Below are positions 1 through 64,000 of a stretch of 64,000 nt of DNA, piece by piece (position 1 is the first letter of the stretch; the number at the start of each line of letters is the position of its first letter). Origin of the DNA: Microbacterium sp. No. 7 (GTDB lineage Bacteria; Actinomycetota; Actinomycetes; Actinomycetales; Microbacteriaceae); NCBI RefSeq assembly GCF_001314225.1, contig NZ_CP012697.1, positions 2,542,001 through 2,606,000 on the forward strand. The letters are read 5' to 3'. The notes under the pieces were generated by a model, which was not told where the DNA came from, ran no database searches, and was given only the letters and a program-made list of their open reading frames with translations. The translations under genes were made by a program, and so were the position numbers.

Positions 1-875
1 CGGCGCGCCTGATAGAGCGGGTCGCCCTTCATCCCGCGGTGTCCGTGTAGATCCTGCTGAACGCGGCGGCGACACACATCGAGCGCATCGCCGGCGAGAC
101 GGACCACATGGAACGGATCCATCACCGGGACCGCGTCGGGCAGCTCTTCGGCGGCGGCCGTCTTGAAGCCGCTGAACCCGTCCATCGCGACCACCTCGAT
201 CCGCTTGGACCACTCCTTGGGCCGTGCCGCGAGCCACTGCTTGAACACGGCCTTCGAACGGCCCTCGACCATGTCCAGCAGCTGGGCCGGGCCTGTCTTC
301 TCGCGGGCGGGCGTGAGGTCGATGATCACGGTCACGTACTTGTCGCCGTACCGGGTGTGACGCCAGACATGCTCATCGACGCCCAGGGTCGTGACCCCGT
401 CGAACCGGCCGGGAGCGTCGATCAGACGACGCCGACCCTCGGCGAGAATCGCACTGTTCGCGGTATGCCAGGACACCCCCAGACCGGCCGCGGCGCGGGT
501 CACCGTGAGATGGTCGACCACGATCGCCGTCAGCGCCCACCCGAGCCCGCCACGCGAGATCTTCGCCCGCGGCGCGGCGGCCTTCGTGGTGTCCTGCCGC
601 CACGTCTTCCCGCAGTGCGCGCACCGGTAGCGGCGCACCCGGACCAGCAGTGTCGTGGGCCGGTGCCCGAACGGCTCATGCGCGAGCCGACGCACCACGG
701 TGTCTCTCGGGACGCCTTCCGCGCCGCACTTCCGGCACCAGGGATCGTTCTCGACGACGCGGCACTCGATCACCGCCCGATCCGCCTCGAGATGTTGACC
801 TACAGCCTCGAGGCCGAGCTCGTCGAGACGGCAGAACGTGGTCAGGCAGGGCGCGGCGAAGGTAGTTTGGAGCAC
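1..875 (-). CDS. ISL3-family transposase, N-terminal 291 residues (partial)
   Basis: This would be the DDE transposase of the ISL3 element. Reading the minus strand from a GTG at 875 gives one open frame to the window edge. Near residue 83 the frame has a zinc-finger-like stretch RRYRCAHCGKTWRQDT, followed by a helix-turn-helix region and the start of the catalytic domain (DGFSGFKTAAAEELPDAV, then DPFHVVRLA). This order is typical of the family. The C-terminus is outside the window. The start is inferred from the frame and the family's usual N-terminus; an upstream ATG in frame was not seen. Confidence 0.82.
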   Translation of the reverse strand, partial: MLQTTFAAPCLTTFCRLDELGLEAVGQHLEADRAVIECRVVENDPWCRKCGAEGVPRDTVVRRLAHEPFGHRPTTLLVRVRRYRCAHCGKTWRQDTTKAAAPRAKISRGGLGWALTAIVVDHLTVTRAAAGLGVSWHTANSAILAEGRRRLIDAPGRFDGVTTLGVDEHVWRHTRYGDKYVTVIIDLTPAREKTGPAQLLDMVEGRSKAVFKQWLAARPKEWSKRIEVVAMDGFSGFKTAAAEELPDAVPVMDPFHVVRLAGDALDVCRRRVQQDLHGHRGMKGDPLYQAR

Positions 876-984
876 GTCGAGGTCTTTCGGATGGGCAGTG
901 TAGGAACTTCCATCCTGGAAGACCTCGACGCCTATCCGGCAATCGACCCGCGAACCTCGACTACACCCTCAACTGCGAAGAGCC
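1..984 (-). mobile_element. ISL3-family insertion sequence, 5' part, cut by the window edge
   Basis: An ISL3-type transposase reading frame fills 1-875 on the minus strand. The outer end at about 984 reads GGCTCTTCGCAGTT inward, which resembles the terminal repeats typical of ISL3 elements. The rest of the element lies outside the window, so the 8-bp duplication usual for the family cannot be tested. Immediately outside is an IS407-type end, so this element probably inserted into or next to that older remnant. Confidence 0.8.
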
Positions 985-989
985 ACCAT

Positions 990-1122
990 AGCTTACGGAC
1001 GACCTGCTCCGGGGTGTGACGCTTCCTGCTGTTCGTCATGATCTGACCAGTCTCCCTGCCCGCGACCGCGGACAACAGGACGACTCTCATAACGACTGGA
1101 CCTACGAAACGGGGTCAGCCCA
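990..1122 (-). mobile_element. 5' end remnant of an IS407-group element
   Basis: These 133 bases match the 5' end of the full IS407-group copies at 22.9 and 43.4 kb: terminal repeat, leader and the first codons of orfA. There are scattered differences (for example GTGACGC for GTGCCGC, and AACGACTGG for AACAACCGG). It is therefore a diverged relative, not a fragment of the recent copies. The rest of the IS is absent, probably removed when the ISL3 element arrived. It ends with CAGCCCA at 1122. Confidence 0.85.
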
Positions 1123-1472
1123 CACCAGATCATCGACTTCGCGCTCCACGGACCGGCTGGCTCACCGACCAGGAGAGCCGAATCGGAGACCCTGTGGTCC
1201 CTGATAGACGGACTCTTCAACGCTGGGGACGCTACGCCGACGCCATCACCCGCTGGGAACACATCACCGGACGCCCCGCGCCAGCGCCAGCCCTCCTGAA
1301 CGACGCCGACGGCCCCCGCCCAGCACCAGCATTCGTCGAATGGCTCATGGGCTTACCGAACGGATGGGTTACGGACAGCGATGACCTGACGCAGAACCAG
1401 CAGATCACCGCGCTGGGCAACGGAGTGCTACCTCTCCGGGCCGTGTCCGCACTGTCGCTGCTCGCCGCGTGA
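1123..1472 (+). pseudogene. C-terminal fragment of a cytosine-5 DNA methyltransferase
   Basis: The open frame encodes WGRYADAITRWEHITGRPAP, then FVEWLMGLPNGWVT, and ends with QITALGNGV. These match the C-terminal end of phage-type actinobacterial C5 methylases, where ALGNGV belongs to motif X. The catalytic PC motif and the SAM-binding N-terminus are missing. The frame runs into the IS407 remnant at 1122, so the gene was cut there. The first available start is GTG at 1194, but this is a leftover and not a functional start. Family assignment is from motif resemblance only. Confidence 0.6.
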
Positions 1473-1479
1473 ACGTGGG

Positions 1480-3258
1480 TTACTGCAGAGCCGCGTCCTC
1501 CGGTGCGCCCGGTGCTGTTCCCAGAGCGGCGAGTAGGCGGGTCCGGATTCGCTGCTTGCGCTGCTCGAAGAACGACGTGAAGTCGGCCAGGTCGAGAGGA
1601 AGGCCGTCGAGGTCGTTCTCGGCGAGGTAGGTGGCTCGCTTGTCCTCGCTCGGGAAGGCAGTCTCAATCCACTCCGCGGGCAGGCTGTCCTGCTTCTCGA
1701 TGTTGGCGGTGCCAGCGAGCAACTGGAGGTTCGGCAGGAGATTCACGGCCGCCAGGTAGTCGTCGATGCTGTCGAGCGGGACTCCGGCGTCGAGGAGCTT
1801 CTTCTTGGTGAACCGGGACTTGGGGAAGATGTGGTCTTCGTGGAACTTCTTGCTCAGGTCCAGCCCCGGATACAGAACCGAGAGGACGGAGAACGTCCGC
1901 TGGCCGGCGTACTTGAGGTTGAGCAGTTCGTCGATCTCGGCGTTGTCGAACGTGAGGCTCTTGCCGACGGCCGCCATTGCCTCCTCGACCGCAGCGACCG
2001 GGAAGCCATTCGTCGAGTTAGTGCGGAGGACATCGCGGATGCGGGTGAGGAGCGTGTCGAGTCCCGACCCCCAGATGCCGCGCTTGACCAGCGAGCGGGT
2101 CACCCACCGTTGAAGGGCGAGCCTGTCGGCCGCGTCCGCGGTGGAGTCGAGGTAGGAGTCACCTGCGCCCCGGAGGTGCAGGTAGTGCGCGACCGGGACG
2201 ATCACGCTGTTCGCGGTGAGGTTACGTTCGTTGTACCCGAACTGCTGAAGCAAAGTCGCAGCACGCAGCAAGGCTCCCTTGATCTGCGGCCACGCGGCCT
2301 CCACCTTGGCCATGTTCCCCTGGGTGAAGTTGGTGACCTTGAACCGCACATCCACGTCCGCGATCGTCAACGCGGTCTTCAGCACCACATCCTTGGAGAA
2401 CGAGAACTGTCGCCCGGCGTTGCTGTTGATCTCGGAGACCAGCGAGCGGACCTCCTCGCGCGCGTCCAGCTCTTGCCACTGGTTCGTCGCCATCGACAGC
2501 AGCAGGTCGGAGTACGAGAGCGTGGTGCCGCCGCTGTTGACGCGGACGAAGATTTCGAGCACCTTGTCGGCGTCCTGATCGGTGACCAGGAAGTAGTTCA
2601 TCGGCTTCAGAACCCGCACCGCCTCGTACAGGTCGTAGAGCCGCTGGAACGCGTCAGCCGATCCAGCGATGCCGCGTTGCTCCAGCTCGCGCATGATCGC
2701 GGGGCCAGCGTTGGCGAGATCGAGGACTGCGCCGACCCGGAACCACTTGTCGGCCTCGCCGTCCGCCGGGGAGGCCTCCCGGTCGGTGAGGAACCGCAGG
2801 TCGTACTTCGTGCCGAGCTCCTCGTCGTCGGGCTCGTCGACGAGGTTGAGGTAGAGGCGCTTGACGGGGAACGCGTCCGCGCTGTTCCACCACGCGTACT
2901 TCTTCTTCTCCGCGAAGCTGCCGTACAGCGCGATGTTCAACGAGGTGAGCCGCTGCTGTCCATCGAGCACCGCCGTCGTGCCACTCCCGGAGGGAACCGT
3001 TGCCTTGTCGGCGTAGGGGTTGTCGCGCTCGTGGTAGTTGGTCAGGAACTCGTAGAACGTGTACGACTGCACAGTTTCAGGCTTGACGTCCCAGAGCAGG
3101 AACGACCCGACGGGGTACCCACGCATGAGGCTATCGACGAGCTTGGTGATCTGATCGGCACCCCACACGAACTCTCGCTGGATCGCCGGCATCAGGTACT
3201 CGCGCTTGTGGATAGCGGTCAGCATCTCCTCGATGCTGCGCGGGGTCTGGAACGACAT
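1480..3258 (-). CDS. DUF262 / HNH nuclease protein of restriction locus 1
   Basis: This 592-residue protein has the DUF262 N-terminus seen in GmrSD-type and other restriction proteins: PAIQREFVW at about residue 25 and LDGQQRLTSL at about 98. DUF262 is a ParB/Srx-like NTPase-nuclease fold. Near residue 470 lies HEDHIFPKSRF, the DHIFP signature of the DUF1524-like HNH nuclease found at the C-terminus of such proteins. It is the last gene of locus 1, 30 bases after the helicase gene on the same strand, so it is probably co-transcribed. The family includes enzymes that cut modified DNA. Whether this one replaces a classical restriction subunit or reads modification cannot be told from sequence. 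Confidence 0.85.
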   Translation of the reverse strand: MSFQTPRSIEEMLTAIHKREYLMPAIQREFVWGADQITKLVDSLMRGYPVGSFLLWDVKPETVQSYTFYEFLTNYHERDNPYADKATVPSGSGTTAVLDGQQRLTSLNIALYGSFAEKKKYAWWNSADAFPVKRLYLNLVDEPDDEELGTKYDLRFLTDREASPADGEADKWFRVGAVLDLANAGPAIMRELEQRGIAGSADAFQRLYDLYEAVRVLKPMNYFLVTDQDADKVLEIFVRVNSGGTTLSYSDLLLSMATNQWQELDAREEVRSLVSEINSNAGRQFSFSKDVVLKTALTIADVDVRFKVTNFTQGNMAKVEAAWPQIKGALLRAATLLQQFGYNERNLTANSVIVPVAHYLHLRGAGDSYLDSTADAADRLALQRWVTRSLVKRGIWGSGLDTLLTRIRDVLRTNSTNGFPVAAVEEAMAAVGKSLTFDNAEIDELLNLKYAGQRTFSVLSVLYPGLDLSKKFHEDHIFPKSRFTKKKLLDAGVPLDSIDDYLAAVNLLPNLQLLAGTANIEKQDSLPAEWIETAFPSEDKRATYLAENDLDGLPLDLADFTSFFEQRKQRIRTRLLAALGTAPGAPEDAALQ

Positions 3259-3288
3259 GCGGATTCTCTCGGTCGGGCTGGCAGATGG

Positions 3289-5851
<2,563 letters not shown>

Positions 5852-5859
<8 letters not shown>

Positions 5860-7525
5860 CGATTCCCAACTCCATCGGACGGACTACTTTCTCGACGAAC
5901 GCGATCTCCTCATCGGTCAAACGGTACTTCGCATACAAGTCAGAGTCGGTCCACTGCTTGGTCCATTCTTGAACAGGCACGAAGCCGTAGACCCTGCTCG
6001 TAACATGCTGGGAGGCCTTTCGGAGCTGAATCAACAAGCGCGTCAACCGGCAGGACAGGTACGAGAGCGCACTCTCTGCTTCCTCCTTCGAATTGAAGGG
6101 GCCGATGGCCAGGTATGTCTCCGTGGAGATACTCCCGGGTTCGCCGAGGAATGGCGTGCTGATGACGCGGTGGGGATACGAGTCCTTGTTGCCGGTACCC
6201 GGAGCCGCGTAACTGACGAAGATCTTCCACTTGTCGATCAACGCTTTGCCAGAAGCCACTTCGCTCCTCGCTATATAGCCGATGCCACCGTTCTGGTAGA
6301 CCTTCACATCCTCGGGGCCGGCGACGGACTTCGCTTTGAAGAAGGTCCGCAACCCGAACGCACGGGCCGAACTTACAAGTTCGCTGAAGCTCTTCTCGGC
6401 CGGGAGGGAAACGCTCGGCTGCCCTGCGAGCTCGACCTTCATGATCTTCTTCAGGATGGAAACACCCTCATTGAAGCGTATGAAGACATCGGCGCCTTCT
6501 TCGAGTAGCGGCCGGGTGTCGGTCGAGTCATCCCATCCTTTGAAGTGGGTCGTGACCACGCACTCTCCAGGATGGTCGCGATCCCAGAGGAAGTAGTTCA
6601 CGCCGCCCTTGAGGCCAACGCCCGGAAAGACATCGGCCGCACTGAGGAAGTCGTCTATCGAGCGAAGTCGTCCGTCTTTGAGCATCGACTCGCGGAAATC
6701 CTCCAATCCCTTGCCACCGGCAAACCATCTGGAGCGAATGACCATCGTGAGGAAGCGGGGATCAAGCTTCTTGGCTTGCTCCACGAACAGTTGATAGATC
6801 GGCGCAGCACTGGTTCCGTGTCCGCCGTCGCTGAGCTGGTAGGGCGGGTTGCCGATGATGACGTCGAACTGCATGTTGTCTCCGAACAGCTCGGCGATCC
6901 GAGCTTCGATGTCGTCAGTATGGATGAAGGCGTAGGCGTGAGTCTCAAGGTCGTCGCCACGTGCGTAGTCGTCCTCGGCTGCCCCGCAGTAGACGCACTT
7001 GCGACTGGTGTAGAACGCGACCTCTTCGCTCGTCAGAGGATCGGCTCGAAACTCGCGTTTGCCGCCGCCCCATGTGTGCTCGGTGCGCCCGAACCAGATG
7101 TTGCCGTCCTCAGTCGTGAATGACTTGGCGATCGAGTGCGGGCCGTTGGCTAGTTTCGAGCAGTAGACGCTGCGGCGTGCCAGCAGTGCGGTGAGTTGAG
7201 TGATCCCGATGCCGAACACCTGGCGGGTGAGGATGTGATCGACGCGTTCGGCCAAGTCGGGGATCACCAAGATCAACCCGTCGGTGAGTCGACGGACGAT
7301 CTCGCGGAGGAACACACCGGACTTTGTGAACGGATCGAGGAACGTGATGTCAGGATTGGCCCAGATGTTCGCACGGTCGTTGGCGTCTGCCCAGGCGGCG
7401 GCAAGCGTGTCGAGCATCTGGCTTGCGAACTCCGGCGGAGTGAAGACCTCATCGTTGGAGAGATTCGCGATGCAGGTCAAGACATCCGGGTTGTGCCCTC
7501 TGAGGGTAAAGGGTGCAAGGGTCAC
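5852..7525 (-). CDS. Eco57I-type adenine DNA methylase
   Basis: This 557-residue protein is an N6-adenine methylase of the Eco57I class. It has EVFTPPEFASQMLD near the start, FLDPFTKSGVFLREI (motif I, SAM binding, about 60) and IIGNPPYQLSDG (motif IV, catalytic, about 222). A CVYCGAAEDDY stretch suggests half of a zinc site. The C-terminal third is probably the target-recognition part. I chose the GTG at 7525 because GTGA overlaps the stop of the upstream small MTase gene. A longer ATG frame to 7699 would only read through that gene out of phase. Downstream it overlaps the helicase gene. It is complete and intact, unlike its upstream partner. Confidence 0.88.
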
Positions 7526-8018
7526 GCGGCGGCCTCGGCGATCTGATTGACGGTCATGGTCGGGTAGGTCTGCGCGGGAACGAACAGGTCGTCGTCGTCC
7601 AGTTCGCCGAACAGTGTGCCCTCGTACGAGGCTCGCTGGGTGAGATCGTCGTAGCGGAAGTCGCGCCTCTGGAACTTCCCTTTGCCGAGGTAGCCCCACT
7701 CAGGGAAGGTGATCGGCTGGCCACTCACCAAGGTCATGGTCAAGGCATCCCCCTGGACGATGTTCACGGCTAGGACCGCGCGCGCCGCTTGCGCCCACTG
7801 GTCATCGCTGCTGATGCCCAGAAACGTGTTGAACACCTCGGCTAGATTGTCGCGGCACTCTTCGGCGTTGTCTGCGAGGAGTTCGATGCCGTACGTGCAC
7901 ATCAGCGCAAACAGGGCGTAGTGGCGCTTCTCAAACTCGCTCTTGCCGTGACGGAGCTGGACAGTGACGAGCTTGCGGGCCAGGACCGGGACAAGGAAGT
8001 TTCCCGAGCCACAAGCGG
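7522..8018 (-). pseudogene. Small N6-MTase-fold protein of locus 1, C-terminal part (split gene)
   Basis: The minus-strand frame runs inward from 8018 with CGSGNFLVPVLARKL (MTase motif I), then FEKRHYALFALMCTYGIELL, and ends at a TGA overlapping the next gene. Its N-terminus, ending in RVLEPA, lies at 43700-43847. Joining 43847-43700, one 6-bp core and 8012-7522 gives 645 bp with no stop: a 214-residue protein in which EPA-CGSGNFL is rebuilt exactly. An internal ATG at 7902 could still start a 126-residue remnant, but that would lack the SAM-binding motif. No NPPY motif is present in either part, so even intact it is probably a companion to the Eco57I-type methylase. Confidence 0.93.
8013..8018. 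other. Left attachment core of the recombinase-trio element (AAGCGG)
   Basis: This is the 6-bp junction between the MTase C-terminal coding part and the element. The right junction has ACGCGG at 43694-43699, differing at one position. Either core rebuilds the codons for Pro-Ala-Cys in motif I. Tn554 is known to carry a different 6-bp core at each junction. The exact core length is inferred. Confidence 0.7.
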
Positions 8019-8045
8019 TTATGTGTACGTTCGGTCAGTGTCTCA
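8019..8045 (+). repeat. Left terminal inverted repeat of the element
   Basis: Reading inward, this end begins TTATGTGTA and ends TGTCTCA, with CGG in between. The right end, read inward from 43693, begins TTATGCGCA, has CGG and ends TGTCTCA. The two are imperfect inverted repeats of 27 and 23 bases and probably bind the recombinases. Confidence 0.72.
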
Positions 8046-8076
8046 ACCACTCACCCGATCGCACCCCTGGAGCACG

Positions 8077-9489
8077 ATGCACCTGCGTTTCGTAGACCAC
8101 CGCCTCACCGCCACAGCCGACCTCGACGAGCGCATAGGCGACCTCTACTCGCGCGGCCGCCCACTACCCGAGGGGATGCCGATCCTTCTCGACGATGGTT
8201 GGCGCCCGGTTGAGCCGTGGCTGACGTACTTCCGAATCGTCGCAGCGTCGGCAGACCGAGCAACACTTCGCGCCTACGCATACGACGCACGGCGGTTCGC
8301 CGCTTTCCTCGACGCACGGCGAACGGACGTGATCCATGCAACGAGTGACGACATCGTCGCATATCGCGAATGGCGGCTGAACGGCTCCGAGCGACCGGTT
8401 GCGCATACGACGTGGCAGCGCGACGTCGTCGTCATTCGTGGGATCTACCAGCTGCTCACGCAAACCGGGCAGATCCAGCGTGAGCCGTGGATCACCATCG
8501 GGAAGTCGTCGCCACTCCGAACGCGTTGGACGAGTGAGCCGGACATACGACCGCTGACGCAATCGCAGTGGCGGACGTTCCGTGAGGTCGGGCTCGGCGG
8601 ACGAACTGCGAGCGGCGACCTGGACGAAAGCTGGCGCGGTAGCACCAGCTTGCGCTCACAAGCGGGCGCCCAACTTGCGGTGACAACTGGGATGCGCCTC
8701 GGAGAGTTCTCAACTTTGCTCGATGTCGAAATTCCGTCGTCAATCGACAGCGGAGGCTCCCTCTTGCTCGAGGCATGCGCGAAGTATCAGAAGCGCCGCC
8801 GTGTCCATATTCCCCTCACGACCCTCCGTGCCGTCGACCTGTACCGCCAGACAGAGCGCCGCGCCGTCGTCCGCGCGTCGGCTGCCTCACTCTGGCGTCG
8901 TCGCGCGGAACTCTTCATCGTTGATGAGATAGACATGTCGGCAGGCGTCGTGCGGGGACGAGTGGATGGCCGACGGTCGAGATGGCGGCTGCACCAGCTC
9001 CCTCCGCGCCTGCGACGAATTGCCGTCACGGAGCGGAACGAGGGACTGGAAGCGCTGGGCCTGTTCGTCGGCCGAGGCGGTTTGCCGATCAGTAGGCGGC
9101 AATGGCATGCCACGTTCGAGGCAGCGAGCCGTCGCACGCTGGATCTCGCACAGGCAGAGATGGGCGGTCGGCGTGTCCGGATCACCCCGCACGATTTGCG
9201 CCACACATTCGCTGTCGTTCTCTTGAAGTCTCTGACCGAGGTCGCCCTCGCCCGCGAGGCTGAGCGACGAGCCGGCAACGTCGGACCGTCCACGCTCTCC
9301 GAGCACATCAGTATCAACCCGCGACTCACTGTCCAGCGGCTGCTCGGGCACTCGAATCCTGCGACGACGATGGTCTACCTGCGGTATGTGGAGGACACTG
9401 ATGCGCTCATTCAGGACGTGTTCGAGAGCTGGAGCGACGAGGCCATGACGTTCGCAGACGCGGTCCTCGCTGATCGGAACGCCGCGTGA
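8077..9489 (+). CDS. Tyrosine recombinase A of the trio (TnpA-like)
   Basis: This 470-residue site-specific recombinase would act on the element ends. An N-terminal SAM-like core-binding domain (about 70-190) precedes the catalytic domain. All expected residues are visible: Arg in TTGMRLGEF (about 205), HDLRHTFAV (about 371), and GHSNPATTMVYLRY (about 424), which supplies the second His and the Tyr nucleophile. The frame opens at 7921, inside the MTase coding region of the target. I placed the start at ATG 8077, just inside the element's end repeat, where the MHLRFVDHRL N-terminus begins. Its stop overlaps the next start (GTGA), so the trio is translationally coupled. Confidence 0.92.
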   Translation: MHLRFVDHRLTATADLDERIGDLYSRGRPLPEGMPILLDDGWRPVEPWLTYFRIVAASADRATLRAYAYDARRFAAFLDARRTDVIHATSDDIVAYREWRLNGSERPVAHTTWQRDVVVIRGIYQLLTQTGQIQREPWITIGKSSPLRTRWTSEPDIRPLTQSQWRTFREVGLGGRTASGDLDESWRGSTSLRSQAGAQLAVTTGMRLGEFSTLLDVEIPSSIDSGGSLLLEACAKYQKRRRVHIPLTTLRAVDLYRQTERRAVVRASAASLWRRRAELFIVDEIDMSAGVVRGRVDGRRSRWRLHQLPPRLRRIAVTERNEGLEALGLFVGRGGLPISRRQWHATFEAASRRTLDLAQAEMGGRRVRITPHDLRHTFAVVLLKSLTEVALAREAERRAGNVGPSTLSEHISINPRLTVQRLLGHSNPATTMVYLRYVEDTDALIQDVFESWSDEAMTFADAVLADRNAA

Positions 9490-11294
9490 GCAACGTCGAC
9501 CTCGCCCCGCGTCGGATGTCGTTCGTTCTGCCGACCACGAAGCTCGACGGAACGGTTGCCCCGCTCGACTTCGCGCACCCGATACTTGCCGCGGAGCTCT
9601 CCGATGCTTTGATCGAAATGCGTCGAACGATTGGTCAGTCCGATGGCACCGCGTATCAATACCGGCGGGCTCTCATGAGTCTTCTGCGCGGCATGCCTGA
9701 TGTGTGTCCGCGCACTGCGAGTTTGGCGTCGCCAGGTCTCGCCATCACCGACGCGTTCCACTTATGGGAGTCTGCGTTGGCTGGCAGTTACGCGCCCGAG
9801 AGCGCGATCCCGAACAGGTACGGCAGGCAGATCCGCGCTCTCGTCCGCGTCCACGCAGCCAACGGTCATGAGGTTAGCGAGGCCACGCTTCGTTGGGCCC
9901 AGGCGCGCGTTTTACACCAGGGCGGAGACTCCACGCCGCTGGATGAGTTCTCGAACGCGGAGCGCCTCGCCATACGTGACGCCTGCCGTGCCCGAATCCG
10001 CGACCTGGAGACGCGTCTTGCGGTCGGACGTCGGATCCTTTTCACCGGCGAGGACCCCCGAGTCGCAGGATGGAACCGTGGCGCCGATGTGCTCTGGGGC
10101 GTCCGCCATCTCGGCCGACTTCCGGGTACATCGATAGAGGCTGATCTCGTCCGTGCGTGCGGTGCTGGCGTGCTCAGCGACTTCCACGCGGACTTCGCAG
10201 GTGAGAAGTCCATGACCCACTCTGATGCTGGTCCGATCACGCGCCACCTGCTGACGCACCTCTATCCGACTAGTGAGGACCTCGTTGCGTTCCGCACGTT
10301 GCTGCAGTTAGAAAGCGGTGCGGCGCCGGAAGAGTGGTCGGGCGTGCGGCTCTCGGATATCGAGCGCACAACCGATTCCCTCGGCGTGAGACTCCGCAAG
10401 GCACGGGCGCACCGGACTCGAACCGTGCGCTGCACCATCACCGAGTCGGGCAACGGATGGCGAGCTGGGGATCTCATCCTTCGACTGATCGCCGTGACCG
10501 AAGCAGCTCGGGAGGAAGCGAATGAGGTGGGAGCCCCGGACGCAGACTCCTTGTTCCTGACTGTGCACCGAACCACGTCCAGACATCTCGTCGCGCGCCA
10601 GGAGTCATTCTCTCGTCGTCCGTTCACGTCGCTCTTGACGTCGATCTCTCCTGAGATATCCAGGCCATACGACTCCCGTCGGCTGCGCAAGACAGTGAAG
10701 AGTGTTCGGGCAGCAGTGCTCCGCAGCGCAGACGCCGCGGCGGGAAACGACCACAGCATCGCCGTTTACCAACGCCACTACGCGCAGTCGACGACGGTGC
10801 ACGTTCTGGCAGGCATCGCCGTCAACGCGGCGCAGCACCAGGTCTTCGATCGAGCACGAGGGCCACTCTTCGTCCATGCGGCAGCCAGCACAGTCGACGA
10901 TGCTGCGGGCGACCTCGCTGCTGCCGCCGCAGCCGAGCTGGCCTCGAGCACCACCGAGCACGGAATCAATGTGACTCAGTGCACGTCACCGTACGAATCA
11001 CCCTTCACGCCAGCGGGCCGGCTCTGCGAGCACCGGCCGTCCATGTGCTTTGCGTGCCCGAATGCCATCGTGTTCGCCGACCACCTCCCGCGAGTCCTCG
11101 CGTACCGAGAGATACTCCGCAATCACGAGAACGAGATGCCTCCAGCCCAGTTCGCGGCGGTACACGGCCAACAGCTGGTCAACGTCGAGCGCATTCTCCA
11201 CGAGTTCTCCACGACGGAGCTCGAGAATGCGCGGGCTGCGCACGAGACCGCCGCGGTCCATGTGCCACTCAGCCAGAGAGGAATCCACTTATGA
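9486..11294 (+). CDS. Tyrosine recombinase B of the trio (TnpB-like)
   Basis: This is the second recombinase, 602 residues, starting at a GTG that overlaps the stop of the first. The catalytic region is diverged. SRRLRKTVKSVRAAV stands in the HxxR position, and IAVYQRHYAQSTTVHVL resembles the final His/Tyr box. The first Arg box is not obvious. The C-terminus holds a conserved Cys cluster (QCTSP, LCEHRPSMCFACPNA) that may bind zinc; similar Cys patches occur in the larger members of such trios. Tn554 TnpB has about 630 residues, close to this length. It probably works in a complex with A and C. Confidence 0.85.
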   Translation: MSNVDLAPRRMSFVLPTTKLDGTVAPLDFAHPILAAELSDALIEMRRTIGQSDGTAYQYRRALMSLLRGMPDVCPRTASLASPGLAITDAFHLWESALAGSYAPESAIPNRYGRQIRALVRVHAANGHEVSEATLRWAQARVLHQGGDSTPLDEFSNAERLAIRDACRARIRDLETRLAVGRRILFTGEDPRVAGWNRGADVLWGVRHLGRLPGTSIEADLVRACGAGVLSDFHADFAGEKSMTHSDAGPITRHLLTHLYPTSEDLVAFRTLLQLESGAAPEEWSGVRLSDIERTTDSLGVRLRKARAHRTRTVRCTITESGNGWRAGDLILRLIAVTEAAREEANEVGAPDADSLFLTVHRTTSRHLVARQESFSRRPFTSLLTSISPEISRPYDSRRLRKTVKSVRAAVLRSADAAAGNDHSIAVYQRHYAQSTTVHVLAGIAVNAAQHQVFDRARGPLFVHAAASTVDDAAGDLAAAAAAELASSTTEHGINVTQCTSPYESPFTPAGRLCEHRPSMCFACPNAIVFADHLPRVLAYREILRNHENEMPPAQFAAVHGQQLVNVERILHEFSTTELENARAAHETAAVHVPLSQRGIHL

Positions 11295-13399
11295 CCGTCG
11301 ACCGCGGGCACTCCGCCGAACGGTTGTCGCCTTCAGCGAGCGAGTACTGGGCAGGCGATACGGCGGTCGTCTCTGATCGCAAACTCGAACATGACTACCC
11401 GATCCCATTGTTCGGAAATGAGGATCGTTGGGAGCTCGGTGCGCTGGGGTGGAACCCGGCGGCCGGCCGACACTCCTCCGTTCTGCTGTTCGACTCGTTC
11501 AGCGGCGCGTGGAACCTTCGTGCTCGCGAACTCGCGATGGCACTTCTCAACCCTGTACACCCCGTGCTGCGCGATCAGATGATCTACCTGCGAGCAACGC
11601 CTGCTCACGTGAAGACGATTCGCTCGAAGCTCGAAGGCTTGAAAAGGTTCGCCGCGTGGCACGCCGAGAACCTCCCGGGCCATCCACTCCGCGATCTCGA
11701 CCAGTCGCACCTCGACAGCTTCCTCACCGATGTCAAGAAGATGGGGATCCATTCGCGGACGAGGCAATCAGTCGATGCGGTCCGCGAACTCCACACATAC
11801 GCGACAGTCCTCACCGGCGGCGGCGTTCTGTTTCGCCCGTGGGGTGAGATCACGACGATCGCGCTCAGCGGACGCAAGTCGAGCACCGAGCTGAGCACGC
11901 CGGTGATCCCGCCGCAGGTTTGGTGGCCGTTGCTTCGGGCGTGCTGGCAGTACATCGATGTGTTCTCGCACGACATCTTCGCGGCCGCAGCAGAGTGGTC
12001 GGCGCTCGACCGACCCAGAGGCCAGCGCACGAGAGTTCAACATCCCGAAGAGGCTCTCGCGAGGTGGATCTCGAGGCCAGGGAGTGCAGTGCCGATGCAC
12101 CGCATGACGTATGGGCGATTCCGCGAGGGCGAGATTCATTGGACGCTCTTGTCCCTGCTCGTGTCAGACGGTCACAGCAAGCAGTTCTTCGCCGAACTGG
12201 ACCGGCCTGACATCGTGCGCCGACGTCAGGACGTCATTGAGGCGATCGCCGCTGGCACGCTCTCGACCGTCCGCGGGGGTCTCACGACACCGGCAACAGC
12301 GGTCGAACGCTCCGATGGATCCGTCGGACCATGGATCGACGGATTCGACCCGGCGACGATTCGCGCTCAGCTGAAGCTCCTCCGCAACGCGTGCTACGTC
12401 TTCTGCGCGGCTCTCACGATGATGCGCGACTCGGAGCTGCTGAGCATCAAGAAGGGGGCGCTCACGACGTCGTACGGCGCACCTGCTGTCACATCCCAGC
12501 TCCGAAAAGGTCGACGCGGAACACAGCGACGCAACTGGTGGATCATCGAACCCGTCGCGCAGGCAATCGTCGTCGCCGAAAAACTCGCTCTCGGTGACGA
12601 CGTTTTCGGCTCTGTTCGCCGTGAACACCGAGCGCAAGACGGAGCCGGTAGGTTCGATCGACATAGTGAGCTGAAACAGTTCATCTCGCAACTCAATGGT
12701 CAGGACCTCGACGCCGGTCTCGACATGATCCCCGCATTTCATCTCGCTCCGCACATGTTCCGGCGGACGATGGCCGTGATCACCGCGCAACAGCCAGACG
12801 GCGAGATTGCCCTCGGCATCCAGCTCAAGCACGCTGCTCGGCGCGCTGTCGCGAACGGCACGACCTCCGGGTACGCGAGCGAGACACCTGAATGGGCCGC
12901 GGAGTTCGAGCATGAGCTCCAAGAAGCCGTCGCGTCGCGGTTGGTCGGCGCCTGGTCTTCTCACCGTGACCACGAGATGAAGCTCGCGGGCGCGGGCGCT
13001 CAGCGGTTCCGAGACGAACTCAAGAAGATTGATGCAGTCGCGAGCAACGCGGTCAAAGTCGGCGACGAACGCACGCTGCGCACGCTCCTCCGCGATCGGT
13101 TCAGCACGCTCCGGTGGGGAACCGTCAATCACTGCCTCGGCATCCCCGACCAGGCAGCGTGCTTGAAAGGTCTGCCAGCCGACGCAATCGCCGGAGGTGC
13201 AGTCATGCCCAATCGGTGCCAGCCCACCACGTGTGGCAACTCCGTCGTCACGGAGGAGCACGCGTCGATCTGGATCGCGGAGGAACGCGACCTTGTCGCG
13301 AAGCTTCGCGACCGAAAGATGGCGGCACACAATCGCGAACAGCTCGAAGCCGAGCTCGAGGATGTTCGCCGAGTCACGAGGAAGTTCACGGATGCCTGA
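11291..13399 (+). CDS. Tyrosine recombinase C of the trio
   Basis: This is the largest recombinase, 702 residues from the ATG at 11291, which overlaps the previous stop (ATGA). The frame extends upstream to 10979, but that part only shadows gene B. Catalytic boxes are visible: MMRDSELLSIKKG (Arg), APHMFRRTMAV (HxxR) and LKHAARRAVANGTTSGYA (His and Tyr). A Cys-rich stretch (HCLGIPDQAACLKG, MPNRCQPTTCGNS) lies near the C-terminus, as in gene B. Three complete recombinases overlapping by four bases each are the signature of trio-type integrases. Confidence 0.88.
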   Translation: MTVDRGHSAERLSPSASEYWAGDTAVVSDRKLEHDYPIPLFGNEDRWELGALGWNPAAGRHSSVLLFDSFSGAWNLRARELAMALLNPVHPVLRDQMIYLRATPAHVKTIRSKLEGLKRFAAWHAENLPGHPLRDLDQSHLDSFLTDVKKMGIHSRTRQSVDAVRELHTYATVLTGGGVLFRPWGEITTIALSGRKSSTELSTPVIPPQVWWPLLRACWQYIDVFSHDIFAAAAEWSALDRPRGQRTRVQHPEEALARWISRPGSAVPMHRMTYGRFREGEIHWTLLSLLVSDGHSKQFFAELDRPDIVRRRQDVIEAIAAGTLSTVRGGLTTPATAVERSDGSVGPWIDGFDPATIRAQLKLLRNACYVFCAALTMMRDSELLSIKKGALTTSYGAPAVTSQLRKGRRGTQRRNWWIIEPVAQAIVVAEKLALGDDVFGSVRREHRAQDGAGRFDRHSELKQFISQLNGQDLDAGLDMIPAFHLAPHMFRRTMAVITAQQPDGEIALGIQLKHAARRAVANGTTSGYASETPEWAAEFEHELQEAVASRLVGAWSSHRDHEMKLAGAGAQRFRDELKKIDAVASNAVKVGDERTLRTLLRDRFSTLRWGTVNHCLGIPDQAACLKGLPADAIAGGAVMPNRCQPTTCGNSVVTEEHASIWIAEERDLVAKLRDRKMAAHNREQLEAELEDVRRVTRKFTDA

Positions 13400-13808
13400 G
13401 ATCACTGCCGGGACAGAACGCAAGCTACGCGACGCGATGGAGCGGCTGCTCAGTGGGGTGGCAGTCCGAACCGACGGCCGCATCAACAAGGAGAACCTTT
13501 ATCGCGAAGCCGGCGTCAGCCGCGCCACCATGAACCGTGCGACCGCAGTCATGGACGAGTGGGCTCGGCGCGTCGACGGGACCCAGCCCCGTGATCGCGA
13601 GATCGAGTCGTTGCGAAGTTCGCTTGCTGCCCGTACCGCCGAGATCAAGAAGCTCCGTGAGCGACTGAGCGACCTCGAAGCACATCTGACGATCGCCGCC
13701 ACCACCGTCGCCGAGCTGCACGTAGAGAATCAACTCCTGCGGGGCGACGACCCGACCCGTAACGTCACCCCGATGAAGCGCCCGGCGGGTTCAGTCGGCA
13801 GCCGGTGA
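13392..13808 (+). CDS. TnpC/DUF6262-like small coiled-coil protein
   Basis: This 138-residue protein overlaps the end of recombinase C by 8 bases. The N-terminal half has a helix-turn-helix (NLYREAGVSRATMNRA, about 37-52). The second half is a long coiled coil (about 70-115, leucine-spaced, IESLRSSLAARTAEIKKLRE). Tn554 TnpC is of similar size and position and influences the orientation and efficiency of transposition; actinobacterial relatives are annotated DUF6262. It is the last gene of the recombination operon. Confidence 0.8.
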   Translation: MPEITAGTERKLRDAMERLLSGVAVRTDGRINKENLYREAGVSRATMNRATAVMDEWARRVDGTQPRDREIESLRSSLAARTAEIKKLRERLSDLEAHLTIAATTVAELHVENQLLRGDDPTRNVTPMKRPAGSVGSR

Positions 13809-13816
13809 TTCCTGCT

Positions 13817-14458
13817 TCAGCACCATTTCGGAGGGCGCGTATAGGTGCTCGCTGCGACGCTGAAGGTCTCGGGAAGGAGTGCCTGGCGGATCTTGTCACG
13901 CCCGATCTGTGACGACGCAGGCATCAGCTGCTTGAGCTCGCTCGAGAATCGCTTGGGCGGGAAAGCAGCGCCGATGAACATGTGCGGGCGGAACTGCTTG
14001 GCCGCTCTGACTGCGGGAGCAAGATCGCTGTCGGCGCTGATGATCAGCGCCGAGTCCATAGCGCTCGAGGCAGCGTCGCCGACGAGGGCAACCGCGATGT
14101 TGACGTCGGTTTCTTTCTCCTCGTGCGCAATACGCGTAGCGCGACAGTTGAAGCACGTCACCGTCTTCGCCTGGTACCTGCCCTGCGTGACGCTGAATAC
14201 GTTGGGGTGACGCGCGGCGACCGCAGCCTGATGGTAGGCCTGGCGACTCGCCGCCCCCGCATCGCCCAACACAGGCGCGGTGAAGTATTTCACCGCGACA
14301 ATGTGGCTGCGCGGGCGGAGGCTCTGCGCGAGTGCGACGAAGTCTATCCAGAGCGTCGAGCGGCCGAACTTGTCGTGCATGCCGTGATAGAAGTTGAAGC
14401 CGTCGATGTAGACGATGAGGCGCTCGTGCGGTGGTCCAGGTACGGGTAAAGCTGGCAA
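13817..14458 (-). CDS. NYN-domain (PIN-like) ribonuclease family protein
   Basis: This 213-residue protein is convergent with the recombinase operon. LIVYIDGFNFYHGMH near residue 14 and IISADSDLAPAVRAAKQF in the middle are the acidic metal-site motifs of NYN domains. A conserved KETDVNIAVALVGDA lies between them. A TCFNCRATRIAHEEKE stretch carries two Cys, as in several bacterial NYN proteins. NYN proteins are putative RNA nucleases and several occur on mobile elements. Here it is element cargo facing the recombination genes. A dyad at 14511-14529 lies about 50 bases upstream and may hold its promoter. Confidence 0.85.
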   Translation of the reverse strand: MPALPVPGPPHERLIVYIDGFNFYHGMHDKFGRSTLWIDFVALAQSLRPRSHIVAVKYFTAPVLGDAGAASRQAYHQAAVAARHPNVFSVTQGRYQAKTVTCFNCRATRIAHEEKETDVNIAVALVGDAASSAMDSALIISADSDLAPAVRAAKQFRPHMFIGAAFPPKRFSSELKQLMPASSQIGRDKIRQALLPETFSVAASTYTRPPKWC

Positions 14459-14510
14459 CAGACGACTCCAAATCGATACGCGAGGTGCTCACCTTCCTAC
14501 CAGCGATCGT

Positions 14511-14529
14511 GTGTATAGTGTGGATACAC
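14511..14529. promoter_or_regulatory. Dyad GTGTAT-N7-ATACAC, promoter/operator candidate
   Basis: A perfect 6-bp inverted repeat with 7 bases between the arms. It holds TATACA on the minus strand (towards the NYN gene, start 53 bases away) and TATAGT on the plus strand (towards the hairpins at 14536-14591). It can serve as overlapping divergent -10 boxes or as an operator. Confidence 0.45.
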
Positions 14530-14560
14530 CCCGCCCGGTTGTTCATCCCAACCGTGGCCC

Positions 14561-14591
14561 GACGCCCTCCCTCGGGAGGGCGTCTTTGTTT
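14561..14591 (+). terminator. Strong intrinsic-type terminator hairpin
   Basis: GACGCCCTCCC and GGGAGGGCGTC form an 11-bp stem with a 2-base gap, followed by TTTGTTT. No plus-strand coding gene ends here. A second hairpin (CGGTTG/CAACCG, 14536-14554) precedes it. The structure may end a short RNA starting near 14525, or isolate the NYN gene from the genes to its right. Confidence 0.7.
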
Positions 14592-14668
14592 CCAGATTCC
14601 TCATCGATGACGAAGAAAGCCATACGGATTAGGCCTTTCCGTGGAGGCCAGATCGCGACTCTGGATGA

Positions 14669-14950
14669 GTGCCCTCCCATGCAGCTTCGTCCGACACATG
14701 GGATAGCTATGCCCGCGAACTCGGTCAGAATATCCAGCGGGAGCGAGCGCGCGTTGGCTACAGCCAGGACCGTGTTGCGTACGAGTCCAACCTGAGCCGT
14801 TATACGTACCAGAAGCTTGAGAAGGGCGAATCGCGGCCGGGCACTCCCGCGAACCCAACAGTCAAGACACTCTTGGCCGTGGCTCAGGTGCTCGATGTGC
14901 AGATCACCGACCTGTTGCCGGCCGCGCCTCCCGACCTCACCTTCCGCTGA
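14669..14950 (+). CDS. XRE-family helix-turn-helix regulator
   Basis: This is a small DNA-binding protein of 93 residues from a GTG start. It has a single HTH_3-type domain (GQNIQRERARVGYSQDRVAY, YTYQKLEKGESRPGTPANP, LLAVAQVLDVQITDLL), which is nearly the whole protein. It is a typical single-domain repressor of mobile elements and probably controls the surrounding cargo genes or the recombination module. The start is uncertain, because the GTG lacks a clear ribosome-binding site. Confidence 0.85.
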   Translation: MPSHAASSDTWDSYARELGQNIQRERARVGYSQDRVAYESNLSRYTYQKLEKGESRPGTPANPTVKTLLAVAQVLDVQITDLLPAAPPDLTFR

Positions 14951-15023
14951 CCAGGTCGCCTACTTCAAATGACTGGCCGCGATCTACCAGTTGAGGCCTA
15001 GTGCGTATGGCATTGTGCACTGT

Positions 15024-15419
15024 ATGGGCACTGCGGAGCTGAACCAAGAGTCATTCGTCTTGGCGGTGGAAGACCCGTACCTCGACGCCCTGATAGGAAC
15101 GATCGAGGAGCCCGCTGGGTCTCGCAACGCGGCGGAGGCGGGACGACTGACGATCGCGTGGTGGGATCGACACGGGACAGGTCCCTCGTGCGCCGAGCTA
15201 CTGGATGCGATGTTCGCGGGCATCGCGTGGGACGAGGTTATCGAGGACCCGGCTCGCACGCTCCCCGAACGCCGCGCGCAGGTCGAGCTGTTGCAGCGCT
15301 GGCTGATCAGCTACTGGGCGCGGATCGGTGCGATCGCCTTCATTCCCGGCCACGACGATGTTGTTCGGCCCGGACGGATTCATCGCGAACCCGAGACTGA
15401 ACGAAACGCCGACACCTGA
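15024..15419 (+). CDS. Uncharacterised 131-residue protein
   Basis: Not recognised. From ATG 15024 it encodes an acidic, tryptophan-containing helical protein with ESFVLAVEDPYLDALIG near the start, LTIAWWDRHGTGPSCAELLD in the middle and LLQRWLISYWARIGAIAFIPG near the end. There is no signal peptide or membrane segment. The length, codon use and position between other small cargo genes support a real gene. No clear ribosome-binding site precedes the chosen ATG, and the frame is open back to 14991. Confidence 0.55.
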   Translation: MGTAELNQESFVLAVEDPYLDALIGTIEEPAGSRNAAEAGRLTIAWWDRHGTGPSCAELLDAMFAGIAWDEVIEDPARTLPERRAQVELLQRWLISYWARIGAIAFIPGHDDVVRPGRIHREPETERNADT

Positions 15420-15450
15420 TGCGTTGTCCGGTTGTGATCGAGGAGGAAAG

Positions 15451-15858
15451 ATGCGCGAGATCTCCATCGCCGGCCGCACGATCACGGTCTCGCACGTGAA
15501 GACGACTCATAGCGACTACGGCGATATTCAGCGCTACCTCGCGGAGGTGTCGGACTCAGATGCCACGACGTACCTCACCATTCTGAGATCTAGCAGCACA
15601 GTTGATGCCCGCGTGGTGGGATCTGTCGTCGACACCGAACTCCTCCGCGGGCACGACGGCAGCGCAGATTCAGGACTACTGCGAGATCCTGCGATCCGCG
15701 CGTGGCGCGACGAAAACCGGCACTCGATTGACACCGCTATGCAGACCCTCGCTGACGAGATCGCCGGGCTGCCACCAGAGCCCGTGACCGACATCGAGCG
15801 AACGCTGCTCAGCGCGTTCGGCATCGATGCCGGAGCGGAGGAATCTCCCCGTGCGTGA
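15451..15858 (+). CDS. Uncharacterised 135-residue protein
   Basis: Not recognised. An ideal ribosome-binding site (AGGAGGAA, 15441-15448) precedes ATG 15451. The protein starts MREISIAGRTITVSHVKT, is acidic and soluble, and ends in a helical segment (VTDIERTLLSAFGIDAGAEE). Its stop overlaps the GTG start of the phosphoesterase gene, so the two are probably co-translated and may act together. Confidence 0.65.
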   Translation: MREISIAGRTITVSHVKTTHSDYGDIQRYLAEVSDSDATTYLTILRSSSTVDARVVGSVVDTELLRGHDGSADSGLLRDPAIRAWRDENRHSIDTAMQTLADEIAGLPPEPVTDIERTLLSAFGIDAGAEESPRA

Positions 15859-16660
15859 GTACCCGTGGTTCGACTTCGATCAAGTCGACTTCGTGACTTC
15901 CGACACCCACTTCAGCCACGCCCGCATCAGCGAACTCGCCGATCGTCCGTACTCCACCGTCGACGAGATGAACGACGACCTTGTGCGCCGGTGGAACGAC
16001 ATAGTCGCGCCCGCCAGCGTCGTCCTCCACCTTGGTGACTTGGCGCTCGGCCCGATCGAAGAATCTATCGCGCTCACCGCGCAGCTCAACGGGCGCCGGC
16101 TGCTCGTACCCGGCAACCACGATCGCGTCTCACCCGCGACTCAGTCGAAGCGGGCAATCGAACGATTCCTGCCCGTGTACGAAGCGGCGGGCTGGGAGAT
16201 CCTCCCAGAGGTCATCGAGGGAACCCGCCACGGGTACAGGATCATTGCCTCGCACTATCCCTACGGCGGCGATAGCCAGGAACAGGATCGACACACGTCG
16301 CATCGCCCGCGCTGGGACGACGGCATCCCACTGCTCCACGGACACACGCATGCTCGCGACCGCGGCCCCAACGGCCACCAGTTCCATGTCGGCGTCGACG
16401 CCCATGACTTCGCACCGATCCCGTTCAGCGTGATCGACACCTGGATCCAGAGCCTGCCGGGGATCGAAACCCGGCTCCAGACAGCGATACGCGAAGCTCG
16501 AGGAGTCCTCGCCGACCTGGACAACACATCTCCATCCCAAATGGACTCGATGTTCTACATGCAGGCGTACGACGATCTCCACATGCACCTCGAGGAACTG
16601 CTGACGGCCGTTGACGAGACAGGGCACGCCAAGGGCGACGCGGACGCAGGGTCCCGATAG
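15851..16660 (+). CDS. Calcineurin-like metallophosphoesterase
   Basis: A complete set of metallophosphoesterase motifs is present: SDTHFSH (D-x-H), LGDLALG (GD), VPGNHDR (GNHD), ASHYPY (His) and LLHGHTHAR (HGHTH). The fold binds two metals and hydrolyses phosphomono- or diesters. Members include nucleases and nucleotide phosphodiesterases. It has 269 residues from the GTG at 15851, preceded by GGAGG. A C-terminal helical extension of about 70 residues follows the catalytic core. It is coupled to the preceding unknown gene. The substrate is unknown. Confidence 0.85.
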   Translation: MREYPWFDFDQVDFVTSDTHFSHARISELADRPYSTVDEMNDDLVRRWNDIVAPASVVLHLGDLALGPIEESIALTAQLNGRRLLVPGNHDRVSPATQSKRAIERFLPVYEAAGWEILPEVIEGTRHGYRIIASHYPYGGDSQEQDRHTSHRPRWDDGIPLLHGHTHARDRGPNGHQFHVGVDAHDFAPIPFSVIDTWIQSLPGIETRLQTAIREARGVLADLDNTSPSQMDSMFYMQAYDDLHMHLEELLTAVDETGHAKGDADAGSR

Positions 16661-16673
16661 GATCGGCCATACC

Positions 16674-16685
16674 CGGATAAATCCG
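16674..16685. promoter_or_regulatory. Palindrome CGGATAAATCCG upstream of the locus 2 regulator
   Basis: A perfect 12-bp palindrome 24 bases before the start of the HTH gene that opens defence locus 2. It is well placed to be an operator for that protein. No copy was seen before the related regulator of locus 1, so binding is a guess. Confidence 0.35.
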
Positions 16686-16708
16686 ACTCAATCCGCATGG
16701 GGGCGTGA

Positions 16709-16891
16709 ATGTCCGAGCCATGGCTTTCTGCCGACGACATCGCCGAGCACCTGGGCGTCACCAAAGACACGATCTACGCCTGGATAGCCGAGAAGGGGAT
16801 GCCGGCCCACAAGGTCGGACGTCTGTGGAAGTTCCAGGCGAGCGAGGTTGATGCCTGGGTGCGTAGAGGGGACGCTGGATCACCGGACTGA
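16709..16891 (+). CDS. Excisionase/MerR-type HTH protein heading defence locus 2
   Basis: This 60-residue protein is a single winged helix of the excisionase family (WLSADDIAEHLGVTKDTIYA, then MPAHKVGRLWKFQASEVD). About 48 of 60 residues equal the N-terminus of the protein at 43834-44103, which heads restriction locus 1. The gene lies 68 bases before the helicase gene on the same strand. In this position it is more likely a transcriptional controller of the defence operon than a recombination directionality factor, because the recombinases are 3 kb away. An Xis role cannot be excluded. Confidence 0.85.
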   Translation: MSEPWLSADDIAEHLGVTKDTIYAWIAEKGMPAHKVGRLWKFQASEVDAWVRRGDAGSPD

Positions 16892-16959
16892 CTCAGCCAG
16901 CCGCGATGTCGACGGCCCGACGTATCCTGATCGACTTGCCATTTTCCGGGAGGAACCAC

Positions 16960-19900
16960 GTGCAAACAACCACAGTGACGCTCGCTTCACTGCGCGCCGG
17001 GCAGCGCCTGCGCGGCGTCTTGCCCGGGCAGCCGGTGACGCTTGTCGGCGTGACCACGCTGGATGATGCGCTTGTCGAGATCTTCTTCCGCGACGACTCT
17101 GGCCGCACTGGCGAACGCATGATCACCGACGCGGATGCCGGCAAGCTCGAACTGGTCACCGAGCTCGGCAACGCCCCCGCGTTCGACGGCGACCCTGACG
17201 AGTTTCGGCTCGCGGCCGAGGCGCTCCGCATCAAATACGCCGCGCTCTACGACCCGATGGCTGCCGTCAACAGCTCCGACGTCGACCCACTGCCACACCA
17301 GATCCGCGCGGTGTACGAGGAGCTCCTTCCGCGGATCCCGCTGCGTTTCCTGCTCGCTGACGATCCCGGTGCCGGCAAGACGATCATGGCGGGCTTGTAC
17401 CTAAAGGAGCTCGTCCTCCGCGCCGACTGCGAACGAGCACTGATCGTTGCGCCCGGCGGACTGGTAGAGCAGTGGCGGGAAGAGCTCTCCCAGAAGTTCG
17501 ACCTCTCGTTCGAGATCTTCAACCGCCTGATGGTCGACGACGCGCAAGGTCGAAATGTGTTCGCCGAGCACCCATTCCTCATCGCGCGGATGGACCAGCT
17601 CTCGCGCAGCGACGACCTGATCGAGCAGCTCTCCGACGTCACCTGGGATGCTGTCGTCGTTGATGAGGCGCACCGCATGTCGGCGCACTACTCGTCGTGG
17701 GCGGGTCAGGTCGACGAGACAAAGCGTTTCCGTCTGGGTCGACTGCTCGCCGAGACCGCGCATAACTTCCTCCTCATGACAGCGACACCGCACGCGGGCA
17801 AGGAAGAGGACTTTCAGCTGTTCATGTCACTGCTGGACCGCGACCGCTTCGAGGGCCAGTTCCGGGCCGGCGTGCACCGCACAGACACGCGCGGTCTGAT
17901 GCGGCGCATGGTGAAAGAGGATCTCCTCACCTTTGAAGGCAAGCCGCTTTTCCCGGAACGTCGCGCTTACACAGTCGAATACGACCTCAGTGACCCGGAG
18001 CGCGAACTTTACGAGCTCGTCACCAGCTATGTACGCACAGAGATGGGCCGCGCCGAACGCCTCGCGCAAGCTGGCGACAAGAAGCGCGGCAATAACGTCG
18101 GCTTCGCTCTCACCGTGTTGCAGCGACGCCTCGCCTCGAGCCCCGAAGCCATCCTCCGATCGCTTGAGCGCCGCCAAGCGCGACTTGAGACACGACTCCG
18201 CGAGTGGCAGCGCGCGACTGACGCTGCGCGCTACACCAGCTCGATGACGGCGACGATTGACGAGTGGTCGACCGGCCGAGTGGCTCTCGACTTTGAGGAC
18301 TCGACCGGCTCGACACCGAGCTTCGATCCAGACCTATTCGACGACCTCGACGAAGAGGTCGCGGAAGAAGAACGCGCCCAGTTCGAGGCGCGCGTCGACG
18401 AAGTCGTCGATCTCGCCACAGCTGCGGCGTCGATTGGCGAGCTCCGCGCAGAGATCGCGATCCTCGAAGACCTCATCAGAGTCGCCCGCCGGGTCCGAAT
18501 CCTCGACGACGACAAGAAGTGGGTGCAACTCCGCACCATCCTCGACGAACAGCTCCTGGTCCACGATGACTCGGGTGAACCGCGCAAGATCATCATCTTC
18601 ACCGAGCACAAAGACACCCTCGACTACCTCCGCCAGAAGATAACAACGCAACTGGGCCGCCCGGAGTCGGTCATCACAATCCATGGCGGGACGCGCCGCG
18701 AAGACCGCAAAGCAGCGCGCGAGAAGTTCACCTACGATCACACCACCGTCGTCCTCCTGGCGACGGACGCGGCCGGCGAAGGCCTCAACCTGCAGCGCGC
18801 ACACCTGATGGTCAATTACGACCTGCCGTGGAACCCGAACCGAATCGAGCAGCGATTCGGACGCATCCACCGCATCGGTCAACGCGAAGTGTGCCACCTG
18901 TGGAACATGGTCGCGAAGGACACGCGTGAGGGCGATGTGTTCACGCGACTCCTCTCGAAGATCGATCAGATGTCGATCGCATACAACGGCAACCTCTTCA
19001 ACGTCCTCGGCGACGCGGACGCCTTCCAGGAGAAGTCGCTTCGCGAACTACTGATCGAAGCGATCCGCTATGGCGACGAGCCTGAACGCAAAGCCGAACT
19101 CGACCGCGTTATCGATGCGAGCGTCTCCCACGGTCTTGACGCGATGGTCGCCGAGCGCGCGCTCCACCCAGAGATGTACTCCTCGCTGAATCTTGAGGAG
19201 ATCCGTGGACGCATGGAGAAAGCCCGCGAGCGACGGCTACAACCGGGGTACATCGCGGCGTTCTTCATCCCGGCCTTCGAGCGCCTCGGCGGCCGCATTC
19301 GTCGGCGCGAGAAGGGTCGCTATGAGATCACTCGCGTGCCCCAGCGAATCATTGACACCGCCCGCAGGCTCAACCGCTGGGCACCCGTATCCGAACGATA
19401 CGAACGGGTCACCTTCGAGACCGCGCACGTTCGCCCCGAGCATCAGACGCAGGCCGCGCTTCTCGCGCCCGGTCATGCCCTGCTGCAAGCAGTCATCGAA
19501 CTCACCATCGAGGACCTTGGCCCCGTGCTCAAACGTGGAACCGTGTTCGTCGACCGTCGTGAGCAGCAATCCGACCAGACCGCTCTGCTGTACGCGGTTG
19601 AGCAGCGCATCCAGAACGCCACCCCTGACGCCGACACTGTCTCTCACCACTTCGATTACCCCGTCCTCGACACGGCTGGCACAGTAACGCTTGCCTCGGC
19701 TCCTCCCTACCTCGACTACGACGCCCCGCAGGCGGACGAAGCCGCGGCGATCGCCACCGTGCTCGCGGACGAGTGGGTTAAGAGCGATCACGAACGTTCC
19801 ATCCGCGCGTGGGCCTACCGAGACGGACTTGCACCCCGCATGGACGAACTCGGCGCTCGGATCGCGGTGGAGGTCAACCGTACGCGCGTGCAGGTCAAGG

Positions 19901-20559
19901 ATCGGCTCCTCGCTGAGATCAACCACTGGGATCGCGAGCACAATCGCCTCGAAGCTCTCGAACGCGGCGGAACGATCGGACGAGTCCGCGCCGAGACTGC
20001 GCTCCAGCGGTCAAGGCAGCTCGACGAGAGACTGGATCGGCGGCTCCGTGCGCTCGACGAGAGCACACAACTCGTCGCGCTACCGGCGGTCGTCCGTGGA
20101 TCAGCGCTCGTCGTGCCGAGTCAGCAGCTCTCATCGGAGGGCAAGGATGCCGCTCCTCACACTTTCGCGCGCGAGACCGAGATGGTCGAACGTCGAGCGG
20201 TCGAGGCTGCCCTTGCTGCTGAGCGCGCGCTCGGGCGCAGTCCCCGCGAGATGCCTCGGAACAATCCCGGCTACGACATCCAGTCGTTCGACCCCGAGGG
20301 CCGCATCCACTACATCGAAGTGAAAGGCCGGATCGCGGGATCGGACACCTTCACCATCACAACGAATGAAGTCACCTTCGCCCAGACCCAGGGTGACCGC
20401 CACCGACTCGCACTCGTGCGCGTGTCGCCAGAGGGCGCCGAGCATGACACGTTGCGCTACGTGCTCGACGCGTTTACTCATATCGAGCCCTCGGTAACCA
20501 CGCGCTCGTACAACGAGGATTGGCGCGACTACTGGGATCGCGGAGATGTCCCCCGGTGA
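16960..20559 (+). CDS. SNF2-type helicase with C-terminal DUF3883 (DrmD-like)
   Basis: This protein has 1199 residues from the GTG at 16960, preceded by GGGAGGA. The SNF2-like ATPase motifs are LLADDPGAGKTIMAG (Walker A, about 133), VVVDEAHRM (about 232), LLMTATPHAG, and in the C-lobe LLATDAAGEGLNLQRA and RFGRIHRIGQ. The C-terminus has YIEVKGRIAGSDTFTITTNE (about 1119), which is DUF3883, a PD-(D/E)xK-like nuclease relative. This layout is that of DISARM-type DrmD helicases and related anti-phage helicases. It is followed 41 bases later by a DUF1156 methylase, but no drmA, drmB or drmC was found. It would be the translocating and effector part of locus 2. Confidence 0.9.
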   Translation: MQTTTVTLASLRAGQRLRGVLPGQPVTLVGVTTLDDALVEIFFRDDSGRTGERMITDADAGKLELVTELGNAPAFDGDPDEFRLAAEALRIKYAALYDPMAAVNSSDVDPLPHQIRAVYEELLPRIPLRFLLADDPGAGKTIMAGLYLKELVLRADCERALIVAPGGLVEQWREELSQKFDLSFEIFNRLMVDDAQGRNVFAEHPFLIARMDQLSRSDDLIEQLSDVTWDAVVVDEAHRMSAHYSSWAGQVDETKRFRLGRLLAETAHNFLLMTATPHAGKEEDFQLFMSLLDRDRFEGQFRAGVHRTDTRGLMRRMVKEDLLTFEGKPLFPERRAYTVEYDLSDPERELYELVTSYVRTEMGRAERLAQAGDKKRGNNVGFALTVLQRRLASSPEAILRSLERRQARLETRLREWQRATDAARYTSSMTATIDEWSTGRVALDFEDSTGSTPSFDPDLFDDLDEEVAEEERAQFEARVDEVVDLATAAASIGELRAEIAILEDLIRVARRVRILDDDKKWVQLRTILDEQLLVHDDSGEPRKIIIFTEHKDTLDYLRQKITTQLGRPESVITIHGGTRREDRKAAREKFTYDHTTVVLLATDAAGEGLNLQRAHLMVNYDLPWNPNRIEQRFGRIHRIGQREVCHLWNMVAKDTREGDVFTRLLSKIDQMSIAYNGNLFNVLGDADAFQEKSLRELLIEAIRYGDEPERKAELDRVIDASVSHGLDAMVAERALHPEMYSSLNLEEIRGRMEKARERRLQPGYIAAFFIPAFERLGGRIRRREKGRYEITRVPQRIIDTARRLNRWAPVSERYERVTFETAHVRPEHQTQAALLAPGHALLQAVIELTIEDLGPVLKRGTVFVDRREQQSDQTALLYAVEQRIQNATPDADTVSHHFDYPVLDTAGTVTLASAPPYLDYDAPQADEAAAIATVLADEWVKSDHERSIRAWAYRDGLAPRMDELGARIAVEVNRTRVQVKDRLLAEINHWDREHNRLEALERGGTIGRVRAETALQRSRQLDERLDRRLRALDESTQLVALPAVVRGSALVVPSQQLSSEGKDAAPHTFARETEMVERRAVEAALAAERALGRSPREMPRNNPGYDIQSFDPEGRIHYIEVKGRIAGSDTFTITTNEVTFAQTQGDRHRLALVRVSPEGAEHDTLRYVLDAFTHIEPSVTTRSYNEDWRDYWDRGDVPR

Positions 20560-20600
20560 GTGGACTTGCACGAACTCGAGGCAGGAACGGAAACGACACA

Positions 20601-22865
20601 ATGTCACCAGCACCAAAGCGAAAGCTCATCGAGGTCTCGTTGCCCCTAAAGGCGATCAACGATGCAGCTCAACATGAGAAGTCTGTACCTCGGCGGGGAC
20701 ACCCGTCGACGATGCACCTCTATTGGGCTCCCCGACCCCTCGCGACGGCTCGAGCGGTGCTCTTCTCGCAACTCGTTGACGATCCGTCCTCTCATCCGGA
20801 GGAGTTCCCCACCGAGCAAGCCCAGAATGCCGAACGTGCTCGACTACACGCCCTGCTCGCAGAACTCGTTCGGTGGGAGAACTCGAACAACCGTGAGTTA
20901 CTGGCGCAGGCGAAGGAGGAGATTCAGCGGTCCAACCCTGGCAGTCCGCTATCCTTTCTCGACCCTTTCTCCGGCGGTGGTGCGATCCCGCTGGAAGCAC
21001 AGCGGCTCGGACTGAATGCCTCCGCGTCGGATTTGAACCCGGTGGCCGTTCTCCGAACCAAAGGGCTCATCGAGATCCCTCCCAGATTCGAGGGACTCGC
21101 GCCCGTAAGCCCGAACGCAGAAGGCCGCGCCACACCATGGGAACGCGCCGAAGGGTTAGCTGAAGACGTCCGCGCATACGGCAGAGTCGTTCGCGACGAA
21201 GCGAAGCGGCGGCTGGCGGACACTTATCCCACCGTTACAGCACCCGGTGGGACGGAGCACAAGGTAATTGCCTGGATCTGGGCTCGCACCGTCCAGAACC
21301 CCAACCCTGCGAACCCTATCGAGGTGCCGATCGTAGCTACGTGGTGGCTTAGCAAGAAGAAGGGGAAAGAAGCGTACATTGTCCCCTCAATCCGGGATGG
21401 CCGTGTGGTGTATGACATCCGACGGGATGCACATGGGCCGACTGGTTCGGACGACGGCACACGCGTCGGACGCGGTGCCGTCAGCATCGCAGATGGCACC
21501 CCCATCTCCGCCGACTACATCAAGTCCGAAGGGTCCGCTGGCCGGCTCGGTGCGCATTTGATCGCGATCGTCGCCGACGGCACGAGGGGACGCCTCTATC
21601 TGCCCCCCACCACCGAGCATGTCCTGGCCGCGAATGTAGCGAGGCCCGCCGACGTGCCCGACCAGGAACTTCCGTACGACCCGAGAAACATTTGGACGCC
21701 GCCCTACGGCCTCACCCGCTTCTCAGATCTATTCACGAACAGACAGTTGACGATTCTCACGACCCTCAGCGACCTCATCACTGAGGCTCGCTCATCTGCC
21801 ATCGGAGATGCAGTGGCGTCTGGGTTGGAGCGCGGGGATCGCTTGGAAGACGGCGGACGCGGCGCAATTGCATATGGGGATGCAGTTGCAACCTATCTGT
21901 CGTTTGCGATAAGCAAGTTGGCCGACTGGTCATCCACTTCCTGTAGTTGGATCAACACCATAGAAGGTGTCCGCGACACTTTCGCTCGGCAGTCGATCCC
22001 GATGGCCTGGGACTACGCAGAGATTAATCCTTTTTCGGACTCTGTCGGCAATTTCCTCTCTCATGTGATGTGGGTGGCAGCTGGCGTTGCGGCGATGCCG
22101 GCCTCCGCTAACCTTCCCGGAACCTCGCTTCAGGCCGACGCGTCGACAAGGTCTTATGAGGGTCTCGTCGTGTCCACCGATCCGCCCTACTACGACAACA
22201 TCTCCTACGCCGATCTCTCGGACTTCTTCTATGTTTGGCTCAGGCGTTCGATCGGTGACATTCATCGCAAGACGCTCGGCACCGTTCTCACGCCGAAGTC
22301 AGAAGAATTGGTCGCGAGCCAATATCGTCATGATGGTAAGAGCAACGCAGCGGCGTTCTTCGTTGATGGCTTTAACCGCGTGTTCTCGCGAATTCGACAC
22401 GGAGCGAACCCAGACGTGCCGATGACCGTGTACTACGCATACAAGCAGCAGGACACGCGTGGTGCCGGGACATCGTCGACCGGCTGGCACACCCTGCTGG
22501 ATGGTCTGATCGGCGCGGGTTGGGAAATCTCGGCAACGTGGCCGATGCGGAGCGAGCGCAGCGGACGCATGCTGAGTGTAGGTACTAACGCGCTTGCATC
22601 CTCGATTGTCCTCGCGTGTCGGCCCCGTCCGCTCGACGCGCAGGCGACGACACGCCGCGCATTCGTCGCTGCTCTCAAGTCCGAGCTCCCGGGCGCCCTC
22701 CGAGACCTTCTGTCAGGGGACATTGCCCCCGTTGACCTCGCACAAGCCGCGATCGGACCCGGAATAGCGGTGTTTTCTCGTTACTCGCGAGTTCGCGAGT
22801 CGGACGGCTCAGACATGAGTGTTCGCGACGCGCTGCTCTTGATCAACGCGACGCTGGTGGGCTGA
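20601..22865 (+). pseudogene. DUF1156 DNA methylase, N-terminal 752 residues (split by IS407)
   Basis: The N-terminus is typical of DUF1156 (RKLIEVSLPLKAINDAAQHE, then PRRGHPSTMHLYWAPRPLA). Motif I is FLDPFSGGGAIPLEA (about 118) and motif IV is VSTDPPYYDNISYADL (about 526), indicating an adenine or N4-cytosine methylase. The frame is cut at 22857 by the IS407 copy, which supplies a premature stop after two foreign codons. The remainder is at 24105-24641. Without the IS and one CTGG the gene is 2790 bp and encodes 929 residues. All catalytic motifs are in this part, so partial activity is possible. The missing C-terminus probably recognises target or partners. Confidence 0.92.
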
Positions 22866-22940
22866 CCCCGTTTCGTAGGTCCGGTTGTTATGTGAGTCGT
22901 CCTGTCGTCCGCGGTCGCGGGCAGGGAGACTGGTCAGATC

Positions 22941-23225
22941 ATGACGAACAGCAGGAAGCGGCACACCCCGGAGCAGGTCGTCCGCAAGCTCGGGCAGGCC
23001 GACAGGATGCTCGCCGACGGCGCCGACATCGCGGCGGTGTGCCGGGACCTCGGAGTCTCCGAGCAGACGTATTACCGGTGGCGGAACCAGTACGGCGGGC
23101 TCAAGGCCGACGACGCGAAACGGCTCAAGGAGCTCGAGAAGCAGAACGCAACCTTGAAGCGGCTGCTCGCGGAGGCGGAGCTGGAGAAGGCGGCGCTCAA
23201 GGAGCTGGCTGAGGGAAACTTCTAA
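22941..23225 (+). CDS. IS407-group OrfA (copy 1)
   Basis: This 94-residue DNA-binding protein binds the IS ends. It has an HTH (IAAVCRDLGVSEQTYYRWRN) followed by a leucine-rich coiled coil (LKRLLAEAELEKAALKELAE). At its end lies GGGAAAC (23213-23219) in the phase G GGA AAC, a canonical -1 slippery site, just where the orfB frame opens. Confidence 0.93.
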   Translation: MTNSRKRHTPEQVVRKLGQADRMLADGADIAAVCRDLGVSEQTYYRWRNQYGGLKADDAKRLKELEKQNATLKRLLAEAELEKAALKELAEGNF

Positions 23226-24088
23226 GCCCGGACAGACGCCGCGCCGCCGTCGCTCACCTCAAGCGCAAGCTGCAGGTGAGCGAACGGATGGCGTGCCGTC
23301 TGGTCGGGCTCTCACGCTCCGCCTACCGGCGCCCGCGCAAGGGCGACACCGTCGCGGACCCGGACCGGGCGCTCAGGGACTGGCTGCGCGCCTGGGCGAA
23401 GAGCCACCCCCGCTACGGGTACCGACGCGCGTACCACGACGCCCGCGCCGAGGGCTGGGCCGTGAACCACAAGAAGATCCAACGCCTCTGGCGCGACGAA
23501 GGGCTCCGGGTCCCGCAACGCCGTCGCCGCAAACGCGTCGGGTCCTCCACCGTCGGCCCGCCTACAGCAGACGCACCGAACGTGGTGTGGGCCGTCGACT
23601 TCCAGTTCGACGCGGACGAGCAGGGCCGCCCGATCAAGATCTGCTCGATCGTCGACGAGCACACCCGTGAGTGCATCGGCGGGCTCACCGAACGGTCGAT
23701 CACCGCCGACCGCCTCACCGCCCACCTCGAGGACCTCGTCGCCGTGCGCGGCGCCCCGGCTGTGCTCAGATCGGACAACGGACCGGAGTTCATCAGCGAA
23801 GCGATGGCCGACTGGGCCGGCACCCGCACCGGGCTGTCCTACATCCCGCCCGGCTCTCCGTGGCGCAACGGGTACGTCGAGTCGTTCAACAGCCGGATCC
23901 GCGACGAGTGCCTCAACATCAACAGCTTCTACTCACTCCTGCACGCCCAGGTCGTGATCGGCGACTGGAAGAACGAGTACAACCATCACCGCCGGCACTC
24001 CTCGCTCGGCTATATCGCCCCCGCCGACTACGCTCGGGAGTGCACCCATCGAATGGAAACCGACGACTCACAGATCGCCTGGACCTAA
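23213..24088 (+). CDS. IS407-group OrfB transposase (copy 1)
   Basis: This is the DDE integrase-type catalytic part, in the -1 frame relative to orfA and open from 23213; the first ATG-type start is at 23276. Catalytic residues are in WAVDFQFD, LRSDNGPEF and NGYVESFNSRIRDE (D, D, E). A basic helical N-terminus (KIQRLWRDEGLRVPQRRRRK) precedes them. It is expressed as an OrfAB fusion by frameshifting at GGGAAAC. It is intact and probably active. Confidence 0.93.
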   Translation, partial: GKLLSPDRRRAAVAHLKRKLQVSERMACRLVGLSRSAYRRPRKGDTVADPDRALRDWLRAWAKSHPRYGYRRAYHDARAEGWAVNHKKIQRLWRDEGLRVPQRRRRKRVGSSTVGPPTADAPNVVWAVDFQFDADEQGRPIKICSIVDEHTRECIGGLTERSITADRLTAHLEDLVAVRGAPAVLRSDNGPEFISEAMADWAGTRTGLSYIPPGSPWRNGYVESFNSRIRDECLNINSFYSLLHAQVVIGDWKNEYNHHRRHSSLGYIAPADYARECTHRMETDDSQIAWT

Positions 24089-24104
24089 CGAAGGGGGCGG
24101 CCCA

Positions 24105-24641
24105 CTGGACGAGGTCCTAGGCGAGCAAGAGAGTGACTTTGACCCCGACACGCGCTTCGCGGTGAAGTGGTATCGCCAGTATGGCTGGGATCGGGAAAGC
24201 TCAGGCATCGCTGATCAGTTGGCGCGCGCCTCAGACACTTCGATTGGAACCCTCGAGCGCGGCGGAATATTCGAAACCAAAGGCGGAAAGGCACGACTAC
24301 TTGCGCCCGGCCAACTGGAGGACTCGTGGGATATTGAAACCGACGAGCGCGTCAGCGTCTGGGAGGCCACCATACGTCTGGCTGCGGTGATGGCCAAGCA
24401 CGGCGCTGACCAGGTCGCTTCGTTGCTCCCGGCAGTGCAGGCTCGGTTGAATCTCGACGCAGTGAAGGAGCTCGGCTTTCTCCTTTTCCATGAGGCGGAG
24501 AAGAAGCACGACGCCAAGGACGCCATTCTCTTCAACGGCCTCGTGAGCGCATGGGGTGACGTGAACGAGCAGGCGCGCAAGCACGGGGGGGCGCCGCGTG
24601 CAGTGCAGCAAGCGTTTGACTTCGATGAGGATGGGGACTGA
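24105..24641 (+). pseudogene. DUF1156 DNA methylase, C-terminal part (split gene)
   Basis: Once the IS is removed, the frame continues directly from the upstream part: ATL then DEVLGEQESDFDPDTRFAVK. The following WYRQYGWDRESSGIADQLAR and LLFHEAEKKHDAKDAILFN are typical of the C-terminal helical region of DUF1156 proteins. A GTG- or ATG-started remnant could be translated, but it has no catalytic motif. It ends 5 bases before the DUF499 gene, so these were one operon. Confidence 0.9.
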
Positions 24642-24646
24642 GCTCG

Positions 24647-27600
24647 ATGGCGATGAACAACCGTGACCGCGTGGGCAAGGCTTTCGACCTGTTGTCGGAA
24701 GGACTACTCGACTCCGTTGATGAAGTGATGACCGCGGCCTATGGCACACAGGACTGGCCAGCCGCCTGGGCTCAAGAGGATGCCCAACGTCGGGGTGGGC
24801 CGGCGCGAACGCTGACGAAGCACGACGTTCAGGTACAGCTTCGCGCGATTACGGAGCAGGGCTATCGGTTTAAGGACGTGCTGTCCCGCGCGCAGCAGGG
24901 GTTCGGTTCCGAGCTCCGTGAGACGCGCAATCTGTGGGCTCACAACGAACCGTTCGGTTCAGATGATGCCGCGCGGGCACTCGACACGATCGAGCGCCTG
25001 CTTCACGCGGTCGGCGCGGTTGACTCCGCCGAGGACGTCCGCAAGCTCCGCATCGATCTTCAGCGCACGGTCTTCGAGGACCAAACTCGTAAACAGGTCA
25101 AGCGCACTATCGTCTCCCTCGACCCAGGCTCGGGGTTGCGGCCCTGGCGTGAGGTCATTCGCCCTCACGACGACGTCGCGCGAGGCGAGTTCACCGCATC
25201 CGAGTTCGCCGCCGACCTGCACTTGGTCCGAACCGGTCAGGCGACGAGCCCCGAGTACGGCGACCCCGTCGAGTTCTTCACCCGCACCTACCTCACTTCG
25301 GGTCTGCGAGATTTGCTGTCCCGCGCGCTACGGCGCGTTAGCGGTGACGGCAACGCGAGCCCCGTCGTCAACCTGCAGACAAACTTCGGTGGCGGCAAGA
25401 CACACTCGATGCTTGCGCTATACCACCTCTTCAGTGACACCCCCGCGAAGGACTTCCCGCAGGAGCTCCAAGAACTCATCGCAGAGAACGGCAACCCCGA
25501 TCTCGTAGCGCTGGGGGCCAAGCGGGTGGCGCTTGTCGGAACGTACCTGAAAGCAGGCTCGCCGCTCATCAAGGATGACGGGACCGAAGTGCGCACGCTC
25601 TGGGGTGAGCTCGCCTGGCAGCTAGGCGGACGCGAGGCGCACGACCTGATTGCGGCAGATGACCGTGCCGGCACGAACCCGGGCGAAGCGCTGCACACGC
25701 TGATCGCAAAGTACTCGCCCGCGCTGATCCTGATCGACGAGTGGGTCGCATACGCCCGGCAGCTTGTGACGGACAAGGAGCTTCCGGCCGGATCGTTCGA
25801 AACGCAGTTCACGTTCGCTCAGTCGCTGACCGAGGTGGTCCGGTCAGTGCCGGGAGCGATGCTGGTCGTTTCGATTCCGGCATCCGATACCGGCGAGGCG
25901 GGGAGCGGAAGCGACATCGAGATCGGTGGCGCCAACGGTCAGCTTGCGTTGGAGCGTCTGCAGAACGTGATCCGCCGTGTCGCCGATCAGTGGCGTCCGT
26001 CGAGCAAAGACGAATCCTTTGAGATCGTTCGACGCCGTCTCTTCCAGGCACCCAACGCTGAAGGCCTCACCACGATCTCCGCTGTTGCCCGAAGCTTCGT
26101 CACGCTCTATCGGAGCAATACGGCGCTTTTCCCGCGGGATGCCGCGGCTCCGAGTGATGACTACGAGCAGCGCATCCGTGCGTCCTATCCGTTGCATCCC
26201 GAGTTGCTCGACCGTCTGTACGAGGACTGGTCAACGCTCGAGCGCTTCCAGCGCACACGAGGCGTGCTCAAGCTTGTGTCGTCGATCGTGCACGAACTCT
26301 GGGCATCCAACGACACCTCACCGCTGATCCTCCCCGGCAACGTGCCACTCGAGGCCACGACCGTCAACACGGATCTGACCCAGTACCTCGAGGATCAATG
26401 GAAGCCAATCATCGACTCCGACATCGACGGGCCTGGATCGATGGCGCAGCAGATCGACCTGGATCGTCCGAACCTTGGTCAGCGATTCGTCACACAGCGC
26501 ATCGCTCGCACGATCTTCATGGGCGCGGCACCTCGAATCAAGGCGTCGCGAAAAGGCCTCGACAAGCAGTACGTCTGGTTGGGCACGGCCGCACCCGGTG
26601 ACACGCTGGGTAACTTCGGCAGCGCGATCGAACAGCTCGCGCAACGTTCGACGTACTTCTACGAGGAGCAGGGTCACTACTGGTTCGACACCCAGCCGTC
26701 GGTGACGAAAACCGCGAACGACTATGCCGAGCGGCTCCGTGAAGACGTCGAGACTGTCTGGAACGAAATCACGGAGCGCCTCCGCATCGAGGAACGCGCG
26801 CGCGGTGTATTCGACCGAGTGCACGTCGCCCCGGCATCCAGCGCTGACATCCCCGACCTCGAAGACGCGCGACTGGTCATCGTCCACCCGCGCCACTCGC
26901 GGCGCAAGTCGGACGGTGCCGACTCATCGGCCCACCAGTGGGTGCGTGACGCGGTCGAAGCCAAGGGTGGCAGCCAGCGCGTGTACCGCAACACGCTCGT
27001 TTTCCTCGTCGCCGACAAGAGCGAACTGGAGAGCCTCGAGGCCGCTGCTCGTAGCTTCCTCGCGTGGAGACGTGTGCAGGCGACCAGCGAGAGCCTCAAC
27101 CTATCGGTGCAACAGCGCAGGCAGACAGACGACTGGGTCACGCGTCTCGACCGGACCGTCTCAGATCGGATCCGCGACACCTTCGTGTGGGCGGTCTACC
27201 CCGAGCAATTTGACGCCACCAAGCCGTTCGAGTTGATCACGGACAAAGTGCCCGACTCGAGCGGCCGCTCCCTCGCGGAGCGCGTCGCCGCGAAGCTCTC
27301 CCGTGACGATCAGCTCGTGACCGAGTTCGGCGCACCAATTCTCGGCGCGACACTGCATCAGGAACTCGGTCAGCTGTGGCGCGACAAGGGAGAGATCACC
27401 GTCGGCGAACTTTGGGGCTACTTCGCACGGTACGTGTACCTGCCACGTCTCGTGCGGCGAGAGACTCTGGACGCCGCCATCGAACGCTCAGTGAACTCCG
27501 TGCTCGTCGACGGCGAGAAGTTCGCAATCGCGGCAACGAAGGACACTGACGCAAGACGCTATCGCGGACTGATCGTGCCCCCGGCTCACAACGTGGCGAT

Positions 27601-28036
27601 CCAGGTCACCGATAGCACGCTCCTCGTGGACTGGAACATTGCAGACGAGCAGGCATCTGCAGACCGCGCAGCCGCCGCTCGGGAAGCCGCCCGGCGCGCA
27701 TCTGAGGAGGGTGCCGCAGAGCTGGGCCCGATCGACATTGTCATGGTCGATGATGAAGCGGAGGAGTCGACAACGGCGGTCGAAGACATCGCCGCACAGC
27801 GAAGCCCGAGCCGCTACTTCGGGTCGGTGAAGGTCGACCCCGATCGCTATTCACGGGATATCGGAAACGTGACCCGCGAGATCATCGATCGCCTTGCGGG
27901 CGCCGGCGCGAAGCTCGAGATCACCATCGACATCCAGGCGAGCAAGGGCGATGGCTTCGACGAGGGCGAGGTGCGCACGATCTCCGAGAACGCGCGCGTC
28001 CTCAAGTTCGACCCGAGCTCCGGCTTTGAAAACTAG
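24647..28036 (+). CDS. DUF499 ATPase with Swt1/HEPN-like N-terminus
   Basis: This protein has 1129 residues. The first 120 are helical and contain RETRNLWAHNEPFGSDDAARA. Arg94 and His99 form an RNxxxH motif as in HEPN ribonucleases of the Swt1 type. The DUF499 ATPase follows: NFGGGKTHSMLALYHLF (Walker A, about 250) and ALILIDEWVAYA (Walker B, about 360). The C-terminal third has a helical Ala/Arg-rich stretch (DRAAAAREAARRASEE). DUF499 proteins regularly accompany DUF1156 methylases in anti-phage loci. It is probably a large motor with a possible RNA-cutting domain. Intact. Confidence 0.88.
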   Translation: MAMNNRDRVGKAFDLLSEGLLDSVDEVMTAAYGTQDWPAAWAQEDAQRRGGPARTLTKHDVQVQLRAITEQGYRFKDVLSRAQQGFGSELRETRNLWAHNEPFGSDDAARALDTIERLLHAVGAVDSAEDVRKLRIDLQRTVFEDQTRKQVKRTIVSLDPGSGLRPWREVIRPHDDVARGEFTASEFAADLHLVRTGQATSPEYGDPVEFFTRTYLTSGLRDLLSRALRRVSGDGNASPVVNLQTNFGGGKTHSMLALYHLFSDTPAKDFPQELQELIAENGNPDLVALGAKRVALVGTYLKAGSPLIKDDGTEVRTLWGELAWQLGGREAHDLIAADDRAGTNPGEALHTLIAKYSPALILIDEWVAYARQLVTDKELPAGSFETQFTFAQSLTEVVRSVPGAMLVVSIPASDTGEAGSGSDIEIGGANGQLALERLQNVIRRVADQWRPSSKDESFEIVRRRLFQAPNAEGLTTISAVARSFVTLYRSNTALFPRDAAAPSDDYEQRIRASYPLHPELLDRLYEDWSTLERFQRTRGVLKLVSSIVHELWASNDTSPLILPGNVPLEATTVNTDLTQYLEDQWKPIIDSDIDGPGSMAQQIDLDRPNLGQRFVTQRIARTIFMGAAPRIKASRKGLDKQYVWLGTAAPGDTLGNFGSAIEQLAQRSTYFYEEQGHYWFDTQPSVTKTANDYAERLREDVETVWNEITERLRIEERARGVFDRVHVAPASSADIPDLEDARLVIVHPRHSRRKSDGADSSAHQWVRDAVEAKGGSQRVYRNTLVFLVADKSELESLEAAARSFLAWRRVQATSESLNLSVQQRRQTDDWVTRLDRTVSDRIRDTFVWAVYPEQFDATKPFELITDKVPDSSGRSLAERVAAKLSRDDQLVTEFGAPILGATLHQELGQLWRDKGEITVGELWGYFARYVYLPRLVRRETLDAAIERSVNSVLVDGEKFAIAATKDTDARRYRGLIVPPAHNVAIQVTDSTLLVDWNIADEQASADRAAAAREAARRASEEGAAELGPIDIVMVDDEAEESTTAVEDIAAQRSPSRYFGSVKVDPDRYSRDIGNVTREIIDRLAGAGAKLEITIDIQASKGDGFDEGEVRTISENARVLKFDPSSGFEN

Positions 28037-28104
28037 CGAGGGGCAAGCGGCGACTGCGCCGAGCGTGCGCAGACCAAGAAATCAAATCGGAAGGAGCCTC
28101 AGGG

Positions 28105-30123
28105 ATGAGGATCGAATCAGCAGTTGTGACCAACTATCGCTGCATCGTCGATAGTGGAGAGTTCGGCGTTGAAGCTGACAAGACGATCCTGGTTGGGATC
28201 AACGAAGCAGGAAAGACAGCGCTGCTGAAGGCGATCCAGCTCGTTAGTCCGACGCCCGACACGCCCAAGATTGACTGGCTTTTTGACGCGCCCGCGCCGA
28301 TGGTTGATGACATCCGTCGCGGGAATCTGGATCGCGAGCGGATGGCCGTTGCGAAGGTCGTCCTGACGCCCGACGCAAATGATGTTGAGGGACTTGGTCT
28401 CGCGAACGACTCTGACATCCGGCTTGAGATGACGGCTTGGCTCAGTGGCAAGCGCACCTACCGCGTTACGGGACTGCAACCTTCGGTCTCGCTCGGAGAC
28501 GTCGATAAGAGCATCGTTCGCCTCACGAGTGCGATGTCGAAGCAGTCGAGCGAAGACGCGAAGGCCGCCGCTCAGGGGCTGACTGCCTGGAGGGCAAGCC
28601 GCGGCCAAAGTGATCCGATCAGTGGCGAAACCGCGGATGAACTTCGCGACCACCTGGATTCGCTATTGCCGCTGTTCGCCGACGGTTCTGCCGCCGAAGG
28701 CTATTGGGATGCGCTGGATTCCGTCGTCAAAGAGGCGAAGGGACAAGACGAGGTTGGCAAGCACCTCCTGTCGAAATTGCCACCGTTCGTCTACTTCTCC
28801 TCTTACTTCTCGGTGCGCCCACGAATCCACCTGAACCGCCTCGCGGAACGGGAGGAATCAGGCGAGATTGACCTGGACTACGATTTCGGCAACCTGCAGT
28901 TGCTGAAGTTTCTCGGATTCACGGCCCGCGAGCTGTCGAATATGGACTCGGAGGCTCCTACAAAGGGCGTCAACTATGACACCGATGTCCAGGAGCAGGA
29001 ACGATACAAGGCTGCTCTTGCCGCGCACGAACGCAGGCTCACAGAACGCAAGCGCGCGCTGCAGACGGCTGGTGCGCGCTTGACGGCTGAGATTCGTCGC
29101 GTATGGAACGATGACTCCCTCACGCTTCGGCTCGATGTCGACGGACAATACCTTCAGACGCTCGTCGAGGATGAACTCGGGATTCCAGTCGAACTCGACC
29201 AACGAAGCGAGGGCTTCCGCTGGCTCGTCTCATTTTTCGTCGTTTTCCATGCGCAGGCAAAGGATGATCTCCGAAACGCAGTCTTGCTACTCGATGAGCC
29301 CGGTCTCAGCCTCCACGCGCTCAAACAGCAAGAGTTCCGCAAGACTGTGTCCGCCCTGGCGGAGGGGAATCAGATCATCTACACGACGCATTCCCCCTTC
29401 ATGGTGGGAGCGGACGAGCTGGATCTCGTTCGGGTGGTCGAGATGGTGGACCGCAAGGTCGGGACGAAAGTCCATACTCGCCTGGCCGTCGACGATCCAA
29501 AGTCGATCTACCCGCTCCAGGCGGCGCTCGGGTACGACCTCGCGCAGAGCATGTTCACTCACCAGCGGAACCTGGTGGTTGAGGGCATCACCGACCTCCT
29601 CATCATCGAGGCACTGAACGCCGCCTTCTCCTCGGACGGCGGACCAGCGCTGGATGGCGACATCGCAATTGTTCCCGCCGGAAGTGCAAGCAAGGTCGTC
29701 TACTACAGCACGATTCTCACCAGCCAGAGCCTCAAAGTGGCGGCTCTTCTGGACTCGGATTCTGCCGGCGATCTGGCCGCCGAACAGGAGGCGCTGTGGC
29801 AACTTCTGAGCACGAAGAGGATCCTCCGAACTGGTGATCACATCAGCGTCGTGCAACATGCCGAAATCGAGGATCTCCTGCGTCAGACACTTGCTCAGAT
29901 TGCTCGAGACGAGCTCGGGTGGGACAGCGTCGAGACCGTGCAGAGCCAGCCCACTCGACCTCTCATGGAGGTTCTCGTCGCCGAGCATCCTGGAGCGTCC
30001 AAGTGGAAGCTGTCTCGCGCCTTCGCAAAGTGGTTGAGCGCGAACGGGACGGCAGCGCTCGATGATTCGGAGCGTGAGGCGTGGCGTTCGCTGTCAACGG
30101 CGGTCAACAAGGCGCTCGCCTAA
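28105..30123 (+). CDS. OLD-family ATP-dependent endonuclease (ATPase plus TOPRIM)
   Basis: This protein has 672 residues with a good ribosome-binding site (GGAAGGAG). The ABC-type ATPase is shown by LVGINEAGKTALLKAIQL (Walker A, about 30), LLLDEPGLSLHALKQQEF (Walker B and D-loop, about 394) and TTHSPFMV (H-loop). The TOPRIM nuclease follows: LVVEGITDLLIIEALN (Glu, about 491) and AALLDSDSAGD (DxD, about 548). OLD nucleases of this layout act in Gabija, Paris and retron defence systems. It lies 68 bases after DUF499 and overlaps the HNH gene (TAATG), so it is part of the same operon. Confidence 0.9.
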   Translation: MRIESAVVTNYRCIVDSGEFGVEADKTILVGINEAGKTALLKAIQLVSPTPDTPKIDWLFDAPAPMVDDIRRGNLDRERMAVAKVVLTPDANDVEGLGLANDSDIRLEMTAWLSGKRTYRVTGLQPSVSLGDVDKSIVRLTSAMSKQSSEDAKAAAQGLTAWRASRGQSDPISGETADELRDHLDSLLPLFADGSAAEGYWDALDSVVKEAKGQDEVGKHLLSKLPPFVYFSSYFSVRPRIHLNRLAEREESGEIDLDYDFGNLQLLKFLGFTARELSNMDSEAPTKGVNYDTDVQEQERYKAALAAHERRLTERKRALQTAGARLTAEIRRVWNDDSLTLRLDVDGQYLQTLVEDELGIPVELDQRSEGFRWLVSFFVVFHAQAKDDLRNAVLLLDEPGLSLHALKQQEFRKTVSALAEGNQIIYTTHSPFMVGADELDLVRVVEMVDRKVGTKVHTRLAVDDPKSIYPLQAALGYDLAQSMFTHQRNLVVEGITDLLIIEALNAAFSSDGGPALDGDIAIVPAGSASKVVYYSTILTSQSLKVAALLDSDSAGDLAAEQEALWQLLSTKRILRTGDHISVVQHAEIEDLLRQTLAQIARDELGWDSVETVQSQPTRPLMEVLVAEHPGASKWKLSRAFAKWLSANGTAALDDSEREAWRSLSTAVNKALA

Positions 30124-30396
30124 TGTCCGACAGTGCGGACGGTTCCGAAGATGATGCGACCGATGGCGCACTCGATCCTGCGGCGGTGCCCATGGGTAGG
30201 CGTGGAAACGTCGGCTTCGATGGACGAGTCTTTCTCACAGATGCGGAGCATCAGACGTACCTGCGCCGACGGCCAGTTCGCTACGTTCGAAAGGTGATCG
30301 CCGCCTCCAATTCGTGCTCTGTCTGCGGCGAAGACGGATCGGCCGAGAATCCGTTGCAGGTGGCGCACATCGTTCCGTTCGGACTCGGTGTCGTGC
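30123..30396 (+). pseudogene. HNH endonuclease of defence locus 2, N-terminal part (split gene)
   Basis: The start overlaps the stop of the OLD gene. SNSCSVCGEDGSAENPLQ and VAHIVPFGLGVV give the CxxC and the first His of an HNH nuclease. At 30396 the frame enters IS407 copy 2. It continues at 43434 with HFKLTPEWLDSPENLRWAHR. Without the insertion and one GTGC the gene is 423 bp, 140 residues, in frame. Both catalytic halves are needed, so the gene is inactive now. Confidence 0.92.
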
Positions 30397-30412
30397 TGGG
30401 CCGCCCCCTTCG

Positions 30413-31225
30413 TTAGGTCCAGGCGATCTGTGAGTCGTCGGTTTCCATTCGATGGGTGCACTCCCGAGCGTAGTCGGCGGGGGCGATATAGCCGAGCGAG
30501 GAGTGCCGGCGGTGATGGTTGTACTCGTTCTTCCAGTCGCCGATCACGACCTGGGCGTGCAGGAGTGAGTAGAAGCTGTTGATGTTGAGGCACTCGTCGC
30601 GGATCCGGCTGTTGAACGACTCGACGTACCCGTTGCGCCACGGAGAGCCGGGCGGGATGTAGGACAGCCCGGTGCGGGTGCCGGCCCAGTCGGCCATCGC
30701 TTCGCTGATGAACTCCGGTCCGTTGTCCGATCTGAGCACAGCCGGGGCGCCGCGCACGGCGACGAGGTCCTCGAGGTGGGCGGTGAGGCGGTCGGCGGTG
30801 ATCGACCGTTCGGTGAGCCCGCCGATGCACTCACGGGTGTGCTCGTCGACGATCGAGCAGATCTTGATCGGGCGGCCCTGCTCGTCCGCGTCGAACTGGA
30901 AGTCGACGGCCCACACCACGTTCGGTGCGTCTGCTGTAGGCGGGCCGACGGTGGAGGACCCGACGCGTTTGCGGCGACGGCGTTGCGGGACCCGGAGCCC
31001 TTCGTCGCGCCAGAGGCGTTGGATCTTCTTGTGGTTCACGGCCCAGCCCTCGGCGCGGGCGTCGTGGTACGCGCGTCGGTACCCGTAGCGGGGGTGGCTC
31101 TTCGCCCAGGCGCGCAGCCAGTCCCTGAGCGCCCGGTCCGGGTCCGCGACGGTGTCGCCCTTGCGCGGGCGCCGGTAGGCGGAGCGTGAGAGCCCGACCA
31201 GACGGCACGCCATCCGTTCGCTCAC
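30413..31225 (-). CDS. IS407-group OrfB transposase (copy 2)
   Basis: Its 270 residues are identical to the transposase of copies 1 and 3, with all three catalytic acidic residues. The frame is whole, but the element lacks its 5' end and the orfA start. It probably cannot move alone, though it could respond to the other copies. Confidence 0.92.
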   Translation of the reverse strand: MSERMACRLVGLSRSAYRRPRKGDTVADPDRALRDWLRAWAKSHPRYGYRRAYHDARAEGWAVNHKKIQRLWRDEGLRVPQRRRRKRVGSSTVGPPTADAPNVVWAVDFQFDADEQGRPIKICSIVDEHTRECIGGLTERSITADRLTAHLEDLVAVRGAPAVLRSDNGPEFISEAMADWAGTRTGLSYIPPGSPWRNGYVESFNSRIRDECLNINSFYSLLHAQVVIGDWKNEYNHHRRHSSLGYIAPADYARECTHRMETDDSQIAWT

Positions 31226-31275
31226 CTGCAGCTTGCGCTTGAGGTGAGCGACGGCGGCGCGGCGTCTGTCCGGGC

Positions 31276-31494
31276 TTAGAAGTTTCCCTCAGCCAGCTCC
31301 TTGAGCGCCGCCTTCTCCAGCTCCGCCTCCGCGAGCAGCCGCTTCAAGGTTGCGTTCTGCTTCTCGAGCTCCTTGAGCCGTTTCGCGTCGTCGGCCTTGA
31401 GCCCGCCGTACTGGTTCCGCCACCGGTAATACGTCTGCTCGGAGACTCCGAGGTCCCGGCACACCGCCGCGATGTCGGCGCCGTCGGCGAGCAT
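31276..31494 (-). pseudogene. IS407-group orfA, 5'-truncated (copy 2)
   Basis: Keeps the last 72 of 94 residues, from MLADGADIAAV through the coiled coil. The first 22 codons and the leader are replaced by unrelated sequence at 31495. Confidence 0.92.
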
Positions 31495-32402
31495 ACCGAG
31501 TAGGCGGCGTCGCAGCCCTCGACCCTCATGCGCGCACAGACAAGGGTGTCCGCCGAACCTCGGCCGAGACGGTCGCTTTCGTCGAGCGGTTGGCGCTCAC
31601 TCGGCCACGGCCCAGTGTCGCCACGCTGCATCGTCTTGCCATCGCGGATGCGCAAGCGCACGAGCTGCCGTCACCGACCTATGCGACCGTACGGCAAATT
31701 GTCCAAGCACTCGATCCTGCCCTTGTCACCCTGGCACTTGAAGGGCCGGTCTCGTATCGGGACAAGCACGAGCTCGTCTTCCGCCGCCGCGCGGGACAGC
31801 CCAACCAAACCTGGCAATCCGATCACACCGAACTCGACATCCTCATCGTCGGCGCCGACGGAAAACCCGACCGCCCCTGGCTGACCACGGTGATGGACGA
31901 CTACTCCCGCGCCATCTGCGGATACATGGTCTTCACCGGCGCCCCCTCAGCCATCAACACTGCCCTCGCTCTTCGGCAGGCGATCTGGCGAAAGACAGAC
32001 CCAGCGTGGGCGATGTGCGGCATCCCCGACATCCTGCACGTCGATCACGGCTCCGACTTCATCAGCCACCACCTCGAGCGGACCGCTCTCGCCCTGCACA
32101 CCCGGATCATCCACTCGACCGTCGGTCGACCCCAAGGGCGAGGAAAGATCGAGAGGTTCTTCGGCACCATCAACACCGAACTCCTGGCCACGCTACCCGG
32201 CCACCTCGGACCCGGCAGCCGGACACCAACGCCTGTCCTCGACCTCGCAGGGCTCGATCGTGCGATCGGCGAATTCATCGGCACCTACAACGACCGGACC
32301 CACAGCGAGTTAGGGACCTCGCCGCGGAACGCATGGGTCGCCGACGGGTGGCTGCCCCGTATGCCCGACAGCCTTCAAGAACTCGACGGGCTGCTCGCCT
32401 CG
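31495..32402 (+). pseudogene. TnsB/Mu-type DDE transposase fragment
   Basis: One frame (31590-32429, open further upstream) encodes an rve-type catalytic core: TWQSDHTELDILIV (first Asp), WLTTVMDDYSRAICGYM, ILHVDHGSDFISHHL (second Asp) and GRPQGRGKIERFFGTINTEL (Glu). This combination, including DHTELDI and GKIERFFG, is that of Tn7 TnsB, Tn5053 TniA and Mu-like transposases. The N-terminal DNA-binding part and the C-terminus are missing. At about 32400 the sequence switches to a transporter gene in another frame. Confidence 0.8.
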
Positions 32403-32818
32403 TCGTCGCCCTCGCGGTCGTTGTCTTGATCGACGGCGCCATCATCGGCATCGCCTTGTCCGCCGGCGGGGCGGCAGCCCTCTTGATCGCGATCGCGCTG
32501 TCGATCGAGCTTCTGTTCGTCGCCGCCTCCACAGCGGGATCCGCGCGCGCGGGCGGCGGCTCCCTCGGCACCGCGATCGGTGTCGGCGCCTTCGTTGCGG
32601 TCATGATGCCTATCGGCGCGGTGCTCGGCGCTGTCGTCTTCGCCGGTGTCTCAGCCCCCGTGCTGATCGCAGGCCTCGGCTTTGGTGCCGCCGCCCTGCT
32701 TTTCACCGCCGTCGCAGAGCTGTTGGTCGAAGCCTACGAAATCAAAGAGAGCACCGGCACCATCGCGATGGCAGCCGGCGGCTTCCTGCTATTTCTCATC
32801 CTCATGATGCTGATGTGA
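32395..32818 (+). pseudogene. C-terminal fragment of a ZIP-type metal transporter
   Basis: The frame joined to the transposase fragment encodes four hydrophobic segments: VVALAVVVLIDGAIIGIALS, AALLIAIALSIELLFVAAST, FVAVMMPIGAVLGAVVFAG and IAMAAGGFLLFLILMMLM. ELLVEAYEIKES precedes the last one. The pattern and the EA(H/Y)E-type motif fit the end of ZIP-family metal transporters. No start codon or N-terminal half is present. It was fused to transposon debris by a rearrangement. Substrate unknown. Confidence 0.6.
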
Positions 32819-32902
32819 CCATGCTTACGCACCCGAGGACGGGGCAAGCCGCATACGGGCCCGGTCGCACGCCACCTTTAGCCAAGCCATGGCGATACCG
32901 GT

Positions 32903-33586
32903 CTATCGAGGTGTGGCTACGCGTTCGAGCCCATCAATGTCGAGAATCGTGACATCACGACGCCCGTGGAGTTCGATGACACCGGAGGCGGAGAGCGCGG
33001 CAAGGCGTCGGCTCAGAGTTTCTGGCGTGGTGCCCAGATAGGAGGCGATTTCGTACTTCGCCAACGGCAGCCACACTGTGGGCACGCCATCTCGGATGCT
33101 GCCGGGCAGATCCAGCAAGTAGGCCGCGATGCGGGCACTGACATCGCTGGAGGTGATGGCGGCCAGCAATCGCTCGACGGAGGCGAGCCTGTCGGACAGA
33201 GTCCGCAGCATCCGCAGACCGACATCAGGGTAGTCGCGCAGCAGGGCCGAGAGGTCGGTGTGGTCGAAGACGCACATCCGGCTGTCTTCCAGCGCGACGA
33301 CGAGGTCATTGGGCAGGTGGCCGGTCAGGAAGGCCCGTTCGCCCACGACATCACCGTCGGTCACCGTGCGCAGGATTTGTTCCTGGCCATTGGCCGCCGC
33401 ATGGCTGACCTTGAGCTGTCCGCTGTGCATCACCAACAGACGCGACACCGACTGTCCTGGCGAATAGACCGTCTCTCCCTTGGCAACATGCACCGGGCGG
33501 ACGAACTCCGCGACCCGCAACTGCTCCTCGCGGGTGAGTCCTTGGAAGATCGGCACGCGGCTGACGCACAAATCATCCACAGGCAT
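32903..33586 (-). CDS. Crp/Fnr-family transcription regulator
   Basis: This protein has 227 residues: an N-terminal cyclic-nucleotide-binding-like beta roll (about 20-120), a dimer helix (LRMLRTLSDRLASVERLLAA) and a C-terminal winged helix (LPLAKYEIASYLGTTPETLSRRLAAL). Only one Cys occurs near the N-terminus, so an FNR-type iron-sulfur cluster is unlikely. The gene diverges from the HMA/P-type ATPase operon, and a TGATCTATGTCA site lies between them. It probably controls that operon in response to metal, redox or nitric oxide. The signal cannot be read from sequence. Confidence 0.88.
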   Translation of the reverse strand: MPVDDLCVSRVPIFQGLTREEQLRVAEFVRPVHVAKGETVYSPGQSVSRLLVMHSGQLKVSHAAANGQEQILRTVTDGDVVGERAFLTGHLPNDLVVALEDSRMCVFDHTDLSALLRDYPDVGLRMLRTLSDRLASVERLLAAITSSDVSARIAAYLLDLPGSIRDGVPTVWLPLAKYEIASYLGTTPETLSRRLAALSASGVIELHGRRDVTILDIDGLERVATPR

Positions 33587-33630
33587 GTGGCAAGTCTACC
33601 GGAGTCGGCATCGGCGCCGCGGGACCGGAC

Positions 33631-33657
33631 AGCGGCAGCGGCAGCGGCAGCGGCAGC
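33631..33657. repeat. Short tandem repeat (AGCGGC, about 4.5 units)
   Basis: A hexanucleotide array in the space upstream of the Crp/Fnr gene. Slippage here could change promoter spacing, but no coding frame is affected. Confidence 0.6.
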
Positions 33658-33687
33658 GACGCCTCGGTAGCAGGCGCGCACCGAACA

Positions 33688-33699
33688 TGATCTATGTCA
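33688..33699. promoter_or_regulatory. Crp/Fnr-type binding site TGATCTATGTCA
   Basis: A TGA-N6-TCA dyad, extended as GAT-N4-GTC, the usual core of FNR/DNR boxes. It lies about 70 bases before the HMA-domain gene and about 100 bases before the divergent regulator, as expected for the regulator's own site. Confidence 0.6.
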
Positions 33700-33768
33700 A
33701 GGAGTTCCGGGCGCCGCAAACCTATCGTGAAGGTACCAATAAGGAACACATCACGAAAGGGGTCCACA

Positions 33769-34014
33769 ATGGCCACCTCCACCTCCACCCCCACCACCAC
33801 TCACACCGTCCTGAGAGCGGAGGGATTCTCCTGCCCGTCGTGCGTGGCGAAGATCGAGAAGCAGGTCGGGCGACTCAAGGGTGTCGAGAACGTGAAGGTC
33901 CACTTCGCCTCCGCCCGCATCGAGGTCGACCATGACGCCGAGCGCATCTCCGTGGATGACCTCGTCGCCGCTATCGCCAAAGCCGGCTACAGGGCCGCAC
34001 CGTCTGCCTTCTGA
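33769..34014 (+). CDS. HMA-domain heavy-metal-binding protein (CopZ-like)
   Basis: This 81-residue protein is a single HMA fold. GFSCPSCVAKIEKQVGRLKG carries the CxxC metal site, and the rest shows the usual beta-alpha-beta-beta-alpha-beta pattern ending YRAAPSAF. It lies directly before the P-type ATPase, which lacks its own N-terminal HMA domain, so it may be the detached metal-binding domain or chaperone of that pump. I chose ATG 33769 because it begins the conserved fold after a short Ser/Thr-rich lead and GAAAGG lies upstream. Confidence 0.88.
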   Translation: MATSTSTPTTTHTVLRAEGFSCPSCVAKIEKQVGRLKGVENVKVHFASARIEVDHDAERISVDDLVAAIAKAGYRAAPSAF

Positions 34015-34108
34015 GGCCAACGGCCCCCGCGGGCCGCCTGCGGACATCCTTCCGACATTCCACTCTGCCGGTCTGCTGGCACGAGACCCAGAAAGGTCGT
34101 ACCCGAAA

Positions 34109-36112
34109 GTGAACAGGCTCCAAAAATGGGTCTATGGGAACTGGTCAGTCCCCGTCGTGTCCGGCGTGCTCATCATCATCTCCTTCGCCATCCAGTGGCT
34201 GGCCGGGGGTGTCGCCAACCTCACCGTCAGCCCCCAGTGGTGGCTCGACGCCGGGGCCCACGCCACCCACGCCAGCGCGGCTTTCACCCTCGGGGATGTC
34301 TTCATGATCGCCGCGGCCGTGGTTGCCGGCTACGGGATCGTGGTGAAGGCGGTGCGCGCGCTGATCGCCAAGGTCGTCGGCATCGACCTGCTCGTGTCGG
34401 TTGCGGCTATCGGTGCGGTCATCATCGGCAACTTCTGGGAGGCCGCGGCGGTCACGTTCCTGTTCGCGATCGGCCACGCGCTGGAAGCTGCGACCCTGAA
34501 CAAGACCCGCTCGGCACTGGCCGAACTCGTCGCCGTCGCCCCGGATTCCGCGATCGTTGTGCGCGATGGCGAGCAACAGGAGATCCCTGCCGGGCAAGTG
34601 AGAATGGGCGAGATCGTCCTGGTCAAGAACGGTGCGAAGGTCCCCGTGGACGGCCAGGTCGTCTCCGGCACCGGTGCCATCGACGAGGCCTCCATCACCG
34701 GCGAGTCCATCCCGGTGGAGAAAACTAAAGGCGGGCAGGTCTTCGCCGGCACCGTCTCCCGCGGCGGCTTCCTACAGGTCCTGGCCACTGGCATCGGCGC
34801 AGATACCACCTTGGCCCGCATCATCCACCGTGTGGAAGAGGCTCAGGACGCCAAGGCCAAGACCCAGGCCTTCATCGACCGGTTCTCCACGTGGTACACC
34901 CCCGCCGTCATGGTCCTGGCCCTGGTGGCCGGACTTATCAGCGGAGACGTGGTGCTGGCCCTGACCCTGTTGGTCATCGGCTGCCCGGGCGCCCTGGTGA
35001 TCTCCATCCCGGTCGCCATCGTGGCGGGCATCGGCCGCGCCGCGCGCAACGGCATCCTCATCAAGGGCGGCGAGTTCCTGGAGACCTCCGCGAAGATCAC
35101 GGCGGTCGCCGTGGACAAGACCGGCACCCTCACCGAGGGCAAACCGCAGCTGACCGACGTCATCATCCTGGATTCCACGCTCGACCGTACGGAGGTGTTG
35201 CGCTGGGCCGCGGCAGCTGAGGCCGGCTCCGAACACCCACTGGCCCGCCCCATCCTGGAGACCGCCCGCGAGGAGGGCGTTGCCCCGCAGGGCATCCCCG
35301 GCGCCGTCACCCCGGTCCCCGGCAAGGGCATCGTGGCGAACGTCAATGGCCGCCAGGTGCTGATCGGCAACCCGCCGCTACTGGAGCAGTACGGCATTGC
35401 CTCGGGCATCGCCGAGGCTGCGCAGGCCGCCCAGGACCTGGCCGCCGCCGGGAAAACACCTATGATCGTCGCTGTTGACGGGAGGGTGATCGGCGTCGTC
35501 GCCGTCGCGGACCAGATCCGCCAGGACGCACCGGAGATGGTCGCGCGACTGCACCGGGCCGGCGTCGAGAAGGTCGTCATGCTCACCGGTGACACCCGAC
35601 TGGTGGCCGAGGCCGTCGGCAAAGCCACCGGGATCGACGAGATCCACGCCTCCCTGCTCCCTGAGGACAAGCTGGACGCTGTCACCGAGCTACAGCGCCA
35701 GGGCCACACGATCGCGATGGTCGGTGACGGCGTCAATGACGCTCCGGCTCTCGCCACCGCGAACATCGGCGTGGCGATGGGTGCGGCAGGCTCGGCCGTG
35801 GCCGTGGAGACCGCGGACATCGCCCTGATGGGCGACAACCTGCTCAAGCTGCCCGAGGCCATCGGCCTGGCCAAGCGAACCGTGAACGTGATGAAGCAGA
35901 ACATCGCGATCGCCCTGATCACCGTGGTGCTGCTACTGGCCGGAGTCTTCGCCGGCGGAGTGACCATGTCGATCGGCATGCTCGTCCACGAAGCCTCCGT
36001 GCTCGTGGTGATCGCCAACGCGATGCGGCTGCTGCGAAACACCCGAGACTCCACGACGATGCCAAAGAGTGAACGCACCATCGGGACAGCTGCGGAGCAG
36101 GTGGCCGCCTGA
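34109..36112 (+). CDS. P1B-type metal-translocating ATPase with CPG motif
   Basis: This membrane pump has 667 residues. The start GTG 34109 follows AGAAAGG. There are eight likely membrane segments, two at the N-terminus before the usual four. Key motifs are SITGESIPVEK (actuator), DKTGTLTEG (phosphorylation Asp), GSEHPLAR (HP locus) and MVGDGVNDAPAL (hinge). The membrane metal motif reads GCPGALVISIP, CPG where CPC, CPH or SPC is usual. The position after an HMA gene suggests zinc, cadmium or another soft metal, but the altered motif leaves the substrate open. It forms an operon with the HMA gene and perhaps the cupin. Confidence 0.88.
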   Translation: MNRLQKWVYGNWSVPVVSGVLIIISFAIQWLAGGVANLTVSPQWWLDAGAHATHASAAFTLGDVFMIAAAVVAGYGIVVKAVRALIAKVVGIDLLVSVAAIGAVIIGNFWEAAAVTFLFAIGHALEAATLNKTRSALAELVAVAPDSAIVVRDGEQQEIPAGQVRMGEIVLVKNGAKVPVDGQVVSGTGAIDEASITGESIPVEKTKGGQVFAGTVSRGGFLQVLATGIGADTTLARIIHRVEEAQDAKAKTQAFIDRFSTWYTPAVMVLALVAGLISGDVVLALTLLVIGCPGALVISIPVAIVAGIGRAARNGILIKGGEFLETSAKITAVAVDKTGTLTEGKPQLTDVIILDSTLDRTEVLRWAAAAEAGSEHPLARPILETAREEGVAPQGIPGAVTPVPGKGIVANVNGRQVLIGNPPLLEQYGIASGIAEAAQAAQDLAAAGKTPMIVAVDGRVIGVVAVADQIRQDAPEMVARLHRAGVEKVVMLTGDTRLVAEAVGKATGIDEIHASLLPEDKLDAVTELQRQGHTIAMVGDGVNDAPALATANIGVAMGAAGSAVAVETADIALMGDNLLKLPEAIGLAKRTVNVMKQNIAIALITVVLLLAGVFAGGVTMSIGMLVHEASVLVVIANAMRLLRNTRDSTTMPKSERTIGTAAEQVAA

Positions 36113-36217
36113 CGCCCATCCCGGGGCAATGGACCCACCCCGGACACCGGGCACCTCCAAGACTCAAAACAACGACGCGAACACCAAAATCAACACACGA
36201 AACAGAGGAGACCGACC

Positions 36218-36643
36218 ATGAGCGAAAAGAACTTCACCCTTGGCGACAACGTCGAGCATTTCACCATCGAGGACGTGGCCAGGGACAATCCTGACTTCCG
36301 GAAGGTGCTGTGGACCGGAGAACACACCCAGATCGTGGTGATGACCATTCCGCCCGGTGGCGAGATCGGAGACGAGGTCCACGAACACACCGATCAGATC
36401 CTGACCTTCGTCTCCGGAACCGGCGAAGCCGACCTCAATGGCCACACCCACCCCATCGATGCCGGTGACCAGTGCGCGGTACCCGCCGGTGCCCAGCACA
36501 ACTTCCGCAACACCGGCGACGAGCCGCTGGTGCTGTACACCATCTACAGCCCACCCGAGCACGCTACCGGCGCCGTATTCGCCACCCGGGAAGAGGCTGA
36601 CGCCGCCGAAGCCGCCGGTGAGGACGAACCGCCCCGGTCCTGA
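36218..36643 (+). CDS. Cupin-domain protein
   Basis: This 141-residue single-domain cupin has a ribosome-binding site (AGAGGAG) before ATG 36218. Motif 1 is EVHEHTDQILTFVSGTGEAD and motif 2 is VPAGAQHNFRNTGDEPL; the His residues form the metal site. Small cupins of this kind are common next to metal or redox stress genes. The acidic C-terminal tail (EEADAAEAAGEDEPP) is unstructured. Function unknown; it follows the ATPase by 105 bases. Confidence 0.85.
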   Translation: MSEKNFTLGDNVEHFTIEDVARDNPDFRKVLWTGEHTQIVVMTIPPGGEIGDEVHEHTDQILTFVSGTGEADLNGHTHPIDAGDQCAVPAGAQHNFRNTGDEPLVLYTIYSPPEHATGAVFATREEADAAEAAGEDEPPRS

Positions 36644-36719
36644 CCGCCACCGCCACGAAAGACCCACCCGGGACGTCGACGACGCGCCACCCAGTCCAGA
36701 TCAGAAGGAGATTCGATTC

Positions 36720-37625
36720 ATGTCCAAGGTTTATGTCTTCACCGGCTACGGCGGACCCGAGACCCAGCAACTGATCGAGGGGCCTGTTCCAACGCCCGGG
36801 CCCGGGGAACTGGCCATCGAAGTCCGAGCCGCCGGTGTAAATCCGGCGGACTGGAAGATCCGGGAAGGCCAGCTGGGCCGTCACTGGAGCCTGCCGGCGC
36901 CGATGGGCCGTGAAGCCGCCGGCGTAGTCACTGAGGTCGGCGACGGGGTCGAGGACTTCGCCGTGGGCGACGAGGTGCTCGGCCTGGTGGCGCCCGGGCA
37001 GGGTGGAATGGCCGAGCACACACTGCTGCGCGCCTCCACGACTGTGGCCAAGCCCGAGGAGATCTCCTTCGCCGACGCGGCCACCATCCCGGTGGCCGCA
37101 GCCACGGCCTACGACGCCACCCACCAGATTGAACTCAAACCTGGCCAGACCCTGCTACTGCTCGGCGCCGGCGGCGGAGTGGGACTGATGGCGACCCAGA
37201 TTGGTCGCGTGCACGAGTTCACGGTCATCGGCGTGGCCAGCGCAACCAAGCGGGAACTCGTCGAGTCAACTGGTGCCACCTTCATCGAATCCGGTCCAGG
37301 GGTGGCCGATCGGGTGCGGCAGGTGAGTGCCGACGGCCCCGACCTGATTGTTGATCTCGTCGGTGGCGATGCGCTGCGTGCTGTTGCGGACCTGGTGCCC
37401 GACCGAACCCGGATCATCTCCGCAGCGGACCCAGACACCGCCGCCGAGCTGGGCGGCCTGGCCCTGGCACGCACGGATGAGGCCATGGCCAAGATCACCG
37501 AGGTCATCCAATACGGACTGGTCGATCCCCACGTGGACGCTCAGTTCGCCCTTGATCAAGCAGATCAGGCGATTGCCGCAGTGGAGACCGGACACGCCGC
37601 TGGAAAGATCATCGTGGTGCCCTAA
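36720..37625 (+). CDS. Quinone-oxidoreductase-like zinc-independent dehydrogenase (MDR family)
   Basis: This protein has 301 residues with an AGAAGGAG ribosome-binding site. The GroES-like N-domain has VYVFTGYGGPETQQLIEG and AAGVNPADWKIREG. The Rossmann nucleotide site is LLLLGAGGGVGLMATQIG (about 142-160). No catalytic-zinc Cys/His set is visible, as in NADPH:quinone reductases. It probably uses NADPH to reduce quinones or enals formed under metal stress. It follows the cupin gene by 76 bases. Confidence 0.88.
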   Translation: MSKVYVFTGYGGPETQQLIEGPVPTPGPGELAIEVRAAGVNPADWKIREGQLGRHWSLPAPMGREAAGVVTEVGDGVEDFAVGDEVLGLVAPGQGGMAEHTLLRASTTVAKPEEISFADAATIPVAAATAYDATHQIELKPGQTLLLLGAGGGVGLMATQIGRVHEFTVIGVASATKRELVESTGATFIESGPGVADRVRQVSADGPDLIVDLVGGDALRAVADLVPDRTRIISAADPDTAAELGGLALARTDEAMAKITEVIQYGLVDPHVDAQFALDQADQAIAAVETGHAAGKIIVVP

Positions 37626-37809
37626 GGCTGGCTCCACCGACACCACCGGGGGCGTGGGTGATTAACCGGCAAATCCGAAGACGAACACATGACAACAGAT
37701 AACCACCATGGGAACGACCACCGGCACTGGGCCGCTTCCATTGGCTGACGAGCCGGGTGTCCTTAAGCCCGCCCGCCGCATACCCACACCGGGTAAAGAA
37801 AGGAGCATG

Positions 37810-40068
37810 ATGACGCGACCCGATCATCACCGAACGCCAGAATCACCCACACCTGAGCAGCACGGAGACCATCCCGACACGCACTCGGGCGCCACGGATC
37901 ACGGCGACAAGCACTCCGATGGCGGCGGTCACGACCATCATCACGCGCCTTTCCATTACGGCAGTCCAGATCATGACCCAGCACACCGTGACGAGCACGC
38001 CGGCCACCATGGCGATCACGGTCAGGCCGGCCAGCACCACGCCGGGCACGAGGACCACGGCGGTCATGCAGGCCACGGCGACCACGTCGGGCAGTTCAGG
38101 CGGCTGTTCTGGATCATGCTGGTTCTGGCGGTGCCAGTGGTGGGCTTCAACGACATGTTCGCCGACCTCCTGGGCTACCAGCTCCCCGATGCCGGATGGG
38201 TGTGGTGGGTCTCCCCAATTCTGGGCACCGTGATGTATGTCTGGGGCGGCCGGCCGTTCTTGACCGGCGCGGTTTCCGAGCTCCGCGCCCGCCAACCCGG
38301 CATGATGCTTCTCATCGGCCTGGCGATCACCGTGGCGTTCATCGCCTCCTGGGGCGCGAGTCTGCGAATTCTGGATCACGAGTTGAACTTCTGGTGGGAA
38401 CTGGCCTTGCTGGTGGTCATCATGCTGCTGGGCCACTGGATCGAGATGCGTTCCCTGGCGCAGACCACCTCCGCACTCGATTCCTTGGCTGCCCTGCTGC
38501 CCGACGAGGCCGAGAAGATCGACGGCGACGACGTGGTCACAGTCGCTCCGGCCGACCTCGCGGTCGGTGACATCGTCATCGTGCGCCCCGGCGCCTCCGT
38601 GCCCGCCGACGGCAGAATCACCGACGGCTCGGCGAGCATGGACGAATCCATGGTCACCGGCGAATCCAAGTCCGTCCGACGCGAGACCGGCGAGCAGGTG
38701 GTCGCCGGCACGGTGGCCACCGATTCAGGCTTGCGCATCGAGGTCACCGCGATCGGCGAGGACACCGCCCTGGCCGGTATCCAGAAGCTGGTGACCGACG
38801 CGCAGACATCATCCTCGCGCGCTCAGCGCATCGCCGACACGGCGGCGGCCTGGTTGTTCTGGTTCGCACTCGGTGCGGCCGCGATCACCGCCGTCATCTG
38901 GAGCTTCCTAGGGATGCCGGATACGGCGGTGGTACGGACGATCACCGTGCTGGTGATCGCCTGCCCGCACGCACTGGGGTTGGCGATCCCGCTGGTGGTC
39001 TCGATCGCCACCGAACGCGCCGCCCGCGGCGGAGTGCTGGTCAAGGACCGCCTCGCGCTGGAGTCGATGCGAACGGTGGACACCGTCCTGTTCGACAAGA
39101 CCGGAACCCTGACCAAGGGCGAGCCCAACGTCACCGGGATCGAACCGATCGAAGGGCACACCGAAGACGAGGTGCTGGCTCTGGCCGCAGCAGCCGAGAG
39201 CGACAGCGAGCACCCGCTGGCAAGGGCCGTGGTCGGGGCGGCGCGCGCCCGTGAGCTGGCCGTGGCCGAGGCGACCGACTTCTCCTCCTCGCCCGCTGTG
39301 GGTGTGAGGGCCAGGGTGGACGGCACCGTAGTCGAGGTCGGCGGCCCCCACCTCCTGGACCAGCATGGCCTCGACGAACTCGCCGTCGCCGATGAGTGGC
39401 GCACCGAGGGCGCGATCATCCTGCACATCCTTGCCGACAGCCAGGTGATCGGCGCGCTGCGGTTGGCCGATGAGGTCCGGTCCGAGTCCCGCGACGCCAT
39501 CGATGCGCTCCACGCTGCCGGTGCGCAGGTCGTGATGATCACCGGCGACGCCCAGGCCGTGGCCGACACCGTCGCCGCCGAGCTGGGCATCGACCGAGTC
39601 TTCGCCGGGGTCCGGCCGGAGGACAAGGCCGCCATGGTCGCCGAACTTCAGGGCGAGGGCCGCAAGGTGGCCATGGTCGGCGATGGAGTCAACGATGCCC
39701 CGGCACTGGCCCAAGCCGATGTCGGCATCGCCATCGGCGCAGGCACCGACGTGGCCATCGCCTCCGCCGGTGTCATCCTGGCCAGCTCGGACCCGCGCTC
39801 GGTGCTGTCGGTCATCGACCTCTCTCGGGCCTCGTACCGGAAGATGAAGCAGAACCTCTGGTGGGCCGCCGGCTACAACCTCATCTCCGTACCGCTGGCC
39901 GCCGGAGTGCTCGCACCGATCGGATTCGTACTGCCGATGAGCGTTGGCGCGATCCTCATGTCCGCCTCGACCGTGGTGGTCGCGCTCAACGCCCAGTTGC
40001 TGCGTCGGCTAGATCTGACTCCAGCCCACAGCACCTCCAGGTTCCTCGACCGCGATACGTCCGGGTGA
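37810..40068 (+). CDS. copB: CPH-type copper-translocating P-type ATPase (CopB-like)
   Basis: This protein has about 752 residues. The first 95 are extremely His-rich (HDHHHAPFHYGSPDHD and similar), a copper-binding tail typical of CopB. Motifs are SMVTGESKSVRRE (actuator), VIACPHALGLAIPLVV (CPH metal motif), DKTGTLTKGEP (phosphorylation), DSEHPLARA and MVGDGVNDAPAL. The last membrane pair contains YNLISVPLAAGVL and MSASTVVVALNAQLLRRL. CPH pumps export copper. Two ATGs are adjacent at 37807 and 37810; AAAGGAG fits the second better. No copper-responsive regulator is next to it. Confidence 0.92.
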   Translation: MTRPDHHRTPESPTPEQHGDHPDTHSGATDHGDKHSDGGGHDHHHAPFHYGSPDHDPAHRDEHAGHHGDHGQAGQHHAGHEDHGGHAGHGDHVGQFRRLFWIMLVLAVPVVGFNDMFADLLGYQLPDAGWVWWVSPILGTVMYVWGGRPFLTGAVSELRARQPGMMLLIGLAITVAFIASWGASLRILDHELNFWWELALLVVIMLLGHWIEMRSLAQTTSALDSLAALLPDEAEKIDGDDVVTVAPADLAVGDIVIVRPGASVPADGRITDGSASMDESMVTGESKSVRRETGEQVVAGTVATDSGLRIEVTAIGEDTALAGIQKLVTDAQTSSSRAQRIADTAAAWLFWFALGAAAITAVIWSFLGMPDTAVVRTITVLVIACPHALGLAIPLVVSIATERAARGGVLVKDRLALESMRTVDTVLFDKTGTLTKGEPNVTGIEPIEGHTEDEVLALAAAAESDSEHPLARAVVGAARARELAVAEATDFSSSPAVGVRARVDGTVVEVGGPHLLDQHGLDELAVADEWRTEGAIILHILADSQVIGALRLADEVRSESRDAIDALHAAGAQVVMITGDAQAVADTVAAELGIDRVFAGVRPEDKAAMVAELQGEGRKVAMVGDGVNDAPALAQADVGIAIGAGTDVAIASAGVILASSDPRSVLSVIDLSRASYRKMKQNLWWAAGYNLISVPLAAGVLAPIGFVLPMSVGAILMSASTVVVALNAQLLRRLDLTPAHSTSRFLDRDTSG

Positions 40069-40238
40069 ATACCCGACCGGACCGACATCAGATTCGCCAA
40101 GCCACGAAACAGGAGCAGACAGGATGGCCACCGAGACCAAAACACCGCTTGGTCAAGTTATGAACGGCCGTGGTTGGATGCGCCCCGCATGCACCTGTCT
40201 CAAACCTCTGAAGCGCCCCGGGTTTCGTGGAGGCTCGG

Positions 40239-40496
40239 TTATCTGGAACCGGCTCCGACGGGAACCTGTTCTCCAACGTAGCTGACGGGCTTGTGGGATG
40301 CCCAGTGGGCGGCCTCGAACTCGGCGGGCGGGACGTGTCCGATCTCGCCGTGCAGGCGCCGGTTGTACCAGTCGACGTATTCGGCGACCGCGATCTCGAC
40401 GTCGCGGACCGACGCCCACCCGCCCTTGGGGCGCATGACCGGGTTGCGGATGCACTCGGCCTTGAACCGCGAGTTCAGCGCCTCGGCCATCGCGTT
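40239..40496 (-). pseudogene. IS3-family transposase, C-terminal fragment
   Basis: Encodes the end of an IS3 OrfB: NAMAEALNSRFKAECI, then VAEYVDWYNRRLHGEIGHV. The upstream part, ending VGDSYD, lies at 41842-41925. The two halves join as SYD-NAMAEA exactly at the IS110 borders. A terminal-repeat-like sequence (CCCGGGTTTCGTGGAGGCT) lies at about 40220-40240. It is an older element, unrelated to the IS407 copies. Confidence 0.8.
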
Positions 40497-40512
40497 GAAG
40501 CTCCTATATTTG

Positions 40513-41583
40513 TCAACTCCCGATTTCGCCGGTCGTGGGGTGCGCTTTGACGAGGTGGTAGACCTCGCGGATCACATAGCGCTTGAGGCAGCGGATGATG
40601 TCTCGCTTGCTTCGGCCCTCAGCGGTGCGTCGGGCGACGTACGCGATGGTCGGCTCATGAAACCGCATCCTCACGATCACTGTCCGATAGATCGCGGCGT
40701 TGAGCTGGCGGTGGCCTCCGTGGTTGATGCGATGCTTCCCGCTGCTCATGCCCGAGCCTGTTGGGACGGGGGCGATGCCAGCGAGCTTGGCGAATGCGGC
40801 TTCGGAGTGGATCCGTTCCGGGTTGTCTCCGGCGACTATGAGGATTTCTGCGGCGGTGTCGACTCCGATCCCGAACTGCTCGAGCAGCTGCGGGGCGGTG
40901 CTGCGCACGAGGGCCTCGATGAGTTCTTCGAGTTCCTTGGCTTCCGCGTCCAGGGCAAGCCAGCGTCGCGCCAAAGTGCGGACCGAGTGGCGCAGCGCGT
41001 CGTCGGGAGTGTCCAGGTTCCGCGGTCGTGAGGCAGCGAGGTGTCGGGCGAGCTTCGGGCGTGACATTCTGTTCGTCTCGCGGCGCATCTCGTCCGTGCC
41101 GTGGACGAGCATCGCTTTCATCATGATCATCGTCGAGGAGCGGTTCACGACCGCGGAATCATGCACAACTTTCAACTGGCGGATCATCTCGACGGCGCCG
41201 TCGGCGGTTTTCGGAATCGCGGTCGCGAATCCGGCGAGCACGCTTCGCGCGGCGTTCTCTGCGTCGAGAGTGTCGGACTTGCCGTTCGCTCGCCGAAGCC
41301 GACGGTCAGGCCTGCCCGCTTCGACCACCTTGATGTCGTGCCGACGGAGGAACGATGTCAGGGTGGCCCCGTAGGACCCGGTGCCTTCGATCCCGAACGC
41401 GAGGATCCGACCGAACCCTTCCGCCCAAGCGAGTAGCTGCCGAAACCCACCGGTGTCGGTGGGGATCGTGAGCGTCGAGAGGATGCCACCGACCGTGTCC
41501 ATCACGGCTGCGACGTGGATGTGTTTGTGCGTGTCGACGCCGACCACAATATGGCCCGATCGCGTCGAGGTGAGATCTGTCAT
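40513..41583 (-). CDS. IS110-family DEDD transposase
   Basis: This recombinase has 356 residues. The N-terminal RuvC-like DEDD domain has IVVGVDTHKHIHVAAV (Asp), FGIEGTGSYGATL (Glu) and GKSDTLDAENAARSVL (two Asp). The C-terminal transposase_20 domain has FGIGVDTAAEILIVAGDNPE and PTGSGMSSGKHRINHGGHRQ with the conserved Ser region. It appears complete. Members of the family act with an RNA encoded in the element's non-coding end. Confidence 0.93.
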   Translation of the reverse strand: MTDLTSTRSGHIVVGVDTHKHIHVAAVMDTVGGILSTLTIPTDTGGFRQLLAWAEGFGRILAFGIEGTGSYGATLTSFLRRHDIKVVEAGRPDRRLRRANGKSDTLDAENAARSVLAGFATAIPKTADGAVEMIRQLKVVHDSAVVNRSSTMIMMKAMLVHGTDEMRRETNRMSRPKLARHLAASRPRNLDTPDDALRHSVRTLARRWLALDAEAKELEELIEALVRSTAPQLLEQFGIGVDTAAEILIVAGDNPERIHSEAAFAKLAGIAPVPTGSGMSSGKHRINHGGHRQLNAAIYRTVIVRMRFHEPTIAYVARRTAEGRSKRDIIRCLKRYVIREVYHLVKAHPTTGEIGS

Positions 41584-41841
41584 CGTGTCCTGTCCTTCTG
41601 CCGGTTAGCGTGGAATCACGTTGTCGCCGGCGGGTGGACAGGACTGTCACGGGGACGCTCTCAAAGTCTGCTCCAGGCTCCTATCAGGTCACGCCCGACC
41701 GGCGGCAGCGCTCACTGCAAGCCCGGCCGGACGGTCGACAGATCAACGCAAAGGCACCATTCGGGCCGATCGTAAGCAAGGGTCAGACCGCGCCGGCCGG
41801 GACTACCGAATCAGTCTCGACCCGGCAGAAACAAACTGACA
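41584..41841 (-). ncRNA. Probable IS110 bridge-RNA region
   Basis: This is the 258-bp non-coding stretch between the deduced element border and the transposase start. In IS110-group elements such as IS621 the bridge RNA, which specifies target and donor, is encoded here. No coding frame with family support lies in it. The RNA borders and its two guide loops were not resolved by eye, so this is placement by analogy. Confidence 0.5.
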
Positions 41842-41925
41842 GTCGTAGCTGTCGCCGACCGTTCCGACGGACGCGACCGCGTCGGCTTCGGCGAGTCGCT
41901 CGGTGTAGCGAATCGCACGGTATTG
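41842..41925 (-). pseudogene. IS3-family transposase, internal fragment
   Basis: Encodes QYRAIRYTERLAEADAV followed by ASVGTVGDSYD, the conserved catalytic-domain stretch of IS3 transposases just before the final Glu region. It is the upstream half of the fragment at 40239-40496. Beyond 41925 the homology stops. Confidence 0.78.
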
Positions 41926-41968
41926 ACTGGGCTCAACCGGTGGAAGCAACACCTGATCGGAGGGTGTT

Positions 41969-42182
41969 GTGGGAAGACCATCGAACTGGATGAAGGAAGT
42001 GACCGGGCGAGCGCCGATGCGGTCACCCGGCGCACCATCGCACCCGCGAGTGAAGGAGCGTGAGTTCTGGACGAAGATCAGCACCGGCTTGCTCCCGACG
42101 GAGGCGGGCGTCGCGATCGGCGTGGCTCCAGTCTTGGGGTCGCGGTGGTTCCGACAATCAGGCGGTATGTCACCGTATTCAT
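41969..42182 (+). pseudogene. IS30-family transposase, N-terminal fragment
   Basis: From GTG 41969 it encodes RAPMRSPGAPSHPRVKEREF, FWTKISTGLLPTEAGVAIGV and LGSRWFRQSGGMSPYSL, the N-terminus of actinobacterial IS30 transposases. It is cut at 42182 by IS407 copy 3. The catalytic domain is absent. Confidence 0.78.
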
Positions 42183-42198
42183 TGGGCCGCCCCCTTCG

Positions 42199-43011
42199 TT
42201 AGGTCCAGGCGATCTGTGAGTCGTCGGTTTCCATTCGATGGGTGCACTCCCGAGCGTAGTCGGCGGGGGCGATATAGCCGAGCGAGGAGTGCCGGCGGTG
42301 ATGGTTGTACTCGTTCTTCCAGTCGCCGATCACGACCTGGGCGTGCAGGAGTGAGTAGAAGCTGTTGATGTTGAGGCACTCGTCGCGGATCCGGCTGTTG
42401 AACGACTCGACGTACCCGTTGCGCCACGGAGAGCCGGGCGGGATGTAGGACAGCCCGGTGCGGGTGCCGGCCCAGTCGGCCATCGCTTCGCTGATGAACT
42501 CCGGTCCGTTGTCCGATCTGAGCACAGCCGGGGCGCCGCGCACGGCGACGAGGTCCTCGAGGTGGGCGGTGAGGCGGTCGGCGGTGATCGACCGTTCGGT
42601 GAGCCCGCCGATGCACTCACGGGTGTGCTCGTCGACGATCGAGCAGATCTTGATCGGGCGGCCCTGCTCGTCCGCGTCGAACTGGAAGTCGACGGCCCAC
42701 ACCACGTTCGGTGCGTCTGCTGTAGGCGGGCCGACGGTGGAGGACCCGACGCGTTTGCGGCGACGGCGTTGCGGGACCCGGAGCCCTTCGTCGCGCCAGA
42801 GGCGTTGGATCTTCTTGTGGTTCACGGCCCAGCCCTCGGCGCGGGCGTCGTGGTACGCGCGTCGGTACCCGTAGCGGGGGTGGCTCTTCGCCCAGGCGCG
42901 CAGCCAGTCCCTGAGCGCCCGGTCCGGGTCCGCGACGGTGTCGCCCTTGCGCGGGCGCCGGTAGGCGGAGCGTGAGAGCCCGACCAGACGGCACGCCATC
43001 CGTTCGCTCAC
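42199..43011 (-). CDS. IS407-group OrfB transposase (copy 3)
   Basis: 270 residues, the same sequence as in copies 1 and 2 with intact D, D, E residues. It is read in the -1 frame after orfA, by slippage on GGGAAAC as in copy 1. Confidence 0.93.
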   Translation of the reverse strand: MSERMACRLVGLSRSAYRRPRKGDTVADPDRALRDWLRAWAKSHPRYGYRRAYHDARAEGWAVNHKKIQRLWRDEGLRVPQRRRRKRVGSSTVGPPTADAPNVVWAVDFQFDADEQGRPIKICSIVDEHTRECIGGLTERSITADRLTAHLEDLVAVRGAPAVLRSDNGPEFISEAMADWAGTRTGLSYIPPGSPWRNGYVESFNSRIRDECLNINSFYSLLHAQVVIGDWKNEYNHHRRHSSLGYIAPADYARECTHRMETDDSQIAWT

Positions 43012-43061
43012 CTGCAGCTTGCGCTTGAGGTGAGCGACGGCGGCGCGGCGTCTGTCCGGGC

Positions 43062-43346
43062 TTAGAAGTTTCCCTCAGCCAGCTCCTTGAGCGCCGCCTT
43101 CTCCAGCTCCGCCTCCGCGAGCAGCCGCTTCAAGGTTGCGTTCTGCTTCTCGAGCTCCTTGAGCCGTTTCGCGTCGTCGGCCTTGAGCCCGCCGTACTGG
43201 TTCCGCCACCGGTAATACGTCTGCTCGGAGACTCCGAGGTCCCGGCACACCGCCGCGATGTCGGCGCCGTCGGCGAGCATCCTGTCGGCCTGCCCGAGCT
43301 TGCGGACGACCTGCTCCGGGGTGTGCCGCTTCCTGCTGTTCGTCAT
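43062..43346 (-). CDS. IS407-group OrfA (copy 3)
   Basis: 94 residues, identical to copy 1: N-terminal HTH followed by a leucine-rich coiled coil. It is complete with its leader and terminal repeat. Confidence 0.93.
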   Translation of the reverse strand: MTNSRKRHTPEQVVRKLGQADRMLADGADIAAVCRDLGVSEQTYYRWRNQYGGLKADDAKRLKELEKQNATLKRLLAEAELEKAALKELAEGNF

Positions 43347-43429
43347 GATCTGACCAGTCTCCCTGCCCGCGACCGCGGACGACAGGACGACTCACATAAC
43401 AACCGGACCTACGAAACGGGGTCAGCCCA

Positions 43430-43582
43430 GTGCACTTCAAGCTCACGCCCGAATGGCTAGATAGCCCAGAGAATCTGCGCTGGGCGCACCGCCGTGTTTG
43501 CAATAAGGCTGCTGAGCTGAGTCTCGATCAGACACGGTTGCACCTAATCGAACGCGGCATCCTGACCGCAGACGTCCCCTGA
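43430..43582 (+). pseudogene. HNH endonuclease of defence locus 2, C-terminal part (split gene)
   Basis: Following GTGC, the frame encodes HFKLTPEWLDSPENLRWAHR and RVCNKAAELSLDQTRLHL and stops at 43582. This supplies the Asn (PENL), the second His and the CN of the HNH motif that the part at 30123-30396 lacks. It has no start of its own. It ends about 110 bases from the right end of the large element, so HNH is the last cargo gene. Confidence 0.9.
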
Positions 43583-43670
43583 CACTGAACCGCCGATAGG
43601 TTGAGAACGAATCAGGCGATGTCTACGCGGCCAGGCCATCTTGCTCCAGCGCGTTCCGACCGTTGTCTCG

Positions 43671-43693
43671 TGAGACATCCGACTTGCGCATAA
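43671..43693 (-). repeat. Right terminal inverted repeat of the element
   Basis: Read inward from 43693: TTATGCGCAAGTCGG then ATGTCTCA. It matches the left end at TTATG, CGG and TGTCTCA. The 107 bases between the HNH stop and this end contain no gene. Confidence 0.72.
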
Positions 43694-43699
43694 ACGCGG
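43694..43699. other. Right attachment core of the recombinase-trio element (ACGCGG)
   Basis: This is the 6-bp junction between the element and the MTase N-terminal coding part. It differs from the left core (AAGCGG) at one base. On the minus strand both give codons for Pro-Ala before Cys. Confidence 0.7.
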
Positions 43700-43847
43700 G
43701 CTCAAGCACGCGAGCGTCGATCCGCTCGGACTCGTGCTTGACGAGATCAAGCATGTCCTCGACCATCCACCCCGGCGTGAACACCTCGCCGTGATCGGCA
43801 ACGCGCTGCTTGGACTTCACCAACCGCTGGGCTTCACTCAGCGTCAT
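43700..43847 (-). pseudogene. Small N6-MTase-fold protein of locus 1, N-terminal part (split gene)
   Basis: Starts MTLSEAQRLVKSKQRVADHG, then EVFTPGWMVEDMLDL, the usual N-terminus of N6 methylases, and reaches RIDARVLEPA at the element border. In the present DNA the frame runs 24 codons into the element and stops at 43623, giving a 74-residue product without motif I. The gene overlaps the end of the HTH gene by 14 bases and is preceded by GGAAGGGGAG. Its continuation is at 7522-8018. Confidence 0.93.
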
Positions 43848-44103
43848 CGGCTCCCCTTCCCGTACTCGTTGTCACGATCGTAGGAGCGACCGCTGACATT
43901 CGCGTGGGCTGCTGAGCGGTCTCGTCGTCGCTGGCCGCCGCACCCGCACGCACCCAGTCGTCGATCTCGCTGGCTTGGAACTTCCAGAGGCGTCCGACCT
44001 TGTGGGCGGGCATGGCCTTCTCGGCGATCCAGGTGTAGACAGTGTCTTTGGTGACCCCGAGGTGGGCGGCGATGTCGTCTGCGGACAGCCACGGCTCAGC
44101 CAC
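43834..44103 (-). CDS. Excisionase/MerR-type HTH protein heading restriction locus 1
   Basis: This protein has 89 residues from a GTG start preceded by GAGGGAGGA. Residues 1-60 are the winged helix (PWLSADDIAAHLGVTKDTVY, MPAHKVGRLWKFQASEIDDW), followed by an unstructured tail. It is about 80 percent identical to the regulator of defence locus 2. It lies outside the large element and overlaps the MTase start, so it belongs to locus 1. It probably controls expression of that operon, as C proteins do in other restriction systems. Confidence 0.87.
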   Translation of the reverse strand: MAEPWLSADDIAAHLGVTKDTVYTWIAEKAMPAHKVGRLWKFQASEIDDWVRAGAAASDDETAQQPTRMSAVAPTIVTTSTGRGADDAE

Positions 44104-44238
44104 GTTGGTCCTCCCTCGCTCAATGGCCCAGGCAGGCCAACACTCACGATGATACCGGCGGAGGTACGGCTTGAGTTGGGTTTCTCCGGGCGTGGCCGAA
44201 CGAGGTGGGTGCCGAGAGTGATCGCTCCCTTCTGCCGA

Positions 44239-45375
44239 TCAGCGTGGGACACGCGCCTTGAGCCACGCGGTCACTGCTTCCCGCCACGGGTCGGGGTCGG
44301 TGTTCCAGCAGAGGGTGTGGTCGGCGTCGAAGGTCTCCAGCTCGACGAGGTCCGGGCGGGCGTCTCTGAGTGCTTGTGAGAGCCGGATCGGTACGGAGTC
44401 GTCTCGGGTGCCGTGGAGGATCAGGGTCGGCGTCGCGAGGTCTGCGGTTCGTGCGGTCCAGTTGAAGGAGCGGAGCGGGATGCTGCCCGGCGAGCCAACT
44501 GCGCAAGCCAGCGGGCCGACGGTGAGCCACGGGATCGCAAGGTGCCCGGCTGCTGCGGGCAGTCCACTGCGAACGCAGTTGGTCTTGATGACTTCGGTCC
44601 AGTTGAGGACTGGTGAGTCGAGTACGAGCGCGGCGATCAGTCCATCGTGTCGCGGGTGGTCGGCGAGTTGGAGGGCGATGGCGGCCCCCATTGACCAGCC
44701 AAAGAGCACGACTTGCTGCGCTCCGCGTCGAACGGCGTATCCGATGGCTTCGTCAACGTCGCTCGTCTCGGTGTGGCCGAGGGCTGTTCGGCCGGTGCCG
44801 ACTCGTGGCCCTTCTGTGGTGTTGCGGTGGCTGACGACGAGGGAGGTGTAGCCGAGTTCGGTTGCGGCGAGGACGCCGCGCAGGGTGCCGGCGCGGGTGC
44901 TGCCGAGGCCGTGGATGTGTATCGCCCAGACCGAGGGGTCTCCCTCGATGCGCCAGGCCGGGCATCGTCCGGCGGGGGTCGTGATGGTGATGTCACGGGC
45001 GTGGAGTCCGGCGTCGGCTGGGGTGGCGTAGTAGATGCCGCTCCAGGAGGTCCGGTCGCCGGCCTTTGGAGTGGAGCCCGATGTGAGGCCCGTGATTCTG
45101 CGGGCGACCCGGGTGGGTCCGCGACCGATGACCTCGGTGGAGAGTTGCGCCCACCCACCGTGCTCGAACCAGAGGTTGTAGATGCCGTGCGCGGTGGTCT
45201 GCTCGGTTCGGTCGAGCACGATCAGGTCGCCATTGTCGTCGTGCTCAACGCTGCGGATGGTGAGGTCGAACGTGCGTGGGCCGACGGGTGCCGTGAGTCG
45301 CCGCGCGATGGTCCACCCGAGCCCGGCAGCCGCTGCCGCCGCGATCCCGCCGCCAAGCACGATGCGGCCGATCAC
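44239..45375 (-). CDS. Alpha/beta hydrolase with N-terminal membrane anchor
   Basis: This protein has 378 residues. The N-terminus IVLGGGIAAAAAAGLGWTIA is a membrane anchor or signal. The hydrolase fold shows HIHGLGSTRAG (oxyanion region), VLFGWSMGAAIALQLA (nucleophile Ser), LILHGTRDDSVPIRLS (acid Asp) and DADHTLCWN (His). The catalytic triad is complete. The substrate is unknown. It overlaps the membrane-protein gene by 4 bases, so it forms part of the module 44.2-47.3 kb. A 135-bp gap (44104-44238) separates it from the locus 1 regulator and probably contains that operon's promoter. Confidence 0.88.
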   Translation of the reverse strand: MIGRIVLGGGIAAAAAAGLGWTIARRLTAPVGPRTFDLTIRSVEHDDNGDLIVLDRTEQTTAHGIYNLWFEHGGWAQLSTEVIGRGPTRVARRITGLTSGSTPKAGDRTSWSGIYYATPADAGLHARDITITTPAGRCPAWRIEGDPSVWAIHIHGLGSTRAGTLRGVLAATELGYTSLVVSHRNTTEGPRVGTGRTALGHTETSDVDEAIGYAVRRGAQQVVLFGWSMGAAIALQLADHPRHDGLIAALVLDSPVLNWTEVIKTNCVRSGLPAAAGHLAIPWLTVGPLACAVGSPGSIPLRSFNWTARTADLATPTLILHGTRDDSVPIRLSQALRDARPDLVELETFDADHTLCWNTDPDPWREAVTAWLKARVPR

Positions 45376-46382
45376 GCTCCACGCTCCTCAACGTTGGGAA
45401 CGTGCAAGGTCGCTGCGAGGGCGCTATCGCTTCCGACGAGGTGGGTCTCGGCGCGTTCGAGTAGGTCGCGGTCGTCGGTGCTGATGTCGAAGGTAATGCG
45501 CGGGTCGATCATCGCGTCGCGGATTTCGACGATCACTCGGTGGAGGTGCCCTTCGGGGTCTTCGCGGTTGGCGGCGAGGGGGTCGGCTTGGCTCAGCCCG
45601 GGCCGTGCATGTGTCGCTCGGAGCCAGAGCGGCTCCAACTGCGCGGTGAACGAGATCGTGTGCCGACGCCGGGAGCGGTGCTGGGCGCGGCGGACGGCGG
45701 GCTGGACCGCGAACCCAGCGCAGAGGAACACGAAAGTGAGGACAGAAAGCGGATCGTAGGCGGCCTGGATGGCGTGCATGAGGTCGAGGTGGTCGGCGGC
45801 GTGGGCGATGTCCATGACGATCACGGCGAGGCAGAGCGTGACACCGAACGCCGATCCCAGGCTGAGCAGTGCGGCGGGGAGGCGCTGGATGCCGGCGCTG
45901 TGCCGATACTGCCGGGCTGCGAGGACGAGCATCGTCGCGATGACGAGTGCTCCGTAGCTGAAGTTGATGATCGAATAGACCGCTGCCGCTGGTTGCGCGC
46001 CGAGGTCGTTCATGAATCGTGTCGTGGTGGTGCCGCGGTCGATGAACAGGAACGATGCGGTGATCGCGAGCAGCGCGACGAGCAGGACGGGTGCGCTGAC
46101 GGCGGCGCGGACGAGCCTGGGCCGGTACTCGCCAGACTTCATGACGCCGCGCCCGAGGAAGAAGAGCCCTGTCATCAGGAGCGCGTCCGCGATCAGTGTC
46201 GCGATGTTCGTGCCGCCGAGGAGCGGATCGACGACCGTGTAGATGTCATCGACGTTCAGCGTCATGGCGATGGCGATGGTGAGGGCGGCGTAGGTGATGC
46301 TGCGGTCGGTGCGTTTGCGGCGGAAGATGAGCAGGCTCGCCACGAGCGCCCACATGAGCGTCGCGACGAGCGTCTGGATCAT
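45372..46382 (-). CDS. Multi-pass membrane protein (MAB_1171c-like)
   Basis: This protein has 336 residues with about seven hydrophobic segments in the first 230 (for example LVATLMWALVASLLIF, APVLLVALLAITASFLFI and SVLTFVFLCAGFAVQ). A soluble tail carries LEPLWLRATHARPGL and HRVIVEIRDAMIDPR. Such proteins are regularly encoded beside ImmA/IrrE-like proteases and XRE regulators in actinobacteria, as here. Function is not known. It overlaps both neighbours by 4 bases, so the three are translated together. Confidence 0.75.
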   Translation of the reverse strand: MIQTLVATLMWALVASLLIFRRKRTDRSITYAALTIAIAMTLNVDDIYTVVDPLLGGTNIATLIADALLMTGLFFLGRGVMKSGEYRPRLVRAAVSAPVLLVALLAITASFLFIDRGTTTTRFMNDLGAQPAAAVYSIINFSYGALVIATMLVLAARQYRHSAGIQRLPAALLSLGSAFGVTLCLAVIVMDIAHAADHLDLMHAIQAAYDPLSVLTFVFLCAGFAVQPAVRRAQHRSRRRHTISFTAQLEPLWLRATHARPGLSQADPLAANREDPEGHLHRVIVEIRDAMIDPRITFDISTDDRDLLERAETHLVGSDSALAATLHVPNVEERGA

Positions 46383-46843
46383 CCGAAGACCTCCGAGTAG
46401 GCCGATTCGGCGAAGACCGATCCTCGGATGCCTGCGGCGAGCCGGTCGGCGAGGGACTCGGCGGCGATCTCGGTTTCGCTGTCGAGGTCTTGCCGAGTGA
46501 GCAGGCGTGCACGGGTGTGCGGCGGGATGCTGGGCAGTAGTGCTTCCTCGACGGCGCAGTCGTCGCCGTCGCAGTGCCCGAGGATCATGTGAGCAAGTTC
46601 GTGGAGCACGAACTGCTGGCGGTGGAGTGCGGAGTCGCTGCGGGCGTGGAGCACGTAGTCTCCGGCGTCGGTGGAGAGCAATGCCGCGCAGAGGCCGTCG
46701 TGGGCGTCGAGGTCTGCGAGTTCGACGATGCGGAGCCGCCGGTGCCGTCGGTCTTGGACGGTGTGGCGGAGGTTGTCGAAGGTGAAGGTGTTGCCGAGCT
46801 GAAGGCCCGCGAGAGCCGCCGATACGGTCTGTTCGATATTCAC
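46379..46843 (-). CDS. ImmA/IrrE-like zinc metallopeptidase
   Basis: This 154-residue protein has QQFVLHELAHMILGH, the HExxH zinc site, about residue 76, with a downstream Glu-rich helix (ETEIAAESLADRLAAG) that supplies the third ligand. ImmA-type peptidases cleave a partner XRE repressor to induce a mobile element. An XRE gene lies immediately upstream, so an ImmR/ImmA-like pair controlling transfer is likely. Confidence 0.85.
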   Translation of the reverse strand: MNIEQTVSAALAGLQLGNTFTFDNLRHTVQDRRHRRLRIVELADLDAHDGLCAALLSTDAGDYVLHARSDSALHRQQFVLHELAHMILGHCDGDDCAVEEALLPSIPPHTRARLLTRQDLDSETEIAAESLADRLAAGIRGSVFAESAYSEVFG

Positions 46844-46904
46844 GGTTTGCCCCTTATCTGTGGGGAGCAGAGACGGGCGTCGGCTCCGTGTCGTGCGGTG
46901 CCGG

Positions 46905-47336
46905 TCAGTGCTCGGGCATGTGTGTCATTTCCTCATCCAGGAACTTGGTGATGGCATGAAGTGCTTTCGGCGAGATGTCGCCGAGGGTGCGGGCAGCATA
47001 GGACTTCACCTTCGCCGCGCGCATGGACCGAACCAGATCGAGCTGCGCCGAGACCTTCTCGGGAGTGGCCGCACCGTCCTCGCCGAGCAGGAACGCGGCA
47101 TCCACGTCGAAGAACTCCGCGAGCCCCTCGAACACGGCGGGGTCCTGTACGTAGCGGTGGCCGTTGACCATGTACGTCCAGCGCGACCGCGACAGGTTCG
47201 TGCCTCGTTCGCGGAGGTAGTCGGCGATCTGCGAGTAGGTCGGCTCAGTGCCGGACTCGGCAACAGCGACATCCATCAGGAGCCGCAGACGCTTGGCGAG
47301 GTCTTCGGCCGCAGCCTGGCTCTCGTCTTCGGTCAT
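46905..47336 (-). CDS. XRE-like regulator of the transfer region
   Basis: This protein has 143 residues from ATG 47336, preceded by AAGGGGG. A helix-turn-helix (TYSQIADYLRERGTNLSRSR, YMVNGHRYVQDPAVFEGLAE) is followed by a C-terminal helical part (VSAQLDLVRSMRAAKVKSYA). The type resembles EspR/XRE regulators. It diverges from the ArdC/transfer operon across a set of strong palindromes, which are its probable operators, and precedes an ImmA-like protease gene. It is the likely repressor of transfer genes. Confidence 0.83.
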   Translation of the reverse strand: MTEDESQAAAEDLAKRLRLLMDVAVAESGTEPTYSQIADYLRERGTNLSRSRWTYMVNGHRYVQDPAVFEGLAEFFDVDAAFLLGEDGAATPEKVSAQLDLVRSMRAAKVKSYAARTLGDISPKALHAITKFLDEEMTHMPEH

Positions 47337-47397
47337 GACGGTGACCCCCTTCCCTTCGCGACGGGCAAGGCATCGATGTAGTCCACCCGGAGGATGG

Positions 47398-47434
47398 TTG
47401 TGCATGCTCAACCGTACTCGTTGAGCATGCACAA
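47398..47434. promoter_or_regulatory. Main operator: 15-bp perfect inverted repeat
   Basis: Arms TTGTGCATGCTCAAC and GTTGAGCATGCACAA with 7 bases between. It lies 62 bases before the XRE gene and upstream of the divergent operon. The region 47337-47646 has no gene and consists mainly of these sites and promoters. Confidence 0.8.
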
Positions 47435-47446
47435 ATCAAGGCTTGC

Positions 47447-47457
47447 GCATGCTCAAC
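47447..47457. promoter_or_regulatory. Operator half-site GCATGCTCAAC
   Basis: A third copy of the 11-base half-site of the main operator, unpaired, 13 bases further right. Confidence 0.6.
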
Positions 47458-47488
47458 GGTCGGTGTTAGAACAGGACTCCGGGACATT

Positions 47489-47502
47489 TTGAGCATGCTC
47501 AA
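47489..47502. promoter_or_regulatory. Operator palindrome TTGAGCATGCTCAA
   Basis: A perfect 14-bp palindrome sharing the GCATGCTCAA core. Together with the main operator it brackets a 54-bp stretch where the promoters should lie; a loop or cooperative repression is plausible. Confidence 0.75.
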
Positions 47503-47646
47503 TGTCGCGTCCCGGTCTCGGCTCGGGCTGCCTCAAGGAGGTGAACGATGTCCAGCTCACGGTCCGGGCGCGGGTGTTCGCGCCTACCTGCCAGGTGTAC
47601 CGCCGCGCGCAACCTTGGCGCGGCCCGCCGAAGAGGAGGCCGGAGC

Positions 47647-48720
47647 ATGGCATCGAACGAGGACGCCCGCGCGGCGCGAGAGGCGAAGCTCGACGAGCTG
47701 CACGAGAAACTGACCGGCGCGGTCGAGTCGCTGGTCTCGGGTGACGACTGGCGGCAGGCGCTCGCCTTCGCCGCACGGTTCAGGTCGCGGTCATTCAACA
47801 ACACGATGCTGATCTGGGTGCAGCACGAGGCCGCGTTCGAGGCGGGCCGCGTGCCCGAGCCCTTCCCCACTTTGGTTGCCGGGTACCGGCAGTGGCAGGG
47901 GCTCGGGCGGCAGGTGATGAAAGGGCAGACCGGGTACATGATCTTCGCGCCGGTGACGGGCCGGTTCGCGTCGTCCAATCCTGCCGATCCGAACTCCTGG
48001 CGTCGCTTGGGGCCGCGAGAGAAGCACAAGGTCAACGAGGTGGTGCGCTCGCGGATGGTCGGAGCGCGCCCGGCCTACGTGTGGGACGCCTCGCAGACCG
48101 ACGGCGAACCGCTGCCGGTGCCGCCCGCTCCGACGCTGCTGGAAGGCGAAGCACCGTCAGGGTTGTGGGAGGGGCTGGCCGGGCAGATTCGCGGCGCGGG
48201 GTTTGAGGTGCTGCGGGTGCCGCACGAGGGGATGATCTCCGGCGCGAACGGCCTCACGGACTACGAGGCGCGCACGGTCGCGGTGCGAGAGAACATGGAC
48301 CCTGCCGCGCAGGTCAAGACCCTCGCGCACGAGTTGGCGCATGTGCTGATGCACGATCCCGACGACGAGGAGGCGCGGCAGCATCGCGGCATCCGCGAGG
48401 TCGAAGCCGAGTCCGTCGCGCTGATGATCGGTGCCGCGCACGGCATGGACACCGCCGGGTACACGATCCCGTACGTCTCGACCTGGGCCGCCCGAGTGGA
48501 CGGCCACGAGCCCGTCCAGGTGGTGCAGGCCACCGGCGAGAGGGTGCGGAAGACCGCGCTGGCGATCCTCGACCAGCTCGACACGCTCCAGGTCGGCGAC
48601 GGCACCCCGCCCGGCCTCGACCGTGACACCCCCAGTCCGCGCACTTCCCGCACGGCTGCGCCTGCGGTAGAGACCGATCGTCCGCGTGCTGCGTCGGCGC
48701 TGGCGGGGCGGAGGCTGTGA
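47647..48720 (+). CDS. ArdC-like antirestriction protein with metallopeptidase domain
   Basis: This protein has 357 residues. ATG 47647 has GAGGAGG 7 bases before it; the frame extends to 47548 without support. The N-terminal half is the ArdC/DUF1738-type ssDNA-binding domain (FRSRSFNNTMLIWVQHEA, WQGLGRQVMKGQTGYMIFAP). The C-terminal half is ImmA/IrrE-like (TLAHELAHVLMHDPDDEEA, HExxH) with EVEAESVALMIG. ArdC protects entering ssDNA from restriction during conjugation. It is the first gene of the transfer operon, fitting an early-entry function. The region carries two restriction loci of its own. Confidence 0.87.
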   Translation: MASNEDARAAREAKLDELHEKLTGAVESLVSGDDWRQALAFAARFRSRSFNNTMLIWVQHEAAFEAGRVPEPFPTLVAGYRQWQGLGRQVMKGQTGYMIFAPVTGRFASSNPADPNSWRRLGPREKHKVNEVVRSRMVGARPAYVWDASQTDGEPLPVPPAPTLLEGEAPSGLWEGLAGQIRGAGFEVLRVPHEGMISGANGLTDYEARTVAVRENMDPAAQVKTLAHELAHVLMHDPDDEEARQHRGIREVEAESVALMIGAAHGMDTAGYTIPYVSTWAARVDGHEPVQVVQATGERVRKTALAILDQLDTLQVGDGTPPGLDRDTPSPRTSRTAAPAVETDRPRAASALAGRRL

Positions 48721-49652
48721 TGCCCGAGCCATTCGATGTCCTTGCGGCGCTCATTCGCGTGGATCGCTCACCAAACCTGGCCTTGGCTGCGCGGAGTCTC
48801 GCGGCGGCGGGGGTGCCCGTGTTCCCGTGCCTCGTGGAGGGGAAACGTCCGCTGACCCGCCGTGGGTTCCTCGACGCGAGCAACGACCCGGAACAGGTTG
48901 CCGCGTGGTGGTCGCGCACACCGAATGCGAACATCGGCATCCCGACGGGAGCGGCATCGGGCGTTGTCGTCGTGGATGTCGATGTCCACGGCCCCCACGA
49001 TGGCCGCGCGGCGTACCAGCGCGCCACCGACGCAGGGCTCGTCGATGGCGCGGGGCTGCTGGTGCGCACCCCCACCGGTGGCGCGCACGTGTACTTCCCG
49101 GCGACACCAGGCAGCGAGCAGCGTTCGTGGCAGGCAGCCACGGCGGGTGTCGATTTCCGGGGCGACGGCGGCTACATCATCGCTCCTCCTTCCCGGCGAA
49201 TCATCGACGGCAATGTGAAGCTCTACGAGGTCGCGGACATCGCCGCGCACTCGGTCGGCACGGTGGACGCGGCCCGGCTGCGGGACTTTCTCGACCCGCG
49301 CCCCGTCGCACCACCACGCGCCAGCAGCGGCTCGATGGAGGTGGATGCTGAGCGGTTGGCGGCGTGGGTCGCCGGGCGGGGTGAGGGCGAGCGGAACCGG
49401 GGCCTGTTCTGGGCTGCCTGTCGCCTCGCCGAGAACGGCGTCTCGCCCGCCGACGCGCTCGATGCCTTGGGTGCTGCGGCACAGTCGGCGGGTCTGGGTG
49501 ATCGCGAGATCACCACGACCGTGCGCTCTGCCTACCGAGCCATTCAGCCCGCATCCGAGACCGCGTCAGACGGCCGGAGCCGGAACGCGGGTCGCTGGTT
49601 CGGTCGTTCGGCGAGCCCACCATCCGCAGCGCTGGGGAGGGCGGGGCTGTGA
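48720..49652 (+). CDS. Bifunctional primase-polymerase (Prim-Pol) domain protein
   Basis: This protein has 310 residues and overlaps ardC (TGATG). The archaeo-eukaryotic primase-type N-domain has VFPCLVEGKRPLTRRGFLDA, VVVDVDVHGPHDG (metal Asp residues) and LVRTPTGGAHVYFP (His). A helical C-terminal region (GEGERNRGLFWAACRLAE) is of the kind seen in primase/RepA-like proteins. Likely role: priming of replication or of the transferred strand. No helicase part is fused. Confidence 0.87.
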   Translation: MPEPFDVLAALIRVDRSPNLALAARSLAAAGVPVFPCLVEGKRPLTRRGFLDASNDPEQVAAWWSRTPNANIGIPTGAASGVVVVDVDVHGPHDGRAAYQRATDAGLVDGAGLLVRTPTGGAHVYFPATPGSEQRSWQAATAGVDFRGDGGYIIAPPSRRIIDGNVKLYEVADIAAHSVGTVDAARLRDFLDPRPVAPPRASSGSMEVDAERLAAWVAGRGEGERNRGLFWAACRLAENGVSPADALDALGAAAQSAGLGDREITTTVRSAYRAIQPASETASDGRSRNAGRWFGRSASPPSAALGRAGL

Positions 49653-50326
49653 GGCGTGAATCGGAGGGGCGGCGCTGGGCCGCTATGACGGCGGTCGCGG
49701 GGACGGTGTTCATCGCCGCCGGGGCGTTCTGGCTGTCGTTCACGTCGTTGGCCGATCTGGCCGCTCGCTCCGGGATCGGATCGGGGCAAGCGTGGGCGTG
49801 GCCGCTGATCGTGGACGGCATCATCGTCGTCGCCACGGTCGCCGTCGTCGCCCTCGCCGGGCAGCGCTCGGCCTGGTATCCGTGGGCGCTGCTGGTCGGC
49901 GGCGCGCTCGTCTCAGTGACAGCGAACGCCATTCACGCCGTCGTCGCCGCAGACGCCGACGTGCCACGGATGCTCGCGGCCTCGGTCGCCGCGGTTCCGC
50001 CCGTCGTGCTGCTTGCGATCACGCACCTGACCGTGATCCTCACCCGGACCGCCGACCCCGGCGTGCAGCCTGTCGCCTCGCGTCCGACGGTCACTGCGGA
50101 GTCGATGCCCGCGCTGTCATCTGGCGAGGCGGAGCCGACCCGTCGGGGCGACGTTGTGGCGGATCGGCGGGCGCTGGGTTGGGAGCTTCGGGAGGCGGGC
50201 TGGTCGAACAAGCGGATCGCCCGCGAACTCGGGGTGCATCCCTCGACCGTGGGCCGCTGGTTCGCCGTCGCGCACCTCACTGACACAACCGACACCGTCG
50301 ATGAGCGAGAGGAGACGACCCCATGA
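49649..50326 (+). CDS. DUF2637 membrane protein with C-terminal HTH
   Basis: This protein has 225 residues from GTG 49649 (GTGA overlap). It has four membrane segments (AVAGTVFIAAGAFWLSFTSL, WPLIVDGIIVVATVAVVAL, WALLVGGALVSVTANAIHA, VAAVPPVVLLAITHLTVIL), the DUF2637 pattern of actinobacterial conjugative elements. The C-terminus is a small HTH (WELREAGWSNKRIARELGVH, STVGRWFAVAH). It may link membrane position with DNA binding in transfer or replication. The exact role is unknown. Confidence 0.85.
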   Translation: MRRESEGRRWAAMTAVAGTVFIAAGAFWLSFTSLADLAARSGIGSGQAWAWPLIVDGIIVVATVAVVALAGQRSAWYPWALLVGGALVSVTANAIHAVVAADADVPRMLAASVAAVPPVVLLAITHLTVILTRTADPGVQPVASRPTVTAESMPALSSGEAEPTRRGDVVADRRALGWELREAGWSNKRIARELGVHPSTVGRWFAVAHLTDTTDTVDEREETTP

Positions 50327-50727
50327 ACACCACTGAGAACCCGCAGCGCAACGATCCCGCAAGGCCCGATCCAGCACGGCTGGTGCCCGATGAGCCGAGG
50401 GAACGCCCCGAGCACGTCGAGGCAACGAGCACGCCGGAGGCGGTGCGGGCCGCGCAGGTCGCCCGCGACGACAAGCAGCACGCCCTCGTTCCCGGCCGCG
50501 GCGTGGAGTGGGTACGCCCCACCGACCTGATCGCCCGGCACTCGGCGCACGCAGCCGGCCGTGGCCTCGACTTCCAGGCCGAGCTCGCACGCCGCACCCG
50601 CACCCCGATTGGCGCTGGTGTTCGTCGTCTCGGGGACCGTGCCCGGCGGCTGCCGCCGATCTCGGCGTTCGGGCGCAGCACCGCACCTGCGTCGCAGATG
50701 TCCCGCTCCGGGGTCTCGATGAGTTGA
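50323..50727 (+). CDS. Uncharacterised transfer-operon protein
   Basis: Not recognised. 134 residues overlapping the DUF2637 gene by 4 bases. The first 60 residues are charged, Pro/Glu-rich and probably unfolded. Then come PGRGVEWVRPTDLIARHSAH and LDFQAELARRTRTPIGAGVR, and the C-terminus is basic. It is probably a small DNA- or partner-binding protein of the transfer operon. The 93 bases after it hold only the next gene's leader. Confidence 0.65.
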   Translation: MNTTENPQRNDPARPDPARLVPDEPRERPEHVEATSTPEAVRAAQVARDDKQHALVPGRGVEWVRPTDLIARHSAHAAGRGLDFQAELARRTRTPIGAGVRRLGDRARRLPPISAFGRSTAPASQMSRSGVSMS

Positions 50728-50820
50728 CGGTGGTGAGAGGTCATGGCTGCGACGGCACCGGCATGCAGGACGCGCTCGTGGGAGCGAGCGCGCACCTGCC
50801 TGCCAGGAGGTGCCGACACC

Positions 50821-51708
50821 ATGACCACACCAACCCACACCAGTACCGCTCCGACGGCCGACCAGGCTGAGGACTTCACCACCGGCGAGGGCCTGCGCGC
50901 CCTGCTCAACCGTCTCGCCGAGGGCGGCGAGGATGCCTGGGTTCACGACCCGGTGGCCCGCGACCTGATGGAGTTCGCCGCCGACAAGTACCGCGCTCTC
51001 GCGAGGAAGCACAAGCTCGACACCTGGGAAGCGGTCACGGCGGCGTTCGACGCGATGCAGTACCGCTCGACCCGCGAGGCCAATGATCCGTGGGCGATCA
51101 TCACCCACGCCGTGCGGATCACCTGCGTTTACGAGGAACGCGCCCAAGGGCTGCTCTGCTCGGTGCACCAGGCCCGCCGCGCCCACCTCTCGGCGTTCCA
51201 CGACCCCGAACGGTTCTCCGAACGCGACACCGCGCTGGCCGACTACCATCCCGCGTTCCACACCACCGACCTGCGTCCCAGCGACCTCGAACCGGAACCA
51301 CGCGACAGTCTCGGGTCTGCGCAGGCGTGCATGTCCGCTGGATCGGCGGCCGAGGACGCCATCGCGATGCTGTGCCTGCTCGACTGGCCCACCGACATCG
51401 CACGGGCCGCGGTCGAGCACGTCTGCGGGGCGTTGATGAAGGCCGGCACCCGCCAGTCCGCCTACGAGGCGCTGCGCCGCGATCGGCACGCGCGGGCACT
51501 GCTCGACCTGCCGCGCCGCTCCTGGGCCGCTCTCTTGAAGGCGCTGCTCGGGAGCCCGCACCCGGCCTACGTGGCCACCAGCAGCGGTCGCGGCATCCTG
51601 CTCCGGCTCCTGCTGGGCGAGACTCTCGACCTGCTGCTCCGCGACGACGATCTCATCCTCGCGCTCGCGCTTGCCGCTCCGAGCGGTGGAGGCGGTGAGT
51701 CGTCGTGA
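50821..51708 (+). CDS. Uncharacterised 295-residue transfer-operon protein
   Basis: Not recognised. ATG 50821 follows AGGAGG. It is a soluble, mostly helical protein with conserved-looking stretches: ARDLMEFAADKYRALARKH, WAIITHAVRITCVYEERAQG, DAIAMLCLLDWPTDIARAAV and GRGILLRLLLGETLDLLLRD. There is no membrane segment or catalytic motif. It overlaps the ParB-like gene by 4 bases. Coupling and position between replication and partition genes suggest plasmid maintenance. Confidence 0.7.
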   Translation: MTTPTHTSTAPTADQAEDFTTGEGLRALLNRLAEGGEDAWVHDPVARDLMEFAADKYRALARKHKLDTWEAVTAAFDAMQYRSTREANDPWAIITHAVRITCVYEERAQGLLCSVHQARRAHLSAFHDPERFSERDTALADYHPAFHTTDLRPSDLEPEPRDSLGSAQACMSAGSAAEDAIAMLCLLDWPTDIARAAVEHVCGALMKAGTRQSAYEALRRDRHARALLDLPRRSWAALLKALLGSPHPAYVATSSGRGILLRLLLGETLDLLLRDDDLILALALAAPSGGGGESS

Positions 51709-52706
51709 ACGAGCAACAACTCGGCAGCATCCAGCTCGACCGCGCCGTCAATTCGATCCTCGTCGGCACCCGGCACCGCGCCGACCTCGGCGACATTGAC
51801 GCCCTCGCGGCATCCATCGACCGCGACGGACTGCTGCAACCCGTCACGATCACCATCGATGGTGTGCTTGTGTGTGGGGCACGACGCCTGGCCGCGATCA
51901 AGAAGCTCGGCTGGCGCACCGTCAACGTCTGGGTTCGCAGCGGTCTGTCCGACCGGCTCGGGCAGCTCCTCGCCGAGCAGGACGACAACATGCTGCACAA
52001 GCCCTACACCCAGCTCGAAGCCGCCGGCCTCTACCGCGAGATCAAGCAGGTCATGGCCGAAGACGCCGCCCGACGGAAGTCCGCCACGCAGTTCAGCAGC
52101 GAGAACCAGCCGGGAAACGACGGTGGTGCAAACTTTGCACCACCGTCGAGCGGGCCGCTCGGGAAGGCCCGCGAGCAGGCTGCGGCGATGATTCCGGGCG
52201 GTGCGTCGCACACGACGTTGGAGAAGATCGGCTACCTCGAAGACATCGCCAACAACCCCGCTCAGCCCGAGACGTTGCGCGCGGAGGCTGCCGCCGGGTT
52301 GGAACGGATCGAGGCCGGCGAACCGGTGCATCCGATCTACCAAGCGATCCGCGACGCCGATGCCAGCGCGCGGGAGCGGCGCGAGGCCGAACTGCATGCC
52401 CGTGCCGAGGCAGCCGTGGCCCAGGCGAAGTCGATCAAGAAGGGCAAGCGCACCCCACCGCGTCGGTTGCCGCTCGTCACCGACGACGGGCAGCCCGTCC
52501 GCTACCCAGTCCGGGCATTCGTCCAGACGTGGGGTGAACTGACGAACTGGTGGACCCACTACGACGCCGACACACTCGCAGGCGAGTTGACCGACGAGCA
52601 GTTCGAGAACTTCCTCTCCACCGCCGACGGCACCGTCCGGTTCGCCGACGCACTCCGAGCCGCCCGCGAGGGGTCGGCGGAGCCGCCACGCCTCCGCGCG
52701 CTCTGA
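51705..52706 (+). CDS. ParB-like nuclease-domain protein
   Basis: This protein has 333 residues from GTG 51705. The N-terminal ParB domain reads RADLGDIDALAASIDRDGLL, PVTITIDGVLVCGARRLAAI and LLAEQDDNMLHKPYTQLE. The middle has a low-complexity link and a probable HTH (GGASHTTLEKIGYLEDIA). The C-terminus has LTDEQFENFLSTADGTVRFA. Proteins of this type partition plasmids or regulate. No parA was seen next to it. A 31-base palindrome lies inside the gene (52119-52149). Confidence 0.85.
   Translation: MNEQQLGSIQLDRAVNSILVGTRHRADLGDIDALAASIDRDGLLQPVTITIDGVLVCGARRLAAIKKLGWRTVNVWVRSGLSDRLGQLLAEQDDNMLHKPYTQLEAAGLYREIKQVMAEDAARRKSATQFSSENQPGNDGGANFAPPSSGPLGKAREQAAAMIPGGASHTTLEKIGYLEDIANNPAQPETLRAEAAAGLERIEAGEPVHPIYQAIRDADASARERREAELHARAEAAVAQAKSIKKGKRTPPRRLPLVTDDGQPVRYPVRAFVQTWGELTNWWTHYDADTLAGELTDEQFENFLSTADGTVRFADALRAAREGSAEPPRLRAL
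52119..52149. repeat. 31-bp near-perfect palindrome inside the ParB-like gene
   Basis: Arms CGACGGTGGTGCAAA and TTTGCACCACCGTCG with one base between, so 15 of 15 positions pair. It encodes part of the unstructured linker, so the sequence is free to carry a second function such as a binding site or RNA hairpin. Confidence 0.8.
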
Positions 52707-52742
52707 CCACGGGCACAGGTGCCGGGTGCGCACCTGCTCGGC

Positions 52743-53435
52743 ATGAGCCCTGCACCTACTGATCCTCGGAACCGCCGCCGACTCGTCGCCCTCATCGCCG
52801 CCGGCATCGTCTTGCTGCTCCTGGCCGGGGTCGGTGTCTACGGACTCCTCACCGGCCCCCGTAACAGGACCGGCACCGATCCCGACCCGGAGCCCGGCCC
52901 GGTCACGACGGCACCGCCGACGGTGGCACCGAGCACGCCGCGACCGCCGCGGGTTCCAGTGGTTCCGCGTTCGGCCGATCCTGAGACTTTCGCGCAAGGT
53001 GTCGCGTCCACGCTGTTCGCATGGGATACGGCGTCGGGGCTGTGGCCGCTGGACTACACCTCGGCGATCCTCGCAGTCGGAGACCCCAGCGGGGACGAGC
53101 AGGCCGGGCTGGCCTCCGATGTGGCCGCGTACCTGCCGACCCGTGACGCCTGGATCGAGCTGCGGCAGTACGCCACCCGTCAGCACCTCACCATCGACAC
53201 CGCGTACGTCCCCAACGCCTGGGCCGACGCTGTCGCGCAGGCCCAGCCGGGGCAGCTCACAGCAGGCACGACGGCCGTCACGATCGAGGGTACTCGACAT
53301 CGTGCCGGGGTCTGGAACGGCCAACCGGTCACCAGCGAGCATCCGGTCGCGTTCACCGTGTTCGTCGTCTGCGCACCGACCTATCCGACCTGCCACTTGC
53401 TGCGGCTGTCGCAGCTCGACAATCCGCTGCGCTGA
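52743..53435 (+). CDS. VirB8/TcpC-like transfer protein
   Basis: This protein has 230 residues. One membrane helix near the N-terminus (LVALIAAGIVLLLLAGVGVY) is followed by a Pro/Thr-rich linker and an extracytoplasmic NTF2-like domain (DPETFAQGVASTLFAWDTAS, TVFVVCAPTYPTCHLLRLSQ). This is the layout of VirB8/TcpC assembly factors of Gram-positive type IV secretion. The start is unsure; a GTG at 52719 would add eight residues. Confidence 0.72.
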   Translation: MSPAPTDPRNRRRLVALIAAGIVLLLLAGVGVYGLLTGPRNRTGTDPDPEPGPVTTAPPTVAPSTPRPPRVPVVPRSADPETFAQGVASTLFAWDTASGLWPLDYTSAILAVGDPSGDEQAGLASDVAAYLPTRDAWIELRQYATRQHLTIDTAYVPNAWADAVAQAQPGQLTAGTTAVTIEGTRHRAGVWNGQPVTSEHPVAFTVFVVCAPTYPTCHLLRLSQLDNPLR

Positions 53436-53448
53436 AGGGGTTGGCGTC

Positions 53449-55059
53449 GTGTTCCGCAAAGCCGCCATCGCAGCCCTGGCGCTGCTGTTCTTCGCACCCG
53501 CCGCAGCCCTCCTCGGGATCGGGGTGCTGATCAACCCCGCTGCCGCCTACTGCGCCGCCCCTGCCGGGAGCGTGAACCTTGGCCCGATGCCGGACTCGCT
53601 CGCCGTGACCACCGCGAACGGCGAGACCTTCACCCTGAATCGTCAGCAGCTCACGCATGCGGCAACGATCATCTCTGTCGGCAACGGCATCACCGACGTG
53701 GGTCGGCCGGGAATCAAGATCGCGCTGATGGCCGCGCTCACCGAGTCCACGCTGCGGATGCTCACCAACACCGGCACCTACCCCGAGTCGGCGAACTACC
53801 CGAACGATGGGGACGGCGGCGACCACGACTCCCTCGGCATGTTCCAGATGCGCCCGCAATCGGGGTGGGGGTCGGTCGCCGAGCTCATGGACCCGCAGTA
53901 TCAGGCGCGAGCGTTCTTCGGCGGGCCGACCGGGCCGAACTACCCCTCGCCGCGTGGCCTGCTCGACATCCCGGGCTGGCAACAGATGGACCCCGGCGAA
54001 GCCGCCCAAGCGGTCGAGGTGTCCGCTTATCCCGACCGCTACCGCAACTACGCGTCCGTCGCCGACAGCATCCTCGCCACCCTCACCGGCAGCGGCAGTA
54101 CCGCTGGCAGCGCGACTGGCCCGGCCGTGTCGTCGTCGCGGGTGGTGTTCCCGCTACCCGAGGGCACATGGGTGCTGACCTCGCCGTTCGGGATGCGGGT
54201 GCACCCGATCACGGGCGAACGGAAGATGCACACCGGCACCGACTTCGCCGCGCCCGACGGCACCCCGATCCTCGCCGCCGCCGACGGCACCGTCACCGTC
54301 GCGGAGTTCTCCGGCGGGTACGGCGGCCTCATCGTCATCGAGCACACCATCGACGGCCACACCGTCGCGACCGCGTACGCGCATATGTGGCAGAGCGGCA
54401 TCCACGTCCGCCGCGGAGACCGGGTGAACGCCGGGCAGCACATCGGCGATGTCGGCTCCTCGGGTATGAGCACCGGCGCACATCTGCACTTCGAGGTCCG
54501 GCCCGGCGGCACGAACGGTGAGGCCACCGATGCCGCCGCCTGGCTCAACGAGCACGGGGCCGCGAACCTGCCGACGGCAACCAGCGGTTCACCCGCCGCC
54601 TGCAACAACGCCACTGCGGGCACGCCGACCGGTGTCGACGGGGGCCCCGACCGGCTCGTCGACGATCCCACCAGCTCGGGCAAGATCACCGCCCGCATGC
54701 TCCACCTCTACCAGCAGACCCTCGCCGCGTTCCCCGACACCGGCTGGGGCTGCTACTCACCGCGCCCCGGCACAAAGTCCGAGCATCCCCTCGGCAGGGC
54801 GTGCGACATCACCTTCGGCAACCGCATCGGCCAGCGACCCACCCCGACACAGCTCGACGCCGGCTGGAAGGTCACCAACTGGATGAAGGACAACGCCGAC
54901 GTACTCGGCGTCGAGTACCTGATCTGGCAAGGCCAAATCTGGTCAGTCGCCCGCGACGCCCAGGGCTGGCGACCCTACAACGGCGGCGGCATGCACGACC
55001 CCGCCTCCATCACCGGGAGCCACTACGACCACCTCCACGCCACCGTCAAAGCAGGGTGA
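53449..55059 (+). CDS. Cell-wall hydrolase of the transfer system (M23 peptidase)
   Basis: This protein has 536 residues from GTG 53449 with AAGGGG upstream. A signal or anchor (AAIAALALLFFAPAAALLGI) is followed by a lytic-transglycosylase-like part (IALMAALTESTLRMLTNTGT, SLGMFQMRPQSGWGS). The M23 endopeptidase comes next (MHTGTDFAAPDGTPILAAAD, HLHFEVRPGG, zinc His residues). A C-terminal part ends SHYDHLHATVKAG, resembling peptidoglycan carboxypeptidase-type domains. It opens the peptidoglycan for the conjugation machine. The order transglycosylase-M23 resembles VirB1-like proteins of Gram-positive conjugation. Confidence 0.88.
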   Translation: MFRKAAIAALALLFFAPAAALLGIGVLINPAAAYCAAPAGSVNLGPMPDSLAVTTANGETFTLNRQQLTHAATIISVGNGITDVGRPGIKIALMAALTESTLRMLTNTGTYPESANYPNDGDGGDHDSLGMFQMRPQSGWGSVAELMDPQYQARAFFGGPTGPNYPSPRGLLDIPGWQQMDPGEAAQAVEVSAYPDRYRNYASVADSILATLTGSGSTAGSATGPAVSSSRVVFPLPEGTWVLTSPFGMRVHPITGERKMHTGTDFAAPDGTPILAAADGTVTVAEFSGGYGGLIVIEHTIDGHTVATAYAHMWQSGIHVRRGDRVNAGQHIGDVGSSGMSTGAHLHFEVRPGGTNGEATDAAAWLNEHGAANLPTATSGSPAACNNATAGTPTGVDGGPDRLVDDPTSSGKITARMLHLYQQTLAAFPDTGWGCYSPRPGTKSEHPLGRACDITFGNRIGQRPTPTQLDAGWKVTNWMKDNADVLGVEYLIWQGQIWSVARDAQGWRPYNGGGMHDPASITGSHYDHLHATVKAG

Positions 55060-55065
55060 TCGGCG

Positions 55066-55332
55066 ATGGGTGTCTTCCCAGACTTCGACGGGCTCGGCGG
55101 CATCGGCGACCTCCGCGCCGTGGTTGGCGCGCTGCTGACGTTCGTCCTGATCGTCGCCGTCCTCATGCTGATCGTCTCCGCGATCGTGTGGGCGATCGCC
55201 ACGGCCCACGGCAACTACGCCACCGCCAGCAAAGGCCGAATCGGAGTGCTCGTCGCGGTCGGCGCGGCCGTCCTCGCCGGAGGCGGCGTGGCCTGGATGA
55301 ACTGGCTGCTCAACCTCGGCCAGCAACTCTGA
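55066..55332 (+). CDS. DUF6112-like small membrane protein (pilin-like)
   Basis: This protein has 88 residues with two membrane helices (VVGALLTFVLIVAVLMLIVS, VLVAVGAAVLAGGGVAWMNW) separated by a short polar loop. The size and topology are like VirB2/TrbC pilins or PrgF-type subunits. It starts 6 bases after the M23 gene. It resembles the next gene, so the two may be a duplicated pair. Confidence 0.75.
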   Translation: MGVFPDFDGLGGIGDLRAVVGALLTFVLIVAVLMLIVSAIVWAIATAHGNYATASKGRIGVLVAVGAAVLAGGGVAWMNWLLNLGQQL

Positions 55333-55351
55333 CTCTGAACCTCTCTGAGCT

Positions 55352-55383
55352 CGATGCCCACGTCCTCGCCGACGTGGGCATCG
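55352..55383. other. 13-bp stem-loop between the two DUF6112 genes
   Basis: CGATGCCCACGTC and GACGTGGGCATCG form a perfect stem with a 6-base loop. There is no T-run, so it is not a standard terminator. It sits in the only sizeable gap (145 bases) of this part of the operon and may stabilise or separate the transcripts of the small membrane proteins. Confidence 0.65.
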
Positions 55384-55477
55384 CTGTGTCTGCTGTCGAG
55401 GGGCTGCGGGTGCACCTGTGGCGTGTACCCCGTCTGCGAGTTCGTGGGCGGGTCGCCCGTCGCCAAGGAGACCTACT

Positions 55478-55798
55478 GTGTTCGATCTGCTCGCTAACGT
55501 CATGTCCGCGCCGCTGCTGGTGCCGATGGACATCAACATCGACCCCAACACCAACGGCCTGCCAGGGATCAACCAGCTGCGCACCATCGTCGGCGCGGTG
55601 ATGACCATCGGCCTGATCCTCAGCGTGCTCGCGTTGATCGTGTCCGCGATCGTGTGGGGCTTCGGCGCGAACTCCTCGAACCCGCACCTCGCCTCGCGCG
55701 GGAAGATCGGCGTCCTCGTTTCCTGCGGCGCTGCGGTGATCTGCGGCGCGAGCGTGACGCTCATCAACTTCTTCTGGAACGTCGGCCAGTCCGTCTGA
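55478..55798 (+). CDS. DUF6112 small membrane protein (pilin-like)
   Basis: This protein has 106 residues from GTG 55478 with AAGGAG upstream. It has a polar N-terminus (MDINIDPNTNGLPGINQLRT) and two membrane helices (MTIGLILSVLALIVSAIVWG, VLVSCGAAVICGASVTLINF). Its second half closely resembles the preceding gene. DUF6112 proteins are typical of actinobacterial conjugative regions. Confidence 0.82.
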   Translation: MFDLLANVMSAPLLVPMDINIDPNTNGLPGINQLRTIVGAVMTIGLILSVLALIVSAIVWGFGANSSNPHLASRGKIGVLVSCGAAVICGASVTLINFFWNVGQSV

Positions 55799-55829
55799 CC
55801 CCGCCTTTCGTCGAGAGCTGGTGTTCGTG

Positions 55830-57206
55830 ATGGGCGTGTGCGACGTTCCCGTGATCTCCTCGGTCTGCGATGCCGTCGGCGAAGGAGCCGCGTCTCTGGT
55901 TGCGGCCCCGTTCGACTGGCTCGCCCAGGCGATGGGTGCCGCCGCCGGGTGGCTGTTCGAGGCGGTCTGGTCGGTCTTCGACACCACGACGCTGGTGGAT
56001 GTCACCAAGCCCGGCTACATCGCCGTCTACAACCTGCTGTTCGGCATCGCGGTCTTCGTGATGCTGATCTTCTTCTGCCTCCAACTCATCACCGGTCTGA
56101 TCCGCCGCGACCCCACCGCCCTCACCCGCGCCGCCCTTGGCCTGGCGAAGTCCGTCCTCGGGTCGTTCGTGGTCATCACGCTCACTGCGTTGCTGTTGGA
56201 GGTCGTCGACCAGCTGTGCATCGGGATCGTGCAGGCCGCCGGGGAGACCACCGAGTCGATGGGCGACAAGATCGCGCTCCTCGCCGCAGGGCTGGTCGGC
56301 ATCAACATCGCCGCCCCCGGTGTCGGAGCGATCATTACGATCTTCATGGCAGGACTCGCGATCACCGCCGCCGCGATCGTGTGGCTGTCCCTCCTCGTCA
56401 GGAAAGCGCTCCTGCTGGTCGCGGTCGTGTTCGCGCCGCTCGCCTTCTCTGGTGCCTCGTGGGATGCCTCGCGGGGGTGGATCGGGAAGTGGGCGATGTT
56501 CGTCGTCGCGCTGATCTGCTCCAAGCTCGTGCTCGTCGTAATGTTCCTCGTCGCGATCACCCAGGTCTCGGCACCCATCGATGCGGACCTCGCCTCGGTC
56601 AGCGACCCCATCGCGGGGATCGTGCTGATGGCGATGGCCGCGTTCGCCCCGTACCTGACGTACAAGTTCATCGCGTTCGTCGGGTTCGACATGTACCACG
56701 CGATCGGCTCGGAGCAGGACGCCAAGAGCGCACTCAACCGTCCGATCCCGGTCCCGGCCAAGCCGCAAGGCGGCGGCGATCCGAAGAAGGTGCTCGACGG
56801 AACCAGCGGTGGCGGCGGGAACGCGGGTGGAGGCTCTGGCGGTGGGAGCAGCGCCCCGCCACCGCCGAAGACCCCGGCACCGGCACCCGCCGCCAGTGGC
56901 GGAGGTGCCGCCGGTGGAGGGGCCGCAGCAGGTGGAGGCGGCGCAGCCGCAGCCGGTCCCGTCGCAGCAGGGGTCGTGGTCGGGGCGAGTGTCGCCAAGG
57001 GTGCCGCGACCGCCGGGCCGAAGGCCGGAACCGCGTTGGGAGCCCAGGGCGAGCATGCCGCCGACGCGGCCGCGCAGACACCGCCACCGCCCGCCGCATC
57101 GCCTGCGGCACCGCCGTCGAGTCCGGCACCACGACCGCCGAGCAGCGACCCGTCACCGCCGCCGAAGCAGCCCCCGCCGCCAGCGCCCCGCCCACCGAAG
57201 GAGTAG
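55830..57206 (+). CDS. TrbL/VirB6-like polytopic transfer protein
   Basis: This protein has 458 residues with about six membrane segments between residues 60 and 300 (for example VFVMLIFFCLQLITGLI, SFVVITLTALLLEVV and GIVLMAMAAFAPYLTYKFIA). A long Gly/Ala/Pro-rich C-terminal tail is low-complexity. TrbL/VirB6 proteins form the inner-membrane channel of type IV secretion. ATG 55830 gives the usual MGVCDVPVIS start; GTG 55821 is an alternative closer to GAGAG. It is followed 3 bases later by the SCO6880 gene. Confidence 0.85.
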   Translation: MGVCDVPVISSVCDAVGEGAASLVAAPFDWLAQAMGAAAGWLFEAVWSVFDTTTLVDVTKPGYIAVYNLLFGIAVFVMLIFFCLQLITGLIRRDPTALTRAALGLAKSVLGSFVVITLTALLLEVVDQLCIGIVQAAGETTESMGDKIALLAAGLVGINIAAPGVGAIITIFMAGLAITAAAIVWLSLLVRKALLLVAVVFAPLAFSGASWDASRGWIGKWAMFVVALICSKLVLVVMFLVAITQVSAPIDADLASVSDPIAGIVLMAMAAFAPYLTYKFIAFVGFDMYHAIGSEQDAKSALNRPIPVPAKPQGGGDPKKVLDGTSGGGGNAGGGSGGGSSAPPPPKTPAPAPAASGGGAAGGGAAAGGGGAAAAGPVAAGVVVGASVAKGAATAGPKAGTALGAQGEHAADAAAQTPPPPAASPAAPPSSPAPRPPSSDPSPPPKQPPPPAPRPPKE

Positions 57207-57209
57207 ACG

Positions 57210-58679
57210 ATGAGCAGCACGAACAACGACCGGCCCACCGCGGGCGAACTCGTGCCGGTGAAGTTCTCCCGCCTCACCCGCCGCGGTGTCCTCCTCGGCC
57301 TGTCGCTGACCCAGCTCATCACGCTCGCCATCGGCGGAGCCACGCTCATCGGCGCGTTCTACGCCGGCGGCGGGATGCTGCTCGCCTACACCGCCCCCAT
57401 CTGGGTACTCGCCGCCGCGCTGACATGGATACCCATCGCGGGCCGGCCCATCGTGGAGTGGCTGCCCATCGCCTGCTGGTGGCTGTGGCGCACCACCGGC
57501 GGGCAGCTGCTGTTCCGGCGCAGGATCGTCGTCCCGCGTCCCGTCGGCACCCTCGCCCTGCCCGGCGACATGGCGCGGCTGCGCGAGTACACCGATCCCG
57601 ACACCAACGCCGGGATGATCCACGACCCCCACGCCGCCACGTTGACCGTCGTGTGTGAGGTCACCCATCCCGCGTTCGTGCTCCTCGATCCCGGCGAACA
57701 GGAACGCCGCGTCAGCTCCTGGGGCCGAGTCCTGGCCACCGTCTGCCGATCCGGGCGAATCGCGGCGCTACAGGTTCTCGAACGCACCCTCCCCGACTCC
57801 GGAACCGGACTCGCCGAATGGTGGGCCACCCACGGCACCCCGGACGACTCATGGGCAGCCGACACCTACGCCGAACTCATCGACCGCGCCGGACCCGCCG
57901 GCGAACGCCACGCCACCACGCTCTCGCTGTCACTGGACATGAAAACCAGCGCACGGCAGATCAGGACCGCCGGAGGCGGGATACGCGGGGCCGCCGCCGT
58001 GCTGCGGCAAGAGATGAACACCCTCGTCGCCGCGCTCCGCTCCGCCGACCTCTCACCGTCGGGATGGATGACACCGGGGCAGATCGCGGTGATGCTGCGC
58101 TCTGCCTACGACCCGGCGATCGCGGCCACCCTGGAACGCCACGGGAGGCTCGGCCAGTCGCTTGCGACTGCGGGGCCGGTTGCCGTCACCGAGACCTGGG
58201 GCAGGTTGCGCACCGACTCCGCTCACCATGCGGTGCTCTGGGTCAGCGAGTGGCCGCGGTCGCTGGTGTATCCGGGGTTCCTGTCGCCGGTGTTGCTGTC
58301 CACTGGCATCCAGCGATCGTTCTCGCTGATCTGCACCCCGATGCGCTCCGATGCTGCCGCTCGCGACATCCGCAAGAAGAAGGTCGAGCACATCTCCGAC
58401 CAGGCCCAGCGCGCGAAGATCGGCCAGATCGATGATGCCTCCCAGACAGCCGAGTACCACGACGTGCTCCAACAAGAAGCCGACCTCACCGCCGGACACG
58501 GCATCCTTCGCTACACCGGCCTCATCGCCGTCTCCGCACCCACCGTCGAAGAACTCGACGCAGCCGTTGCCGCCATCGAGCAAGCCGCGATCCAGGCATC
58601 CTGTGAGACCCGGCTCCTCGTCGGACAGCAAGCCGCCGCGTTCACCGCCGCCGCGCTCCCGCTCTGCCGCCGGGTCTAA
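57210..58679 (+). CDS. SCO6880-family type IV secretion protein
   Basis: This protein has 489 residues with two membrane helices near the N-terminus (GLSLTQLITLAIGGATLIGA, LAYTAPIWVLAAALTWIPIA). A large cytoplasmic part is conserved in actinobacterial conjugation (TLSLSLDMKTSARQIRTAGG, HHAVLWVSEWPRSLVYPGFL, RSDAAARDIRKKKVEHISDQ). It corresponds to the N-terminal half of VirB4-like systems; the ATPase half is encoded separately at 62231-63751. In related operons these genes are close; here a two-gene cassette on the other strand lies between. Confidence 0.88.
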   Translation: MSSTNNDRPTAGELVPVKFSRLTRRGVLLGLSLTQLITLAIGGATLIGAFYAGGGMLLAYTAPIWVLAAALTWIPIAGRPIVEWLPIACWWLWRTTGGQLLFRRRIVVPRPVGTLALPGDMARLREYTDPDTNAGMIHDPHAATLTVVCEVTHPAFVLLDPGEQERRVSSWGRVLATVCRSGRIAALQVLERTLPDSGTGLAEWWATHGTPDDSWAADTYAELIDRAGPAGERHATTLSLSLDMKTSARQIRTAGGGIRGAAAVLRQEMNTLVAALRSADLSPSGWMTPGQIAVMLRSAYDPAIAATLERHGRLGQSLATAGPVAVTETWGRLRTDSAHHAVLWVSEWPRSLVYPGFLSPVLLSTGIQRSFSLICTPMRSDAAARDIRKKKVEHISDQAQRAKIGQIDDASQTAEYHDVLQQEADLTAGHGILRYTGLIAVSAPTVEELDAAVAAIEQAAIQASCETRLLVGQQAAAFTAAALPLCRRV

Positions 58680-58728
58680 GTCAACCGCCACCGCCGCGGC
58701 TTGACCCGACCCTTGCTCCGGCAGTGGA

Positions 58729-59547
58729 TCAGGCTCGCGCCTCGATGAACCGAAGCATCGAAACAGGAACCGGCGCGTCTGGGGTTCGTGGCAGATCGAC
58801 CACGGGAAGCACCAGGGACACGTCTGCGAGGTCGTCGACGCCGAGTTCTAGCCAGTCCGTGCAGTCGGCATGTGGCAAAGCGCTCACCAGCTGGCGATCC
58901 GCGAGCAGCAAGCTGAACGGAGGGAAGTGAATCACGGCAGAGATTGTCGGTGTGGTGGTTGTCGTCCATTCATCGTCCCTTCCACCATCCCGCGACAGCT
59001 TTACGGCCAAGCCCTCGTGTGCTCCCTCAAGGACCGCCGCCGCTCCGTCCGGCGCGATCGCCGCCAAGAGCCGGATGCCCTTTGGCGCTGGGGCTGCGAC
59101 TCCATGCCGCACGGCCCCGACCAGGTCAGGGTGTGAATCGATGAGTTTCGGAGTCAGCGCTGTCATGCCCGCGAGCGCGGAGCGGATGAATCGGCCCGGG
59201 CGAACCTCGTTGAGCTTTCCTTCAATATGAGTCCGCTCGCCCTTCCATTGGGAGTGGAGCAGGTTGCCTGCGAAGGTGTAGGCCCACCGAATGTACTCGT
59301 CATCCCAAGGGGATGTGGCTGCCCGGCAAGGTTCGCAATGCGCATACAGGCTGGCGCCACCGAGTCGTGGACGCCCGTGGGCAAGTCGGTTGTCTGCTGT
59401 CGTGCCGCCCCAAGAGAAGCTCCCATTGTTGAATGCAGCTCTCGGTGGCACGTGTGCCTTGGTGAGTCTTGCCCGGGCCCCGCACAGCGCGCACTTGCCG
59501 CTCTTTGCCCGCCCACCCGTCGGCCGGAAGCCTTCCTGCTCACTCAT
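58729..59547 (-). CDS. HNH-like zinc-finger protein of the antisense cassette
   Basis: This protein has 272 residues from ATG 59547; the open frame upstream only shadows the next gene. The N-terminus is GKCALCGARARLTKAHVPPR followed by AAFNN, and then LYAHCEPCRAATSPWDDEYI. The spacing (CxxC, a His-Val-Pro-Pro stretch and a second CxxC) resembles an HNH/zinc-ribbon nuclease core. The remainder is alpha/beta with no known motif. It follows the large coiled-coil gene by 19 bases on the same strand, so the two form a unit. Possibly a DNA-cutting effector; not certain. Confidence 0.7.
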   Translation of the reverse strand: MSEQEGFRPTGGRAKSGKCALCGARARLTKAHVPPRAAFNNGSFSWGGTTADNRLAHGRPRLGGASLYAHCEPCRAATSPWDDEYIRWAYTFAGNLLHSQWKGERTHIEGKLNEVRPGRFIRSALAGMTALTPKLIDSHPDLVGAVRHGVAAPAPKGIRLLAAIAPDGAAAVLEGAHEGLAVKLSRDGGRDDEWTTTTTPTISAVIHFPPFSLLLADRQLVSALPHADCTDWLELGVDDLADVSLVLPVVDLPRTPDAPVPVSMLRFIEARA

Positions 59548-59566
59548 GCCTGCACTCGCGCAATCT

Positions 59567-61270
59567 CTAGGCGTCGATGGCGGAGTCTGCTGTGGCAAGT
59601 CCTTCAATCGCTGTCGGGGCCGAAACAGCGTGGGGCGTTCTTTCGGAGAGAGCCGCCGCCAGGCTGTCGATGTCCTCGTGCTCCGCGGCGTCGGGGAACA
59701 TCCAATGCAGGTCGCGCTCCTCTGTGGCCACGTCGATAGTGGGTCGGACGCCCGCTCCGCGGTGCGAGCGACCGCGTACATTCCGCACGTCATCCAGGGA
59801 GTAGATCGGGCCGAGTTCGCCTCGCTTTAGGAGGTTCCCTGGGTTAGCGGTGACGATCCGTCGGTCAGTCACCGCTACGAACGTGCTCGACGCGAACTTC
59901 TCAACGATGGCACTGGCTCTTCCTGGCGCGAGCGCATCCCAGGTCGCATCAACCCTTCTGGCGAGAATGGCCGGCACGACGCCAGCGAAGTTGTGAGTTC
60001 CCATTTCGTATGGGAAGGCCACGCTGCGAAGCGTCTCGCCATCCTCAAGGAACCACCGAAGGATATGCAGATACGGATCGAGTTCAAGCCCTTCGGGTGC
60101 GCATACCGCCGCTGGTACTGCTGGCATCTCGACTGCTGGCTGGAGCATGTTGGCCAAAGGGTCGATCGCTTCGAGGAGCTGCCTGCAAGTGAGTTGAGAA
60201 GCCTTGGCGTCTTTTCGCTTCTTCGTGAGAGGCGCGGTGGCGCGGCCGGGGAGTTCGGCGATGATCCGCAACTCGCGGACGAGCGACTCGGTCAGCGATC
60301 GGATTTCGGAGAGCGACTCGTCGATCTCGACGGGAGTGTTCCGGGCGATCCGGTCGAAGAGCTGCGCTTCGCTCTCGTCGTTGGTGCTTCGTGTTCTGGC
60401 GAGGGCGGCCCGGACAGCCTGGTACTCCGCGTGGGTCTTGAGTGAGCTGAGAAGCGCGTAGGTATCGAAGACGATTGCTTCGGCGTTGGATTCGAGGTAC
60501 TGGCGGCGAGCGCGACCGTCCAACTTCCCGAGTTCCTGGACATGGCCTGCCACGTTCTTGCGGTATAGCTTCAATTGCTTGCGGATGTTGGGACCGCTGG
60601 GAGCGATGGGCTCCCAGACAGAGTCTGTGATGGCGTCGAGTTCGCGGGTCTCCTTGACTGCCTCATCGACGGACTCCGCCAGCCCTTCAAGCTCTGCCCA
60701 TTGCTCGTTTCGGATGGCCTTGAGCGTCTGCGTCGTGAGCTGGATGTTGGAGCGGACGAGGCCGGAAATCTCGCCGAGCTGCATTTGGAGCGCGATCATG
60801 GCGACGGCCGGGCCGATAGCTGCGATCGCCGTGGCGGCCGTCATGGAGGCTGGGATGAATCGCGCCTGGGCGACCAGTTCACCGTTCTTGAAGATCGCCC
60901 CGAGCTTGGCGCCGTCCTTTGCTGCCATCTCCCCGCCGCTCTTCAACAGAGACAGCGTCGCATCGTTGACGCGGAAGAGGCCTTGCGCGCTCGATACAGC
61001 CTCTGCGACGTTCCCGACGATCGTGCCTGCGTTGCCGAAGGAGCCGAGAGCGGTGGAGAGCTGAGCGCGGTCGAAGGACGGCACCATGTCAAGGCTGATG
61101 AGTTCAAGACCGTCGGGGACTTCGCCGAATACGACTGCGACGCCTGGCGTCACCTCGACGAGGGTCGTGGACGCTGCGAGCTCAAGCGCGTCGGACCTGA
61201 CCTGACCATCCTCTGCGGTCTGCCTGCCAACGGCGTCATCATTACCGGACTCGTCGCGCGGGTCGTCCAT
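59567..61270 (-). CDS. Large helical protein with hydrophobic segment and PH-like C-terminus
   Basis: Not recognised as a family. It has 567 residues from ATG 61270 after GAAGGAGAG; another ATG at 61360 is in frame. An acidic N-terminus leads to a hydrophobic stretch (SMTAATAIAAIGPAVAMIAL, about 145-165). Long helical, coiled-coil-like regions follow (QWAELEGLAESVDEAVKETR, LSEIRSLTESLVRELRIIAE). Near the C-terminus STFVAVTDRRIVTANPGNLL and YSLDDVRNVRGRS look like a bacterial PH domain. It is transcribed against the transfer operon together with the HNH-like gene. It could be a membrane-linked sensor or effector of a defence or immunity module. Confidence 0.65.
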   Translation of the reverse strand: MDDPRDESGNDDAVGRQTAEDGQVRSDALELAASTTLVEVTPGVAVVFGEVPDGLELISLDMVPSFDRAQLSTALGSFGNAGTIVGNVAEAVSSAQGLFRVNDATLSLLKSGGEMAAKDGAKLGAIFKNGELVAQARFIPASMTAATAIAAIGPAVAMIALQMQLGEISGLVRSNIQLTTQTLKAIRNEQWAELEGLAESVDEAVKETRELDAITDSVWEPIAPSGPNIRKQLKLYRKNVAGHVQELGKLDGRARRQYLESNAEAIVFDTYALLSSLKTHAEYQAVRAALARTRSTNDESEAQLFDRIARNTPVEIDESLSEIRSLTESLVRELRIIAELPGRATAPLTKKRKDAKASQLTCRQLLEAIDPLANMLQPAVEMPAVPAAVCAPEGLELDPYLHILRWFLEDGETLRSVAFPYEMGTHNFAGVVPAILARRVDATWDALAPGRASAIVEKFASSTFVAVTDRRIVTANPGNLLKRGELGPIYSLDDVRNVRGRSHRGAGVRPTIDVATEERDLHWMFPDAAEHEDIDSLAAALSERTPHAVSAPTAIEGLATADSAIDA

Positions 61271-61403
61271 GTGGCTCTCCTTCTCGCCGGTGACTGCCTC
61301 GTGCCTCCCTCCGACGCCTCCATCAAGTATGTCAGCCGCCTTCGACAGCGCCTGGGTCATCGCAGCACACCTCCTGGTCACACGACTTGCGAGGAGGCCG
61401 ACC

Positions 61404-62234
61404 ATGCCCACGTTCTTCGATTCGACTGCCGATGCCGCTGAGGCGTCCGAAGCCTTGCGCGGCCTGGCCCACGCGAGCCGGGGCTTCGATCAGCCCGCCG
61501 AGATGTACGGGGTGATCGGTGACCTGTCCTCCGGGATGCGGTCGCTGCGGCAGGCGCTCGACCAGATCGCTGATGTTCACGAGCGCAAGGCCGCGCACGC
61601 CTTCAACGACGCCGGCAGCCACGAGGCAGGAGTGCGGGACGCGCTCGCCACTGCGGAGGAGTTGCGTCAGGCCGCGAGTCTCGTCGACCGGGCGTATGAC
61701 CGGCTCGCGGAGGGGTTCATCGCTGCGGGGCGGATCGCTTGGCATCCCGAGCCCGCCGTCGAGGAGGCCGCGCCGTCGCGGTGGGTCAGCGTGGTGTTCC
61801 TCCAGGGAGAGGAGGCCGACCGGCCGTTGCGCATCCGCGGCGAGCTGGGGCATGTCGATACGGTGGACTACCTCGCGCAGTGGGACTACGGCGACGAGAC
61901 CACCCAGGCCGCGCTGGAGAACGGATACGTCTACGACGAGCCCGGCGAGGGCACCAACGACCAGGTGGCGATCTCCGGCGACTACGCGCTGGTCGTCAAC
62001 CCGCACATCGGCTACGTCTCGCTGCTGCGCCGCTACACCGAACCCGACACCGAGGCTCAGGAAGCCGAACAGACCGCACCGCCCCCGATGCGCGACGGCC
62101 CGGAGTTACTGGTGTCGTACTCCTCTCCGGGCGCGCCGAAGCGGACCGACCTTCCGGCCTCGAAATCGGATGGGTCGTGGTTCGAGCCCGCGAAGATCGC
62201 CGCGGTGAAGCAGGCGCGGGGGCTGGGGCTGTGA
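61404..62234 (+). CDS. Uncharacterised transfer-operon protein
   Basis: This protein has 276 residues with GAGGAGG before ATG 61404. The first 110 residues are helical (LRGLAHASRGFDQPAEMYGV, LRQALDQIADVHERKAAHAF). The rest is a small beta-rich domain (SRWVSVVFLQGEEADRPLRI, TVDYLAQWDYGDETTQAALE). No catalytic motif. The same order, before the ATPase gene and overlapping it by 4 bases, makes a structural or coupling role in transfer likely. The 133 bases before it, shared with the divergent cassette, hold both leaders. Confidence 0.7.
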   Translation: MPTFFDSTADAAEASEALRGLAHASRGFDQPAEMYGVIGDLSSGMRSLRQALDQIADVHERKAAHAFNDAGSHEAGVRDALATAEELRQAASLVDRAYDRLAEGFIAAGRIAWHPEPAVEEAAPSRWVSVVFLQGEEADRPLRIRGELGHVDTVDYLAQWDYGDETTQAALENGYVYDEPGEGTNDQVAISGDYALVVNPHIGYVSLLRRYTEPDTEAQEAEQTAPPPMRDGPELLVSYSSPGAPKRTDLPASKSDGSWFEPAKIAAVKQARGLGL

Positions 62235-63751
62235 TCCAGGATCGGGAGCGGCTGCACACCGCTGTTCTGGTGGCGCCGTCGAAGGAACGGCGAAGGCTCC
62301 GCAAGCAGCGCCGCCGGGCAGAGGCCCGATTGCATGCCGAGCAGCGCAAGGCCGCGCTCGCTGCCGCGAAGGCGAAGGCTGAGCAGGAGCGGGCCGAGCG
62401 GCGCGCAACGATCTACCTCCCGAAGGCCGGTGAGCCAGGTGCCGCGCGGTTGCGAACGCCAGGCCGGTTCCAGCTGACGCGCCATCAAGACACGTCGGCA
62501 ACGCTGGCGGGTGCGTATCCGTTCGTCGCCGAGGGTGGGCTCGGTGCCGATGGCGTGTTCGTCGGTCAAGACCTGTACTCGGGTGGGAGTTTCGTCTACG
62601 ACCCGTGGGTGCTGTACGCGCGCGGCATCATCACCGCGCCCAACGTGGTGCTGGCCGGGATCGTCGGCTCCGGGAAGTCCTCGCTGGCCAAGTCGCTCTA
62701 CACGCGGTCGCTGCCGTTCGGGCGGCGCGTGTACGTGCCCGGCGACCCGAAAGGCGAGCACACCGCCGTCGCCAACGCCGTCGGCGGCAGAGCCATCGTC
62801 CTCGGGCACGGCCTCAACACGCGCCTGAACCCGCTCGACGAAGGCCACCGGCCCAGCGGCCTGTCGGATGAGCAGTGGGCCTCGACCGTCGCGGCCCGGC
62901 GGCGTGACCTGATCGGCGCGCTCGCGGAGACCGTGCTCGCGCGGGGGTTGTCGCCGTTGGAGCACACCGCGATCGACATCGCCCTGACCCAGACGGTGAG
63001 GGAGAACGACGTTCCGATCCTGCCGATGGTCGTCGATCGCATCCTCGCCCCGAGCACGGATGCCGACGGCAGGCTGGCCGAGGACGGCAGGCTCGTCGGT
63101 CACGCGCTGCGCCGTCTCGTCGCCGGCGACTTGGCCGGGTTGTTCGATGGGCCTTCGACGGTCGCGTTTGATCCGTCGTTGCCGATGATCTCGCTCGACC
63201 TCTCGCGGGTCACCGAGAACTCGACCCTGATTTCGGTGTTGATGACGTGCTCGTCGGCGTGGATGGAGTCCGCGTTGCTCGATCCGAACGGTGGGCAGCG
63301 GTGGGTGATCTACGACGAGGCGTGGCGGCTCATGTCCCACCCGGCGCTGTTGCGGCGGATGGATGCGCACTGGCGACTCGCGCGGCATTACGGGATCGCG
63401 AACATGCTGATCTTCCACAAGCTCACCGATCTCGACAACGTGGGCGACCAGGGCTCCGCCATGCGGTCCCTGGCCAACTCGCTGCTGGCGAATGCAGAGA
63501 CGAGGATCGTGTACCGGCAGGAGTCCGACCAGCTCGGGCCGACCGCGACCGCCCTCGGTCTGACCGGCACCGAGCAGCAGCTCTTGCCGAACCTCGGTGT
63601 CGGCCAAGGCCTGTGGCGGATCAAGGCCAGGAGCTTCGTCTGCCAGCACCAGCTCCACCCCGACGAGCTCGCGCTGTTCGACACCAGCAGCCGCGCAGCG
63701 GGAGAAAGTAACGAGTTCCGGGCTTCTCGTTCGGAAATCTCGGGAACCTGA
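62231..63751 (+). CDS. VirB4/TraC-like transfer ATPase, possibly altered at its C-terminus
   Basis: This protein has 506 residues from GTG 62231 (GTGA overlap). A basic N-terminus (KERRRLRKQRRRAEARLHAE) precedes LAGIVGSGKSSLAKSLYTRS (Walker A, about 145) and RWVIYDEAWRLMSHP (Walker B, about 360). GIANMLIFHKLTDLDNVGDQ and ALGLTGTEQQLLPNLGVGQG are typical of this AAA family, which powers type IV secretion. After LFDTSSR the end (AAGESNEFRASRSEISGT) looks unlike a natural C-terminus. The usual next genes (coupling protein, relaxase) are absent, so a rearrangement near 63.70 kb is likely. Confidence 0.85.
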   Translation: MIQDRERLHTAVLVAPSKERRRLRKQRRRAEARLHAEQRKAALAAAKAKAEQERAERRATIYLPKAGEPGAARLRTPGRFQLTRHQDTSATLAGAYPFVAEGGLGADGVFVGQDLYSGGSFVYDPWVLYARGIITAPNVVLAGIVGSGKSSLAKSLYTRSLPFGRRVYVPGDPKGEHTAVANAVGGRAIVLGHGLNTRLNPLDEGHRPSGLSDEQWASTVAARRRDLIGALAETVLARGLSPLEHTAIDIALTQTVRENDVPILPMVVDRILAPSTDADGRLAEDGRLVGHALRRLVAGDLAGLFDGPSTVAFDPSLPMISLDLSRVTENSTLISVLMTCSSAWMESALLDPNGGQRWVIYDEAWRLMSHPALLRRMDAHWRLARHYGIANMLIFHKLTDLDNVGDQGSAMRSLANSLLANAETRIVYRQESDQLGPTATALGLTGTEQQLLPNLGVGQGLWRIKARSFVCQHQLHPDELALFDTSSRAAGESNEFRASRSEISGT

Positions 63752-63902
63752 GTGCTCACGGCTGGTTTCAGGCTAGTCGAGGGTTCGGGTTCGCGGAACT
63801 GGTGACTCCTCGCAGGACGCCGGGGTTCACGGCGGCCGCGCGTGCAGCGGTTCCCTGTGAGGTGGCGCCGGAGCCCGCTTCAATTCGTTCAGCGTCCGCT
63901 GT

Positions 63903-63924
63903 ATAGTCAGTGCATGCTGACTAT
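63903..63924. promoter_or_regulatory. ArsR-type operator overlapping the start codon
   Basis: ATAGTCAG and CTGACTAT, an 8-bp perfect repeat with TGCATG between. It spans the ATG at 63914 of the ArsR gene and includes TATAGT, so promoter and start are covered. This is consistent with autorepression of a nearly leaderless transcript. The 162 bases before it (63752-63913) show no gene. Confidence 0.65.
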
Positions 63925-64000
63925 TACTTCCCGTCTCGATGTGATGAACCGGTTGGGTCGGGCGATGGCCGATCCGACGCGGTCGCGGATTCTGATGACG
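63914..64000 (+). CDS. ArsR/SmtB-family metal regulator, N-terminal part (CmtR-like)
   Basis: Only 29 residues are inside the window: MLTITSRLDVMNRLGRAMAD then PTRSRILMT. The ADPTRSRIL stretch is the typical start of the ArsR winged helix, and the N-terminus resembles CmtR-type cadmium/lead sensors. The metal-binding Cys residues would lie further right. It begins a new metal-resistance unit after the broken transfer operon. Confidence 0.75.
   Translation, partial: MLTITSRLDVMNRLGRAMADPTRSRILMT

What the first reader, a model, noticed from the sequence alone, without database searches (positions are those of the whole stretch)
7522..43847. A 35.7-kb element splits a methylase-fold gene exactly in its SAM-binding motif
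The minus-strand frame at 43847-43700 ends RVLEPA and the frame at 8012-7522 begins in CGSGNFL, which together make the textbook motif I EPACGSGNFL. Joined with either 6-bp core the gene is 645 bp with no stop. Everything between is therefore one insertion, and the two ends of restriction locus 1 now lie 35 kb apart. Targeting a codon stretch conserved in many methylases would give such an element a recurring landing site inside restriction systems.
Basis: partly seen in the sequence, partly recalled or inferred. Interest (0 to 1): 0.9.

Follow-up and report, generated by a model that had tools for sequence, protein, structure and literature searches.

The report
Mobile island that targets methylase genes
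A 35.7-kb mobile island carrying anti-phage genes sits twice in one bacterium, each time inside the most conserved few codons of a different DNA-methylase gene, and relatives in other bacteria sit in the same codons of still other methylase genes.

Summary
Observation confirmed, interpretation supported. The element is 8019-43693 (35,675 bp). Another genome of the genus has the uninterrupted allele (99.8% identical flanks). The same element, without internal mismatch, also sits on a 135-kb contig of this genome, in an Eco57I-type methylase, at the same codons. Of 13 readable insertions of its recombinase clade, 11 lie in motif I of five kinds of methylase (214-aa, Eco57I-like, MmeI-type, type ISP, HsdM); two lie at motif III of a helicase gene. 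Recombinase ends 95.8-100% alike sit in different methylase families. The element has four ginABCD-like genes, inverted end arms and a 6-bp core; in the window the recombinase-side core is the target's own and the far core was carried in. In 8 of 9 delimited elements the far core reads Pro-Ala or Pro-Cys in the motif frame, which suggests hopping from methylase to methylase. Cargo includes defence genes (Hma, or type III-like restriction). It is a GInt/SE-like island with a new target class. Prior art lowers novelty: Streptococcus Tn1806-like ICEs with serine integrases also enter several methylase genes. Movement and loss of function are inferred.

The parts
8019..43693 (+). the mobile element (35,675 bp), TTATG... 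to ...CATAA
   Evidence: ends conserved in relatives; natural empty allele L083; identical second copy on contig C2
8013..8018 (-). attL 6-bp core CCGCTT, the target's own bases
   Evidence: same bases in the uninterrupted allele L083
43694..43699 (-). attR 6-bp core (footprint) CCGCGT, carried in by the element
   Evidence: differs from L083; identical in the C2 copy
8019..8045 (+). recombinase-side terminal arm TTATG-N15-TGTCTCA
43671..43693 (+). far-side terminal arm TGAGACA-N11-CATAA, inverted relative to the other arm (10 of 15 nt)
8077..9489 (+). ginA-like tyrosine recombinase, 470 aa
   Evidence: PF00589 1.1e-11 and PF02899; R207, H372, R375, H425, Y434 invariant in an alignment of 33
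9486..11294 (+). ginB-like, 602 aa
   Evidence: no Pfam hit; model (pLDDT 67.8) resembles XerH, Cre, lambda Int (prob 1.00, best E 5.1e-3)
11291..13399 (+). ginC-like, 702 aa
   Evidence: no Pfam hit itself; relatives P0294 and P0302 carry PF00589; model (pLDDT 77.5) resembles XerH (prob 1.00, E 1.3e-2)
13392..13808 (+). ginD-like small protein, 138 aa
   Evidence: found at the same place in nine other copies, C2 included; no Pfam hit
13817..14458 (-). NYN-domain protein, shared with four same-genus elements
   Evidence: PF01936; 94-95% in G584, G974, G1053, G1107
15827..16660 (+). metallophosphoesterase-like protein
   Evidence: weak Pfam match, below the curated cut-off; conserved in five other elements
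16906..20559 (+). HmaA helicase of an Hma defence system
   Evidence: PADLOC 1294 bits
20520..22865 (+). HmaB methylase, interrupted by an IS3-type element
   Evidence: PADLOC 902 bits; DUF1156
22858..24107 (+). IS3-type insertion sequence inside hmaB (one of three copies)
24162..24641 (+). C-terminal remainder of HmaB
   Evidence: matches the C-terminal end of hmaB in relatives
24647..28036 (+). HmaC ATPase (DUF499)
   Evidence: PADLOC 872 bits
28105..30123 (+). OLD/PtuA-like ATPase
30397..43429 (.). accessory cargo: IS3 copies 30397-31494 and 42180-43429, ZIP transporter 32006-32818, P-type ATPases 33932-36112 and 37708-40068, ADH 36438-37625, IS110 40513-41583
   Evidence: the four non-IS genes have no close counterpart inside the other elements compared
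43700..43847 (-). N-terminal part of the split 214-aa methylase (ends RVLEPA)
7522..8012 (-). C-terminal part of the split methylase (starts CGSGNFL)
43834..44103 (-). HTH_17 gene just upstream of the split methylase
5852..7699 (-). Eco57I-type methylase of the same restriction locus
   Evidence: PF07669 2.4e-34
3289..5859 (-). ResIII helicase of the same locus
1480..3258 (-). GmrSD/HEC-05-like protein of the same locus

Best explanation
The 35.7-kb element is a site-specific island moved by four genes of its own (ginABCD-like; three of the products tyrosine-recombinase-like). It targets DNA that encodes motif I, (D/E)-P-x-x-G, of N6-adenine DNA methylases, whatever the methylase family. Inferred mechanism: a circle joins the two inverted end arms around a 6-bp spacer; the spacer recombines with the 6 bp made of the last two Pro bases, the next codon and one further base; the target's own 6 bp stay at the recombinase end and the circle's 6 bp go to the far end, as told for SE and Tn554 elements. 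The methylase gene is cut in two and the element brings defence genes. Shown by sequence: the boundaries, a single insertion, native versus carried core in the window, and one recombinase set in several methylase families. Inferred: the circle, the recombinase chemistry, loss of methylase function.
For: Natural empty allele. Second identical copy in an Eco57I-domain gene. Targets: 11 of 13 readable insertions in the 14-row clade. Pfam of five C-terminal halves: Eco57I (C2), MmeI (W01, G583), Type_ISP_C (W02), N6_Mtase (G1053); the other targets were assigned by resemblance of their halves. gin ends 99.2% identical in G974 (214-aa methylase) and G1107 (HsdM), 95.8% in G1053 (HsdM) and G584 (MmeI). 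Uninterrupted relatives: 6 of 6 scanned 214-aa genes read EPACGSGNF; 6 of 9 HsdM genes with a readable motif read DPAVG, the residue the near core gives. SE rule for the 6 bp: PMC10214605 (passages).
Against: No reads: no circle and no excised empty site in this strain. Two of the 13 readable clade insertions are in a helicase gene. In G1059 the recombinase-side core does not give a Pro codon; in G583 the far core does not. For C2, W01 and G974 both cores give a plausible motif, so which is native is not decided there. With one methylase group left out, the target matrix leaves 37, 48 and 684 other places as good as W02, G1107 and G582. GinB and GinC fold matches have E above 1e-3.
Confidence: 0.9

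Rival explanations
1. The methylase pieces are cargo of the element, or the gene is naturally split, and no whole gene was entered.
For: Methylase halves lie at the recombinase end of all 11 methylase-targeting copies.
Against: The two identical copies have different methylase halves outside identical ends; the uninterrupted allele exists with 99.8% identical flanks; homologues read are continuous.
Confidence: 0.01
2. Assembly artefact: one element with chimeric flanks.
For: Two identical 35.7-kb copies in one 3-contig assembly are hard to assemble; two other draft contigs (L017, L053) stop one base outside the element end.
Against: Each copy has both halves of one gene in frame; the window flanks match an independent genome across the join.
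Confidence: 0.03
3. The element follows a DNA sequence that happens to be conserved in methylase genes; disabling restriction brings it no benefit. This does not compete with the target itself but with the idea that disarming is selected.
For: Recombinases read DNA; the same clade holds insertions at another conserved motif, in a helicase gene.
Against: The identified type IIL, ISP, type I and Eco57I targets are of kinds in which cleavage depends on the methylase part (recalled); but survivorship alone could give that.
Confidence: 0.5

Closest known systems
[quoted passage not shown] PMC5385486, parts 1-3 of 6 read, and a term search)
   Same: four recombination genes at one end, variable cargo incl. 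restriction-modification systems, 6-nt staggered-cut model, high site specificity
   Different: sites named in the parts read are an ABC-transporter 5' end, ssb and a ribonucleotide reductase gene end, thought not to inactivate the target completely; 'methyl' does not occur in the main text; here the conserved centre of several unrelated methylases is cut
[quoted passage not shown]
   Same: inverted end motifs around a 6-bp spacer; target's 6 bp at attL, circle's 6 bp at attR; copies on chromosome and plasmid
   Different: reported from Gammaproteobacteria; sequence relation not tested here; 'methyltransferase' not in the main text
Tn554 family (as told in PMC10214605, passages)
   Same: 6-bp core copied to the far side; tyrosine recombinases plus a small protein
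   Different: lacks a Tfp/GinC counterpart
Tn1806-like ICEs of Streptococcus agalactiae (PMC12942858, sections 3.2 and 4 and passages); serine-triplet ICEs in hsdM (PMC4701971, PMC7563491, passages)
   Same: related elements enter several methylase genes (hsdM, snf2-methylase, Eco57I methylase) and split them; shown by conjugation
   Different: serine integrases, 4-bp repeats, conjugative ICEs, other phylum; motif I is not named in the parts I saw
Hma defence system (PMC8565338, passages)
   Same: HmaA, HmaB, HmaC in order, PADLOC 872-1294 bits
   Different: here hmaB is interrupted by an IS3 copy

Membership tests
GInt | four-gene ginABCD operon at one end | tested here: met
   470, 602, 702, 138 aa, same strand, overlapping ends; same layout in the other elements; in G1059 ginD was not in the stretch fetched
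GInt | three tyrosine recombinases | tested here: inconclusive
   GinA by Pfam; GinB and GinC by fold only, prob 1.00 but E 5.1e-3 and 1.3e-2; two GinC relatives with PF00589
GInt | sequence relation to Pseudomonas Gin proteins | not tested
   no Pseudomonas gin sequence was fetched
GInt | short AT-rich 3' end | tested here: inconclusive
   last 200 bp 57-64% GC against 61-66% for the whole element, seven elements
GInt | circular intermediate; all four genes needed | not testable with these tools
   needs PCR and mutants
SE / Tn554-like movement | imperfect inverted repeats around a 6-bp spacer | tested here: met
   9-10 of 15 nt in seven elements, shuffled mean 4.0
SE / Tn554-like movement | target 6 bp at attL, carried 6 bp at attR | tested here: met
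   window directly by L083; G1053 and G1107 by HsdM relatives; G583, W02, G584 by fit of the codons to the gene family; C2, W01, G974 undecided; G1059 attL core does not fit
SE | circularization leaves no empty site | not testable with these tools
   needs PCR
RIT element | three recombinases of 315-410 aa in the archetype (PMC10214605, passages) | tested here: not met
   470, 602 and 702 aa
Hma system | hmaA, hmaB, hmaC operon | tested here: met
   hmaB broken by IS3

The most novel reading that the evidence does not exclude
A lineage of tyrosine-recombinase islands has specialised on the SAM-binding motif of DNA methylases as a class. It disarms a resident restriction system and installs its own defence genes in its place, and its carried 6-bp footprint records the codons of the methylase it came from. 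Elements pass between methylase classes: W02 sits in a type ISP gene with a Pro-Ala footprint, G583 in an MmeI-type gene with a footprint that has Phe, the ISP residue, in that place. A sister branch has switched to another conserved enzyme motif (helicase motif III).
Probability: 0.45. Interest if true: 0.85.

Novelty: new variant of a known kind. Interest (0 to 1): 0.74.

Why it matters
A mobile element uses a conserved enzyme motif, shared by non-orthologous defence genes, as its address, so one recombinase set can enter many restriction systems on chromosomes and plasmids. That links island movement to turnover of defence systems: one is cut, another brought in, in one step. The carried footprint gives a readable hint of the previous site. 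With the Streptococcus serine-integrase ICEs it looks like a convergent pair, which makes the question whether disarming restriction is selected testable.

Tried and rejected
Own family 1 of 299 genomes, this one (GinB); own order 1 of 297 (GinA); family of the Nesterenkonia relative 1 of 216. Of the 17 plasmid records with GinA I fetched 12. Relatives of the C2 methylase (L102, L103) matched only residues 213-566 and showed no motif I, so the native C2 codons were not confirmed. HsdM relative L099 was not scanned and L100 gave no motif match. The 15 tree rows outside the 14-row clade have targets I did not determine; for the six of them read no methylase motif lay next to the element. Codon-position conservation as a sign of wobble-tolerant reading: 0.74, 0.74, 0.62 for positions 1, 2, 3; protein constraint explains it; dropped.

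Considered and rejected: split gene as cargo, natural split, artefact (see rivals). One copy as direct donor of the other: under the SE rule a daughter's attR should equal the parent's attL; both attR are CCGCGT while the attL are CCGCTT and CGACCT, so they look like siblings from a third source (inference).

Slips corrected: a note says 7 of 11 left-out sites had no other place as good; the output gives 6 of 11.
Full report
WHAT IS THERE. The window is bases 2542001-2606000 of contig C1 of a 4.83-Mb genome in 3 contigs. The minus strand carries HTH_17 (43834-44103), then a methylase gene cut after RVLEPA, and 35.7 kb further CGSGNFL..., followed by an Eco57I-type methylase, a ResIII helicase and a GmrSD/HEC-05-like gene. 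Of the homologues of the C-terminal part (8000 scored, limit reached; 120 listed) most listed are 211-216 aa, and the seven read are continuous through RVLEPACGSGNFL.

ONE INSERTION, SHOWN BY A NATURAL EMPTY ALLELE. In 119 sampled genomes of the genus, 8 (this one included) have the gene; the 6 scanned other than this one and G974 are uninterrupted at motif I. One, G939 (locus L083), matches both window flanks at 99.75-99.8% without a break. The window has 35,681 bp more: the element 8019-43693 plus one 6-bp core. L083 has CCGCTT as core; the window has CCGCTT at the recombinase end and CCGCGT at the far end. So the recombinase-side core is the target's own and the far one was carried in.

A SECOND COPY IN THE SAME GENOME. 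GinB is present twice at 100%. Contig C2 (135,111 bp, perhaps a plasmid; not examined) holds the whole element with no mismatch inside; the 10 mismatches of the 35,719-base alignment lie in the flanks and the near core. There it cuts a methylase with an Eco57I domain at the same codons...RVID-P, the element, then TCGSGAFLF.

RELATIVES. GinA relatives: 181 proteins at E up to 1e-3 among 7994 scored candidates; loci with DNA. In the own genus 7 of 295 sampled genomes, this one included, have GinA (one of them, G1129, is at the same place as G584 and is counted once); in the family of the mycobacterial relative 7 of 301. In the 29-row tree a 14-row clade (100/99) holds all rows found to sit in methylases. 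With the C2 copy the clade has 15 insertions; two cannot be read because the contig stops one base outside the element (L017, L053), which leaves 13. Eleven of the 13 are in motif I: window and G974 (214-aa methylase), C2 (Eco57I-like), W01, G584, G1059 and G583 (MmeI type), W02 and G582 (type ISP), G1053 and G1107 (HsdM). Pfam was run on five C-terminal halves (C2, W01, G583, W02, G1053); the rest rest on resemblance. Two, G735 and G645, lie in a helicase gene (ResIII/DEAD for G735) right at TATPG (the name motif III is recalled). In all 11 the recombinase end faces the C-terminal half; in the two helicase cases it faces the N-terminal part.

SAME RECOMBINASES, DIFFERENT METHYLASES. The window/C2 pair is identical. 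Over the 6-kb gin end, G974 and G1107 are 99.2% identical but sit in a 214-aa methylase and an HsdM; G1053 and G584 are 95.8% identical but sit in HsdM and MmeI. W01 and G584 sit in the same MmeI locus (flanks 89-92% alike) with gin ends only 71.5% alike and different far cores, so they look like separate arrivals at the same codons. G1053 and G1107, both in HsdM, have gin ends 86.4% alike.

ENDS AND CORES. Both ends carry TGAGACA...CATAA facing out, 9-10 of 15 nt inverted in seven elements (shuffled mean 4.0). Nine copies have both ends: 35,675 bp twice, 31,338, 27,535, 17,758, 20,943, 21,440, 39,295 and 17,866 bp. W02's far end was found only with mismatches allowed. Read in the motif I frame, 9 of 9 recombinase-side cores give Pro then Ala, Thr or Phe; of the 9 far cores 7 give Pro-Ala, one Pro-Cys (G584) and one (G583) has Phe without Pro. 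In G1053 and G1107 the near core gives Val next, as in 6 of 9 uninterrupted HsdM relatives with a readable motif (3 have Cys); the far core would not. For C2, W01 and G974 both cores fit. G1059, whose far end was not found, is an exception: its near core gives no Pro. The pattern is that told for SEs, target 6 bp at attL and carried 6 bp at attR (PMC10214605, passages). W02, in a type ISP gene, carries a Pro-Ala footprint; G583, in an MmeI-type gene, one with Phe as in ISP genes. That suggests passage between methylase classes; it is inference from six bases each.

SPECIFICITY. A weight matrix of the 30 bases next to the recombinase end, trained with one methylase group left out at a time, was scored on both strands of seven element regions (1,014,268 positions; the seven true sites are among them). 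Besides true sites no place was as good for 6 of 11 sites (window, G974, C2, W01, G584, G583); there were 2 for G1059, 2 for G1053, 37 for W02, 48 for G1107 and 684 for G582. The background is DNA I had fetched, not whole genomes, so the count of possible landing sites per genome is not known.

CARGO. PADLOC names HmaA, HmaB and HmaC, a candidate defence system of PMC8565338 (passages). The same genes (HmaA 91-94%, HmaC 93-94%) are in G584, G974, G1053 and G1107; W01 has a divergent set (HmaA 43%, HmaC 36%). W02 carries a type III-type methylase (680 bits) next to an HKD-Snf2 helicase; G583 has the same helicase family and the same layout by size and order, its methylase-sized gene not run. 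So all eight distinct delimited elements have defence-type genes. In the window hmaB is interrupted by an IS3 copy in both copies of the element, so this Hma may be inactive here.

WHAT IT WORKS LIKE AND WHAT IT IS. It works like SE/Tn554/GInt elements. By gene order and size it is GInt-like, but I did not compare it with Pseudomonas Gin proteins, the AT-rich end is unclear and circles were not tested. GinB and GinC folds point to tyrosine recombinases (XerH, Cre, lambda Int) with modest models (pLDDT 67.8 and 77.5) and E above 1e-3.

PRIOR ART. The GInt main text has no 'methyl' and the SE paper no 'methyltransferase'. Ten library searches, judged by their listings, showed no tyrosine-recombinase island aimed at methylase motif I; most subscription papers are not held. 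They did lead to Tn1806-like ICEs with three serine integrases that enter hsdM, snf2-methylase and Eco57I-methylase genes with 4-bp TGGG repeats, by conjugation (PMC12942858), and to serine-triplet ICEs in hsdM (PMC4701971, PMC7563491). Whether TGGG lies in motif I I did not test. So methylase genes as landing sites are known for another recombinase class. New here, as far as these searches go: the recombinase class, the exact codons across five kinds of methylase, the footprints, and the defence cargo.

Noticed in passing
window 22858-24107, 30397-31494, 42180-43429, and 990-1123: Three near-identical IS3-type copies inside the element (one breaking hmaB, also in the C2 copy) and a 134-bp fragment outside the element that matches part of the IS at 95.5%.
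   Followed up: partly
window 16715-16864 and 43948-44097: 150 bp just upstream of hmaA are 84.7% identical to the HTH_17 gene upstream of the interrupted methylase, so the carried and the resident defence loci share a related small HTH stretch.
   Followed up: no
G1107 element, between joined coordinates 17674 and 36263 (loci L074-L075): hmaA of this relative is interrupted by about 18.6 kb whose two ends look like inverted repeats; probably a nested transposon.
   Followed up: partly
L045 (G735) and L046 (G645), element start near 1333 and 1341: Sister-branch elements cut a helicase gene exactly at TATPG, with the recombinase end facing the N-terminal part, opposite to the methylase cases.
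   Followed up: partly
L110, G000:C1:3876954-3877565: The one N6_Mtase (PF02384) match found in this genome, with motif LEPSCGEAAFL, not occupied.
   Followed up: no
L102 (G969:C2) and L103 (G933:C9): Relatives of the C2 target methylase match only from residue 213 on; why the part before does not match was not looked at.
   Followed up: no
L017 start and L053 start: Two draft contigs stop one base outside the element end, as might be expected if the element is repeated in those genomes.
   Followed up: no
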